Below, one piece after another: positions 1 through 64,000 of a stretch of 64,000 nucleotides of DNA (within the stretch, counting starts at the first letter, position 1; every line of letters begins with the position of its first letter). Origin of the DNA: Strobilurus pachycystidiatus (lineage: Eukaryota > Basidiomycota > Agaricomycetes > Agaricales > Physalacriaceae); assembly GCA_019915135.1 (NCBI GenBank), contig JAHLMK010000005.1, forward strand, positions 62,001 to 126,000, read 5' to 3'. The translations under genes were made by a program, and so were the position numbers. The notes under the pieces are model-generated. The model saw nothing but the letters and a program-made list of their open reading frames with translations, searched no databases and was not told the DNA's origin.

Positions 1-407
1 GATCGCGGATTGAATAAGGTATTTAGATGTTTGGGTGACTCGTTGACGATCGAGGTCAGTAGAGTTCCTTCGCGAACGCGTCGTGCTTTGCGCTGATTCC
101 TTCGGTAGATTCTTTCGGAAACGTTGCGGGCCGTGTTCAGTTTCCCGGGATGCACCGCGGACCGGGTAACTCGGGGGCGCTGAAAAGGCGAGTTGCTCCA
201 TCACCTCGCTCTCAATCATGATGCTGAGGATTCTTTTGTGTTGTCAGGTTTTTGGCGGACAACGCGGAGATGCAGTATGCGTTCGTGGGTGCTGATCAGA
301 AGCTGACGCCGTGGCCCAGCACGATGATTGTGAAGGTACGGGATACCGAATTTCCCCCGACTCGGATTATGAAACTGATTCATTCTTGACAGTACAACTC
401 GCAATGA
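1..407 (+). CDS. 3' end of an unidentified protein-coding gene, cut by the window start
   Basis: The last two exons are readable. An exon beginning near 251 reads in frame (FLADNAEMQYAF, then STMIVK) to a donor at 336. A 57-nt intron (336-392) ends in a good acceptor, and the final exon codes YNSQ followed by TGA at 405-407. Further upstream, 1-54 and about 115-171 also look like exons with proper donor and acceptor sequences, but the reading frame between them and the 251 exon could not be joined without a shift, so the upstream structure is not established. No domain is recognised. What supports a real gene is the spliced, in-frame short terminal exon. Confidence 0.35.
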
Positions 408-1143
408 AGGGCAGTTGCGATTGGGCGGTGATTGCTATTTGTGGACGAGCATTTCTATCTTTCCATGTAACCGTAAATCTGTTTCATTCTTGTATGATGT
501 GTCAAAATCTATATCTCGCATACCAGTGCATGTCATGTAGAGCGGTCTGTATAGGCCGAGAGGTGTTCCGTCTTCCTGATGATGATCAATGGGCTCATGT
601 GGCGTAATGGAGGATGAGATGCAGAGGACTAGTATGCACGTGGGAGACATTCGGATAAAAGGGAAAATTGAGGATAGCTGGATGAACGTAAAATAAAGTT
701 TCAAGTTTCTCATGACACGCGAAAGGAAATGCCGCCGAGCGAGGACAGTGTCATTCTTTGGAGGCCGGGGGTGGTCCGGAAGCCATGACGATGTCTGGTG
801 GGCGAGGAATTTTTCACGCAGCGAAATTCGAGATGGAAGGTATTCTAGCGAAATAGCTGAGCACGCCACAAGGGTGCAGCTGGGAAGGAGTGAATCACGT
901 GCAAGGCAGGCACTTGTTCAGAACAACCACGACGGCAACAGCGACGACGACCAGATCCCGACCGACCTTGCTGCTGCAGAGAGCGCACGCCTCGGCTTCC
1001 GGAAGAGCGGGCGACATTGACGAGCACGATCAGGCGCTGGCAGAGTAACCGTTCAGTGCAGAGTACGTCGACTTCTCCACTTGTCGTGTTGGCGAGGCTC
1101 AAAGGACGGACAAGCAGAGAGCCAAGCCGAAATCAAGACGCTG
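408..1143. other. Intergenic region upstream of the PAK kinase
   Basis: Holds the 3' flank of the partial gene and the promoter and 5' leader of the kinase gene. The open frames here lack good start codons and domain content. No repeat or RNA gene was seen. Confidence 0.4.
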
Positions 1144-3449
1144 ATGTCCCTGCCGGACAGGTCTGCCTCCACCCACCGCCCGCTAAGCAAATCCGTAACT
1201 GGCCCATCCTTGCCTGTCTTTTCCTGACGCTCACATCCACCCAGACGAGCCGCATCACAGTCGAGTTCCACAAGCCGTCCCGCGCCTCCATCCAGGAGTA
1301 CAGCGCCCTCCTCGCACAAGCCAACCAGCACGCATCCTCGCCGCCGTTTGCGCCCAGCCGCGCACCACCACCGCCGCCCTCGAAGTCGCTGCAGCCAGCC
1401 CCCGCCAAAGTGCGCAACTCGCTCACCAAGCCCAACCCCAGAGCCCGCAAACTAAGCCTCTCCGCCATCGAGCCGCCTGCCCAAGATATGGCCTACGCTG
1501 CTGCTGCGCCGCCGCCCCGCCCGTCCCGTGCAAACACCGCCAATCTCCACGACCTCCTCGCTGAACCCGCACAAACACAGAGTCCTAATCCGTCCCTTCT
1601 CGCCCGCCGTCTGTCGACGCCTGCACCCATCCCCCAGCACCACGATGACTTTTACGCCGACCCGCAAGAGTCGCCGCCGCCGCCACCACCACCACAAAGC
1701 GAGTTCCCCGTCGGTGGCTCTGGCACCATCACAGGCAGGGCCCGCAGTGGCACTGGGTCAAGCAAGCAGAAAAAGAGCGTGCTCGGCTTCATCTTCAACA
1801 CCACCAAGCGCCCCGAGATCAGCACGCCCTACGATCCCGTCCATCTCACCCATGTCGGCTTCAACTCGTCCACGGGCGAGTTCACAGGCCTGCCCAAGGA
1901 GTGGCAGCAGCTGCTGCAGGAGAGCGGCATCTCGCGGTCCGAGCAGGAAAAGAACCCCCAGGCCGTCATGGAGATCGTCAAGTTCTACCAGGAGGGCCAT
2001 GGCGACGTCTGGGACAAGATGGGCGCCCTGGAGGCGGAGGACGATTACGGCACGATGGTCAGTCGCCTTGTAGTTTATCGTTGCCGCCACAGTATCTCAT
2101 CATCGCGCAGCGATCGCCGCCTCCTCCACCCAAAAAACAGCCTTCAACTTCGAATGGAGCACCCACGGCATATCGCCCTGCTCCCACACCACCCACCGCA
2201 CTGACCCCATCCCTCGACCGGTCCACCTCCCAGCGCGCACCCGCCAGTGTCACCAAACAGGCTCCAAAGCGATCTAATACGACACGCGACAAACGCTCTC
2301 CTGCTCCTGGCCCTGCCAAACAGCAGCCAACCCCCAAGGCATCGCCAGGATCATCGTCAACTGATCTCCCACTCAAGCCCTCACAAGGGCGCAGCCAGCC
2401 ACAGCAGCAGTCCCCTGCCGCTCAGAGCCTGGCAAAAGCTGCAGGCGTCGCCACCCCGCGGCGGCGCGAGAAGAAGGTCGACAAGGCCAAGGACGAAGAC
2501 ATCGTCAAGCGTCTGCAGGCTATCTGCACAGATGCCGACCCGACGCGTCTATACCGTAATCTTGTCAAGATCGGTCAGGGTGCCAGTGGTGGTGTCTACA
2601 CCGCATACCAGGTCGGCACCAACGTCTCCGTCGCGATCAAGCAGATGGACCTCGAAAAGCAGCCCAAGAAGGACCTCATCATCAACGAAATCCTCGTCAT
2701 GCGGTCTTCCCGGCACCCCAACATCGTCAACTACATCGACTCATTCCTTCACAAGAACGATCTGTGGGTCGTCATGGAGTACATGGAGGGTGGCTCCCTT
2801 ACTGACGTGGTAACCGCCAACCTCATGACAGAGGGTCAGATTGCGGCTGTCTCGCGCGAGACTGCCCAGGGTTTGGAGCATTTGCACCGACACGGCGTGA
2901 TTCATCGTGATATCAAGAGCGACAACGTGCTTCTCAGCATGGTCGGTGATATCAAGCTCACGGATTTTGGTTTCTGTGCCCAGATCAGTGATCCGGCGAG
3001 CGCGAAGCGGACGACCATGGTCGGCACTCCTTACTGGATGGCCCCGGAGGTCGTAACGAGGAAGGAGTACGGCCCCAAGGTCGACATATGGTCTCTGGGC
3101 ATCATGGCCATCGAGATGATTGAGGGCGAACCGCCGTACCTCAACCAGAACCCGCTAAAGGCGTTGTACCTCATCGCAACAAACGGCACGCCTGCAATCC
3201 AGAACCCAGGTTAGTCTCATCCCTTTCGCGTGTTTCTTCGTCGTTTGCTAAAGCACGGTTCCCTATCCAGAAAACCTCAGCGCGACGTTCACCGACTACC
3301 TCGCCAAGACGCTGGAGGTGGACGCGGAGAGGCGGCCGAACGCGACGCAACTCTTGGCACACCCCTTTTTCAAGCTGTCCGAGCCCCTGCGCACGCTCTC
3401 TCCGCTCATCAAGGCCGCACGCGAGCTTGCCAGCTCGAAGAACAAGTAA
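1144..3449 (+). CDS. p21-activated serine/threonine kinase (STE20/PAK family)
   Basis: Model: 1144-1194, 1245-2057, 2111-3209, 3271-3449; 713 residues. The start is the first ATG that splices in frame. Domains in order: a Pro/Ser-rich N-terminus; a CRIB/PBD Cdc42-Rac-binding motif at about residues 209-224 ([15 protein letters not shown]); a second low-complexity linker; and a kinase domain from about residue 436 to the C-terminus. The kinase shows a Gly loop (GQGASGGVY), VAIK lysine, HRDIKSDN catalytic loop near 553, DFG near 572, and the PAK signature [11 protein letters not shown]. No PH domain is visible, which fits Ste20/PAK rather than Cla4. In fungi such kinases act downstream of Cdc42 in polarity, mating and MAPK signalling. 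All key residues are present, so it is probably functional. Confidence 0.93.
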
Positions 3450-4336
3450 TCGCGTAGAATATATCCCTCTCATCTATGTACCCGACACGAAACTGTAATT
3501 CATTCATTCCCTGGCTTCTGATATATATTTTATCTGGACTGACGAGACGAAATGGTGTATAACATTGATAGATTTTGATTTCAACTCGGAGGAAGGCGTG
3601 AATGCAAGGACAGAGCGAGTAACTTTGTCACTGTGAATGTAGATGACAAGAACATACCGGTTGCACTAGCACGGAGCGCACAGTTGGTGGTCGGAGAGAT
3701 AGTTGCGCCGACGACGAAGCGTCCCTTGAACGCTGAGAAAAGATGATATTGGGCGCACCATCGGCAATTGACCGAACTTCACTCAATACAATAGTAGCCA
3801 AGTTCAAAGCTGAAGATTCACGGCGATTCACGGCGAGATTCACGGACAAGATGTACGAAAGATTCAGGAAAGATTCACCGCGCAAAGGTCACGTTGTGAC
3901 TATGTGCTGGCAGCTTATTTGCGTTCCTCATTGCAATCCCGCCGTTTCCCCATAGACAGTATGGATCTAGAATGCTGTCATGTAGTCTGAGACTAGAGAG
4001 ACCAATACGAAGTTGCAGACAGGAGAAAACACGAGTTCTCCTGCGATAAAATTATACATGGTCACTGCTGGTCACGATTCAATTCGTAGATCCTTCGTAA
4101 ATCTTTTCGTAAATCTTTTCGTGAATCTTCCGTGCATCTTCAGCTTTGAACTAGGCTAGTCTTAGGAACGGAATGCGCATCAAAATTCATCGCTGGTGCC
4201 GACGGCATATCGCAGGCTTGCCGCATACCACCATATGGCATAGTCCAGTGCCACTGCTGTGTTGAAAGTTCATACTGTTGTATGTAATCTCCACCACACC
4301 GTGGCATGTATGCTCACGGTCAACAGTATCCTCGAA
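3450..4336. other. Intergenic region containing a MITE-like element
   Basis: Covers the kinase 3' flank, the inverted-repeat element at 3795-4158, and the leader of the following F-box gene. The leader from about 4196 is duplicated upstream of the second F-box copy (near 8886), so the promoter was copied together with the gene. Confidence 0.5.
3795..4158. mobile_element. MITE-like inverted-repeat element
   Basis: The ends are inverted copies: the left end starts TAGCCAAGTTCAAAGCTGAA, and the reverse complement of the right end matches it with one mismatch over about 23 bases. Inside each end are several head-to-tail copies of a short motif close to AAGATTCACG, in opposite orientation in the two halves. 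About 360 bp long, no coding capacity. It is probably a non-autonomous DNA transposon with subterminal repeats. No clear target-site duplication was found. Confidence 0.6.
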
Positions 4337-5950
4337 ATGGCCACTACAATTGAGCACATTGACCTCGAAATCTCTCGTCATGAACAGGCCATTTGCGCCT
4401 TGAAAACGCGTCGAAACGCACTGGCTCCCATATCCAGACTGCCAGTCGAAGTCCTGTGCAACATCTTCCTCTTCACTTCCACCCTTCAATGCCGCCCCCA
4501 TTGGTCCAAGGTCTCCCACATCTGCACTCATTGGCGAAATGTCGCAGTTGCATGTCCTGCTCTCTGGAGTTGCATTACTTTCGACGGTTCGACGCAGTGG
4601 ACCCAGGAGCTGATCCGTCGGTCCAAGGAAGCGCCACTGACTATACGTCCAAGGAGGGCGTATAGCGATATCGCGAAAACACGGCTATCATATACACTGG
4701 AGCATCTTCGACGCACCGTCGTGTTGCGTCTGTTTGACACCCTTGCTGAATATTCTATATCTCGCGCCCAAGCAGCTCCTATCCTCCACACGCTCATAAT
4801 GAACTACTATCCCTCGTCGAGAACCTCATCGGCTTACAGCCGCGCGACATTGACAATACCCGCCAACTTCCTGAACGGCGAGACCCCGAGGTTGAGACAT
4901 CTCGAACTTCGCGGGTGCCGTCTGAGCTGGACGTCGCCGTTGCTGAAGGATCTTACCATCCTGAAGCTATACGACATGGGCAGCCTTGCATCATTGTCGC
5001 AGATGCTAGTCGTTTTGAGGAATGTCCCAATGGTCGAGCAGCTTCATCTGGTAGACGCACTGGAAGCCGGTGACGCGGCCGTCTACACCACCCTTTCTCG
5101 ATCGCAGAAACCAGCACATCTGGCTCAACTCCAAGAACTCCAGTTGCATTCCGACGTTACTTCCCTCACCCAATTTTTCTGCAACGTCCTCCTCCCTCCA
5201 ACAGCACGCATCGACGCACATATCGTAATGCCTGAGGCTATGGGAGCTATCGGTCCATTGCTATATGCGTTGGACAGATGTAGTGATGGGCCTAGCGGTA
5301 TACTCAGCGGCGCTCTGAGCATGCTGTCTTTGAGTACAGCTGGTACCTGGAACTACAACAAGAAACTGCGCGCTCATTTATACACGGCGGAGAGTGCAAT
5401 CGAACATCGGCTGCAGCTAGACATTCAGTGGCGGGACCATCACGCTGCTTATCTTGACCATCTCTACAATGGTATCAACAGTATTGGAGATATGATCCGA
5501 CTCGAGGACGTCCTGCACCTTCAGTTGACTCTTCCGGAAGATGCCCCCTCCGAGTCGATCATGGCGACGTTAGAGAAATGTCATCAGCTTCAGATTCTTG
5601 AGCTGGAAGGCGATATGCATTCATATTTCCATGCCATCGGGATAGTTCCTGAAGCGGATCCAACCTCACTCCGCTTTCCTGCTCTCCAAGAACTTCACAT
5701 CTCAGAGGCGAACTTCGAGGAGGCCGCCGGACTAGACATATTGAGGACTGTCTTGAATAATCGTGCACTTTGGGGCGCCAGGTTGACCACCCTGCGGATG
5801 ACGGAATGTATTGCACTATATAGCTACCATCTGGAACCTCTCGAAGAATTAGTGGGGACTTTGGAATGGGATGGGGAGGAGACAATCCCTTATCATTCTG
5901 ACGATGAGTTGTCAGGGGAAGATCTGTACGAGTATATTAATCCATATTGA
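4337..5950 (+). CDS. F-box protein (agaricomycete expanded family), copy A
   Basis: Single exon, 537 residues. The start at MATTIEHIDLEIS was chosen because all paralogs in the window begin at this point; the frame is open further upstream without an equivalent ATG. A short N-terminal helix (EIS-HEQAICALKTRRNALA) is followed by an F-box-like motif at about residues 30-75 (PISRLPVEVLCNIFLF, then WRNVAVACPALW). The rest is an irregular leucine-rich region and an acidic tail. F-box proteins recruit substrates to SCF ubiquitin ligases through Skp1; here the substrate is unknown. Paralogs lie at 9256 (broken), 50667, 57433 and 59251. Confidence 0.85.
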   Translation: MATTIEHIDLEISRHEQAICALKTRRNALAPISRLPVEVLCNIFLFTSTLQCRPHWSKVSHICTHWRNVAVACPALWSCITFDGSTQWTQELIRRSKEAPLTIRPRRAYSDIAKTRLSYTLEHLRRTVVLRLFDTLAEYSISRAQAAPILHTLIMNYYPSSRTSSAYSRATLTIPANFLNGETPRLRHLELRGCRLSWTSPLLKDLTILKLYDMGSLASLSQMLVVLRNVPMVEQLHLVDALEAGDAAVYTTLSRSQKPAHLAQLQELQLHSDVTSLTQFFCNVLLPPTARIDAHIVMPEAMGAIGPLLYALDRCSDGPSGILSGALSMLSLSTAGTWNYNKKLRAHLYTAESAIEHRLQLDIQWRDHHAAYLDHLYNGINSIGDMIRLEDVLHLQLTLPEDAPSESIMATLEKCHQLQILELEGDMHSYFHAIGIVPEADPTSLRFPALQELHISEANFEEAAGLDILRTVLNNRALWGARLTTLRMTECIALYSYHLEPLEELVGTLEWDGEETIPYHSDDELSGEDLYEYINPY

Positions 5951-7062
5951 GAAGTAACGTCGGAGGGGCCTTTGTGATGCCTTCCACAGCTGCATTATTT
6001 TCTGTTGATTTGACACTGGTGTCAACTCACTGGCATTGATGACGGAACATGAGTCAACATGTTAGACAAATCCAACGAATGTCCATTGAAACAGATCAAG
6101 AATATTAGGAACTTCTTCACAAGTTCTTCACCCTATCTGTAAAGAACCCAAACAACTCAGTGGTCTGTACGGATTACGAATGGATCAAATTTAAAGGAAT
6201 TTGATTTATTCGTCTTTTCCAAGCGGGCTCAGCCAACTCACAGCCTGCTATATACCCATTAGGAAGGCGGCTACCATATTTAGACACACGCCCCTATCAT
6301 GGCTTTGATCTCGACTCTCGTACGTATCCTTAGTCTCCCTCACACACGACCACCCACTGGAGCATACAGGTCATCCGAGTCTGCACTCACCCCAACGTTG
6401 ACGACAATTACAATTGACTGGCAGCAGCGCGGATATGAAATGCGGCATAGCCAACGCAGATGGACCCGACTTGGGCGTGGGCCACTGAGGCTGAGGAACC
6501 GGCCGCCGGAATTGGGCAGAGGCAGGCGCACAGAGTGCGAGAACTTGTAGCAGGCAAACAAGGTGCTCTGAACGACACCTCCACTCTTCATTGACTCATA
6601 ACTTGCCTCAATAGCAACTATCACGGGCAGGTCCTTGTGGAACTCAGACGCATCACGGAGCATGGGCTGTAGAGGACTGGACGAGGGTCTTTGGCGTTGA
6701 GGTGAGTCTTTCTTTCCTTTGTTCTGTCTATATTAATGACACACGGCCAGCACGTCGCCTTCAAGACGCGTATAATAAGCGCGTATCGCGCCATCTGCAT
6801 CAACTAAGTCCCTATCTACGAATGCCGCCTCCAACACCACCACGACAGGGCCTTACTGGACATTCTCCCCCCATTCTCCCAGCGCGTGTTGCGAAATACG
6901 TGTCGGTGTGAGGGAGATATTGGACTTGTCGAGTCCGGTGGGACATAGCGGGTACTTCTTCTTAGTATACAGCTCCCTCTGTCTTCCTCGCCGCCACACT
7001 ACCCTTTTGTCTCCCAAATCATCAAGTCTTCTGAACAATAGGCGTCGATATCACTCCAATAG
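5951..7062. other. Non-coding or decayed stretch
   Basis: No gene could be supported. Short open frames on both strands have no recognisable domain and poor splice context. It leads into the Pumilio pseudogene and may hold its degraded 5' part. Confidence 0.35.
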
Positions 7063-7830
7063 AAGCTCAAGGTTGCAGACGCGAACGAGCGAAGCAAAAT
7101 CGTCGACACTATCTGTGCGCGAGGATTCGAGATGATGGCTCATCAGTAAGTTATCTGCATAAGCTTTCGCTGCACACCTTCTCATGACTTTGCAGCTTCG
7201 GCAACTGGGCCGCTCAAGTTGTCTCGAGGAAGCCTTTACTACCGAAGAGAGGCGCAAAAGTGTTGCTTGCATGAGGTAATTTCCGAATGGTCTTTTGTCA
7301 TAGTGACAATTGACTGACGCGCCGCCGTAGAGGTCGGATCGATTGAACTCGCGACCTAAGACATCCGCCTCTCAATCGTTTCTGAGCTGCTCCTCGGCGA
7401 TCCCACGCAGATCTTTGTGAACAAACACGCCAGCCATGTCTGGAGCAAGGTCTGCTGCCCTCCATATAGCTTGTATTTCGTGGATCCCTGACGATGAATA
7501 AGATCATGGACCTGTCGTGGACTCCTCCGGCGCCGCCGATTTTTGCTTAGGACGTGTATTCATTCTGTCCTGGGTCCCGTGTCGGCGACTCCATCCCTTA
7601 GCGTAAACAAGGACCTCAAAGAGAAGTGGGTGGTGTTGGCGTGTCATGAGACGGGGTCATTCGTTGTTCAGGTATGAACATAACTTACCGGTGATCTTTG
7701 CTTTCTGATTCAACTCCTAGCATGCGTTCGAGAACCTCGAGGATTCGGCCAAGTTGATGAACTCTTGAACCGAGGCGTCGCCGTATCTAGTGATATTGCG
7801 AAGAGTCAGTGGGGCTCTGTATGGAATTCA
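7063..7830 (+). pseudogene. Pumilio (PUF) RNA-binding protein, pseudogene fragment
   Basis: Spliced exons encode successive pieces of a Pumilio homology domain: KLKVADANERSKIVD and ICARGFEMMAHQ, then FGNWAAQ, LEEAFTTEERRK, LLLGDPTQIFVNKHASHVWSK, IMDLSWTPPAPPIFA, LKEKWVVLACHETGSFVVQ, HAFENLEDSAK and VDELLNRGVAV. The order matches fungal PUF proteins of the Jsn1/Puf1 type. It is broken in several places: single-base shifts near 7217 and 7340, a missing stretch after about 7353, a TAG at 7548 where the intron donor appears to have changed from GT to GG, and another shift near 7753. PUF proteins bind 3' UTRs and repress mRNAs; this copy cannot make a full protein. Confidence 0.7.
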
Positions 7831-8967
7831 CCGACATCGAGGAGGGCGCAATCAACGCTATGTACGACGTCTGCAAACCAGTGCGAAGACTCGGTCCCGT
7901 CAGTCAGCCCACCCTTCCCCGTGGTCGTAACTTGTAAGGTACTTTTTTGTCATGCCGAAATTGACTCTTCTCAGTTCCACCCATTGACGTTTGCCTATGC
8001 TTTGCGCTAGAGTTTATTAATTCAGTGAATCTTCGATGTTGGATTGAGATTGACCGCCGTCAACGCGCCTTGCTTTCTGTCCGCACCGTACCTTTTGAGG
8101 ACTTGAGCTCGCTGAAACATACCTTATCCTATACCAAATTTATGGCTGTGGCCAAAAACAGACAAGGATGAAGACAAAGACAGAATGACCAGGAGGACAA
8201 AGACAAGGACAGACGATGACTAGGGCCAGTACGACGATGGGGTACGACCGCGGCGATGGGGGGTTATCTATACAAGCCCAAGGATGAGGACAAACAACAA
8301 TGTAACATCTCTCCTCGACAAGGATTAACGATGAGGACGAGGACCAGCCTTGGAGGGGCACATTGACAACCAGTACGAGGCTGAAAGACGAGGACTACGT
8401 TGACAACAAGATGCGTACCAGGACAACAATGGACGCTGGCAAGACAGCCGACGACGCAAGCATCAAGACAGCTGGCGATGATGATGTAGTTGGATGATAC
8501 AGTATCGTTAGCGCATGTATTGTACTCTAGCGACAGCGTTGAGCGACGAGCCACTGATGCAGCGATACCTCGGGGGACTGTCCATAACTTTGCTCAGACT
8601 TTGCTCAAATATGATTGTCCGATGTCCCGTACCTTACCATTCGTACCCTGGCGCCCCGACGCCCCACTTTCTCACGTCGTAGAACTAAACTTTCTCTTCC
8701 TCCTTCGGTCCTTGCGACTTCTCGTGGAGCAGATGCTGGAGAGAAAATGAGGCTGAGGATGGAGGCACCACCGACGAATGCAGTGATTATGGGCGTGCGC
8801 GACAGTACAGTTGGTTCCGTGCCATGACCAGTCCACGCCCTGCCTACATTGATAATGTCAAGATAATGTAGTATTGAGTCAGTCGTGCCGACGGCATATC
8901 ACAGGCTTGCTGGTATACCACCACCACTGTTTGGTCGAAAGTCCATATCATTGTATGTATCCTCCAC
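7831..8967. other. Non-coding stretch with purine-rich low-complexity DNA
   Basis: From about 8155 to 8480 the plus strand is rich in GACAAGGA-like purine words without a strict period. From about 8690 to 8840 lies a segment repeated near 12780-12980. No gene could be supported. Confidence 0.4.
8690..8840. repeat. Dispersed direct repeat, copy 1
   Basis: Shares a diagnostic stretch (GGAGGCACCACCGACGAATG, with matching sequence on both sides) with 12780-12980 in the same orientation. The two copies bracket the broken F-box locus, suggesting that they and the F-box copy moved or were duplicated together. Confidence 0.5.
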
Positions 8968-9209
8968 ACCAGGGGCACCCACCAGGGCAGAACGCCTGTA
9001 CTGCCTTTAAGGCAGTACAACGAGCTTTTTGTCAGGTTGCTTCGACACAAGCCTACTTGACTGGGCCCCTCTTGGGCCCCTTTGAAAGAAACAAAGGGCC
9101 CTTGCACGAACCCCCAGCTGCTCTCATACTTGACAGAAAGGACACAGAAAGCCCGTTGGACTGCCTTAAAGGCAGTCCAGGCGTCCTGCCGTGGTGGCTG
9201 CCCCCGGTG
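8968..9209. mobile_element. MITE inserted in the leader of the second F-box copy
   Basis: Terminal inverted repeats of about 50 bases: the left end runs from AGGGGCACCCACCAGGGCAG to the palindromic ACTGCCTTTAAGGCAGT, and the right end is its reverse complement with a few mismatches. Comparison with the intact paralog upstream of 4337 shows that this roughly 240-bp block is an insertion, because flanking leader sequence continues on both sides. Exact ends and the target duplication are uncertain by a few bases; a CCACAC-like word sits at each edge. Non-coding inside. Confidence 0.7.
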
Positions 9210-9909
9210 CCACCACACCGTCGTGTGTGTTCTCACAGTCAACAGTAGCCTCGAAATGGCCGCCACAATTGAGCACATCGACCTAGAAATCTCTCGTCAT
9301 GAACAGGCCATTTACGCCTTGAAAATGCGTCGCAACGCACTGGCTCCCATATCCAGACTGCCAGTCGAAGTCCTGTGCACCATCTTCCTCTTCACTTCCA
9401 CTCTTCAATGTTGCCCCCATTGGTCCAAGGTCTCCCACATCTGCACTCATTGGCGGAATGTTGCAGTTGCATGTCCTGCTCTGTGGAGTCGCATTACATT
9501 CGACGGTTCGACGGAGTGGACCCAGGAGTTGATCCGTAGGTCCAAGGAAGTGCCATTGACCATACGTCCAGAGAACATGTATGGCAGTTCAGGATCAATT
9601 TCTTATGCACTGGAGCATCTCCGACGCACCGTCGATTTGCGTCTACATGGCGCCCTTGCCGAGTATCTCATCGACTGCGCTCAAGCAGCTCCCATCCTCC
9701 ACACGCTCACTCTGGATTACGTTGCCTCGTTGAGAACCGGCCGCACGACATTGACCATACCTGACCACTTCCTGAACGGCGAGATTCTGAGTTTGAGACA
9801 TCTCGAACTTTGCGGATGCTGTGTGAGCTGGACGTCGCCGTTGCTGAAGAATCTTACCATCCTGAAGCTATACACCATGGGCACCCCCGCATCACTATCG
9901 CAGATGCTA

Positions 9910-10342
9910 TGGTGCAGTTGGACTTAACACCACTACATCCGAACATCAGTCACAGCTTGGTCACAGTTGAGCCTAGAATTTTTTTGTCTTACCAAAAGCC
10001 TCCATTTAGTGAGTAGAATCAAACCCTAAGATAGAGTTTTTATTAAATCAAAATTGACAGAGTTGAAAATTTTTGTTCGGTCAGATTCCATCGCTCCTAC
10101 CATATATGGAAGGTTACGTCACATATTGTCACGCTACTGTGACATAACCTGCGCCACAACATTGAGAAGACCATACCTTCCACTCCTCATTGAACATCAG
10201 AAAGTGTTTTTTTCTCACATCTGAAGTATCAGAACTCCTCTTCAGCATCCTATCACATTAAATATGATGTTTGAAAAAGTCAAATCTCTCAACCAAATTC
10301 CATCGCTGTTCGGATGTAGTGGTGGTATGTCCAACTGCACCA
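9910..10342. mobile_element. TA-flanked MITE inside F-box copy B
   Basis: 433 bp, bounded by inverted repeats of about 38 bases (left end begins TGGTGCAGTTGGACTTAACA; the right end is its reverse complement with two or three differences). It is flanked by TA on both sides (9908-9909 and 10343-10344), while the intact paralog has a single TA at that place. A+T-rich, non-coding. TA duplication and structure fit a Tc1/mariner-derived MITE. Confidence 0.85.
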
Positions 10343-11037
10343 TAGTCATTCTCAAGAATATCTCAATGGTCGAGCAGCTTCATCTGGTGCACGCACTGGA
10401 AGCCGGTGACGTGAGCGTCTACACCACCCTTACTCGTTCGCAGAAACCAGCACATCTTGCACAACTCTCAGACCTCCATCTGCATTCCGACGTTACTTCC
10501 CTTACCCAACTTTTCTGCAACGTCCTCCTCCCTTCAACAGCACGCATCAACGCACATATCGTAATGACTAAGGACTTGAAAACTATCAGTCCATTCCTAC
10601 GTGCGCTGAACGGATGCGGTGATGAAGCTAGTGGTATACTCAACGGTGCTCTGAGCATGCTGTCTTTGAGTACAGGTGGTGTATTCAGCTACACCAAGGA
10701 GCTGTGCGCCAAGTTGTTCACGACGGAGAGTTCAAGCGAACATTGGTTGCGGCTGAAATTTCAGTGGCGGGACCATCACGCATATCACGCTGCTTCTTAT
10801 GACCATCTTGACAATGCTATTAACAGTATTGGAGATATGATACGACTTGAGGACGTCCTGCACCTTCAGTTGCACCTTTCGGAAGATGTCTTCACCGAAT
10901 CAATCATGGCGACGTTAGGAAAATGCCATCAGCTTCGGAGGCTTGAGCTGGAAGGCACTATGCATTCATATGTCGACGCCCTCGGAATAGATACTCGAAC
11001 TCACTGCGTTTCTTGCTTTCTGAAAGACTTCGGATAG

Positions 11038-12302
11038 GTGGGTACTAGGAGACCATACAGGCAGAGTAATCATACGGTGGAACAGCTTCAGCTATCCAAG
11101 GTCTGACCATATAACACGTAAGAGTACATGAAAATTACAGCTGAAGGTAACATGCTGACGATACACAAACTATCATTACTTGACAGTTACAACAATCAAC
11201 CCTGTCTCGTGAGTCGTGAACTGCATAGGATGTTATAGTCAATCTGTCATTCTATTATGAGTAGCTCATAGCTTTACTTGACACGGAAAATAAAAGAATA
11301 TAAATAATGAGACTTGTATTCTTTGATGAGATGGATGGAGTACAGACAAGACGGTACCATACAATAGCTAATAGTGATTACATAACACATATTTTGAATA
11401 ATATAGCACCACCGCTGAGATACTAAGCCATGATTGTCGTGTTGTCTTATACACGCTAGTCGTCATCCACCTCTGGGTAAACCACAATGGTCCTCGTCCT
11501 TGTCCTTGTTAGGATTGGTCCTCGTCCGCGCCCAGTTGGTCCTCGTCCGCGCCCAGTTGGTCCTCGTCCGCGCCCAGTTGGTCCTTGTTTGCGTTCAGTT
11601 GATCCTCGTCCTCGTAGTTGGTTGAGCGGTCCATGCATGATGCACTAGAGACAAAATAAGGAAAAGGGAGAAGACGGGAGAGAAGGAACTTGTGAATAAA
11701 CCCCAAGTTTGATCGAATTAAAAACCAACCAGCACGTGAGACGCACATGTGTCAACGGCATGCGGACTCTGAGCAAAAGTGTGATATTGGGACTCCGTGC
11801 CGCTCAGATGGTAGCCGGCACCTGCTGCTGCACATCCCAACTCAGCTGCAGTGCTTCCATTGTTGTATTTTGCCTGCTTATAAATCTAACACTTCTGTAC
11901 ACTTCTAGCAGTCTCAATGAGCGAGCACCAAGTGGAGTGTGGGTTAGGGTTCAAGTGTAAGGGTTCACCGCGGGGGAGAACACCTAAATTGGAACCCTAA
12001 CCTTACAAATTTTGCTCTGCTGCGCTTGAATGACTTATGCTAGACATGTCTGTTGTTACAATGACAGCTAGGATACGCAGGTGACAAGGTCATACAACTA
12101 GCAGTTGTCAAGGCGTGCTATACATATACCTGTCTGAAGATTGATCATTAATGATTTGCGCACTGACAGCTTGATCTATATTGGCTGTGTTAGATGCACC
12201 CATCACTGATTATACAGTAAGACTATCTAGACATAATGTCTTTGTTACTTGCGTCTACATCAAGTATCCAACATCTGACAAGTTGGAGAAAACGCAGTGA
12301 CT
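11038..12302. other. Non-homologous segment interrupting F-box copy B
   Basis: About 1.26 kb without counterpart in the paralogs, A+T-rich, with no supported gene. It contains the 21-bp minisatellite at 11517 and a short inverted pair of GGTTAGGGTTC near 11942 and 12002. Clear terminal repeats were not found. A short degenerate stretch of F-box homology appears just left of the junction, so a small duplication accompanied the event. Confidence 0.5.
11517..11616. repeat. 21-bp minisatellite
   Basis: Three nearly perfect head-to-tail copies of GGTCCTCGTCCGCGCCCAGT(T), a fourth diverged copy and a partial fifth. Open frames across it on both strands are by-products of the repeat. Confidence 0.85.
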
Positions 12303-12589
12303 GTTCCAAGCGCTCTTCGTTTTCCTGCTCTTCAAGAACTTCACATCGCGCAGGCGAATTTCGGAAGGGCCGAACTAGACATTTTGAAGACCGTCTTGAG
12401 TGCTCGTGGACTTCGAAATGCCAGGCCGATTACCCTGCGAATTACGCAGTGCATTGCACTGTATAGCGACCATGTGCAATCTCTCGCAGAATTAGTGGGG
12501 ACCTTGAACTGGGATGGGGAGGAGAGGACCCTCTATCATTCAGAGGATGAGATGTCAGACGAAGATTTGTTTGATTATTATTCTCCTTA

Positions 12590-13863
12590 GTGAGAAGTAA
12601 CGTTGGAGCTTTGATGTGCTACACTACGGTCGCTGCAGTATCTCGTGTTGATTTGACACTGATTGTCGATCAACTGGCATCATTGAACCAGCTTGATGGT
12701 ACTTGGCTTCTTCACAATGTCGTGGCTCTATAACGAACCCACCAGTTTGGTGTGTGAGGACTGTACAGAGAACTGACCTTTCTGCTCCTTCGGCTCGGTC
12801 TTTGCGAATTCTCGTGAAGCAGATTGTTAAGTAGAAGGTAATCGGCTCGGTCTTTGCGACTTCTCGTGAAACAAATTGCTAAGTAGAAGGTAAATGAGGC
12901 TGAGCAGTGAGAGTGGAGGCACCACCGACGAATGCAATAATTATGGCGGCGGCACGGTTAAGTCCGGGCCATGACCTGCTCAAGTCCTTCTCGTTGTCGG
13001 AACCTGCGAAGTTTGATGCTCCTGTAGTGGTGTCGGTGGTGTTCGCGAACCTACAGACGATGACGAACCCGGAACAGTGGGCCGTGAGCGTGGCGTTCAG
13101 GTGGCGTTGATTGCTTTGTTAGCTATCCCTTGAGACGACACGAAACAGACCTTGTTGGGGAGGCACAGGTGCGTAGACAACATGGAAATTTACGGACGGT
13201 AAGACTGATGCTCAACTGTAGTACAGGCTGTAGGACCAGCCCAAGCTAGTCTCCCGTAGGCAGACCTGATCAAAGCCGATACAGCCCAAGCCAAATTTAG
13301 CGTGGCGATGCTCTCGTCACTCGCCGCCACTCGTAGTCATTGACTTCGGCCTTGTTCTCGTCCTCGTCCTGGCTTGGTCATCGTCAGCGTCCCATGGCCG
13401 CATCCTCGCGGGGTTTGTCCGAGGGGCGAGTGCTGGCGACAGTGGCAGTAGAAGCGAGCGAAAGCTGCGAAACGAAAGATTGATGCGGCGGACTTCGAAA
13501 AATGCAACGCGTGTCATGTGCCGTTCGATTGCACTCGCGACACTTTTCCTCATACCGCGATGGTCCTGATTCCACTGTGCTACAATGATGCAAAAGGCAT
13601 AAATTCTAAAGGCAATTGTAAGCATAATGCATAATCGCGTACATGGCGTCAACCGGGCTTATCACAGACTCAATCTACGCCGACATATGCCGACACGCTC
13701 AATACTCATTACAACCCTTCAATCTTACAGATGCACTCTGTTATGATGAGCCACGAAGACAAGGACTCGCCCCAAAGAATTTGCGCGCCCTTCTTATAAA
13801 ATAACCCGCAGTGATGGTTGGCGGGTCTGTTACCTCCCCTTTACAGCAATTCTGCACTCCCTC
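12590..13863. other. Intergenic region between F-box copy B and the transcription factor
   Basis: Contains the second copy of the dispersed repeat (12780-12980), inside which a 52-bp unit is tandemly duplicated (starts at 12791 and 12843). An open stretch at about 12960-13110 has no recognised domain. The promoter of the following gene lies at the right end. Confidence 0.4.
12780..12980. repeat. Dispersed direct repeat, copy 2, with internal 52-bp tandem duplication
   Basis: Matches 8690-8840 in the same orientation. A unit beginning CGGCTCGGTCTTTGCGA is present twice, 52 bases apart, here but only once in the other copy. Confidence 0.55.
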
Positions 13864-16399
13864 ATGAATTGTCACCCGTACGATCCTGTTGGCGTTGCAG
13901 TCGAGGTCAACGGCAAGCTCTCGGGGATGAGATCACACAAGGGTAACACCTCAACATTGGCTCAAACCAAGTGCTGCCCTCTTTGCCCCGCCAAATTTAC
14001 AAGAACGACTCATTTACACCGTCACCTACGATCTCGTTCGTCGTTCAATGACATACGCAGAGTACCACTGACTTATTCATCGCCGCTAGACACCAATGAA
14101 CGATCGCACAGATGCGAAGTGGGGTTTCAAAAGCACACTCCTTAGCTCCCTTCTGACAGGTTTATAGTTGTGCTCCGCCAAATTCACGCGCAGTGATCTC
14201 TTGACAAAACACAAGAGGACCTGTGGAGATCCGTGAGTCCTTCAGTGATGCTCCGTGCACATGTAGAAACTAAAGATTTCCTACAAGCAGAGCGACGCAA
14301 AGGTCAAAACGGAAATCCTGCCAGGTACGCTGACTCCGTCTTTGAGGCATTATGATACTCGTAGTATTGACCCAAATGGACAGGCTTGCGCCGAATCGAA
14401 GGTCAAAGTGCGTGTCTCCTCGATCCTCATCACTCCAGACTACTCAACTTCTGCTCTTCACTTAGTGTGACCTGAAATATCCATGCTCGAAATGCTTGTC
14501 GCGCGGCAAGACCTGTGAATTCGTGAATGACCCTGCTATCTCGCGAAGCAAGAAGCTCCTTCGGGCCCAACGAAAGACTAGAAGCTTGAACATCACCAGC
14601 CATTCCAGCTCGTCTGAATTACCTCCAGATGACTATCTGGTGGTGTCTCCCAGTCCCCTTAACGGATTCGCAACATCTTCCTCCAATAGTTCTGGTCACT
14701 CGAGCTTCTACGACTCATTCAACTCAGCCCCACAAACACCGTCAGACGATTACGGCGCTCTGGATCATCGGAGTATCGCAGGACTCGATATCGTTCAGAT
14801 CCTCTTTCCCGAGGTTTTGTTTGATGGTCAAGTACCGACGGCAGAAGGAGAAGACGGATGGGATGGCGCCTTGGGGCCCTCGTACACATTCGGTGGCCCG
14901 CCGCACGACTCGACGTATCTGGGCATTGCTGGAAAGGCGTGCACAACGTCCTCGATTACAGCAACAGGCCAATCCGAAGTCCTGCCAGAAGCAGAGCTGA
15001 AACACTACTGTACGTGTACTATTGCGAGTCAGTGCCACGGCTGGCCGCTCAACTTCCGGCAGTATATCTCTTTTTCGAGACCTTCTCCATTCAGTTTCCT
15101 ATCATTCATTATCATACATGGCCTCAGCTCCACAAGGATGCGCATCCGCTACTGGTGCGCGCCATGCAGGCATGCGGCGCGCTTTTCGTGAAAACGCCTC
15201 GGGCTTCACGATTCATTCTTGAGACTATCTCTTCAACCCGGAGAGTCATCATGGATGAGTTTGTAGGTTTTTGCTTTTCACTAGGGAGCAGGCCTGATCC
15301 ATAGCCCACAGGTAGCTGCCTCGCCGCGGCAACAGGATTTTCTCGTCTTAGCCGTGGCGCTCCTTCAAACCATCGGGCTTTTCCATCAGGACACTGCACT
15401 TCGGGCTTCTTCTCATGCATGGCACGGTATGCTCGTCATGGTACGCAGGACTGGCTCAGATGAATACAAGCACGGTCTAATGGATTGTTAAGATGATTCG
15501 CCAGTCCTCCGTTGTGGATCGTTCGAGGACTTGGTCGGTTCCCGACTTGGATGACCTGGACGCCCTGGCTGGGGCATGGGGAAACTGGGCTTTGCATGAA
15601 ACAGTCAAGAGGTTGGTTATCGCCTTGTAATCCTCCCAGGCGCCTACTGATAACTGGTTCGAACTTGTATAGAGGACTCATCCTGTCTTACCTGCATGAC
15701 TGCGCCCATTGTGTCTTTTTCGACATGCCTCCCACTCTTCAAGCCCGTGAAATCAACTTCAACCTACCCTGCGACGACATCCTCTGGCATGCCACTACCT
15801 CCGTTGAATGGTACGCTGCTATCAACGCCCACGGCAACGGACCACAGTGTTTGATCGGCTCATCTCTACGCCAAACCTTGGATGCCTTGGCTGACACGCG
15901 CGTCGTCAGCTCCTTACCGTCGCAAAACATGTTCTCCATGTTCGTTCTGATACATGGCTTACTGCGCAGTATGTACTCTCAGCTGCAATGCTCGGAGCTG
16001 AGTCCCGACGGAGCTCGCCTCAGTGCAGCTCAGTTTCAGTTCATCCTGCATAACTGGTACCAGCTATGGTCTGTCTCCGGCGGGAGATCCTCCCAGAGTA
16101 CTGCTTCTGCAGACATGGATGTTCCTTTTATGTATGACGGGTTGCCGTTCTATTGGCTTGCCCAGGTCTCTCTCTTGGAGATCCAATCAGGCAGCCCCTC
16201 CCGTATGGGTGGAGTGGCCTCCGACCGCTTCCACATCGTGAAGGAATGGTTGCATCGCATACGATTTCTTCTTCGTACGAATATGGGTGCTCCACCCGAT
16301 CTCTTCAAGGAACTGATGTTGATTCGAGAGAAATTCACTACTAGCGTATCAAAAGATTTGAATCATAGCGGCCTACTGTCCCTCTTTACAGGATGTTGA
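13864..16399 (+). CDS. Fungal transcription factor with two C2H2 fingers and a Zn2Cys6 cluster
   Basis: Model of ten exons: 13864-14035, 14090-14118, 14168-14232, 14291-14324, 14384-14407, 14466-15009, 15063-15262, 15312-15440, 15493-15611, 15673-16399; 680 residues. Two C2H2 fingers span about residues 38-90 (CPLCPAKFTRTTHLHRHLRS-H and CELCSAKFTRSDLLTKHKRT-C). They are followed by a six-cysteine binuclear zinc cluster at about 98-125 (CQACAESKVKC, then CSKCLSRGKTC). A Ser/Pro-rich linker precedes a long helical region (from about 300) with the look of the fungal_trans regulatory domain (FPIIHYHTWP, then LYLFFETFSIQF nearby). Fingers and cluster are each split by introns yet join cleanly. Probably a nuclear DNA-binding regulator; target genes unknown. 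Confidence 0.85.
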
Positions 16400-17433
16400 G
16401 TATCACTGAGATCCATGTATTATAGTATGTAGAGTATGTAGCCATACCCCCGCGACCTGCTTAATACTCAAAACACGTCGAATCCATTTCTGTATCATGT
16501 GTATGGGTACCTTCCTGTACCACCACGTTTTGAGGCTTTTTTGGCTTGAGGGAAACCCTTCATTTGCATTCTAACTCGTCGGACTCGATACGGTGGAGGA
16601 AACGTAGTAGAACGGGTTGTATCCAGGTCCAACAAAGACACAGTCTGCTGTGCCAGCCGCCAAGCAAAATGAAGACTAGGAACGCGTAACAGAGATGAAG
16701 AAAGAGAGTGGCCGTTAGGAGGGAGACAGCACGAATTGACTGAGGCAAGTCCAATCTGCCACCAGCGTGAAATTCGCCATCCCCCGAAAAGCAGTAATGT
16801 GATGATTGAAGTCGCGCAAATCGAAACCCCAATGAGAGACTCAGAGAGGGAGGGAGAGAAGGCACTGAGGCGCACAGGCACCTGAATGGAACAGCCGCGG
16901 TATGCCGACGTTCGGCTTGCCGGTGTCGCCCACTGCTTCGTCTCTCCCTTCATCTTCAATATGATACAGCTTCGCGCGACTCACTCTTTGGCCGGACATC
17001 GGGATGGGCCACATCTAGGACTATGGTCATTGTATGGTCAATATCACCCGGAGCACCTCTTGGCCCTGCCTCGTTGAATTCCCTTTCATTCGAGTTAACG
17101 TGCCTGGATCACACCATTTTGCAAGCCAGCCATCGCCAAGGCCTCTTTCAAAGTGCACAACTAAAACTGAACCCCCCGAGGACAAAGGTCTTGATGGCAG
17201 TGCCATTCATAAAGACTTCAACGCAGAGGTAATGAACCGCCGTTCTTACCTCTTGCCCGTGGCTGGTCCCACATCCCCAACATCGTCATGGTCCGATACT
17301 CGAATGGTCTCAAGACACGGTCACCCCGCTGCGCAAACCATACGAATCCAACGAGTTCCACCCATCCGACAAGCACGACACGTCGCCGTCAACATACTGG
17401 CCCAAAGCAGCCTCGAAAGCCAGGTCCTCTTAC
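16400..17433. other. Intergenic region
   Basis: No repeat or recognisable domain. An open frame in the frame of the next gene extends from about 17233 to its first ATG, so unannotated upstream coding sequence of that gene is possible. Confidence 0.35.
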
Positions 17434-18721
17434 ATGGCCACTCAGCAAGTATATTCAGCAATCTCCGCGCTTCAACCTGACCTTTTTGTAGCGCTTATCC
17501 TAGCTTTAATGCAGATGTTACCGGACACCGCACTTTCCCAGAACTCGGACATTGAGCTCGACATTGTGGACCTCATAAGTACTTGTATGTTGATCTCCGT
17601 CCTCCCAACTCTTCCTTATCTGACAAACCTGTAGGGAGAACCTGCTGCCGAGACCTCCGAAAACCTATCGGCGACAGAACTGTGGCCTTCAGGCGATTTG
17701 CGAATGCCTACAAGCAATTTCTCTGGGTATGTAGTACATGTGTCTAGTAATCGGAGCACTACTCATCGTCTCCCAGAAAACGCGCACTATCGTCTCTCCG
17801 CCCGATCTGTTTGCAGTGGTGGACAATTTAAATCTTGGTCAGCTGCAAGGACAATTCGTGCTGAAGCGCCGATTTGTGACTGAGTAGGTGTCAGTTGTGC
17901 CTACTCATTCACTGCTCTCAACTTTCACGACCGATTAGGCTCAGGAAAATTGCAGTGAGCTCAGATCGGACGCTGTTGGAGATGAAGGAGGACACGGAGA
18001 CAAACCAGAACCAACTGGTTCGCGACTTATGGAGTGCAGTGGACACAGGACTCCCGGTTCCCACTGCCAATCAAATGGTGCCTTTATCCTCAGCTCACTC
18101 CATTCTGTCGAGGCTAATCATCCCACAGTCCCACGGCTACTACTGCGCGACCGCACAACCCTCTCTTGAAGACGAAGATGATGACCAGGCAATGCATAAC
18201 GACACTGGAGATGACAACGCTATGACGCTTGATGATCTACCTCCGGTCGAGTGAGTCCATTGTCTCTGATAATCTCGACCATGCCTTGAACAGGTCTTAG
18301 TAACACTGGACCTCTCGCGCCAACAACGCCATCTCGTGTCCCGTCTCATGCGGAATTGATGTACCCCACGCCGAACACTGGAGACAGACAAATACGTCGG
18401 TCAACGCCACCGGGGACGCCAACACCCTCAGCACGCGCCATTTCCCTACCCACACCTGATTCTGATGAGAGGCGTATTCGTCGGACGACACCGCTTCGTG
18501 GCCTCAGTCCGGAGTCCCCGAGTCGCGCTTCGAGGACACCGGATAGGGATCTGTCAACCGTTGCAGAGAATGATGCTGAGCTGACCGAGTTGATGTTTCA
18601 GGAGCATGAGAGGTATACGGGCGACTGTGACAGACAGCGCGAGAGGCACAACCGGCGGATGCAGGAGTTGCGGGAGATGCACGCAAGAATCAGAAGGCGC
18701 AGGATTTCCTTGGCTGTATAG
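17434..18721 (+). CDS. Uncharacterised protein, basic C-terminal helix
   Basis: Model: 17434-17578, 17635-17726, 17777-17883, 17939-18250, 18301-18721; 358 residues, in frame throughout. The N-terminus is hydrophobic and helical (ALQPDLFVALILALMQML). The middle has an acidic patch (LEDEDDDQ). The C-terminal third holds two related Arg/Ser/Thr/Pro blocks (RQIRRSTPPGTPTPS and RRIRRTTPLRGLSP) and ends in a strongly charged, probably coiled-coil helix (RERHNRRMQELREMHARIRR). No family recognised. The start is uncertain because the frame is open to 17233. Five consistent introns argue for a real gene. Confidence 0.6.
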
Positions 18722-19221
18722 TCACAATTGTACACTCCACAGTATACTAGAACCACAACGACATAATCCCGATGCAAGACTCAGAGTACTTACTCTGACG
18801 ACGATGTCAAGGTGTGGTCCAATAATCTCGTCATTTCTTGACATGTCAGTGTCGTTTGTTATCGTCACTGCGGATCTTCTGAGGCTCGTGGGCAACATCG
18901 AGGCTGCCTCAAACGTACTTGAGATATTGATGAAAGGTTGCCGCATGTCAATCTAGGTGAGCCGGGCGTCAGTCAAGAGATACTCTGATCAGGACAAGTA
19001 GCGCCACATCTTGACTTATATTGGTTGCGTCTTGATTCGATCGTTCCTGCGGAGAATACAGTGAAGGCTAGGCCAATCTACATCTACTTGATAATCTACA
19101 TACTATTCATATATTGCATGAGAAAGATAAATATCCTTGTGGAAGGAATAAGATAAATTGGAGTGGTGATAGTATGTATGTATGTAGTAGTAAACGACGA
19201 AGATGTTCAGAGAAATATATA
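18722..19221. other. Intergenic region between convergent genes
   Basis: Downstream flanks of two convergent genes. No supported feature. Confidence 0.4.
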
Positions 19222-20069
19222 TCAATCACGCTTCAGTCCCGCTGTTGAAGGTGTGAAGCGCACCTCCTTCTTTGGGGGAAGATGGTCAGTGCTCGTTCCA
19301 GGCGAGACTGCCGCCGAGGATGGCGCTGAAAAAGAACGCGCTCCGGGCAGAAAGCGTGCCATACGTGTCTTGAGAGACACGACGGAGCGGCTGGACTGCG
19401 GAGTGGAAGGCGTGTTGGATGTGATAGTGGTTGAAGATGCCGTCGAAAGTCCAGGATTTGCAGACGACGCGGAGGAGATGGCGGTGCTAGGCTTTTTTAG
19501 GGAGGAACGTGCGGGCGGTGGGGGCAAGGGCGGAGATGCAGTGGTGCGGTATAATGGTTGCTGTGATCCCTGTGCTACTCTGCCATAGGGGCCACTCGCT
19601 GGCCGCAGATGTGGTGTTCGCGAGAGGTGGAGACCCATTGCGATCTGCTCAATGGTGGGAGGGGAGGCTGAGCGATCTAGAGGGCGGAAACGGGGATGCA
19701 CGTTTTGTTCATCGGGCGTAGAATACATCCCAGCGACCTGCAATGGCGGTATCCTGGTAAGCGGAGGGTGGGCCAGACTTGGGTTACGGTACGCACCCTT
19801 TTATCTGCTGGGCGTCTTGTCTGGCCTGGCCCATGTGAGACCGACAGAGACCGTCTCACAGAGGAAATAAAGCGAGATGCCGGTTTTGGACTGGAAGAAA
19901 GGTAGGCGGAGGCCGAGGTGGACGCTACGAGAGATGGGTCGTCGAAGCGCGGCATGGTTGGGGTGGATACAGAGGCAGAATACCCGTGGGGGGTAGCACG
20001 CGATGGGAGTGATGTAGAGTGTCGTTTATGGGTCGGCCGTGGGGTTCGCAGGGGGTCCTGTGCGCTCAT
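19222..20069 (-). CDS. Uncharacterised Ser/Pro-rich protein
   Basis: Model on the minus strand: 20069-19797 joined to 19737-19222; 262 residues. The start MSAQDPLRTPRPTHKRHS is the first good ATG. The protein is low-complexity, rich in Ser, Pro, Thr and Arg, with likely phosphorylation-type stretches and no globular domain. It ends with a short conserved-looking charged tail (PPKKEVRFTPSTAGLKRD). The intron has clean GTGCGT and TTGCAG borders. Function unknown; composition suggests a disordered regulatory or cytoskeletal adaptor. Confidence 0.6.
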
Positions 20070-20996
20070 GATAAGCGTGCACGGCAGCGACGAGAAAGGC
20101 GGGCGCAGGAGTCGCGCAGGTTGAATGGCCGCAGGAAGATGACGGTTCGCCCCAAAACGTATACGTGCCGGCTGCTTTATGTGTGAACAAATACATTGCA
20201 ACCAGTCCGGCAACCGCCGCGCGATGAAGTCATGGTTTGCAAGCCTACTTACACACGGCGCACACGAGTTCGTGTTTATTCAGGGTTACTCATCCACCAC
20301 ACACTCAACACTCGTCGATTAGCTGCACCGGCTCTGGAATTATTCTACTTTGTGTCTGTTCGGCCTGGGGAGTAACCAAACACCGTCTGAAACATATTCG
20401 GCCCAAGGCTGTTGCCGCTGACTGTGCGCATTGATGAGCACCTAGTGTTCTTGCTAGCCGTTCCTCCAGTCACAAGTGCGGCTGAATCGCTGCAGGATCT
20501 ATCCACTCACGATCCATTCGCATCTTCGGGCGCTCACATATATTCCCTCAAGCTGTCATGTCTCCGGCCGTTGAGACGCCTTGCATAAACATTTGTGTTC
20601 TCTAAACCGTGGACCTCACCGGTGAGTCTCTCCCTTCACATACGGCTACGACTAGCATGCACTAGACGTTCGTGATTCCGTCCCCGGGACTTCGAGCGCT
20701 GCATGGTCTCTACCAGGCTAGGCCTCTACATAAAAAAGGCCTCCCCGTCATAGACGCTCACCTTATGTGTAATTCCATGTCGATCTTGTGCCTGAGAATA
20801 ATGGAGGCGGACAACAGGCATGACACGTATGCGCCACATATAGTCCGAGGCCTATATATAAGTATCTCACATGAATAGCGCAGACTTCTACCCCCAGGTC
20901 GTAGGTATTATTGCATCCCGGATCGATACGTATTACCTAGCAGTCGCATAAAAGCTACGACACCGGCTTCGACGTACATCGGTCCAGATAGACAGT
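20070..20996. other. Non-coding stretch up to the inverted-repeat segment
   Basis: Promoter of the minus-strand gene and intergenic DNA. Nothing else could be supported. Confidence 0.35.
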
Positions 20997-22862
20997 AGCA
21001 CTGATATCGTTCTGAGACCGAACCGACATACGTTCAGTACCTGAACACCCGTCCGTCCGACACAGATTGAGACCCACCAAATGAGCCTTTTGCGATGTGT
21101 GAGAGCAGCGAGAGAGGTGTGTTTGCGTCGCTTTGGGTTCGGGATCCGGCTCTGCGAGTGACCGTCATGTAATCCCCGAGCCCAGCTGGTCTGGCAGCCC
21201 ATCGCTCAAATCCCTGAGCTTTTTCCCTGGCTTAAGATCCCCGTGGCCTATAGAGGTGAGCGCATAAATCCCCGAGACGGTTCTCTCATTGACAATCCCG
21301 GAGGTCTCTTCCTCTCAGTTCACAAATCCCGGATCGACGCACCTTCTCCCAAATCCCGGCCCTCACCCCTTACGAATAATCCCCAGGCCGTTTCAAGGTG
21401 AGCTCGTTCCTCCTGGATGTGTTTCCTGTCGCTCACAATCCCCGAGCCATGACAGCTCACAGATCCCGAACTCGTTCTAGTCAGTCAACGGATCCCCGAG
21501 CCCTCTCAAGGTGAGCGCGAATCCCGGATCTGTTTGGTTCTGCTCACAATCCCGAAGCCCTTGCAATGTAGCTGACGATCCCATTCCCGAGCCCTCCGTC
21601 CCAGCAAATCCCAAGCACAGTGCTCGCCGATCCCCGAGCCTGTGTATCCTGTCGCTCACAATCCCCGAGCCATGACAGCTCACAGATCCCGAACTCGTTC
21701 TAGTCAGTCAACGGATCCCCGAGCCCTCTCAAGGTGAGCGCGAATCCCGGATCTGTTTGGTTCTGCTCACAATCCCGAAGCCCTTGCAATGTAGCTGATG
21801 ATCCCATTCCCGAGCACCCCATCCATGCAAATCCCGGACCCGGTCTTACTTGCCACGGATCCCCAAGCCCTTCAAAGGTGAGCTCGCAAATCCCGGTCTC
21901 ATTCTATTTCGCTCACAATCCCGGAGCCTTGCTCATCCGCTCGCAAATCCCGGACCCGGTCTTACTCGCCACGGATCCCCAAGCCCTTCGAAGGTGAGCT
22001 CGCAAATCCCGGTCTCATTCTATTTCGCTCACAATCCCGGAGCCTTGCTCATCCGCTCGCAAATCCCGGACCCGGTCTTACTCGCCACGGATCCCCAAGC
22101 CCTTCGAAGGTGAGCTCGCAAATCCCGGTCTCGTTCTATTTCGCTCACAATCCCGGAGCCTTGCTCATCCGCTCGCAAATCCCGGACCCGGTTCTACTCG
22201 CCACGGATCCCCAAGCCCTTCGAAGGTGAGCGCCCGTTCTATTTCGCTTGCAATTCCCGAGCCTTTCTATTGTAGCCGACAATCCCAGATCAAATCTTTC
22301 TTTCCCAATCCCCACCCCTCTTCATCAACTTGCAAATCCCGAATCCAGTCTTACTGGCCACGGATCCCCAAGCCCTCTGAAGGCGAACCATTCTCAAATT
22401 CTGAAGCCAGTCTTCGCCACGGATCCCCAAGCACTCTGAACGTGAGCTCCCCAATCCCAGACCCCTTCTATCTCGCTCACGATCCCCAAGCCCTTTCAAC
22501 GCGGTGGACCTCCAATCCCCGAGCCCTCTCAAGCTCACCAATTCCGGACCCGCTCTGTCTTGTTCACCAATCCCCGAGCCCTACGACGTTGCCATCAATC
22601 CCGAAGCCCTCTCAATTCCGAAAAGCCAGTAATTCAGATCCGTCCAATCCCCTGCCCTTCTAATGTCGCCTTCAATCCCGGAGCTCTCTCAATGCGACTG
22701 CATCAATCCCCAGCCGTTTCTTTTGTCTGAGAATTCCCGAGCCTCTCCCACTTTGCTGACGATTCCCGAGCCCTTCCCATGCCACAATCAATCCCAGCCC
22801 TCTCTCCATGTGAGTTGACTAATTCCCGAGCTATCTTCTCTATCTAACAACTCCCGAGCCTT
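20997..22862. repeat. Left inverted-repeat arm with ATCCC motif array
   Basis: A 190-bp tip (starts AGCACTGATATCGTTCTGAG) is followed by roughly 55 copies, counted by eye, of a loose motif ATCCC(C/G)(G/A)AGCC spaced about 25-35 bp, all in the same orientation. Within it a higher-order unit of about 115 bp repeats three to four times (about 21890-22230). The array reaches into the start codon region of the F-box gene at 22893. It is read inverted at 46270-48247. Confidence 0.9.
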
Positions 22863-22892
22863 CGTTTCGCACTTCTCGCACCGCCTGCCACC

Positions 22893-24506
22893 ATGGATGC
22901 GCAATCCCGCCCGCCCACACCGCCTGACACCGACAGCGGCGCCACTTTGACAACGACCTGCACACCCTCACTGCTTTCTGTCGCCCTTGTTCACGACGTC
23001 GTTCTGCGTATCGTTGAGTTTGGATGTGAGGATTTGGGATTGGCTCGTGTGTTGAACTCGGTGGCAAGGAGTTTTGGGCCACTGGCAAAGGCGGCGCTGT
23101 TCAGATCGGTCAGCGCGAACCGGAACCAAGACCGAGAGCATCAGGCGTACCTACGCCCAGTGTCAAAACGGCGGTGGTGTCTGGGTCGGCCTGATCGCTG
23201 CAGCCGCCGCTCTGCCAGCTGGGCCACAGTCATTCGCTTCTTTTCGGAGCAGCCGCATTTGTGCCGTTTCGTCAAGGAGCTACGCCTCATTGGACGATCC
23301 ACCGCGAACCCCGAGGGCGAAGGTCACAACACCCACACCGTCAGCGCACTTCCTGAGCTGGCAGCCACGATGTTCACTCTTTTCCGCCACGCACACGCGT
23401 TGACTCTTACCGACATCGCGACCGTTGGACTCCCCCTTACCAATTTGCCCCCAGGCATACTCCTTTTGCGCTTTGATGGCTGCGTCATACACCTTGACGA
23501 TCTTCCCGCCTTCATTGGCGCATTCCAAGACCTTCGGAGCCTTGTCTTTGGCTATCGAAACAAATTCGTTTCGTGCTACAGCGACACGGACGTCGACGCT
23601 CCAGAATCTGCTCCAGAATTTCCGTCCCCCTCAAAGCTCACCGTCATGTACAACTTCTTCGAGCCTACTGAGGTCAATCACGTCTTTATTAGCTGCCCAG
23701 GTGTCACAACATTGTCCATGTCCATGTCGCCAGTCCAGTTGTGGACGCTGTCGTCATCATTACAGTATATCTGTGCCAGGTGCGAGCTTGAAGAATTTCA
23801 TCTGCGGCTTTGTGAGTCCTCTATCTGCGTCTGAATTCTCTTGTTAAACCAGACCGCAGCTCATTCCAAGCTCCCTTGGCCTACTCAGTGGACGCACGCG
23901 GCCATATTCGCTTGCTTCTCGGAGCTGCGCTCCTTACACTTTCACGTCACAGACTCTCAGCTGGAGGGTCTTAGTAAAACCATGAGTCTTGTTCGTCCTC
24001 CGGCGCTCCAGACCCTCCACTTGCACATTTTTCTCGGAACGACCTTGACCATCAACCAGCCATACAGCATTGAACGGAAGACAAGGCGCTGTCTTCACCG
24101 GCTGTGTCGCGCCGTGCTGCCCATCGCGCTGCAGGATACCAATAGGCTGTGCCGCATCCACGTTCAATTCGGTCTCGACCTTCACGCGGTGCAGAAGTTG
24201 TCTCGCCCCACGTCCGTCAACGTCATCTGGTGGGCTGAACTCGTCGAAGCCCTCCATGCTTTTTTCACTGCCGACCTTCTGTCGCTTCCGAAGGGATCCG
24301 TCTCTTACAGCATGGATCCCAGAGTCCCGTCTCACATAGATCCACTATCAGACACTCCCTGGGCACGGCGCAAGTGGGATAATGAATGCATGATGGCCCG
24401 TAAAGAGAAACAGGAGAAGGTGAATGAGCAAGCGGCCAGGGCAGAGCAGGAAGGGCGGCTGGAAGAGTTCTTGGCGGGACTGGCGTCCGACAGTGAGGAG
24501 GAGTAA
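22893..24506 (+). CDS. F-box/LRR-like protein at the inner edge of the left arm
   Basis: Model: 22893-23811 joined to 23860-24506; 521 residues. The start MDAQSRPPTPPDTDSG has a CCACCATGG context, and its first codons still contain one copy of the array motif. A weak F-box-like helical segment lies at about residues 28-70. It is followed by the pattern seen in the sibling genes: VIRFFSEQPHLCRFVKELRL, then leucine-rich strands. The C-terminus is a charged helix (ARRKWDNECMMARKEKQE) and an acidic end. Likely siblings are at 24609, 26100 and 44969. An SCF adaptor role is inferred only from the family. It reads inward from the arm, so the arm must carry its promoter. Confidence 0.6.
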
Positions 24507-24608
24507 CAACACTTTAATCTGAGCACATCCGTCCCGTTAAATAACCATTTACATCTGGATCTTAGATCTGAACTTCTAACTAAGTAGCACAAAAGTGATT
24601 GTATTTAC

Positions 24609-25988
24609 TCAAACGTTCAACATAGGAAATTTCACTGCCACCTGTATCCGTTTATCCAGAAATGTCCAGGTGCGATCTTTGGTCGTGGAAAACATCCTCT
24701 GACCCACTACGCGTATACGCGCCATGGACCTCTGAGCCACGAATTCAACCAGTTCAGTCTGATCGGAACGACCGTCAAGCAAGCCCATTACACTGGTAAA
24801 AACCACTTCCATGTGGGTTATAAGGCCATGGCCACGATGTCCTCGTACCCACTCCGTGAAAGCGACCTTCATCCATGCAAGGAAGTGGGCTGTAGCGGCA
24901 TTATCCAGCCGCCCAACCAGGCAAAATTCAACTCTCAACGACTCGACCTCTGCCAAATCAAGAGTACGCAAGCTCTCCAGGAGAGCGGCACGGTCCAAGC
25001 TATCGATACATAGCTTGAGGGAGGTCAACTTCAGACCGCGGAAGTCAACCTTCGACGCCCAGCAATCTGGTACTGCACACTTTGTTATCCTTCCATCCAG
25101 TAAATTAGAGATAGACACTTACCGCGGGCCAAGATAGTGACGTTCTTCAACGTTCCACGGCAAGCGTGCAACAGTTGAATGCATGACTTGGCAGTATTTG
25201 GAGCGTAAATCGTCCAGTCCAGAGTCTCCAGCAGGCTAACGCGATTCAACCAAGTAGGTTCCCACGTTACCACACTGTCTCCCAGCCAAGTTGACCCAAA
25301 TTCCAGGGACCGTAAGGACGCCAGGCAGGTCTCAGCCCGAGTCACACGGGACTGCCATTCGACGTCAGCCTCGGGATTGCTGTAGCGAACGAGTGGGTGT
25401 AACAGCGGTGTGGCGGAGGCTGGTCGCTGGCCAATTAGTCTGAAGGCGCGCAAGGCTGGCGTGTATGGAAGCAGAAAGGCAAGGATGTGGTCCAGGTGAA
25501 TATAACAGTCTCGGAATTCGATGAACTTCAGATATTTGAACGGTCTGGTGACAAGGGGGGTGCGTGCAAAACCGTCCTTTGCGGGAGTCCATTTGTCGAA
25601 GTGTACGTTCTGCACCGTCAACGCCTGCAAATTTGGAAAAGATAGGGCGAACGTCACAATGGGGTGAAGGAGGGCGTCTTCTACTTCGACTCCTGGGGAT
25701 TGCAGAGTCAATGACTTGACCCAGGCAGCTACCTCCCCATGAGCCTCCTTTTTCATCTTCTCTGTCATCTGTAAGAGAAACGGTAAGCAGTTTCTAGCGG
25801 AGTCACTTAGCGTTGAAACTTACCTGTGGTGGAGTTACGCAGGTCGTTGAAAGACGTGCAAAGCCCAGAGGACTCAGTCCATTCCGAGTGTCTCGGCAGA
25901 TTCGTCTCATCTCTCTCAAGAGGCCAAGGTCGTCCCCACCAAGGTATGAGCCAACTTCCCCCCATACGTCGGCTGGTAGTCGGGGCAT
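24609..25988 (-). CDS. F-box/LRR-like protein
   Basis: Model on the minus strand: 25988-25824, 25768-25123, 25072-24609; 424 residues. It begins with an F-box-like helix (MPRLPADVWGEVGSYLGGDD). Leucine-rich strands follow: WVKSLTLQSPGV, FPNLQALTVQNVHFDKW, FIEFRDCYIHLDHILAF. The last matches FEFQRC-type strands in the sibling at 44969 and FDGCVIHLDDLPAF in 22893. It is divergently arranged with the F-box gene at 26100, 111 bp apart, suggesting a shared promoter. Both introns are standard. Confidence 0.65.
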
Positions 25989-26099
25989 GAGTTTATCAAG
26001 AACGACCGTTTGTTCGAACTCGTCGTATCTGATCCTTCCGTTTGGACCTGACCAATTTCAGTTCTTTGCATGGGGAGATCTCAGATCTGCACTTCCACC

Positions 26100-27702
26100 A
26101 TGTCCCTCGCATCCTCACTACGCTTCCCCAACGAGCTATTGGAAGAGGTCATCGAACAAGCCTGCCTTGAGCACCCTTCCCTTGCTTTCCCCCTTCGTCT
26201 CTCTGGCAAGCGCTTTTCTTGTGCGAGCAAATACGTGTTCTCCCAGGTCACAGCCGACATCACCTATTCCTCCACTGCTTGGGGCACCGGAGGGCTTGAC
26301 TCCCGCCCAAAAACGGAACCAAATCGCGGAGATCCGCTTTGGAAGCCCACACCATGCACTCATTCCCCGCAGGCGGTTTTGCATTTCTTTTCCATTGAAA
26401 GCCCGCACCTAGCTGTCTTTGTCAAGCAACTCACTTTTCGAGGACATGGTCCTCGCCACCGTCGCAAGGGAGCACAAGGAAACGACATCATTCCGAAGTT
26501 CGGCGCCTTCATCAGTTTACTTCCTTCCCTTTCTCTCCTTACCTTATACCACATGGACCTCGGCGACTTGGAAGCGCCTCCCAGTCACTATGCCCTTTCA
26601 AAGGTGGTCCTCCTTGACACGATCGTCCAGCCCCCGGAACGCCTTTTCCGCGTTCTCCTTCAACTTGGGCATGTTGAAGAGCTGTGCCTTCAACAGAGCG
26701 CAGTCCTCGCCGCCAGCAGTCCATCGAGTCGGACTTCATTCCCTGTGCCTTCCATTCGTCGCTTATCCCTTGAAACAAACTTGGAGGGGAGCGAGGTGCA
26801 CATGCTGAAGGGGTATGACTTTCGAAATTTGGAGTCTCTCCAAGTGAGCGCACCGCTCCATGCGTTCGAGGAGGAATCATTCATGTCCCAGCAGCGTGTG
26901 GATCTGCTCCAGCGGTTAGTGCCCCCCATCTCATCTTTTTCCTTGGTCATCAGTAAGTGGCGCAGTTTCCCAAGAGATGAGCCCGTGCTGAAGCACAGCG
27001 TTAGCCCCTTCGCGTTTCTTTGAATTGAGAGAGCAGCCAGAACGACTGGAATCCATCTTCCGAAGCATGCTGGCGCTTAGACAGCTCACAGTAACAGCGT
27101 CGGAAGTGGACGCTGCGTCGGCTTGCAATCTGTTATGGGTCGTCGATTTGCAAGGGCTTCAGGCACTGACGCTGCGACTGAACCTCTCCGGGAGGTTGTT
27201 CGATTACGACGCGCAGCATGGACGGCTAGACAGCGACTCTGAGACCCAGACAACGGTGGCGGTCATCAAGGAGGTTCTGCGCTCTTTAATGAGTCTGCAG
27301 CCAGATCTGCAGCTGTCTTTAGTGTTTGGGCTGTGCGCAGACACGGCTCCTCGCTCGCTCTACGAGGAGAGGTGGTTTTATGGACTCACTCGCCACCTCT
27401 TAGGCCAGATGAGTCTTCCACCAGCAGTGAAAGTGACGTGGGCAGAAGATGCGCAGGCGTTAATGCAGGTTGATTCGCAGGGAGGCGTTCACTCATTTTA
27501 CAACATGCCCGCCCACCTTCACCGCAGAACGGCCGGCTCTAGCGACTGGTATCTGTACCACTACCCTTGGCACTTCTACAGCGACTTGCGAGCCTCTGGT
27601 GATGATTGGGATGAAGTCACCCAAGCGATCGTCGAGGAGAATGAGAAAGATTTACGCGCGTTTGAGGGGAATTGGGATTGGGATGACAGGAAGGAATACT
27701 AG
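26100..27702 (+). CDS. F-box/LRR-like protein
   Basis: Model: 26100-26952 joined to 27032-27702; 507 residues. The start MSLASSLRFPNELLEEVIEQ has a CACCATG context; an earlier in-frame ATG at 26070 is possible. The F-box-like motif is at residues 7-50. It is followed by AVLHFFSIESPHLAVFVKQL, the same block as in the siblings, and by leucine-rich strands. The C-terminus is acidic (NWDWDDRKEY). Its 3' flank shares an AACT-GAGTAGCACA stretch with the flank of the gene ending at 24506, supporting duplication within the segment. Confidence 0.65.
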
Positions 27703-27849
27703 GATAGGCTGGCAAAGACTTTCAACAATCACAACTTTATCTTATGGTATAAAATTTCGATTTGATTTGAGTTCTAACTATTCAACTGAGTAGCACAGCC
27801 GGTGATGGTACGGTATTAATAATGAGAGCTAAGGCAAGTGGCGCTTGAA

Positions 27850-29712
27850 CTAAGCGCTAGGGGGGCCTGCGCCTGCGGCCGTATACGTAGGGAAGACTCC
27901 ATCCTCCTCACCAAGCCAGCGATCCCGATCCGCGCACCCACTGTGTCCATCCGCGCGAGCGTCGATAAGGGTGTCGTAGCCAGTCTCAGACGTCTGAAAC
28001 ATGGACGCCTGATTGAACCACACGACAGAGCCGCGCCCATTGCCAGCCTCCCAGTCCTCCTCTGAGACCCCGTCCGGTCGATTCAAGGGAGTTGAGTTTT
28101 CACGGGTGGGGGGTGAGCCGTCGGTGGTGACTACCTCAATCTTGGAACGAAGATCGATGTTGAAATGAAAAAACAGCGAGGAGGAGTAGAGAAGGAATAC
28201 GCCCGGCGGAAGCTCCATGTACACATTCGCCTCCCATATTACCAGCCAAGCCTTCTCTCGGTGGTTGAAGACGCCGAAGACGAACACAATGCAGATGCCA
28301 AGGGCGAGGTTCTTGAAGTCAACGTGCGGGTCGCAGTACACCCGCCTCCTTCCCTCCCATTTCCCCTCCATCTCCGACCCCAGCCATGGCGCGTTGAGGC
28401 ACCAATTCCAGAAATAACCGAACGGCACCCACATGTCATGGCGGTCGAGCATGAAGTCGTTACAGGCCTGGTATCTTCGGGCGACGCCTGGGAAGTTGAC
28501 CTTCAGGATGTGATTGGCAATGTTGCTGCGAGCTTGTCAGTTGTTTGGATGGAGACAAACAGCACAAGTACCCACCTGATAGAACGGAAGGCAGTTCCAA
28601 CTTGAAAATGCTCTTCAAGAATGTTTTCATTATCCTGGTGCCACTGCGACCAGCCGGGGAGCGTCTTGTTGTTCCGGTCGGCGCCTGCGATACAAAACCA
28701 GTGCGATCCGCGCTTGTTCGAGTCCATAGCCGCCTGGCTCATTGGGACGCAAGCCTTCACAAAACGCCGAGCCTGCTCGCAGAACTTTGGCAGCAGCCTC
28801 GCTATCTCCGGGGTAACCTCAGAGCGATAGATGACGAGGCGTCCAGCCGAATCGAGGATGCGAGTGGCCTTCCCAACGTAAGGTATCGGCCTCATGCTGC
28901 TAACAAAACTCCAGACGCTCTTCCCCGAGGAGTGGGCCTTGCGTAAGAGGGCGGCCGGGTTTGTTTCGAATCGGCGCCCCATCCATGCGGTCGAGGTGAG
29001 AGGGAGGGAGGGCGCGGCCAGCTCCGCCCCTGCGCGAAGCGTCTCGGTGCGTTCCTTGTCTCGCCGCTGCGAGTCTCTCTGCCTCTTATCCTCGCGTCGC
29101 CGACGGTTACGAATCGTCTGGGGACTTAATCCCTCCGGCGGCTGCTCAGTGCGCGCGACGGGCGCTGCAGAGGTCGAGTAAGCTCCAGTATTTCCTGGGT
29201 CGTACGAGTACGCTACTGGGGGCGGCCGAAGGGTGGAGGAGGTAGCGCGCTTTTTTGGAGGCTGCTGAAGGGTGGAGGAAGAGGCGCGCTTCTTGGGAAG
29301 CTTCGTCCTCTTACGGCGGACTGTACGTTCCAAGACCACGGGCGGCACCGCGCCGGCGTCGGAGGAGTACTGGAAATCGGAAAGGTCGGATAGGTCCGAC
29401 AGCTCTGAGACGTCGCAAGAAAAGTCGTCCCAGCAGGGGTCCTGGGATGGGGAAGGAGTAGCGGAGCCAGGCGTGACTTGCACGAAGTGGTACATCCGAG
29501 GGTCAACGTTGAACGCCTCTGCATCGAGCGCCTCTTGCCGTACCGCGGCGAGTTGAACGAGGTCAAATTCGAGCGCCATGCCCTCAGAGGCTGAGATCCT
29601 GAGCAAGCGTCAGGGCGGGAACGAGGACGATGGGCGGCACAACTCACCCAGGGCCAAACACCCTGTCAACTAGCTTTTTCAAGCGCGCGGCGGCACGGGT
29701 GATTACGACCAT
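27850..29712 (-). CDS. TET/JBP-like 2-oxoglutarate/Fe(II) dioxygenase
   Basis: Model on the minus strand: 29712-29648, 29598-28576, 28525-27850; 587 residues. The N-terminal half is basic and low-complexity (KRTKLPKKRASSS repeats, RNRRRREDKRQRDSQRRDKE). The C-terminal half has the double-stranded beta-helix pattern of the fungal TET/JBP family: HxD at H430 and D432 (CDPHVDFKNLALG), then WEANVYMELPPGVFLLYSSS, the distal histidine H483 (FFHFN), and a 2-oxoglutarate-binding arginine candidate at R527 (GRGSVVWFNQASMFQ). Family members oxidise 5-methylcytosine or thymine in DNA. Substrate here is not known. It shares the inverted-repeat segment with a KDZ transposase. The first exon was added because it splices cleanly and supplies the only upstream ATG. 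Confidence 0.7.
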
Positions 29713-30885
29713 GGCGAGGTCGGAGGTTCGTGAAGCGCGTCCGCGTCCGGGCGAGAATGGAGTGAAGGTGCACGAGTGCTGCAGGCAAGCTGCTTCGGTA
29801 CTTGCTTGCGCGTTCCCCGAGATCTCGCAGGAGTTCGATGCCAAGGACCTTTACAGGTCTCAGTACGAGATCTGAGAGAAAAGAAACGAAGGAACGGACC
29901 TCTTTATACTCGCGCTTGAGCCACACGTGAAATGAGCGTGATTCGTGAAGTTATAAACAGAGAGAGGTGGTGACTTGCACGCATGGACTTCGCGCATGTT
30001 TGCTGTTGTTTGATTGGGAGAGCGTTGCATCTCTTTCCTCTATTCCACCCGCGCAAAGGTGCTTTGATTATCGCTTTCCTCGGTCTCCTTCTGACGGCTT
30101 CTGACGGGTGCACAAGAGCAAATGACGATGCGACGGAACTAACTGTACGCTTGCAATCACGCTTAGCACTAAAATGCACGCTCACTTGACCCTCAGTCTT
30201 CTTCGCCCGTTGACCGTTGTTGTCTCAATAATTCACCAGCGTACTTCTATCGCCGCCCTTTCCCACAACCAATTCCCTCTTCACATCGTCATCACCGTCT
30301 CTGTCATTGCCGCCCGGTACTACAAACAGCGCCCAGAGTTTCTCGGATTGGATTCCCAGAGGGCGTCTCACAGCCCTCGCCCCTCAGGTCATGCAGATTC
30401 TTGGCGTGCACACCCAGCACACCCTCTCTCAAACCGGGATCCAACTTCCGCCTCGGTCAGCGAAAGCTTGGAGCGTTAAGTGCATTCGCCGCGTCTGCCG
30501 TTCGTTCGTCAATCGCCGTACGCGGCATAATGGCACGGCGCGCTGGGCGCGGGTGTGGCGTCGTCGTCGCGACTGGGGAAGGGATTGAGCATTTTGCAAG
30601 CGTAACAACGCTCACCAAAGCTGAACTCTGCCCATGCAGCTGACGGGACGGCTTCAAAAGCTCAATTGTACCAATACTGACATACGATACCTGTTGTAAG
30701 CCGTACGATAACAATTTTGAGTATGCACGTCGCAATAACAACGATTAGCTTCGAAAACAAATGGTTCCTCTGTGCGGTTGAAAGCTCCAACAAGGCACGA
30801 ACTCTACATAATGATGCCAGGGCGGAAGACTTGTGCCCTATGCATCGTTGACCTGAACGGCATACGCAGTTGACCTCCTACTACA
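29713..30885. other. Intergenic region inside the inverted-repeat segment
   Basis: Divergent promoter region between the dioxygenase and the F-box gene at 30886. Open frames at about 30170-30590 lack domain or splice support. Confidence 0.35.
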
Positions 30886-31921
30886 ATGACTGGTGAGTGT
30901 CCTACGCATCCTCTGAGCTATGCCCATGGAATTTTGATTAGACATAGTCCCCGCACTTGCCGTTGACTTCGTGCACCCCATCCATCGCATACCACCCGAA
31001 ATCTTGAACGAGGTTTTTGTCCAGCTGGTCTCAATTTGTCAACAAGACTCGTACCAGGGATTGGACGCATCCACCAGAGTCTGCTCCTTATGGCGATCTG
31101 TCGCGCTCTCAAACGCCCGCCTCTGGTCTGGATTCCACATCGAGAGCCCAACATACGCTAGTATCCCTCGTGTCTCCCTCGTTCTTTGGCGTTCGAAAGA
31201 CTCTCTTTTAAACATCGTCCTCCATGATGCAGAGGGCGTTTACAACGAGGATTACTGCGCCACAGCCGAAATCCTGTGTCTTCTACTCAAACACTCGCAG
31301 CGTTGGCAGACATTCGATTTGTCTCTTGGGCGTATTCACTACCATTGTGAAGCGGGGATGCTTCTTTGCGCACCTGAACGGGTTCTGTATTACCGGCCAG
31401 CACAGATGGAGGCCCTGGAGAGCCTTAAGCTCTCCCTACCACACGGCATTGAGGAAGAAGAGTTTGTCATCACCATGTTCTCTTCATCTCCCCGCCTTCG
31501 AACTTTCTGTTATGGAACGGGGCCGTGCAAGGTCAATTTACCTTGGGGGCAGATCACCGACCTACACATCAGCTCAAGTTGTTGGTTCTTGGCAGACGCG
31601 GTGCACTATCTGGAGGCGCTGCAAGGTTGCACCGCCCTGGAGAGGCTATCGGTTGACACACCTTCCTGTTGGAAACGTTATCATTCCGATCCTGATCGTC
31701 TGGAGGTTTCCTTCCCCCAGCTAATTCAGTCCGGTTTCGGTGCCCAGACGGTACTGTTGGCAGGTGCAGAAACCGGTTCTGTGGACCCATACGAGCAGGA
31801 ATACTTCTCTCTCTCATTCCCCTCCTTCATGGATCTCTTACTTGGCATGGGATGGTGCAGACAGGTACGATCGTCCTTCCACTATTGACTCAATCAAACT
31901 CAGACTTTTCAAAAGGGTTAG
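30886..31921 (+). CDS. F-box protein (canonical type)
   Basis: Model: 30886-30892, 30942-31864, 31904-31921; 315 residues. The first exon is only seven bases (ATG ACT G). The F-box lies at about residues 14-60 (IHRIPPEILNEVFVQL, VCSLWRSVALSNARLW), the classic agaricomycete form. The rest is leucine-rich. The last intron would be unusually short (39 nt); without it the protein ends at 31888 with a slightly different tail, so the C-terminus is uncertain. Unlike the four other F-box genes in this segment it belongs to the common fungal F-box type. Confidence 0.7.
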
Positions 31922-32011
31922 TTTAGGCGCTCCGCCTCCAAAGCGTCCAGCGGCCATCAATTCGTCTACACACACGACTTGTCTACAAACCGTAACTGCA
32001 ACGAAAACCGA

Positions 32012-32771
32012 CTACATTACTACGCAGGACCTGAACGTGATAGTGCAGAGCCTGAGGTTCAACTTAGTAGTGGTGCAAATAGAGCAAACTAAAACGCACG
32101 GCTTCATTCCAGGCGTCTGAACCACCTTCACTTCGCCCTCCGTAAGCTTCTTGTTGAAGAACGCTAAAGCATCGCGCTGCGACTTGAAGCCCTTTCGCAC
32201 GTAGCCAGAGACGCCCACGACGGCTGCCTCAGCCTCATCTCTGGTTCAAGAGTAAGAGCTAGGGCGTGGGTAACAAAGCGTGGCGCGTACGGATCAAGGA
32301 ATATCCCAACGGTGCGTCCCCTGGTGACGGCCAAAAACTTCCTGGGAGCATCTGCACGGAGGCGCGTTGCACTCAATGTAGTCCTGGGCACCTCATCGAA
32401 AGGAACTCCCACGCGATATGGGTTGCCAGGAAGAGCGTAGTCCTTGGCGTCCAGCTCCGGTTGGTGAAGAAACTCGGGTTCTAATGGCCTTGTCAGCGTG
32501 GAAGAGCTATCGATAGTAGAGACCTTACCTTCTACAGGCTGTGGGCCTTGCTCGTTGGTCTTCTCATCTAATTCAAGGGGATGCAACTTAGCGCGTTATG
32601 AAGTGCAGACGGCGCACAGAACGCACCAATGTCAGACCCGGTAGGTTGTAGAATGTGGTGCAGCGGGGCTACAGCAGGAAGGTTGAGAGACAAAGCAGCG
32701 CGCTCTACAGCTGACGCATACGGGTCCTGGGAGGTGGGAATACCACAAGAATCAGCAAAGGGAGAAGACAT
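32012..32771 (-). CDS. Protein with viroplasmin / RNase H1 N-terminal-like domain
   Basis: Model on the minus strand: 32771-32627, 32567-32529, 32480-32291, 32240-32012; 200 residues. The domain is split by an intron: APRKFLAVTRGRTVGIFLDP joins to EAAVVGVSGYVRKGFKSQRD, then ALAFFNKK. This is the beta-beta-alpha pattern of the small domain found at the N-terminus of RNase H1, where it binds RNA-DNA hybrid or dsRNA, and in caulimovirus viroplasmin. No RNase H catalytic domain follows. Such solo copies are frequent in mushroom genomes. The tail after the domain is not conserved in appearance, so the 3' end could be spliced differently. Confidence 0.6.
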
Positions 32772-32852
32772 GGAGGATGGGCAAGTGGCAAGGTTTCGCA
32801 CCTTTTGAATCTGCTAGACCCCCACCAGCAGTTGAAATCGATCTCCGACGCT

Positions 32853-32912
32853 CAAGTATCAATCCCCAAGCTCAGCTCCCGAGAGTATCAATCCCCAAGG
32901 TTCATCCCCCTG
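32853..32912. repeat. Small internal cluster of the arm motif
   Basis: Two copies of TATCAATCCCCAAG and one of CTCCCGAG occur within 60 bp. This is the motif that fills the terminal arms, found here near the middle of the segment between two minus-strand genes. Confidence 0.45.
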
Positions 32913-33082
32913 AAGTCAGCGTGGAATGCAACAGCGTAACAGGGCAGCATGACAGGCCAGGTGCTACCACAATGTCCGACCGCTGACTTTCCTGCCGATG
33001 ACGCTCTTGGCATCTTCTCTGAGCTATCTAACTATGAAATTGGCAATATATTCGAAGCACAACGACGGTGTACCTTGAAATC

Positions 33083-33853
33083 TCAGTCATCCCATTCTCC
33101 TTCCGTGGAAACATCGATGTCGGTATCTGTGTCCGTAGGAGGGTCGCTGTCAATATCCAGATCCAGAACTCCTTTCTGAAACACGAGCTCGCGATTCGCA
33201 TAAGCCTCTGTGATGGTGTGGAGACGCGTATGAGCCCTGATATCCACAAGCCATACATACAGTTCCTGGAGATCTGCAAGCGTTCTGCAGGCGGCAGTCC
33301 ACATAGGATGAACGCGCCATTCCTCCAAGTCGGTTAAAGCTTGAACAGAATCCCACTGCACTTCGGCCCTCTTGACTGCAGTCTCGATAGCGCTGAACGC
33401 GATGGCTAAATCATGCACCGGCAAACCCGGGCTGTCCAAATCAGCCACCTTCTGGGCGGTCCTTGCCACATAGGTGAAGAAGTCGCCATCGGTGTATGAG
33501 CGCACGATAGTCTCTTGGTTTAAGATGACCTGGAGCCGCTGCAGGGGTGAAGGCGGCTTGGTGGCTGTAGGACTAAAGATCATAACATCAATCAAAACCT
33601 TCGACGAGACATTTATGTGTACGCACCCATAACGCACCCATTGTGGACGACGTGGCTTGACCGCACCACCTTTCTTTTGTGCATAACGCTTAGCTGATTT
33701 TTCTAAGAGCTGGTCGTGCTTCCTGCGCGTCTTTGAATTAGTACAATCTCACAACTCAGAGCAGATGACTGACTTTTTGTAATAAGCAGCGTTGCGGGCT
33801 TTCTTTGCTGCCTTACGGTCCTGATCCGTTGCATAGACACGCTTGGGCGCCAT
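33083..33853 (-). CDS. Uncharacterised protein with basic N-terminus
   Basis: Model on the minus strand: 33853-33774, 33722-33627, 33572-33083; 221 residues. The N-terminus is strongly basic (MAPKRVYATDQDRKAAKKAR), resembling a nuclear-localisation or bZIP-like basic stretch. A predicted all-helical middle follows, with an acidic Asp/Thr tail (DSDPPTDTDTDIDVS). No family recognised. It lies upstream of, and in the same orientation as, the viroplasmin-domain gene. The second donor is ambiguous because GGGTGCGT occurs twice. Nuclear or DNA-associated role is only a guess from composition. Confidence 0.55.
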
Positions 33854-35151
33854 GGTGAGGCCAGCGAAGAATCAAGATTGAGACGAAACACCGATGACGG
33901 CAAGAGCGAAGCCGTAGTGTGCCTATTTGGGCGATTTGCGCCACTTGTCATACTTATCCTCCCGACGCTATGAAACCTTGCTAGACATGCTTCACTGTCT
34001 GAAGACTACCCCACCGGAATCTGACGCTTATAAATTGCACATCCGAGGTGCATCTATGGCTTGCCTATCGACTGAATGATGTTCTTCTGCGTACACTCAC
34101 CTATGGGTCTCTGATTACCGTACTTATCCTCAAGACTCTATTGAACTCTGCAAGATAGGCTTCATGGTCTGAAGACCGACAGAGGGGGCTCTTACGATTG
34201 ACAATTGAATGTCCAAGGTGCGTCTATGGCTTGCATGTAGACTGAATGATGTTCTTCTGTGTACGCTCACCTATGGGTCTCTGAGTACCGTACTTATCCT
34301 CAAGACTCTATTTGAACTCTGCAAGATAGGCTTCATGGTCTGAAGACCGACAGAGGGGGCTCTTACGATTGACAATCGAACGTCCAAGGTGCGTCTATGG
34401 CTTGCATGTAGACTGAATGATGTTCTTCCGTGTACGCTTGCCTGTGGGTCTGTGAGGACCGTACTCATCCTCAAGACGCTATTGCGCACTGCAAGATGCG
34501 CTTCACCGTCTGAGGACCGAGTCGCAGGGCTCTTACGCTCATCAATCAAACATTCAAGGTGTGTCTATTGCTTGGATGTAGACTGAATGATGTTCTTTCA
34601 CATACGCTCACCTATGGGTCTCTGAGTACCGTACTTATAATCAAGACGCTATTGAACACCCAAGATAGGCTTCCTGGCCTGAAGACCGACAGAGGGGGGA
34701 CTCTTACGATTGACAATCAGATGTCCAAGGTGCGTCTATAGTTTGCATGTAGACTGAACAATGTCACTCTGTGTATGCTTGTCTACGGGTCTGTGAGAAC
34801 CGTCCTTATCCTCAAGACGCTATTGGATGCTCAGGATACGCTTCACTGCCTGAAAAGTGAGTTAAGGGGTCACCAATCGAGCACCTAAGGTGCCTCTATA
34901 GCGTCGATGTAGACTGAATGATGTCCTTATGTATACGCTCACCTATAGGTTTGTGAGCATAGTATATATTCTTCAGACTTGGTGGTTCTCTTCATAGGGC
35001 GTCTCATTTCTGACGGACCGATTTTTTGCAGTGCTGAGGAAAGCCTGAGCATCAGCCAAACTCACTGGAGTCACAAAGTTGCTACACATGTGGCGTCACG
35101 AATAAAAAATTGTCTGATTATATTTTTCTGTAGAGGCTCTACGCCGTAACT
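33854..35151. other. Intergenic region filled by the 170-bp satellite
   Basis: Most of the stretch is the tandem repeat described at 33946-35000. The remainder is A+T-rich flank of the convergent gene ending at 35152. No gene supported. Confidence 0.6.
33946..35000. repeat. 170-bp tandem satellite, about six units
   Basis: The landmark ACTGAATGAT or a near variant recurs at 34071, 34241, 34412, 34582, 34753 and 34913, a spacing of 170-171 bp (the last 160). Each unit also holds TACTTATCCTCAAGAC and TCTGAAGACCGACAGAGGG. Units differ by scattered substitutions, more at the edges than in the middle. Non-coding. A nucleosome-length period is typical of satellites; function here unknown. Confidence 0.88.
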
Positions 35152-37160
35152 CTACAAGCCTTGATTATCGCGTTCAGTGTTTTTAACCGGGTGGTCTACC
35201 CCAAGAACGTTCTTGTCATCTTCCGGCTTTTTATCACCATTCGCCTTCTTCTCGTCTTTTCCCCTCTCTTGGGCACGCAGTCGCGCCTCGGTAAGCCAGC
35301 TTTGCAGAATTTCCGCCTGGCGCTCCCATAATCGACTTTGGTTGTGCTGTAGAGCACCCGATCGAAGGCCAAGGCTCTTCCCCTTCTTGATGCCCTTGGG
35401 GTAGCGGTAGATCTCGTCAATGGGGACAGGGAAGATGCGCTTGACGAAGTTGATCATCAGAGCGCGAAGGCGAGGGTTCATCGCCTGCGAATACCACCCG
35501 TCTTCCACCCCTCGCAGCTCGTCGGGAGCGTGCTCACTCATGGAGACCTTGGCCGTCTTGAAAAATAAGTATTCCCACAAGATGTCCTCCAGATAGCAAC
35601 CGCAATGGGCAAGGTTCTCGCGAGCGTCGTTACTTGATCCCGCAGCTACGCCTGTGGCGCCCATCGGCCCTCCTCCTAAGGCGTCATTGACGGGGGCGCG
35701 ATGAGAAGAGGTTCGATGGTAGCGGCATTTGATGTTCGTCCTAGGGTTTCGTTTAGGTCCCAGCAAGACCTCGTGAATGTGCAGAACTAATTCGCGGTTC
35801 AAGTCAGCGGTTCCGGGCAGGAGGAAGGAGTTGTCGCGCAGATGAGTACGGGCGGTCTGATCAAGTTCGCCCTTGGGATAGGCGAGCATCCAGTCTTCGA
35901 CCTGCTTCTCAATCTTCCCTATGAGTGAGTCATGTCAGTTTATTTCAGTGATTCGATCTAAAGGGAGTGCGGCGTACGTGTCATGCTCTCTTGCTTCTCG
36001 GGACCAAGTTTTTCCCAAGCCTTTGAACAGGTGGTCTTCTCAGCTGGCTCCTTCGAGTCATCCTCGACGTCCTCGGCCTTTGGCTGTTCGTTGTCACCTT
36101 GGCCAGCGCCGCTGTCTTGCGCGCCCTCGGATTTGGCTCCTGAGTGCCCTTCGATTGGCGTGCCGTTGGAGGCGAGAGTTGGAGGCGTGCCGTCAGAGGC
36201 GAGAGTTGGAGCGTGTGGCTCCTTGGCGTCAACAACAGACTCTGGAAGCTGTTCCATGCCAGCGTCAGAATCAGCGTCTGCATCTGATTCGTATGATACG
36301 GGTGGCGGTGGAATGAAAGAAGCATGACCACGCTTGGCGATGGGATTGCTGCTGCTCTCCGTGACGGCAGCAGAGGCGCCCGTAAGTGCGTTTGGGGAGG
36401 GTATGTCCCCGAGGCCATGAGCTGGACGACTCAGTCCGTCATTATGAGTGATTCTTGGAGAGGGATTGGGGATGCTTTGGGCTCCGCCGGCGATAGCACA
36501 CACAGGCTCAACAGCGGCTTGCGCAGGGGCGGGGACGGCAGGCGGCTGAGGTGTGGGCGCAGCTTTTTTTGCAGTAGAATCCATGGGAGGTAACTTCGGA
36601 CCAATTTGCGCGCCCAGAATTTGGGCAGTTGCAGATGACGATGCTGCAAACGGTGCTGTAAGCCCAAGATCTTTACAAGGCGCGCCGTTGGCCTTACCCA
36701 TGACAGTGGAAGCGGACGGAGGCGTATTGACGCGGGTTGTAGGCTCTTCTTCTTGACTGGGCGGAGGAATATTGGAGTCGGGTGGGAGGCGTTCGTAGGC
36801 CGCGGGCGGGTACGAATCATGGCCTTGTTCTGGCTCCAGCGGGTACGCACCACTGACAGTCACTTCTTGATCGCTGGTTACAGGGTCTTTGTCGCGTGGG
36901 GTGGTGTGGGGTGGTGAGAATACCGGGGACTCAGCACTTGGGTGTTCGGGTATCGTTTGTAAGGGACTGCGTATGCCTGGTTGAGCCATGGCAGAGAGGG
37001 AAACGGCATGGGGACCCTCGATAGAGGCCAAGTTGGGATTTGGGAGGTAACGCTGTACAGTGTCGGGATTGAAGACGTAGTGGTCGTCGGGCGGCATGGA
37101 ACGCATCTTCTTCTGTGACGACTCAGCGTCCATGTTGTCGTCCTCCAAAGCGTGTTTCAT
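35152..37160 (-). CDS. Uncharacterised proline-rich protein with conserved-looking C-terminal domain
   Basis: Model on the minus strand: 37160-35978 joined to 35918-35152; 649 residues. The first about 370 residues are Pro/Ser/Thr/Ala-rich and disordered, with acidic patches. The C-terminal about 270 residues look globular: WEKLGPEKQESMTRKIEKQV, WMLAYPKGELDQTARTHLRD, YLEDILWEYLFFKTAKVS, LRALMINFVKRIFPVPIDEI. A Lys/Glu-rich end follows. No family recognised. The start is the ATG of MKHALEDDNMDAESSQKKMR, 53 bp after the stop of the upstream same-strand gene. It may act with that neighbour; both are confined to this segment in this window. Confidence 0.6.
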
Positions 37161-37212
37161 GGTAAAGACGCCCGAGAAAAAATTTGTGGAGGACGACGCT
37201 ACCAAGGATCAG

Positions 37213-38214
37213 TCAAGCGCACTGAGAGTGACATACACGGCACTCACCAGGAATGCCAAAGTACGTCCCAGGGTTATTATCCGGTACCAGTGGTTGATGA
37301 TCGTCGTCTACAAAGGAGGGTTACGATAATGATCATTGATCAAACGGAAGTTGCACGCTCACGTGAGACAGAGTACGTATCGAAATTTAAATGGCCACCG
37401 TTCATCGAGTGGTCAGGATGGAAAGTATGATTCTGTGAGTATGGATCCAGAGGATTCAAGGCGTACGGAGCAGGGTTATGGAGTGGATAGTGCTGAAGTT
37501 CAGAGGGATTTCCATGATCGTTCCGGAGGGCAACAGCACTTCCAGCTGTATCCATGGAGTTGCCCAGTTCGAACTCTGATAGTTGTGGCGTCCAAAGGGG
37601 TGGTTCATCTGCTGGCGGTGGTATGTCATGGGGTGGTGAGGGCGCGCAACTAACTGCCCCGCCGCCTGATTGGATGTGCAGTGAGGAAGGAGGCTCCTGG
37701 CCATTAGAATCCCTCTTGAGGAACTGTTCTAGCAGCGCCGCAGCGCCGGTTTCCTCGTCCTGTATCCTTGCTCGTAGGTCAAGCTCATCGTACAATCTAG
37801 AGGCGGCTGCGTGCAACTCCACCATCTTTGTCCATTTTGTCCTCTTGCTTTCGAGATGGCGCTCTAGTGGGCGAGAAATGAGAAGAGAGCACCTGAGGGA
37901 GGAAACGTCGTACCAGCAACGCCATAGTTCGTGTCACCTGGCTTGGCCTCAGCGAGCAACTGTTCGGCCTGAAGGACCTCTTGTGCCGCCTTGTCCATAT
38001 TTCTTTTCGCAGTATTCAGCTTCTTACCAGCATGGGACCTCTGCTGTTTGAAGCTAAGAGCTTTCTTGGGAACGGTTGGAGCCAAGTTGCGCTGTGTAGG
38101 CGGTTTACGCCCCGGACTTTGGTCGCTGCGCGAGGAACCAAGAAGGGCAGCTGGCAAAGGAGCAGGGATAAGACTCTTCGAAGGAGGCTTGCCAGTGGAG
38201 GTCGCAGGTGGCAT
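37213..38214 (-). CDS. Uncharacterised protein with coiled coil
   Basis: Model on the minus strand: 38214-37914, 37863-37363, 37307-37213; 298 residues. The basic N-terminus (MPPATSTGKPPSKSLIPAPL) leads to a helix that may form a coiled coil (AKRNMDKAAQEVLQAEQLLA) and a second one across the first intron (ERHLESKRTKWTKMVELHAA). The C-terminal half is Pro/His/Asn-rich. It lies directly upstream of the 649-residue gene on the same strand with a 53-bp gap, a spacing tight enough that the short exon 3 could also be read as its leader. No family recognised. Confidence 0.5.
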
Positions 38215-38666
38215 GCTGGCAAGGCGAGCAGGTTGTAGGCGTGGCGAAGCTCAGTGCGGAGGGAGGGGGAATGAAAGAGGGAAGGAATGGGAGTCACTGG
38301 GATTTGGGCGCTGGGATGTGATGACTATGAAAAATCCCTTCACCTACTACAGTATCCGAGATTTGGTCTTAGGGATTTGATTTCCAAGGGTTGCGAAGGA
38401 GATCACATGGCCCAAGCGGTTGTGAAGGCCATGTGTGCTCCTACAATTGTCAAATTCACCAAAATAGGACAGCAGAATGAGTTTGAACTTTGCGATACGC
38501 GATAAACGAACATTCTGTGAGCGACTGGGCGGTTCATCGCATCGAGATATAGACGTCATAAGCCGCGGGAGTCGGGGTATAGAAATCTTTAAAAGGCGGT
38601 CAAACGTGTGTTTCCAGACGTAGGTTCGCCCTTCAGTCTTTCTTGCAAAGTCGCTCCATTTTCTCC

Positions 38667-39268
38667 ATGGCTGTCGTCGAAAAATCAACCGTTGTCACTC
38701 GCCGACGGCCAGTCCTCGCCAAGAACGAGTTGGGCGTCATCATAGCCAACCGTGGCGGACGTAGCTTTCGTGAGTGGGATGAGTTAGGTTGGGCTTGCTG
38801 ACCTACAGCTCCGTACCTTTAGAGATTCAACGCCCCCGCCCACTCCGCGCTCCAATTTCAAACTCAGAATCCTCTGCGAGGCGCTTTGAGCGCATTATGA
38901 AGGAGATCATTGCACGTGTGAGTAGCGTGTTAAGTTTCAAAGCGAGGCGTAGTGCTCACCAAGCACTACAGTGCGAGAGTCTCTCTGTAGAGACGAATTG
39001 CTGGTTGCACATCGTCGGTCAACATCAGACTTCCGGGCGCGATTTCATCGGCTACGTGTCCCCCAGGCTGCTTCGCAGTGATGCAGACGGCGTCAACAAC
39101 ATCCAACAGGCTTGGGGCACCGTGTTCCAGAACCTGCTCAAGTCCGCCCGTCAAGAAGCCTTGGAGATGACCAAGGCGCTGAACGACACTCGAGCGGAGC
39201 TGGAGAAGGAGAGGATGGGCAGGCTTGAGCTGGAAAGGCAGATCCAAGTGATCGCAAGGCCTGAGTGA
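38667..39268 (+). CDS. Uncharacterised small protein with C-terminal coiled coil
   Basis: Model: 38667-38769, 38823-38917, 38972-39268; 164 residues. The N-terminus is basic (MAVVEKSTVVTRRRPVLAKN). A middle part follows with a possible strand-rich patch (CWLHIVGQHQTSGRDFIGYV). It ends in a long charged helix (LEMTKALNDTRAELEKERMG) typical of coiled coils. It is divergent from the gene starting at 38214, about 450 bp away. No family recognised. Confidence 0.55.
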
Positions 39269-41659
39269 CGGAAGGCGTCTTGATGTACAATCTATTAGGC
39301 TTAGAGATAGTATGTTCGCGTCAACGAAGGAGCCATGACTGTCAGGAAAGCGTGATCCAGTAAAGGTCGGATATCATATGAACACCCTCCGCCTCCGTCA
39401 AAGTAAGCTCCAGAATCCATTGATCGCAGTATGGAGAGGGGCACGACAGCGAGTACCAAGCTTGAGGTGTTTCGAGTTTCAAAGTAAGCTCCAGAATCCA
39501 TTGATAACAGCTTGGAGAGGAGCACGGCAGCGAGGACCAACCTTGAGCTGTTTTGAGTTTCTTGAAGTGAGTTGGAATGCAAGAACAAACATGAAATTGC
39601 CCAAGTTGACGGCGATCGCACTTGCCCTCATACCGCCATGATCGTCTTTCTCTGCGATCCCTACACGCTTGCCCTCGCTGCTACATAAAATCACTATTTC
39701 ATTGAGCGCCCGTCTACCTTGACGATGACGACCGTGGCACTGGACGACAAAATCAAGCCATTTTCGTAGCACAGCCCGACATGATGACACGACGGGCGGC
39801 GGACAGTACTCCAAACCGTGAACCCGGCGCCTACCGACTAAACCGCCAACGACCCCCGGCATAACGACGCGGTCGGCTTCTCGACTTGCCTGATTACCGT
39901 CATACACGCACCGGCCGCCAACGAACCACCCCCGTCCAAAGTCCACCACACCCAGCCGCAGAGCGTACTCAAGGTGACTTGTGAATCATTTCAACTTGAG
40001 TAGAACCCGACCTTTTGCAATTAGGTGTCAAGTCAACGGCTGCTCCCCGCAATCTGTACTTCCTCAAGGTCAGCGCCGATGCGAACGAAATCGATTCGCA
40101 AACTTACCCCGGACATTCCGTCAGATGAACAAACGAACGCGCATGCAGACGGACCGCAAAGCGATGAACCACCTATTTTTACAGATGCAACCAACCAAGC
40201 AGTTTTCGTAGCACGGCGCCGCAGCCCGGACACGATACACGGCAACTAGCAGACGGCCGCCCCATACCATGAGCTCGGCAGTCAATGGCGATGGCCGCGC
40301 ATCTATGACAGACGGAACGGGACCGGCAATGGGAGAAACGGAAGTGTCTTTCAAGCAGTACTCAGACGAGGTGTGTTGAGTACACCTTGTTGACCCGACA
40401 TTTCTTGACCTTTTGTGAATCTAGCCTTATCCTCGTCACGCCGCTACGTCGACGGTACAAGAAGTAAACCTATCAACCTGTTACGGGACCGGCTGTCAAG
40501 TCCATCTACCCGTCAAGGTCAGTTAGAATAATCAACTCTGCATTGAAACACTTACCCTCTATCAGGCCCCAACAACTTGGAGCTGCCATACTACACGCGA
40601 CAAATTCAAGATTGGACATCGACCAACGCCGTTCAGTTCAAGAGGAGTGCTCTGCTTGTTACAAGGTCAGCGCCGGTTAATTTTTGTTGCTCAGGTACTG
40701 ACCTTTGCTGCAGACACAAGCCGACGTTCAATACGTGCCGACAAGTACGGTACCACACGTCCGCATCTCTAGATCCAAATCCTACGATAATACGGTAAAC
40801 GTCATCTTCACTCGACTCTCCATGACTTACCCATCTGACACCAAAAGCCAGCCAGTCAGTTTCAAGGGATCGCATCCCGTCACTGGCACGGCAAGTGACG
40901 CTTTCGCCCCATTCTTCGAATCTTCGACTCGCTCATCGAACAGAGAGCGTCGGCCTGCAAAATCGAAACTGGCGCACTTGTCCGCCATTGGCACTGAATG
41001 CGCTCACGACCTCGGTGCGCCTCAAGCTGTTCGTGGTACTTCTGCGCGGGAGCGACAAAGCGAGGCCTCAGCGGGGAGGCGGCACGCTAGCATCGACCGA
41101 AGCCGATGGCGAGCAAGTCATTTTTTGCTTGACGTGCCGCGTATTGACGTCCATCGCTTACAGAACAGCTGGCGCTGCTACGGTGAGTGCTCAGTTCATT
41201 CACTTTGACTTAGATGACTGCTAGACCGGCCGAGTTCACGAGGGACCAGTGTGAGCCGGCTTTCTGTTCTTGAAGGAGTGGTCTTCATGGTAGGTTGCTC
41301 TTGCGCGCGCGTGTATGTCTGTGACTTTCTGCGCCGATACCGTATTCGGTGTCGCGTGCTCATAGTCTTCCGTGCTGATGCGCACGATAGTTGCCAGCTT
41401 CTTGTTCGGCTTTCGTGAATATTCATTGGTGTCACGTTCACGGAACACAAAAGTGACGCAGACGGTTCGTCAGCACTTAGGACGGTTTGAGCACTCTGTA
41501 CCTACGTAGAAACGTTCCAGACTTAGTTTTGATTTGTACCACAGAGCATTCGGCATCCCACTGAATGCATGTTGTGAAAGACACGATCGTGATATGATAA
41601 TCAACGTGACAACGTTTCCCTGTCTCTGAGTCTTCATTCCTCTTTTTCTCTAGCTCATC
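39269..41659. other. Region of duplicated, partly decayed exon-like modules
   Basis: At 39401-39562 an 81-bp unit (AAGTAAGCTCCAGAATCCAT) is present twice in tandem. From about 39724 to 41220 there are exon-like modules with good splice borders. One type (near 39753 and 40188) shares the peptide QA-VFVA after an Asn-Gln stretch. Another (near 40025 and 40480) shares CQV with nearby cysteines (CQVNGC; CYGTGCQV). A model starting at 40269 splices through three exons but ends at 40772, and other frames are interrupted. I take it as a degenerate or mis-joined gene with cysteine-rich modules, perhaps related to the transposase's zinc-binding N-terminus. No confident CDS is called. Confidence 0.4.
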
Positions 41660-44600
41660 ATGTCTGGGGATGAGACTCCGTACCGGGTGACGCGCCTGGT
41701 TCCACCTCCAGACTCCCCTCCGTCGCCAGTCAAGATGCTTCCCCGCCTAGTGCCTCAGTCAAGTCCGGAAAAGCTTCCACCAATTCGTCGCCCCATCTTC
41801 CGCCCCCAAAAAGATAAATCGACTCGACCAGGTCAGGCTGCGCCCGTTCGCCAAGCCCGTGTAGATCTGACGCGGGACGTCCATGACGTGCCTCCAACGA
41901 ATATCACTCCAGGCGCGTTGAATCCTGTCTCCACACCGTCAACATCCTTTGCTTCGCAAGAGCCTACGCTGTTGGAATTGCTTGCGCATGTGGGATCTCA
42001 GGGGGTGGGCCTTGGTAATCTAGCCTTCAGCACGTCTGATGGCGCTGGTCTGGAAGGCTGGGATCCGTCAGAGCATGAGCCCAATGACACTGCAGCAGAT
42101 TTCATTCCCCCAGACGCATTCAGCCAGCCATTACGATTAGTGAACAACGAACAAATGTTTATCTGGTATATTCGTGCAGTACAGGACTTTATCGCGGGCT
42201 TCTACCGGATTTCACGGAACTGGGTCGTTGTTCAAGGGTGGAACGCCAAGGAGCTTTGTGCAGTGGTGAGTTGTGGTCCTGCTTGCTCATTTTGTGACGT
42301 CTTTATCTTATGCGTAATAACATAGCCAAGATGGTATCACCTTCACTTTGCTCTCCTTGATGGCGAGATAAACGTACATTGCGGCTGTCCAGGATCACGC
42401 ATGGCCTTAACCATGTGCGTACACGAACAGTACCTGCGCGAGTTCCAGGAGGACTTGTTCCCCATAGATGCAAATTTCACGGATAGTAGGTCCTTTGATT
42501 GTCTCCCTCGCCTTGACTTACCGATGTTTTTGGTCAGGTAATCCGATTCTTGTTTTTAGAGAACCGCAAGCGACTGCAACTGTGCAGAGCTGTTTCTCTG
42601 TGGGTACCAACTTCAGCGCTCAGCGGTCTCTGGTACACCACACCGGTGTTGAGGGCGGTGGGGGTGTTTGGAAGTGCTCTCGAGATAAAGGAACTCAGTG
42701 TGAACACATCAAACTGTGTGCACGCTATCTGGAGGAGCTGGAGTCAGGAATTCTTAGCGCTGATGGGGAGGAGGGCATCGACCACAGCGAGCAATACGAT
42801 GAGGATGCGGAGGGAACCACTTTGCCTGGTAAAGCCTGGATTCTGCCCACCAGGCCATGAGCGCACACTGATCCCTCTTAGATGCCTTCCAGATCATGGC
42901 TGACAAAACGTCAGCACCAGACATTGGGATCTCCAATCGACCCGTTCCGCCACCGATCTGGGCTGCTTTACCTACGGACCGCGAAATTTACCCCCGTCCA
43001 CGTCCTCTACGAACGTCACCAGGCCGTATTCCTCTTGGAAGCGAACCTTCCTGTCTTTGTCAGGCGCCTGAAGAGATTGTCCTTGGGGATCAGGTTCGAG
43101 GGCAGATTAGTGCTCGCCTATACACCATCTTGGACGTCCAGGCCGTCGACGTGGAGATCTACCAATGCCCTTGTCCCAACAAGCGGTGTAACATCGGGCC
43201 AGACACTCGTAAACTTGGAGTTTTCAACTATAGCAACGCCAAGCTCTTCACCCACGAACTACTTGACGAGTACACGTCGCTCTATACTGTCTCGGAGACC
43301 CCCTTCCATGCATTCGTGACCATCGTCAATCGTCGCTATCAAACTTCGGGAACAGGCATGAAATTCGTGACTCCTGACGAGTTCCGCGCCGTTTGGTTTG
43401 CATATGCCCGTCTTTTACTCTTTGATCATGATTTTCAGTGTGTGTCTTGCGGCCCACACCCTAAGGAAGTTATCTTCGATGGCATGGTACTGGCTTTCTC
43501 AAAAATCCAGAGATTGGCATCGCTACGCCCGCCAACCACTATCGACGAAATCTATTCCCCCACTCGAGCAAATCGACGCTATGCCAAAAACGTTCGGTTC
43601 ATTCATACGGACGTTCTTCGAAAAGACATGCTAAAAGCGCTTCGGGCACCTCTGTGGACCGGCGAGGAGGGTGGCGACACCCCTGCACATCTCACGCGTT
43701 TGCAGAGGATAAAGAACGGTTTAGAGTCAAGGCAATACGTTTGTGGCGCTGGTCACCTCACGAATTACACCTATGACCTGGCAACCACGTGGGAGGACAA
43801 CTGGGGGCTACAGGCGCACTTGGCTCGAAGGCCTCCCCCTCCAGAGTTGAAAAGGTTGTTTCTACAGGTATGTTTGGTTCGGTTCTGTGTTGGGTGAAGC
43901 GAAAGCGTCATGCATCCCATCAGATCTGTGGACCAGAATGGGCGCTACAGGTCGTGAATGTGCGCGCTATTGACTCCCTGAGGGAGTTCATTACTCATCA
44001 GAGCGTGGCGAGTGTAGAACAGTTGGCACGAGTTCCAGCTTTGTACCAGGTCATTCATGCCGTGAAAGCGCAGAAAGTGCACAACCCATTCTTTAACGTT
44101 CTTCAAGTCGTGTACCTGGCAGGATGGATGCTATTCCGTGTTGAACAAGTCCGTACGCAGCTGCTGGAGCCACAACAGCCGCCCGATCCTTTCTGCAATC
44201 CAAATCAATTCAATGACAACTGGGAAGAGGTGTGTCGTTTGCCTACTGTGTATACGAATAGTGATTGACCACAGCTCGCATTGAAGACCGGCTGCTACTA
44301 TTCGATGCCCCAAATCCGTCATCGACCTCGCTATCCGGGCCTGGCGCACGACCAGACTGCAGAAAAGTCCAACAAAGACCAGGAGAAGTGTAACAAATAC
44401 TACGACCAGTACGGCAAACGAAAGCTTACTGGAGGCATCATGGTCGTATGGTGCCGACACAGCCTTGCGTACGGTTTCCATTGCATTCCCAACGCGGAAG
44501 GGCGCAATGACGTTTTCTCCGCCCTGTATACGCGTTGGGAGGTGGCGCCAGAGGTGATTCTATACGACTTTGCTTGTGCGCTCTCCCCGTACTGCATGAC

Positions 44601-44925
44601 GAGAGAGCCTACATTCTTTGCGCGATCTTTCATGGGAATCGACGGCTTCCACGCAGGTGGCCATTCCATGTGCAGCCCAGCTTCGATGGTCACGAATTAC
44701 TCCGCCACAGATCCGTCCTTGGCCAAGGTGAACAGTAGTGCAGCCGAGTGCGGCAATGGGGCCTTGAGCAAAATCCGCACCTCAATTCGCTATATGGGCC
44801 AGAGACGAGCAGTGATATATACCAAGACTTTCTTGTCAATTTGGAATCGCATGAAGATGTTGCGAATGATGGAGACGGCTCGCCTGGAGCAACAGGCTGT
44901 AGAGAAGTATGATGAGAACCCTTGA
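41660..44925 (+). CDS. KDZ-superfamily transposase-like protein with cysteine-rich N-terminal modules
   Basis: Model: 41660-42265, 42326-42485, 42538-42828, 42882-43867, 43924-44229, 44275-44925; 999 residues, no stops or shifts. A Pro-rich N-terminus is followed by a SWIM-like zinc motif, C221-x-C223 and C233-x-H235 (HCGCPGSRMALTMCVHEQ). Further Cys clusters (CSRDKGTQCEHIKLC; CPCPNKRC; FQCVSCGPHPKEVIFDG) resemble the CxC modules found with KDZ transposases. The C-terminal 220 residues match the KDZ/Zisupton type: MVVWCRHSLAYGFHCIP, YDFACALSPYCM (D881), DGFHAGGHSMCSPA and NSSAAECGNGALSKIRTSI. I could not place all three acidic catalytic residues, so activity is open. It is the only candidate mobility enzyme in the inverted-repeat segment. 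Confidence 0.78.
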
Positions 44926-44968
44926 CTTTCAATTATAGAAGTGATTGTATAGACACAATACTACTGTA

Positions 44969-46266
44969 TTACGAGGCGAATGGTGACGGCTCTGTATCGA
45001 CGAATATGTGAAGGACATTTAGAGGAACAAAATGGAGATGGCTTTTAAATGCCGGCATGACCGTTTGAACGCAGAAGTCGCGCATGGCCTGGAGACCCAT
45101 TGTACGTATGTCTTGGAAAAATATACGAATCTCCAAACGATGCAAGGTTTTTGCCCTAGCAAGACCCCATAATAAAAGATTCAAACGAAAGATAGGATGT
45201 TCGAGGAAGTGCCCAGTGGAAGAGTAGTTGTCTGGCTGAATGCAAATGGCCAGATGAACGGTCTCCAGCTGACCAACAGGGATCCGATGCAAAGTCCGTC
45301 CCATGCCCAGTATGTCGTCGAACGGGACTTGCACGTGAAGGTGGAGGAGAGAGGTGGGAAAGGTCTCAAAAAGGTTCCATGGATGAACCCAAGGATGCGG
45401 GCTGCAGTGAGCTGACAAGACGTGAGCACCGAGATGAGAAGCGTCAAGGAAATCATACATGTCTCAAGTATCAAGGTCGAGCACCGGTCTAGACACATGA
45501 ATCGCAACCAATAACTCAGTTCCTCGGTCATATTGACTGGTTTGAGGCGGGAAACCTTCAGCGTATGCATGGCTGGGCACAGTATGAAGGGAGGGTACTC
45601 CGTCTCGACGGAAAAGGTGTCCGACAGAGTGACGTGGAGGGAAAGAACGTGATATGCGCTTGGCCATTCCGGGCCGTCAGCGAAAGCGTTGGGAAGTTCG
45701 ATCGGAGTGCGGCATCGATCAAGTGCGATCTTGGTGACGGTGGGGGCCATGGAGAGAAGATAGTCGAGGTGGATGAGGGAAACGGTGCAGCGTTGGAACT
45801 CGATAGTGGAGAAGCGTTGCCTGTGATAAAGTTCGGGGGGAAGGGTGTTCTCGACCAAGGAGAGGTCTCGCAACACAAGCAGCTCTAAATTGGTGAACAG
45901 CTGCATGAGAGCGAGACCGTTGCGAACGAATTCGTCCGAATGCAGCGGGGAGATGGAGGCTACCGTAAGTCGCTTGACTGCCCGTCCCCAGGACATCGGG
46001 TGGGACTTGAAAAACTTGATTACGGCCTGGGGGGTAAGGAAGGCGTGGGTCTCCCGGTCCGTGTCAAGCGTCCTGGTCACCGAGACGCTCTGGAAGACGT
46101 GACGACTTGCCCTATCGTGGAAGGCAGTGGCGACCGTGCGAAGGGATACAGACGTGCGCTGATCCTCTCGGCATGCCTCGTCTATAACAACGTGCACGAT
46201 TTCGGTGGGGAGGTCTTGGATCGAGGTGGCGCGGAAGGAGGTTGAAGGGAGCGCCGTTGGTGGCAT
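44969..46266 (-). CDS. F-box/LRR-like protein at the inner edge of the right arm
   Basis: Model on the minus strand: 46266-45459 joined to 45411-44969; 416 residues. The start MPPTALPSTSFRATSIQDLP was preferred; the frame is open upstream through part of the motif array to another ATG at 46452, which would add array-encoded residues. F-box-like motif at about 15-60 (IQDLPTEIVHVVIDEACRED). Then AVIKFFKSHPMSWGRAVKRL and leucine-rich strands follow, the same layout as the siblings at 22893, 24609 and 26100. It mirrors the gene at 22893: both start where an arm ends and read inward. Confidence 0.65.
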
Positions 46267-46269
46267 GGA

Positions 46270-48247
46270 GGCAAGTTGCAAGGTGGCGAATTGCACTTTT
46301 GATTCACCTCTGGTATCAACACCGGCCAATAAGAGGTCTGGGATTGGCTGAGGCGTGGTGGAGACCACGGGGATTGCTGGTAAGACAGAGCGGGTCCGGG
46401 ATTCGCATAAGCTCCAATGCAATTGAGCGAGGGCTGGGATTGATCGTGGCATTGGAAGGGGTCGGGGATCGTTAGCTGAAAAGATAGGGCTCGGGAATTA
46501 AACTCGCCTTGAGATGGCTCCGGGATCAACAGCAAAGTAGGAGAGGCTCGGGAATTCTCAGACAAAAGAAATGGGGATTGATGCGCTCGGATTTGAAGAG
46601 CTCCTGGATCGAAGGCGACATTAGAAGGGCGTGGGGATTAGACGGCTCTAGATGACTGGGTTTTCGGAATTGAGAGAGCTTCGGGATGCTGGAAACGTTG
46701 CAGGGCTTGGGGATCCGTGGCGAGTGAGACCGGGTCCGGGATTTGCGAGCGGATGAGCAAGGCTCCGGGATTGCCAGCCAGCTACATTGAAGACGCTCGG
46801 GAATTGCAAGCGAAATAGAACGGGCGCTCAACTTCGAAGGGCTTGGGGATCCGTGGCGAGTGAGACTGGACTCGGGATTTGCAAGTTGATGAAGAGGGGG
46901 TGGGGATTGCGAAAGAAAGATTTGATCTGGGATTGTCGGCTACAATAGAAAGGCTCGGGAATTGCAAGCGAAATAGAACGGGCGCTCACCTTCGAAGGGC
47001 TTGGGGATCCGTGGCGAGTAGAACCGGGTCCGGGATTTGCGAGCGGATGAGCAAGGCTCCGGGATTGTGAGCGAAATAGAACGAGACCGGGATTTGCGAG
47101 CTCACCTTCGAAGGGCTTGGGGATCCGTGGCGAGTAAGACCGGGTCCGGGATTTGCGAGCGGATGAGCAAGGCTCCGGGATTGTGAGCGAAATAGAATGA
47201 GACCGGGATTTGCGAGCTCACCTTCGAAGGGCTTGGGGATCCGTGGCGAGTAAGACCGGGTCCGGGATTTGCGAGCGGATGAGCAAGGCTCCGGGATTGC
47301 TAGCTATATTGAAGACGCTCCGGGATTGTGAGCGAAATAGAATGAGACCGGGATTTGCGAGCTCACCTTTGAAGGGCTTGGGGATCCGTGGCAAGTAAGA
47401 CCGGGTCCGGGATTTGCATGGATGGGGTGCTCGGGAATGGGATCATCAGCTACATTGCAAGGGCTTCGGGATTGTGAGCAGAACCAAACAGATCCGGGAT
47501 TCGCGCTCACCTTGAGAGGGCTCGGGGATCCGTTGACTGACTAGAACGAGTTCGGGATCTGTGAGCTGTCATGGCTCGGGGATTGTGAGCGACAGGATAC
47601 ACAGGCTTGGGGATCGGCGAGCACTGTGCTTGGGATTTGCTGGGACGGAGGGCTCGGGAATGGGATCGTCAGCTACATTGCAAGGGCTTCGGGATTGTGA
47701 GCAGAACCAAACAGATCCGGGATTCGCGCTCACCTTGAGAGGGCTCGGGGATCCGTTGACTGACTAGAACGAGTTCGGGATCTGTGAGCTGTCATGGCTC
47801 GGGGATTGTGAGCGACAGGAAACACATCCAGGAGGAACGAGCTCACCTTGAAACGGCCTGGGGATTATTCGTAAGGGGTGAGGGCCGGGATTTGGGAGAA
47901 GGTGCGTCGATCCGGGATTTGTGAACTGAGAGGAAGAGACCTCCGGGATTGTCAATGAGAGAACCGTCTCGGGGATTTATGCGCTCACCTCTATAGGCCA
48001 CGGGGATCTTAAGCCAGGGAAAAAGCTCAGGGATTTGAGCGATGGGCTGCCAGACCAGCTGGGCTCGGGGATTACATGACGGTCACTCGCAGAGCCGGAT
48101 CCCGAACCCAAAGCGACGCAAACACACCTCTCTCGCTGCTCTCACACATCGCAAAAGGCTCATTTGGTGGGTCTCAATCTGTGTCGGACGGACGGGTGTT
48201 CAGGTACTGAACGTATGTCGGTTCGGTCTCAGAACGATATCAGTGCT
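46270..48247. repeat. Right inverted-repeat arm with ATCCC motif array
   Basis: Inverted counterpart of 20997-22862. From the tip (48247) inward for about 0.9 kb it pairs base for base with the left arm. Further in, the same motifs occur but the number of the 115-bp units differs and substitutions accumulate. On the plus strand the motif reads GGCTCGGGGAT. The 190-bp tip carries no motif. Confidence 0.9.
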
Positions 48248-48724
48248 CTAGGCTAGTACCATCGGTCAGTCAAACTATGACATGTCCATATTCTGGTAGG
48301 CATGGCAGGGTCCGGTAGAGAGATCTCTTCGGACCGAAACGGGACCGATATATCTCTCGGACTCGACGTATTTAATTCACAGCTCTGCATATGGATTTGG
48401 TAGGGTGACTAGTACCAACCTGAGAGCTACAGTCATCTAGCCTATTGTTGTGGCGCGTTGGCCTCATCTTTGTCTCTCTCTAGTAGCGTCCATTCACATC
48501 TCAGTTCATAGCTTCATAGATTCTGCGTTTTACGCTGACATTATCACAATACACATCTCTAGCACACTTACTTGAGGGCCAACACCACTCGGCAAGTCGG
48601 CTATCGTTAACCTTGTGTGGAATTGTACACGTAGGTTACTGCAGACGACCACAGCATACGTAGCCTCGGCAACTTGGGAGTACTATATATAACTATGCAC
48701 GACCAGCAATAGCATACAATCATC
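48248..48724. other. Intergenic region outside the right arm
   Basis: Unique sequence beginning directly after the arm tip. A TATA-like stretch (CTATATATAAC, near 48684) precedes the SDR remnant. No other feature. Confidence 0.4.
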
Positions 48725-49015
48725 ATGGCTACATTTCGCGTGTTTTTCATCACTAGTACATCGTCCGGCCTCGGAAAGGCACTTCTGGACACCGTCTTGG
48801 CTGCTGCCGCCACATCGCGCAACCCAGAAAGTTTTTCATCTCTTCGAGAGAATATCCAGACTCCAGAGCAACTCTTGACTTCACCTTTGGCCTTGGACAT
48901 AACGAACCAAGAACAAGTGATCTCGACCGCAGAAAAGTGGGCTTATCTTATTCGACGAACAAGGAGAATATGGATGGCGATACCTGTGTCGCTGCCCTCA
49001 AAGCGTCTAAGATGA
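48725..49015 (+). pseudogene. Truncated short-chain dehydrogenase copy
   Basis: Encodes only the N-terminal part of an SDR: an altered cofactor motif (FITSTSSGLGKALLDTVLA instead of VTGTSSGLG), a short internal deletion before AATSRNPESFSSLRE, and LALDITNQEQVISTAEK. It then leaves the family and stops after 96 residues. The NNAG, catalytic Ser and YxxxK parts are absent. It lies about 200 bp upstream of the intact paralog in the same orientation, so it is a remnant of a tandem duplication. The TATA-like promoter is still present. Confidence 0.7.
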
Positions 49016-49209
49016 TTAGTCACTTATGTATAGTATCATCGGCGACGTTGTTGAATGTGATTTGAACGCCGTGGCCCGTGGATGTCTTGGGCGGTGATGT
49101 TTGGCAAGTCGGATGGAATCGTCCCAAAATGGCAGCCGTTTTCTCTATTATTAACAGTCAGTGGGCCTTCATAAGAGACAGGCAAACTTGGCGAGATGTA
49201 CATACGAAC

Positions 49210-50330
49210 ATGTCTCAACCGCGCGTCTGGTTTGTCACAGGTACATTGAGTCCAGCCATATCTGAGCGCGATAGCATGTCCGATTCTTTGCTTTCACAGG
49301 TACATCGAGTGGTCTCGGTAAAGGGCTCCTCGACGCTGTACTGGCGTCCGGGGAACGTATCGCTGCCACCTCGCGCAATGCTGCCGGGTTAGCTTCACTC
49401 CAGGAGAAATATCCCGATCAGCTCCTCCCGGTGACTCTCGACTTGACGAATGAACGAGACGTAGTGTCGGCGCTGCAGATGACAGTCGATCACTTTGGTC
49501 GCATTGACGTCGTGGTCAATAATGCCGGAACCGCGCTGTTCGGCGAAGTTGAGGGGATCCCGTTGGATAAAGCTCGTGAGCTCATGGAGGTGCAGTTTTG
49601 GGGACCAGTTTATGTGATGCGCACGGTGAGTCCTAGGTGTCCTTCGGTTTGATGGTGCTCAGTACTGGCAGGTCGCGAATATCTTCCGTGAGCAGAAGAC
49701 GGGTGGATGCCTCTTCAACATCAGCGCGCCTGGCGGTTACCGCTCGAACCCCGTCATGTCATACTATCAAGCTAGTAAATTCGGTAAGACGAATTATTGC
49801 CAGTGGTCTTTCAAGCTTGCTTACCGCATCTCAGCATTGGAGGGCTTCACACAGGCATTTCTGAAGGAGATGGATCCGTCGTGGTATATCAAAGGAGCTC
49901 TCATCGAGCCTGGAGGGTTTGAGAGCGAGTGGAGAGGCTTGTCAGCGACGACGATCCCTGTTCACCCAGCGTACGATTATCCGGAGAATCCATCCGCTAT
50001 GTTTCGCCAGATTGTATCTGCGGATTATCCATATCTCGGCAGCCCTATGCGTATGGCCCAGGTGCGTTTCTACTGTCTTCGGCTCTGAACTTGCGAATTC
50101 CTGACCATGAGGATACGCAGACTCTAATGAAGCTGGCAAGCGAGCCCAAGCTTCCCTTGAGAGTGCAACTTGGAAGCGATTCGCTCTTTTTGATCCAGTC
50201 TCAAGCGACGCAGACCTTGAAAGATTCTGAGGAGTGGGCGCATGTGGCGAGGTCGACGGACAGTGAAGATATGGATGGGAAAGAATATGTTGCCCTACTT
50301 GCCGCGTCACCAAGTTTCAAAGAGAATTAA
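49210..50330 (+). CDS. Short-chain dehydrogenase/reductase (classical SDR)
   Basis: Model: 49210-49240, 49300-49625, 49672-49783, 49835-50061, 50121-50330; 301 residues. The Rossmann cofactor motif TGTSSGLG is at 10-17 (first intron inside it), NNAG in the expected place (DVVVNNAGTALFG), catalytic Ser137 (NISAPGG), and YxxxK at Y151/K155 (YYQASK). After the active site comes ALEGFTQAFLKEM and a substrate loop (PGGFESEW). An NAD(P)-dependent oxidoreductase; the second residue group suggests NADP but is not decisive. Substrate unknown. All catalytic residues are present. Confidence 0.9.
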
Positions 50331-50666
50331 CAGCTCGTTGGATACCATGCTTATAGAAGACACTTACATCGTACATGGATGTCGCTTCAGTGTGTTAGAG
50401 GTGATCACGGTGGCAGTGTTTGCACGTTGCCGTGATAGTGCCGTGATGCCGCAGTCTTATCTTTCCGAGTCTTTCGTGCTGCCCCTCATCCACGGCGCGG
50501 TGAAGTCCGTTTCTCTCCTCCTCGGCGTACTCCTTGCTCCATTGGCATCTGTAACCAGCTCTACGACTGTCAACCGAGTCACGCCCTCCATCGCTGTACG
50601 TATGTTTCCGCCACACGGCCCGGCTTGATACTCGGTGACTCAGTCTCCCTCTCAAAGGTCACAATC

Positions 50667-52250
50667 ATGACGGCGGCTGCCATGACGGTAGAGGAGATTG
50701 ACCTGGAAATATCCCGACATGTACAGACTATCTGTCACCTGAAATCGCGTCGAAACACTCTCGCTCCCATATCCAGACTCCCAGTCGAAGTGCTATGCAG
50801 CATCTTCCTCATCGCGTCTTTCCTTGATTGCAAAAACGAACCCCATCGGAAAAATCTTCTGCATGTTTGCTCTCATTGGCGCACAGTCGCGCTCACCTTT
50901 CCATCTCTGTGGAACTATATAACGCTCGACGGTTCGACGAGCCAGATCAGAAGGCTAATCGACCTGTCCAAAGACGCGCCATTGACCATAGTATCCACAG
51001 ACAGAGCGTCATTCTACACCGCAGCAGAGTTAGCAGGAATGCAGGATCCACTACAACATCTACGGCGCACTGTCGACCTGCGTCTAATTGGACCCAGCTC
51101 TGTGCTCTCCTCTTCTCTGGTTCAGGCCGCTCCCATTCTCCACACTCTCGTTGTCAATCACCCCGGTCAGGGTGGCATGGTGAATGCCAGTGTTGGTCAA
51201 TCCGTCTCACTGCCTGATAATTTTCTCAATGGCGAGACTCCCCAACTCAGGCATCTCGACCTCAGACGCTGCCGCTTGAGCTGGAAGTCAGCTTTGCTGA
51301 AAGATCTTACCCATCTCAAGCTAAGCAACACGGCACTACGCGCATCGGTCCCGCAAATGCTCGCTGTGTTGGCCAAGATGCCACTGCTTGAGCAACTTCA
51401 TTTAACCCGTGTCCTTGAGGACGATATCTCCGATCCATTTCCAAGATTTGCTTCAGCGCAGGAGACGATTCGTCTCGCGCGGCTATCAGATCTTCTTCTA
51501 GACGGCTATATAACTCCAGCGGCCGACCTCCTTGGCAATATCTCTATCCCCCCGACAACACATATCGACATGCGCCTCTTCATGCCCGAGCAGATGGAAG
51601 ATATCGGGCCGTTTCTGAAAGTTTTGCGCGAGACTGCAGATGGCATATTCGAGCGACCGCTGACCGTGTTATCGTTGGATGCACCCTCTTACAACCTGCT
51701 GCTTCAGGTATGGTCGATAGCAGGATCTGGAAAGCCTTTCCTCGAAATATATTTCACGGGGACTTTCATCATTGACAGTTATGTTCCTCGCATTGAGGGT
51801 ATCATTAAAAGCATCGGGGATACGCTACCAATTCAGCGGGTCCGTCACCTTCAGCTTCGACTTCCAGACAGCACACATTCAGTGATGGAGATATTGGAAC
51901 GATGCCCACTTCGTACCCTGCGATTGACAGAAAACATGCATTCGTTCATCACCGCCCTCGGGGTCCCCGCCACGGGTTCGACCAACCTCCGCTTTCCAGG
52001 TCTCAGGGAGCTCAGCATCGTTGATGCGAATCTGAAGGAGAGAGGGTTGCAACTCATGCGGGCGACCTTGAGTTTCCGGTGGTCGCGCGAGGCCAAATTG
52101 CACAGGTTGCGGCTACGCAATTGCAACGGTCTCAACCGTCAGGATATTGACTTGCTGAAGCAGATGGTTTGGAAGCTGGACTGGGATGGGGTCATGCAAT
52201 GGCCGGCCGATACAGATGAGGAGTCAGATTTTAGTGCAAGTGATTTGTAG
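50667..52250 (+). CDS. F-box protein (agaricomycete expanded family), copy C
   Basis: Single exon, 527 residues. The start MTAAAMTVEEIDLEISRHVQ is the first ATG of the frame with a family-type N-terminus. F-box motif at about 35-80 (PISRLPVEVLCSIFLI, then WRTVALTFPSLW). A leucine-rich region follows, with the family landmark HFLNGE-type strand (DNFLNGETPQLRHLDLRRCR), and an acidic tail. More diverged from copies A and B than they are from each other. Presumed Skp1-binding SCF adaptor; substrate unknown. Confidence 0.85.
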   Translation: MTAAAMTVEEIDLEISRHVQTICHLKSRRNTLAPISRLPVEVLCSIFLIASFLDCKNEPHRKNLLHVCSHWRTVALTFPSLWNYITLDGSTSQIRRLIDLSKDAPLTIVSTDRASFYTAAELAGMQDPLQHLRRTVDLRLIGPSSVLSSSLVQAAPILHTLVVNHPGQGGMVNASVGQSVSLPDNFLNGETPQLRHLDLRRCRLSWKSALLKDLTHLKLSNTALRASVPQMLAVLAKMPLLEQLHLTRVLEDDISDPFPRFASAQETIRLARLSDLLLDGYITPAADLLGNISIPPTTHIDMRLFMPEQMEDIGPFLKVLRETADGIFERPLTVLSLDAPSYNLLLQVWSIAGSGKPFLEIYFTGTFIIDSYVPRIEGIIKSIGDTLPIQRVRHLQLRLPDSTHSVMEILERCPLRTLRLTENMHSFITALGVPATGSTNLRFPGLRELSIVDANLKERGLQLMRATLSFRWSREAKLHRLRLRNCNGLNRQDIDLLKQMVWKLDWDGVMQWPADTDEESDFSASDL

Positions 52251-52832
52251 GTTATGGCTGGGTATTGAATGTCGAAGTATCCCTCTGTCGGTCCATTCTG
52301 ATGTGTTGACCCCTTCATCCTCATTGATCGCATTTTCGCAGTACCTTATGACGTAGCGTGAACGTGCCCAATGCTTGGATACAACTTGGATATTGCTCGG
52401 ATATACGACTGCCCCGTTGCGGGCCCACAATCGGACCGTCGATGCTCGCAGGCTTCCTTCATCGCATGGCATGCTCACGCGGGAAGCTGCGGGAAGTTCA
52501 TCTTTAGGCGTCAATGATCAGTTGATTGATAGGTTACAGGCGTGTCAAGTGCTTGAATTTCTCCTGCTGTTCACGCGTAGGACCAGTAGGACCAGCTCTG
52601 TCTTTTCCCCGCCGAAGTACGCTCCGTCCTCGTGCCGGTGGATCATCTGAACGATCTCACATCTAAGTGGTGCTGGCCGGGCGCCTTGTCAGGCGTCATA
52701 GAAACGAGCTGACGGTCCAAGATCTCAGTCGGTGGTCATGTTTTTAGGGACGTAAGAATTTCCTGTGAACGGAGCAGCTCTTAAGAAAGAGGTGCCTCAC
52801 GCTGAATCCGTCATTCTCCTACCTTTCCACCA
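52251..52832. other. Intergenic region
   Basis: Flank of the F-box gene and promoter of the GH43 gene. No repeat or gene supported. Confidence 0.4.
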
Positions 52833-54504
52833 ATGTTCAAGATACTGGCTCTCGTCGCCGTAGGCTGGCAATGCTTGCTAGCTCAGGCGTTTACCAATCC
52901 CATCAAGGCGTCAGATGGTTCGGATCCCTTCATGGTAAGTCATGTCCGCGCCCAAATTTACGAGTGACGGACGATGCGCTAGGTCTTCCACGAAGGATAC
53001 TACTGTTCGTCCGCTGCGTTCAGAAAACAAGGCTTGATCCTGACTTTCCCGGGCCCTTAGACTTGACGACGACGACATGGACCGATATTGAGATTACGCG
53101 AGGGGCCACCATACAGGAGCTGAAAGACGCGACGCCCAAGGTCGTCTGGACTGATACTACTGCGTCCCGGTGTTGCAATATCTGTAAGCACAACGTTCCT
53201 TTGTCTCGCTGGCAGCTGCTCTACGGCTGACTCTATCGTAGGGGCTCCGGAAATCTGGTGGTAAGCATATCCACCTGTTTGTGGGCATCAGTTGACATTC
53301 AGTGCAGGTTCGAGGACTCCTGGTATATGTGAGTTCTCGCTATGATTCTATGCTGTTACGTCCTCGCTCACAAAGTGATCTCAGCTATTACAGTGCCGGC
53401 ACGGCAGACACATACGATAACCAGTACATCAATGTGTTGAAGGGATCGTCCACCATCATTTGGGACTCTGAGTGGACGTACGCTGGTAGGTACCATCGAC
53501 AAGGTGAACGCTGATGATGTTCATCTGGTGGCTAGGTCGAATTGCGATTCCCAATCGTGACGTCTGGTCCATTGACGCGACTTTGTTGTTCTATGGATCT
53601 AGCACCTACCTCGTCTACTCCAGCTGGGATGGTGATTGTGAGTCTTCGAGCTGTGATGTTCATCCCGAGGAAAGTGTTGAAGAGAACTCATTTCAGATCA
53701 ATGCTTGTGGATTGCGTAAATCCGTTTTTCAACTGACCATTCGTATGACTTTAACTTTCTTACTTCACAGCCAGATGACGAGCGCTACTACCGTCGGAGA
53801 CGCTGTCAAGATCTCGACGCCAACCTACGACTGGGAGATGGTCGATGCTAATGTTAACGAAGGACCTGGTATGGACGCTTGCCGTCTTGCATATAAAGGC
53901 TCATTGTCTTACTCCATTCAGCTGCTATCTACGGCGGTGGACGCACATTCCTGACCTTCTCCGCTTCGAACTGTGCAGGAACGGGCTATAAACTTGGTTT
54001 GTTGGAACTTACCGGTACCAATCCTCTAAGTGCCAGTTCCTGGACCAAATCCTCCGAACCGATATTCACCAGTGCCAATGGGTATGTCGAGAAAGGTTTT
54101 TCGTGTCGGGAAGTTCCACTGACTCGTGTTGGTTACAGAAACGATGAGGTATTGCATTTGCGCTGAGTCTCGTTGCACGCGCTCACAAATCTCATAGCCC
54201 GGACACAATGGGTTCTTTTCCAGTGCAGACGGCACTGAGACTTGGAACGTCGGTGCTAACTTGCTGTCCATCTGATTAGAGGAAACTGAATAAGAATGTG
54301 TCAGGTCTATCATGCCTCGTCGACCTCTCCCGGGTTTTGTGACGGATCGCGATACACAAACGTACAAGTGTAAGTGCTTGCACATGAACTCAAACCATTG
54401 TAGAACATTCACGGCACTCCTTTAGTGTCGGCTGGAACAGCGACGGCACTCCATACTTGGGCTCGCCTGATGCCCTCTCTACGGAGCTCGTCGAACCGTC
54501 GTAA
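52833..54504 (+). CDS. Secreted glycoside hydrolase family 43 enzyme
   Basis: Fourteen exons (52833-52934, 52983-53004, 53061-53183, 53242-53260, 53308-53328, 53385-53485, 53536-53637, 53697-53715, 53771-53868, 53922-54081, 54139-54148, 54198-54248, 54305-54369, 54426-54504); 323 residues, one as short as 10 nt. Signal peptide at about 1-19. The five-bladed propeller fold of GH43 is suggested by the catalytic triad: base D31 (SDGSDPFM), D143 (WSIDATLL) and acid E200 (NVNEGPA), plus APEIWW and HNGFFSS. GH43 enzymes cleave arabinose- or xylose-containing plant cell-wall polysaccharides; which bond is cut here cannot be told. All exons join in frame, so the gene looks functional despite its fragmentation. 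Confidence 0.9.
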
Positions 54505-54730
54505 TCACAGTGTACTGCGTCCGATACTCATAATGTATTTCTCCCGTTATTTTCCAAACAAAAAGCATGTGTGATCTATACAAAAAGCGCGGGACAGCGT
54601 TACAAGTCAAAGATTCTTGAGAGTGGACATTAAGGTCGTTACACTACCTGGACAGAGCAGGTTAGCACGCTCACTGGAATATCAAGGGCATAAACGTACA
54701 TCGCCACCAGCTGAGGTCGTCATCGACCTT

Positions 54731-54970
54731 TCAAAGCTTCACGGAGTCCTGAAAATCACTTCCTAAGGACTGTGGCTCGCAGCTCGAAGCCGCCTTGCGG
54801 AAGTCATCTCGTAGATGAGCAGAGCTCCTCTTTTTGTGCAGGGTCTTCCCCGAGATTGTGCGCTGTCTGGAGGTCTCTGCATCTCCAGTGGCGGCTTCTG
54901 GAGTAGGGTGCGCCACATATGCATTGCACGACTCAACAATGACGTCGGTTGCGGTAGCAGTGGTAGCCAT
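54731..54970 (-). CDS. Small hypothetical protein
   Basis: 79 residues starting MATTATATDVIVESCNAYVA. Low complexity at the N-terminus, a basic middle (GKTLHKKRSSAHLRDDFRKA), no domain recognised. The frame stays open upstream without another ATG. It could be an independent short gene or the last exon of an unseen one. Confidence 0.35.
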   Translation of the reverse strand: MATTATATDVIVESCNAYVAHPTPEAATGDAETSRQRTISGKTLHKKRSSAHLRDDFRKAASSCEPQSLGSDFQDSVKL

Positions 54971-55489
54971 GTTCGTGGGGGAGTGCAAGATGATTGGGGG
55001 AGATCCGTGAAGAGTGTCAGGAGGAAGATTAGCGATGCGTTCGAAAGGGAAGGACAATGAAAACTGCTACTTTATAGTAGTACGTGCACAGCCACAATAA
55101 TGGAGGTCCCGGTCGATTGAATTCAAATTCGGTCATCGGATCCCGATCGCGCATCTCATTTAGACCGTACAAGTTCAACGGTGGCTGTTCATTTCCTCAG
55201 GCCTCAATGGGCGACACTGTACACTTACTGTGCCCGTCAAGCGCCGTCGCATGTGGCCATAGTCGAGATGACATGAAGACGCTGGATAAATTCTACAAAA
55301 GCACGTCTATGAATTATTGGTCTACTTTACTGTATGTAAGTATGTGTCAATGCTGTGTAGAGTATGGTCCAATGGAGTCTAGTGAGTCATCCGGACTCGT
55401 GAGTCGCGGAGATATAACTTATAAAAATGGAGTGCGTGTCCCGTGTAGGCAGATCCGATGTATAGTAAGAAAGATGAGATAGTGGGTGT
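54971..55489. other. Intergenic region
   Basis: No repeat, RNA gene or convincing coding sequence. Confidence 0.4.
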
Positions 55490-57040
55490 TCAAAGCAAGA
55501 ATGAATCCGCCCAATGTCGAATGATACCTTCTCCTAACCGATGTATCTCAAAGCGCTTGACATCGCGTGAGACGATGGTAGCATGAGAGTTGGGCACAGC
55601 GTTCAAGAAGGCCAATCTCTTCTCGAAAGGAAGCTTATTCAACGAACGACCGATTGAATGCTGGAGCGGTGAAAGATGTGGCGTCGGCTCGTAGTTCTCC
55701 ACGCCCGGACCTTTCGATGTTGACGGGATGGCGTTCTGCTCTCCTGGATCATCGATGATGTCGGCGACGGCGTCCTCAACTTGCTGTTCAAGATCGGCGA
55801 GTAGATGTATCAAGCGGTCGCGAGTCGACGCGTGCTGTTTCTCAAGCAACTTGATTCGGTGGCGGGAACCATATGCAGCTGTGCCGAGCCGGATTGCTGC
55901 GGCGCTTATGGCGAGAGGTATGAGAATCGGCAGGAGTATGTAGAAAACCTGGTTGAACGTGAGCTTGTGCACAATCATTAGTCAAGGGGAAGAGACAAAC
56001 GATATTGAGAGGGAATCGGAACTGGAGAAATGGAGGTAGAGTCCAACTCTTTGATTTCCACCACTGCTTGGAGAACAGTCTCGGTTTCGGTGGCGGTTTC
56101 GGTGGCGTGTCGGGCAGTTTGTAGGATTTGATTAAAGGACTGTACTGCTCGTCAAGGACACTATGCACGATGTCAGACTTGTTGTTTTCGAGCTGGTAGG
56201 TGACACGAACATCTCAATTCCATTGATGCCATAGTCGGCAAAAGGGTCCGTTGATTCTATCGCAGATGTGATGTATGGCACGGTACGGTCATTCACACTG
56301 TAGATGTCAAGTAGTCAGCTCGACGCAGGGGCAAGAACGACGCGGCACTCACGCGTTGGCATAGATTCGCAATATACGGAAGCTGGCTAGGCCTTGATAG
56401 AATACCATCTGGGGGTCTGCCATGACATCCAGTAATGCTCGTCCGGTGTTAGACCATTTATCGACACAGTAGAATTGCTCGCCGGTTCTCGATAGGAACG
56501 TCGGACCTAAAGCAGCGAAAACGGTGGATATAAAGGAAGGGTATGTAGGTAGGCCAATATGTGGCGTAGCAATGGTATTGAAGGTTACGGGCACAACATC
56601 ATCGAAGAATCCTCGTTGGCGGAGAACACTGTACATCTGGATTATCATATAATTCCGCAATGTGATAGACGACATACCCGACAACATAGCGCGACACCAA
56701 GCCTCCAAGACTGTATCCAGTGATAGAGAACTTGACGACAGTGTGCCCCTCTTCCTTCAGACGAGCCACTTCGGTATAGATCTGCGAATGGGCAGCGGGT
56801 AAGGCTATGCATGGACCGACAACGAGGGAGACATGCCTCTTCAGCGACTCTCTCGCCTCCCCAGTCTATTCCGTCGTATGTCGAATCATCGCGGTTGTTC
56901 TCCGCGACGATGAGCCTCAGCTCGACACCGTCAGAGCTGGGCGCTGATTTAGTCTCGAGCATTATGCGCTTCAGTTCGGCCATGTGCGCAGGGTTGCCCC
57001 ACATTCCGTGGACAAGAGTGAGTAGATGGATGGGCGCCAT
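55490..57040 (-). CDS. DUF676/Rog1-like serine lipase
   Basis: Model on the minus strand: 57040-56837, 56781-56678, 56628-56353, 56297-56211, 56160-56001, 55948-55490; 429 residues. An alpha/beta-hydrolase: LVHGMWGN near residues 9-16 (oxyanion region), nucleophile Ser92 in GYSLGGLVSRYVVG, TIATPHIGLP, and an acid/histidine part near ANAVNDRTVPY. After a proline-rich linker (PDTPPKPPPKPR) comes one predicted membrane helix (FYILLPILIPLAISAAAI) and a cytosolic-type coiled tail. The family includes yeast Rog1, a monoacylglycerol lipase. The first intron uses a GC donor (GAG|GCATGT). A membrane-anchored lipid esterase is likely; its lipid is unknown. Confidence 0.85.
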
Positions 57041-57116
57041 AGCCAGAGGAACCACAGGTGAAGGAAGGGAAGAGAGAGGCGTGCGTACAAGACGTAGTCG
57101 ATCGTGCTCGGAACAT

Positions 57117-57377
57117 TCATTGCAAAATCGTGCTGACATTGCTTGTCGCGCTCATGCCCTGCCGAAGATCGGCACAGCCGAGGGGATGCGTGGCTTGGCC
57201 GTCTGGACTCTGGATCTCCGACCATGGTCGCAGTTTTAATTTAAGCAGAAATATAGCATACCAAACGACTACAGCTATAGCTAGGGCGGTAAAAGTCTGA
57301 AAGATACGATCGAAGCATCGAAGAATGAATAGTAAGCCTATACATGTGGGTCGCCTGGCAGTTCCGTTTTCAGACAT
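57117..57377 (-). CDS. Small putative membrane protein
   Basis: 86 residues starting MSENGTARRPTCIGLLFILR, with a hydrophobic helix (TFTALAIAVVVWYAIFLL) and a basic flank (KLKLRPW). It lies just upstream of the lipase on the same strand. It might be an upstream exon of the lipase gene or a short independent gene; no family recognised. Confidence 0.25.
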   Translation of the reverse strand: MSENGTARRPTCIGLLFILRCFDRIFQTFTALAIAVVVWYAIFLLKLKLRPWSEIQSPDGQATHPLGCADLRQGMSATSNVSTILQ

Positions 57378-57432
57378 CGCCGCTCAGCGCGCAACGTTCG
57401 CTTTTCAAGGCAGGTCTGATATGGGTACAGAG

Positions 57433-59040
57433 TTACCAAAGTTCATCATAGTCATCGATGGAATCCGACTCTTCATACAGCTCGTCCTCTGAATGGAAAG
57501 GCGCGCTCTCAACCCCATCCCAGTCCATATTCCCTACCAACTTTTCCAAGGAGTCCACGGAGTATCTGTACAGCGCCACGCAGTCAGTCATCCGGAGAGT
57601 GCGCAACCTCGCTTTGTGGAGGCCGCGAAAGGTCAAGACCGCCTGCAAAGTGACTATTCCTCCCCCCTCGAAATCCGCCTGCGAGATGCTGAGCTTTCTG
57701 AGAGCAGGAAAGCGAACAGCGGTTGGGCCGGTAGCGGGCGTTCTAAGGGTATCGACATATGCAAGCATAGGGCCAACCATTTCGAGGCTCCGAAGCTGGT
57801 GGCATTTCTCAAAAGTCTCCATGATCGATTGAGCTTCAGTTTCCGAGTTCCGCAGCCGCAGTCGAAGATGCTGGACGTGCTCGAGTGGAATAGTTTCTCC
57901 AATGCAGTTGATAGCATTGCGGGAGCGTTCGTAATATCCGACATAATTTGCCCCCGCAAAGTTGAAGTCTAGTTGGAGCGAGTGCTTGTTTGTGTTGCCT
58001 GTCTGGAAAATCTGAACATGCAGACTGAAGGCAACTGCATCCAGAACCAGCTTGCCCACAGGATGCATCAAGAAACCGGAGGAGGTATCGCTGCATTTGT
58101 TCAAGGCGTGTAGGAATGGACCGATACCCACCGCCGACTCAGGCATGACAGCATATGTGGAGATTCGCGTCGTTGAAGGGAGGGAAATGTTACTAAGGAG
58201 GTCGGTAAGGGAAGTGAGGTCGGAGTGCAGATAGAGGTCCGCAAGTCGTGCAAGATGTGTTGGTTGCTGCGAACGAGAAAAGGTGGAGTATAAGCTCGCG
58301 TCTCCGGGTTCTAATGTCTGTACTAGATGAAGCTGCTCGAGCATTGGCATGTTCTGCAAGACGACGAGCATCTGCGATACTGTCGCGGGGGCGGCCATGT
58401 AGCTGAGCTTCAGGGTGGTGAGGTCTTTCAGCAAGGCCGACGTCCAGCTGAGGCCACAGCTCCGAAGTTCGAGATGTCTCAAACGGGGAGCCTCACCGTC
58501 CAGGAACTCGTCGGATAGTGTCAATTTCGAGGTAGCTTGGGAGAATTGCGCGTGGACCGGTGGCGCAAGATGGTTCAATATGAGCGTATGAAGGATGGGA
58601 GCAGCCTGCATGAGAGAGGAGGTGTACGTGGAGGAGGCATCATATAGACATAACTCAGCGATGCGTGGGAGATGCTCCAATGCATGAGAAAGCTCGTTTG
58701 TTGTGCTATGGTCATAGTGTAGCCCAGTTCGTATGGTCAATGGGGCTTCCTTGGACCGCCGAATCATCTCCCGGGTCCACCTCGCTGACCGGTCGAATGT
58801 GATGTAAGTCCAGAGAGCAGGGCATGCGAGGGCCGTTGTGCGCCAATGAGTGCAGATGTAGGAGACCTTGGACCAGTGGGGGTAGCAATCAAGCAGGGAG
58901 GTGAAGATGAAGATGTTGCACAAAATTTCGACTGGCAACCTGGATATAGGAGCGAGCGTATTTCGACGGGCTTTTAGGGCGCAGATGGCATGTTCATGGT
59001 GAGAGATTTCCTGGTCAATTTGTTCGATCGTGACAGGCAT
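57433..59040 (-). CDS. F-box protein (agaricomycete expanded family), copy D
   Basis: Single exon, 535 residues. The start MPVTIEQIDQEISHHEHAIC aligns with the other copies; the frame remains open upstream without a better ATG. F-box motif at about 30-75 (PISRLPVEILCNIFIF, then WRTTALACPALW). Leucine-rich body with the landmark EFLDGEAPRLRHLELRSCGL, and an acidic tail (ESDSIDDYDELW). Copy E lies directly upstream in the same orientation, 210 bp away, so D and E are a tandem pair. Confidence 0.87.
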   Translation of the reverse strand: MPVTIEQIDQEISHHEHAICALKARRNTLAPISRLPVEILCNIFIFTSLLDCYPHWSKVSYICTHWRTTALACPALWTYITFDRSARWTREMIRRSKEAPLTIRTGLHYDHSTTNELSHALEHLPRIAELCLYDASSTYTSSLMQAAPILHTLILNHLAPPVHAQFSQATSKLTLSDEFLDGEAPRLRHLELRSCGLSWTSALLKDLTTLKLSYMAAPATVSQMLVVLQNMPMLEQLHLVQTLEPGDASLYSTFSRSQQPTHLARLADLYLHSDLTSLTDLLSNISLPSTTRISTYAVMPESAVGIGPFLHALNKCSDTSSGFLMHPVGKLVLDAVAFSLHVQIFQTGNTNKHSLQLDFNFAGANYVGYYERSRNAINCIGETIPLEHVQHLRLRLRNSETEAQSIMETFEKCHQLRSLEMVGPMLAYVDTLRTPATGPTAVRFPALRKLSISQADFEGGGIVTLQAVLTFRGLHKARLRTLRMTDCVALYRYSVDSLEKLVGNMDWDGVESAPFHSEDELYEESDSIDDYDELW

Positions 59041-59250
59041 TTGGGTTCTGAAGTCGGGTGTGAGTATAAATTCAACTGTGCGGTGACAAAGTACATACAG
59101 CGACGAAGCAGATGATGGTGGTATTTTCACAACCCTGCGATCATTGACCAGTCGCGAAGTTCACGTGCACTGTCGCTATTTGCGTTTCGACGTGTACTCA
59201 GACTGTACAAGAATGTTGGCAATATTGCTCTAGCATCAGTATGATTAAAA

Positions 59251-60798
59251 TCATGATGAAGATTCTACGGTATCATCCCAGTCTACAGTCCCCACCAGCT
59301 TTTCAAGGTTCCGCATATCTTCGCTATACAGCACGCCGCAGCCCTTCAAGCGTAGGGTGTGCAATCTATGTTTGAGGTCTCCACGATATCTCAGTACGTT
59401 CTCCAAGTCTTCGAATCCTCCCCCGAAGTTCGCACCGACAAGAGTAAGTTCCTCAAGGGCAGGAAAACGAACATTCACTGAACCCGCCCTGAGAGCATCA
59501 ACGTACGAGTGCATGATGCCTTTCAGTTCGAGGCTCTGAAGCTGGCGACATTTCTGCAATATTTCCATCGATGACTCGCCCAGAGATTCTCTCTCAGGGT
59601 CCGGAAGGTGAAGGTGAAGGTGCCGAACGTGCTCAAGTGGAATCGTTTCTCCGACGCTCTTGATCAAGTTAATGGCGTCACGGAGGCGCTGGGACTCTTG
59701 ATTGCCACTGTGCGGCCACAGAACGGTAAGAAAATGCTTCTTGAATGGCCTTTCCTTCCAATTCGGCCACAAGTAACATTTGATCTTGTTGAAATTCTTG
59801 GGACCATCTGCAGCTTGGCCTAGAGACAGTTTGTCCAAAGGGATATTGAACAGACCGTCCCCGCATTCATGCAATGCGCGCAAAAATGGTCCAACGTCAA
59901 CCTCTCTCCCAGTCATAAAGACAGAGACTCGGACGAGCGACGTGGAAGGGATAGAGAGGTTACAACATAGGTCGGCGAGGGAAGGGGCATCGCAAGACAA
60001 AACAAGGCTTGAGAGGTGTGCAAGACGTGCTGGCCGCTGCGCCCGAGATTGCGCACTGTATAGGCTCGCGTCACTGGTTTGTACTGCACGCGCCAAAGTA
60101 AGATGCTCGAGCATGGGCATGTTCCTCAAAAGAGCCACCATCTGCGGTACCGAAGCACGCACTGCCATGGATGTGAGCTTCAAACGGGTGAGATCTTTCA
60201 GTACTGCCGACGACGTCCATGCTAAGTGGCAGCCCCGAAGTTCAAGATGCCTTAGTTGGGGAGCCTCGCCGTCCATGAAATTGTCAGGGAGTTTGAGCGG
60301 GGGAATGCCATGCGTGTATGTGTCCACGACAAGTGTGTGAAGGATAGGAGCAGGTCGAACGAGCGAGGAAGAATGGAAGGCATAGCCACCACATAAACGT
60401 AGATCAACGATGCGCTCAATATGCTGTAAAGCACGAACCATGTCAATGTCTTGACGCGATTTCTGACATATTGGCAGGCTCTTGGCTCGTATGGACAGCG
60501 GCGCTTGTTTGGACCTCGCGATCAATATCTGGCGCGGTATCTTCAACGCGCCAAAATCGATGCAAGCCCAGAGAGTAGGACATTCGAGTGCGGTTGTTCG
60601 CCAATGAGTGCAAATGTGAGAGACTTTGACCCAGTCGGGGTCACAATCCGGGAAGGTAGTGAAGATGAAGATGCTGCACAGGATTTCGACAGGCAATTTG
60701 AAGATGGGAACAAGAGTGTTACGACGGGAATTTAGGGCGCAAATGGCCTGTGCATGATGAGAAATTTCCAGGTCAGTCTGTACGATGGTAGCGGCCAT
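59251..60798 (-). CDS. F-box protein (agaricomycete expanded family), copy E
   Basis: Single exon as modelled, 515 residues, starting MAATIVQTDLEISHHAQAIC. F-box motif at about 30-75 (PIFKLPVEILCSIFIF, then WRTTALECPTLW), leucine-rich body, landmark DNFMDGEAPQLRHLELRGCH. Upstream lie two extra copies of the first exon (60820-61070), each ending in a splice-donor-like GTGAGT and followed by an acceptor just before the next ATG. These could splice in frame onto this gene and lengthen its N-terminus, so the true start may be at 60983 or 61059. Confidence 0.85.
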   Translation of the reverse strand: MAATIVQTDLEISHHAQAICALNSRRNTLVPIFKLPVEILCSIFIFTTFPDCDPDWVKVSHICTHWRTTALECPTLWACIDFGALKIPRQILIARSKQAPLSIRAKSLPICQKSRQDIDMVRALQHIERIVDLRLCGGYAFHSSSLVRPAPILHTLVVDTYTHGIPPLKLPDNFMDGEAPQLRHLELRGCHLAWTSSAVLKDLTRLKLTSMAVRASVPQMVALLRNMPMLEHLTLARAVQTSDASLYSAQSRAQRPARLAHLSSLVLSCDAPSLADLCCNLSIPSTSLVRVSVFMTGREVDVGPFLRALHECGDGLFNIPLDKLSLGQAADGPKNFNKIKCYLWPNWKERPFKKHFLTVLWPHSGNQESQRLRDAINLIKSVGETIPLEHVRHLHLHLPDPERESLGESSMEILQKCRQLQSLELKGIMHSYVDALRAGSVNVRFPALEELTLVGANFGGGFEDLENVLRYRGDLKHRLHTLRLKGCGVLYSEDMRNLEKLVGTVDWDDTVESSS

Positions 60799-61170
60799 TG
60801 CTGTTGCGGAAGGTGAGTATAGACATAGTTGAATGTTGGCATTGAAGACTCACGTTGACTGCACAGGATTTTGACAGGCAGTATGGGTATGGGAGCGAGA
60901 GTGTCACGACGGGAATGTAAGGCGCGAATGGCCTGTGCTTGACGAGAGATTTCCAGGTCAATCTCCTCGATGGTGGCGGCCATTGCTGTTCGTAAGATGA
61001 GCATAGACGTAGAATGTTGGCAAATACTCACGTTGGCTGCACAGGATTTCGACAGGCATTTTGGGTATGAGAGCGAGAGTTGCGAGGCGAGATATGCGGG
61101 ACAAATTACAATGTTTTCGATAAGTATGGACTTCGCTCAAGCGCTCAAGAGTGATGGTGACAGGCACACC
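60799..61170 (-). repeat. Tandem partial copies of the F-box first exon
   Basis: Reading the minus strand, the segment ATG to CTGTGCAG of the F-box N-terminus occurs at 60983 (MAATIEEIDLEISRQAQAIR) and, degraded, before 61059 (PKMPVEILCSQ). Each ends in CAAC|GTGAGT, and a spacer of about 50 bp ends in ACAG|CAATGGCC. The unit length is 185 bp. The joint reads CAA CCA ATG GCC, which keeps the frame. Confidence 0.75.
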
Positions 61171-61326
61171 CTTGAAATCCTGCTCACGTCAAGACAAAAG
61201 GCTACACAGCCACTTGGCCTCCGTCATTTCACTCTTTCTCCGTCTTCGACGACCCTCTGTTTTCCATTTTCCATCCTTTTCCCCGTGTCTACGAGTCTTG
61301 TTTAATTCTTACGGCGGAAAGGCTAG

Positions 61327-63497
61327 ATGGCACCTGTTGAAACCGAGTATTACGACCTTGTACGTCTTCGTACATACGTGCTTTCCTGGGCAGCGTCGAT
61401 GACTATGATTTCCCTTGCCATCAGCTAGGCGTGGCCGTCGATGCGGACGACACCACGCTCAAGAAGGCGTACCGGAAGCAGGCGATGAAGGTCTGGTGCT
61501 CTACCGTAACGGCAGCCCTGTTTGCTCATAGCTGTATGCCCTATCATAGTATCATCCCGACAAGAATCCGTCCGCCGATGCTGAGGAGAAGTTCAAAGAC
61601 ATCAGGTATATCGTGTATCTGGCTCTCTTCTCTATGCCGCCTCACACCATGCAGCAAAGCGTACCAGATTCTGTCGGATCCCGTGAGGCGCTTATCGTTC
61701 CTTTCGTTTCTATCCGACTCATCTCTTCCTCGTAGAATATGCGAGCCGTGTACGACAAGAATGGCAAGGATATGGTATACATCTTCCACTCACTCTGTTC
61801 GCGATAATTGTGCTGATCCGACCACCAGGCGGAGAAGGACGGCAATTTCAATATGGAAGACGCGGCCGGTTTCTTCGCCAATGTCTTTGGAGGTGAAAAG
61901 TTCATCGATTATGTGCGTGCCCCACCAGCATAACCCCACCGGTATTCATCTCGTCACAGATCGGCGAAATATCAATTATGAAGGACATGACATCGGTCGC
62001 AAACACCATGATGACTGACGAGGAAAAGGCGGAGCTGGAGGCTCAGATGAACGGCACCGACAAACCGTCCGTATCAGTCGCGCCCAGTACTCCACCTGTT
62101 GGCTCATCACCCCCGCCAACGGCGACCTCGACGGAAGGAACGCGTCCCTCATCTCCTGCGGTTCCCACTCCTGCTTCTGCTTCGGCGCCCGCAACACCTT
62201 CACGACCGGAAGCTGGGACACTGCATTCATCCTCCCTGGTTGTACACGAACAAGGCAAAGAGTCTTCATCCACACCGTCTCTATCGCCCAGTACGAAAGA
62301 TCATGAACGAGAAGCCGCCAAGGAAGCCGCAGCCCGCCGGAAGAAGCAGGCGGCAGAACAGAAAGAGAAGGTCAGGGAACTTGAGAGGGAGAGACGAAAG
62401 GTCATGGAGGCTCGTGTCACTGCTCTAACGGCGAAGGCAATCGAGCGTCTGCGTCCGTTTGTCGATGCAAAACATCCCGGAGAGAAGGGTGACCCAGAGA
62501 CCGCGGCATTCGAAGCAAGGATACGTTTGGAGGCAGAGGATCTGAAGCTTGAGAGCTTTGGCATCGAGGTACGAGTCTCTTGTTTTATGTGAACCGCCCG
62601 CTGACGCTTGAGTAGCTACTTCATACAATCGGAAATGTCTACATCATGAAGGCCACATCTTTCCTCAAGTCCAGGAAATTCCTTGGAATGTAAGGCTACA
62701 AATTGATGTCCTTATCGTCTTCTAATTTTCTTAGTCCCGGCTTCTTCTCCCGGTTAAAGGAGAAGGGCGCGATGGCTAAGGAAGTGTGGGGAGTTGTCGG
62801 AAGCGCGTACGTCCGACATTATTTTATTCTGGTCTCATTCTCACGATGCTTATAGTCTGAGCGTACGTGAGACTATGCTGGTATGGATGAAACATCTATT
62901 CTCCCTCTGCCACTGAAGCTCACATCCTCAACAGGAAATGGAGAAATTGCAAGCGAAAGGAGAAGTTGCAGAGGAAGAGTTGAAGGCCTTGGAGATGGAT
63001 GTCACCGGCAAAGTACGTTTATTCCCGTCATATCGTACGGGTTCTGACCAGAGCGTTCTAGATTCTGTTGGCTTCCTGGCGCGGAGCCCGATTTGAGGTG
63101 ACGCAGGTCTTGAGAGATGTCATTGACCAAGTCCTGAAAGAGCCCGGTGTATCCGATGCGGTTTTGTATAACCGTGCCAGGGTACGCGCCCTGCAATCAT
63201 TCACCTGTCTTTCAACTTAACTTCAATCAGGGTTTACTCCTCATTGGTGCGATCTTCAAATCGACGCAACCAGACGAGTCGGACGAGGAACGCAGAGAGC
63301 TAGAAAGGTATACGATGTTTCAACCGTTCATCGGCCACTTACTCACTCTACGCAGGATGGTGGCTGCTGCTGCTGCTCCCAAGAAGCCAAAGAAGGGCAA
63401 GAAAGAAGACGCTGCCCATCATGCGGCCCCTGCACCGACAGCCTCTCCAGTCAAGGAAGAAGTCCCTCCAGCTGCATCTACGACGACGACAGCATAG
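61327..63497 (+). CDS. DnaJ (Hsp40) protein with DnaJ-X-like C-terminal region
   Basis: Fourteen exons: 61327-61359, 61425-61490, 61550-61605, 61655-61682, 61736-61774, 61829-61912, 61960-62568, 62616-62689, 62735-62806, 62856-62880, 62935-63012, 63062-63181, 63231-63307, 63356-63497; 500 residues. J domain at residues 1-75 with HPD at 35-37 (ETEYYDLLGV; KYHPDKNPSADAEEKFKDIS; YQILSDPNMRAVYDKNG). A Pro/Ser-rich linker and a long charged helix follow. Then comes a DnaJ-X-like region (LLHTIGNVYIMKATSFLKSR, ILLASWRGARFEVTQVLRDV) and a Lys-rich tail. This is the layout of yeast Caj1/Djp1, cochaperones of Hsp70. No Gly/Phe or zinc-finger region, so a class III J protein. The HPD motif is intact. 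Confidence 0.92.
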
Positions 63498-63732
63498 TGG
63501 CTCAAGCCTATATCCACCCTCAATCTATGTCTTCATCGGCCTGCGAACGTTTTTTGTTTAGTCTTTGGGCCATGTTATCCTAATGGAATTTTATCTTAAT
63601 CATTTCCCACCTTATTTCACTACCTATCGTACACATTGTGATCCGACCTATGACCATAGAGCCTCCTTTGGACTGCGAACCCCTTAGACTTCCGGTAGAT
63701 ACTAGTAAACATTCACGACCGACCGCTCGCTC
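63498..63732. other. Short intergenic region between convergent genes
   Basis: Shared 3' flanks of the DnaJ gene and the minus-strand gene. No feature seen. Confidence 0.4.
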
Positions 63733-64000
63733 TCAAGATTGTCGTGGCGTAAAAACGGCCTGGACCTAAATTAGCAGATGTCAGCATTGAGGGGGCCATG
63801 TTCAGTTGGGAACTTGCCTCTTGGAAGAACTTGTCGTCATGGGCTACCTTGAACGCTGTGAGAGCAAGTCCTTTCGTGACCTTCATGGTGGCGGTATGGG
63901 CAGCTGGCGTTGCTGCAGCCTTGGTAAAGGCAGGCGTGTGGTTTCCACCGTTCGCCTCCGTCGGTATTGCTTGGAAAAGATCAGACTTTCTTGGTCGGGG
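63733..64000 (-). CDS. 3' end of an unidentified minus-strand gene, cut by the window end
   Basis: The frame is open from 64000 down to a donor-like AG|GCAAGT at 63817 (KSDLFQAIPTEANGGN, then LALTAFKVAHDDKFFQE). With a 52-nt GC-AG intron (63766-63817) the last exon codes VQAVFTPRQS and stops at 63733. Without it a different 3' tail is read. No family recognised from this fragment. GC donors of the AG|GCAAGT form are the usual non-canonical class. Confidence 0.45.

Follow-up and report, generated by a model that had tools for sequence, protein, structure and literature searches.

A 27-kb segment of Strobilurus pachycystidiatus is very probably a giant KDZ-type DNA transposon carrying a TET/JBP-like gene and LRR-like genes

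The window, i.e., the whole stretch of DNA that was analysed, comprises 64,000 nucleotides of Strobilurus pachycystidiatus (assembly GCA_019915135.1, contig JAHLMK010000005.1, positions 62,001 to 126,000, forward strand). It holds a 27-kb segment, the C5 copy, with sister insertions in the same genome on C15 and C6. The features of the C5 copy are as follows, with dN/dS values referring to the comparison with C15.

20977..20984, no strand: left 8-bp target-site duplication CATCGGTC, identical to 48260-48267
20985..20996, plus strand: left asymmetric tip CAGATAGACAGT, the same in all three copies; the right tip is not its inverted repeat
20997..22770, plus strand: left arm, an inverted copy of the right arm and an oriented array of ATCCC[CG]GA (21 forward sites, 0 reverse)
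22848..24503, plus strand: LRR/F-box-like FB1, two stop-to-stop ORFs; dN/dS 0.18; weak paralogue of FB4 (E 2.2e-6)
24612..26057, minus strand: LRR/F-box-like FB2, three stop-to-stop ORFs; dN/dS 0.35-0.45
26052..27699, plus strand: LRR/F-box-like FB3, two stop-to-stop ORFs; dN/dS 0.16-0.23; weak paralogue of FB4 (E 1.5e-6)
27850..29579, minus strand: TET/JBP-like dioxygenase, 559 aa, exons 29579-28576 and 28525-27850; open model with a profile match
30938..31885, plus strand: F-box-like ORF FB5; matches Pfam F-box-like at E 1.8e-4 with 21.7 bits, the cut-off being 24.3
33086..33748, minus strand: ORF 50% identical to a C15 ORF
34042..34957, no strand: 171-bp tandem array; the corresponding gap in C15 holds a 170-bp array
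35155..38250, minus strand: accessory protein gene(s), four ORFs; dN/dS 0.16-0.30
38583..39265, plus strand: small accessory gene; dN/dS about 0.12; homologue near the C23 KDZ gene (E 9e-18)
41660..44925, plus strand: KDZ transposase, 6 exons, 999 aa, CxC4 domain; candidate catalytic residues D552, D881 and E941
44972..46266, minus strand: LRR/F-box-like FB4; dN/dS 0.18; the model of its C15 orthologue is LRR-like
46516..48247, minus strand: right arm, an inverted copy of the left arm, with 21 reverse sites inside and two more just inward, at 46395 and 46462
48248..48259, minus strand: right asymmetric tip, GTACTAGCCTAG in the inward reading, not inverted relative to the left tip
48260..48267, no strand: right 8-bp target-site duplication CATCGGTC, identical to the left one

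The KDZ model is open across its six exons with no internal stop, in agreement with the intact KDZ-like gene described in an earlier, sequence-only reading of this DNA. Pfam recognises the CxC4 domain at E 1.8e-36 when the exon is scanned and at 7.7e-36 for the spliced protein. The KDZ catalytic domain scores 17.8-22 bits against a cut-off of 26.6 and is matched at positions 74-217 only, with its first third unmatched; four of the five homologues scanned also match this domain below the cut-off, and the fifth has no KDZ match at E<=0.1. D552, D881, and E941 are invariant in all 12 aligned proteins and may be the catalytic residues, the first being the least sure. The KDZ gene of C15 is also open, but one of its splice sites is unusual: the last intron ends in GG where that of C5 ends in AG, and the frame is open both at this GG and at an AG 12 nt downstream. 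Marks of the KDZ superfamily present here are the CxC cluster typical of its transposases, the conserved D, D, and E, and, in all three copies, an 8-bp target-site duplication with inverted arms, as in Zisupton, Dileera, and Cryptococcus KDZ. The inverted repeat flanking a relic on C10 was rejected as an arm, being a dispersed repeat with more copies nearby, and no left end of the C23 element was found in 291501-299500. The accessory ORF at 35155-35934 is present at six of the seven CxC4-KDZ loci. Searches of PDB sequences with accessory ORFs gave nothing useful, the first ORF returning 13 matches (E 0.054-0.92; antibody heavy chains and the influenza polymerase acidic protein) and the second a single match to CD2-associated protein (E 0.69).

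The TET/JBP-like gene is divergent, and it is open in both C5 and C15; the two-exon model bears out the intact gene seen earlier. Its putative Fe ligands H402, D404, and H455 and R499, the putative 2OG-binding arginine, align with four TET/JBP-like proteins of the genome, and hhalign gives P 8.5e-8 and probability 92 for this match, against 0.027-0.77 for eight column shuffles. These four proteins themselves score 23.3-26.3 bits against Tet_JBP (cut-off 34.9), and Pfam finds no Tet_JBP match in the protein of the element. Exon 2 had no match in a PDB sequence search, and its structure prediction, built on 3 sequences, reached a pLDDT of 32.4. Given that this prediction failed, the identification rests on profiles. 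The gene probably edits DNA methylation marks, and action on DNA is the moderately favoured assignment. The alternative of a 2-oxoglutarate oxygenase with a non-DNA substrate would accommodate the missing Pfam and PDB matches, the poor model, and the low Tet_JBP scores of the four matched proteins; it is disfavoured, while keeping some weight, by the profile match in which H-x-D, the distal H and the R are all aligned, and by carriage on a KDZ element, as the account in PMC12730594 gives for TET/JBP genes.

The outer boundary of the element lies 12 bp past each arm, placing the C5 copy at 20985-48259 of the window (27,275 bp), between perfect 8-bp duplications. The ends are as sharp as the sequence-only reading had stated, although it placed each of them 12 bp too far inward. 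Its rule that the arms pair as x with 69244-x holds, and the apparent identity that it noted over the outer 0.9 kb fits the single mismatch found from the 12-bp tips to about element position 943. Over 1,416 aligned columns (20997-22382 with 48247-46832), the arms are 97.4% identical, and a weaker array similarity of 76-78% reaches further inward, to about 1.8 kb. Each element end carries 19-28 ATCCC[CG]GA sites; 44 of the 44 sites in C5, 51 of 55 in C15, and 38 of 40 in C6 both fall in the terminal 1.9 kb and have the expected orientation, and arm shuffles yield about 0.1 sites, a comparison in which the real sites, lying in a tandem array, are not mutually independent. Within an element, the outer 223 bp of the two arms agree at 98-100%, versus 80-88% between elements. 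Across all 1,569 columns the C15 arms agree at only 79%, which means that homogenisation is strong only close to the tips.

C5 and C15 agree in the order of their KDZ, TET, accessory, and LRR-like genes, and the order of the core relative to the asymmetric tips is inverted between these two giants. This suggests a flip of the core by recombination between the arms. Left and right can be told apart by only about 12 bp per end, to which C15 and C6 add a few bp immediately inward, and an exchange or conversion of these short tips around an unflipped core would leave the same picture. Moving both tips without the arms would, however, take two independent events, where a single crossover between the arms would flip the core, and tip exchange is for this reason the unlikely one of the two.

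FB1 to FB4 look like LRR proteins, judging from one modelled protein, the C15 orthologue of FB4. FB2 has no significant similarity to FB1, FB3, or FB4. No Pfam F-box was matched in any of the four, although the scan did find it in three host genes taken as controls; an N-terminal profile compared with a host F-box profile gave P 0.02 and probability 2.4, above 20 of 20 shuffles. FB5 has 112 matches in the genome, itself included, and no counterpart was found in C15, either as a row of the protein comparison or within the shared core blocks. The F-box cargo proposed in the sequence-only reading is therefore partly retained for FB5, which stays below the Pfam cut-off, and not for the other four, which are LRR-like with a weak F-box signal. 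The proposal of putative ubiquitin-ligase adaptors is not borne out: four of its five candidates lack a Pfam F-box, and no C15 counterpart of the fifth was found; a ubiquitin-adaptor role of the LRR-like proteins is possible but doubtful. LRR-like relatives adjoin KDZ genes on C10 (36-40% identical to FB4) and on C23, where a homologue of FB2 lies downstream of the KDZ gene (E 1.6e-24, 30% identical), indicating that the association of LRR-like genes with KDZ predates the C5 and C15 copies.

The cores of C5 and C15 are 68-86% identical in aligned blocks, and for this reason recent jumping is not claimed. Ratios of dN/dS come from plain Nei-Gojobori counting on ORF pieces aligned by BLAST, and several lie near synonymous saturation. 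After filtering, with overlaps to a better-scoring row dropped, 25 rows remained, 24 of them with a ratio, from 0.025 to 0.53; the 0.53 belongs to a 66-aa ORF upstream of TET and was left out. The values are 0.025-0.24 for the KDZ exons, 0.10-0.24 for TET, and 0.16-0.45 for FB1 to FB4. In each of the 12 gene segments tested, mismatches concentrate at a single codon position (49-87% of mismatches); the non-coding control did not align. By these sequence comparisons, the genes common to both giants are under purifying selection, and their maintenance in a second, diverged copy means that the cargo belongs to the element. A passive cargo, i.e., genes of the host picked up by a large transposon and having no part in its life, would be in line with the resemblance of FB5, outside the core blocks common with C15, to many host F-box genes, and with the host-type gene surroundings of TET-like relatives on C1 and C4. 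Such a view fits poorly with TET and FB1 to FB4 being kept in both giants at dN/dS below 0.5 with codon-position bias, and with the LRR-like relatives beside KDZ genes on C10 and C23, and it is considered quite improbable.

The genome search for more copies with the same tips, proposed in the earlier reading, found two. The C15 insertion (26.7 kb) and the C6 insertion (5.1 kb, arms and filler) share their tips with C5, and each has its own perfect 8-bp duplication (TCAAACAA and CTTTTTGC, both different from CATCGGTC), which fixes the ends of the element. Across 51.8 Mb, the tip pattern ATATCGTTCTGARACCGA with up to three mismatches gave 66 matches, 6 of them perfect and none with one or two mismatches. 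The perfect matches correspond to both ends of each of the three elements, while the 60 with three mismatches are chance-like, given that a reversed control pattern gave 51. The left arm and a stretch of KDZ had no match in phage and plasmid collections, and no tyrosine-recombinase captain, the hallmark of Starships, was found among 20 ORFs of the segment scanned against Pfam. A stable host locus or a segmental inverted duplication mimicking a transposon could be argued from the fact that there are three copies only, the two large ones strongly diverged, but three unrelated sites, each with its own perfect 8-bp duplication beside common tips, contradict duplication of a single locus and make this extremely improbable. 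The 27-kb segment is, with high confidence, a complete, low-copy giant KDZ-type DNA transposon, and its tips, target duplications, and selected cargo uphold the earlier view of one giant DNA transposon with a KDZ gene and a TET/JBP-like enzyme.

The overall kind is not new, since publications already describe KDZ transposons that carry TET as well as KDZ elements about 30 kb long (PMC12730594, PMC12477816). The former are the Kyakuja and Zisupton elements of Agaricomycetes (Kojima 2025, PMC12730594). The C5 copy resembles them in joining a KDZ transposase and a TET/JBP gene in one mushroom DNA transposon with an 8-bp duplication, a length given there for Zisupton and a TET-bearing Dileera family. 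Two Laccaria Kyakuja families are described in the same paper with 7-bp duplications, CA..TG ends, and no TIRs, whereas C5 has 8-bp duplications, CA..AC ends, 1.4-kb inverted motif-array arms, and LRR-like genes. Membership of the Kyakuja lineage, as published for these two families, is contradicted by the duplication length, the termini, and the kilobase arms. The giant algal elements (Ectocarpus, up to 30.3 kb; a 31.7-kb Chlamydomonas element is cited; PMC12477816) hold nested insertions of other TEs and are comparable in size class and in having extra genes, but their description there mentions neither a TET gene nor arm arrays. Cryptococcus KDZ1-3 (PMC12810828) have been shown to move and are likewise fungal, with inverted repeats and 8-bp duplications (8 bp in KDZ1, 4-8 bp in KDZ2 and KDZ3); they are smaller (about 9-11 kb), with short TIRs (139-241 bp) and CxC1, unlike the CxC4 of C5. 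The word F-box is absent from the main texts of PMC12730594, PMC12477816, and PMC12810828, and "dioxygenase" from that of the last. An F-box had already been tied to a KDZ element in the fish Zisupton / F-box::CxC7 proteins (PMC12062965), where the F-box lies in one protein with KDZ-type domains, whereas the LRR-like proteins of C5 are separate genes. KDZ elements with characterised TIR motifs are reported from another mushroom, Marasmius oreades (PMC8290104). In insertion sequences, ectopic recombination between terminal inverted repeats is described as turning the element round (PMC3004938); the arms of C5 differ in exceeding a kilobase and in keeping asymmetric tips. The LRR gene set, the conserved accessory genes, the motif-array arms, and the flip isomers are apparently new.

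In a possible mechanism, the CxC4/KDZ protein would bind the ATCCC[CG]GA array of each end, bring the two ends together, cut the DNA at the asymmetric 12-bp tips, and leave an 8-bp stagger on insertion. Accessory proteins, one of them found at six of the seven loci with this transposase, would aid transposition, and the LRR-like proteins may be adaptors that engage proteins of the host. The long inverted arms would recombine and undergo gene conversion with each other, which would flip the core and keep the arms alike. The TET/JBP-like enzyme may delay silencing by oxidising methylated bases in the DNA of the element itself. The observed/expected ratio of CpG is 0.89-0.94 in the elements versus 0.94-1.06 in the flanks, that is, equal or slightly lower, and methylation, or escape from it, has therefore left no clear imprint on the elements.

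A giant KDZ element with both ends fixed and two sister copies, open and long diverged, allows the needed cargo genes to be read from selection instead of guesswork. Three questions become testable: do TET enzymes encoded on transposons shield the element that carries them, do LRR/F-box-like proteins work for a transposon, and do long inverted arms act as devices for flipping and repair? The element also points toward a KDZ lineage with conserved accessory genes. Speculatively, and with the odds against it, a lineage of mushroom KDZ transposons could carry a self-contained counter-defence kit made of a methylation eraser and a small family of LRR adaptors tagging host silencing factors for destruction, and could move by long arms whose arrays of transposase sites flip the core and stay alike through gene conversion; if true, this would be a eukaryotic element with a plasmid-like modular organisation.

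The 5-kb C6 copy may be a non-autonomous passenger, movable in trans. Searching 1,757 bp of its filler of about 3 kb returned only itself as a full-length match, along with 10 short pieces elsewhere. When the empty sites were joined in silico, ORFs of at most 151 aa spanned two of the three junctions.

It is clear that the element at 20985-48259 of the window is a well-bounded giant KDZ transposon. The inverted arms described in the sequence-only reading were recovered, with 20997-22382 aligning to 48247-46832 over 1,416 columns at 97.4% identity, and their outer 0.9 kb, which had been taken as identical, holds one mismatch only between element positions 13 and about 943. A search of the genome (51.8 Mb in 61 contigs) with the 190-bp tip, which had been proposed as a check, returned six matches, that is, two ends each on contig C5, of which the window covers 62001-126000, and on contigs C15 and C6. 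Alignment of the flanks showed that each element extends 12 bp beyond its arms. At one end all three copies carry the tip CAGATAGACAGT; the opposite tip, read inward, is GTACTAGCCTAG, GTACTAGCCCAG or GTACCAGCCTAG, and immediately outside the tips are perfect 8-bp duplications that are distinct for each site (CATCGGTC on C5, TCAAACAA on C15 and CTTTTTGC on C6). The elements measure 27,275 bp (C5), 26,683 bp (C15) and 5,082 bp (C6). With up to three mismatches allowed, the conserved tip word has 66 matches in the genome, of which the 6 ends are perfect and the remaining 60 carry three mismatches; its reversed control has 51. The shared tips, the duplications proper to each site and the six perfect matches of the tip word therefore indicate three insertions in the assembly, which makes explanations by misassembly or by local inverted duplication untenable. 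The insertion on C5 is situated about 83 kb from the contig end.

The overall kind of element is already known, as TET-bearing KDZ elements and KDZ elements of about 30 kb have been published. In the available parts of the sources, TET/JBP genes are reported within KDZ transposons of Agaricomycetes, two Kyakuja families have 7-bp target-site duplications and no terminal inverted repeats (TIRs), and Zisupton has 8-bp duplications (PMC12730594); Ectocarpus KDZ elements reach 30.3 kb, and a 31.7-kb Chlamydomonas element is cited with them (PMC12477816). Likewise, the TIRs of Cryptococcus KDZ elements are given as 139-241 bp (PMC12810828), a fish Zisupton protein isoform with an F-box is cited (PMC12062965), and a supplement gives motifs of KDZ TIRs in Marasmius oreades (PMC8290104). 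One further paper mentions KDZ and F-box once each. Titles and abstract openings reported neither LRR/F-box gene cargo nor kilobase motif-array arms in KDZ elements; because the subscription literature, including the founding 2012 and 2014 papers, lies beyond that searched, an earlier description is possible.

At both ends, each of the three copies has an inward-pointing array of ATCCC[CG]GA. All 44 sites of the C5 copy fall in the terminal 1.9 kb in the expected orientation, as do 51 of 55 in C15 (two are reversed near the tips and two lie within the core) and 38 of 40 in C6 (two reversed near the tips); a base-shuffled arm has about 0.1 site, with a maximum of 2, a comparison in which the sites of a tandem array are not independent. 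Of the 48 genomic copies of a longer arm word, AATCCCSGAGCC, 35 fall inside the three elements; its backward control occurs 0 times. Outside the elements, single copies about 1.5 kb apart are found at C13:575298, 576801 and 578343 and at C23:643624, 645163, 691033 and 692575, and these possibly represent another repeat family.

Over the outer 223 bp the arms are 98-100% alike within an element and 80-88% between elements, and at positions 236-1000 these values are 93-100% and 70-78%. The C15 arms are just 79% alike over their full length, and the tips differ between left and right despite the near-identical adjoining arms. Within an element the arms evolve in concert, most markedly close to the tips. 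When C5 and C15 are oriented by the tips, their cores are inverted against each other, for which the simplest reading is a flip of the core by recombination between the long inverted arms. Such recombination would explain both the flip and the sameness of the arms, and a precedent for a flip of this type is published for insertion sequences (PMC3004938, available part).

Three genes of the element are given here in window positions:
41660-44925, KDZ transposase, six exons, 999 aa, without internal stop
29579-28576 and 28525-27850, exons 1 and 2 of the TET/JBP-like gene, 559 aa
30938-31885, FB5, similar to the Pfam F-box-like family (E 1.8e-4, 2.6 bits below the cut-off)

The five introns of the KDZ gene are 45-60 bp each, with GT..AG ends. 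The protein has a clear Pfam match to the CxC4 domain (E 7.7e-36), and, for the KDZ catalytic domain, the Pfam match covers the last two thirds only and scores under the cut-off. Residues D552, D881 and E941 are invariant across 12 aligned proteins and are putative catalytic residues. The homology search returned 157 proteins, and identity is 37-49% for almost all of the 120 listed; the named transposase relatives among the matches listed belong to mushroom-forming fungi. The KDZ and TET genes are open in both giants (the C5 and C15 copies), with shared intron positions; the last acceptor of the C15 KDZ gene is GG in place of AG, and an in-frame AG lies 12 nt further on.

The Pfam scan of the TET/JBP-like protein gave no match. 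Comparison of a four-sequence TET-like profile with four genome proteins gave a P of 8.5e-8, against 0.027-0.77 for eight column-shuffled versions, and lined up H-x-D, the distal H and an R. Since the four comparison proteins were chosen by eye among 11 fetched loci and score 23.3-26.3 bits, below the Pfam Tet_JBP cut-off of 34.9, the assignment of the gene as TET/JBP-like is good but not watertight. AlphaFold gave no usable model of exon 2, and the exon 1 protein search found two relatives, a partial protein at 63% and a protein of Hymenopellis radicata at 30%. Further TET-like relatives lie amid host-type genes on C1 and C4, and are possibly domesticated or source copies; that on C4 is also flanked by 44-bp inverted repeats, spaced 10 kb from each other, and for this reason may belong to another element. 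In exon 2, these two loci (C1:2312001-2313410 and C4:429386-430978) are 59-65% identical to the element gene, and the C1 locus has an open 519-aa frame.

The F-box cargo of the sequence-only reading finds partial support. FB5 is F-box-like though under the cut-off, and in the four gene-sized ORF groups FB1-FB4 Pfam detected no F-box while three control host genes were positive. Overall, what that reading observed was confirmed, and its interpretation as a transposon with TET/JBP and F-box cargo was supported in part. FB4 has weak paralogues in FB1 and FB3 (E about 2e-6), and FB2 has no significant similarity to any of these three. The C15 FB4 protein looks like a leucine-rich-repeat protein in its predicted model (mean pLDDT 58.5; Foldseek E 2.9e-6), with F-box/LRR ligases included in the Foldseek list and not standing out. 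Alignment of the N-terminus with a profile of host F-boxes (P 0.02, above 20 of 20 shuffles, with a probability of just 2.4%) is suggestive at most of an F-box signal in the LRR-like proteins. FB4 has one database relative, a protein at 64%. Places resembling FB5 number at least 112 in the genome, FB5 included; no counterpart was found in the C5-C15 comparison, and it was therefore probably captured later. Host F-box-like/LRR ORFs, about 32-77% identical among themselves, flank the element on both sides (window 4244-5947, 9061-11034, 50439-52247 and 57436-60849).

The cores of the two giants have a common gene order, with 68-86% nucleotide identity across aligned blocks (76-86% in the three longest-scoring). 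Between them, dN/dS is 0.025-0.24 for the KDZ exons, 0.10-0.24 for TET, 0.16-0.45 for FB1-FB4 and 0.16 for the accessory ORF at 35155-35934, values that indicate purifying selection on the shared genes. In each of the 12 gene segments tested, one codon position has more mismatches than either of the others, ranging from 65 of 132 (FB2) to 69 of 79 (last KDZ exon); the non-coding control failed to align. Tandem arrays with units of 171 bp (window 34042-34957) and 170 bp (C15 element 12735-13707) occupy matching places in the two giants.

In the proposed working of the element, the transposase would bind the motif arrays of the arms, with cutting at the tips in an 8-bp stagger, while the TET-like enzyme would demethylate the element's own DNA and the LRR-like proteins would serve as adaptors to host proteins. 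The C6 copy would be mobilised in trans. This 5.1-kb non-autonomous copy (C6:638725-643806) consists of 3 kb of filler between two 1-kb arms that are nearly identical, and no full-length genomic source was found for the 1,757 bp of filler searched. The elements have an observed/expected CpG ratio of 0.89-0.94 and their flanks one of 0.94-1.06, and given this similarity the silencing history is unreadable from base composition.

A CxC4-KDZ exon is found at seven places in the genome, on C5, C15, C17, C3, C23 and C38 and as a relic on C10. The accessory ORF is present at the first six, 7.5-13 kb from the KDZ exon, and absent from C10, where an FB4-like gene is convergent to KDZ in the same arrangement as FB4 in the window element. 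The C23 locus, read over 12 kb in three pieces, has an FB2-like gene (E 1.6e-24) directly downstream of the KDZ gene, followed by a 105-bp tandem array and six GTCCGGAC words, and a homologue (E 9e-18) of the small accessory gene (38583-39265) about 12 kb upstream. The exon 1 search found no TET relatives near the KDZ loci of C17, C3, C23 or C38. Given that accessory and LRR-like genes recur at KDZ loci and that this search showed no TET near these four, the association of KDZ, accessory and LRR-like genes looks like the older part, with TET apparently gained in the C5/C15 branch or lost elsewhere. Arm motifs may change along with the transposase lineage. At C23:313630-314480, beside the related KDZ gene, there is a terminal-looking array of palindromic GTCCGGAC, which differs from the arm motif.
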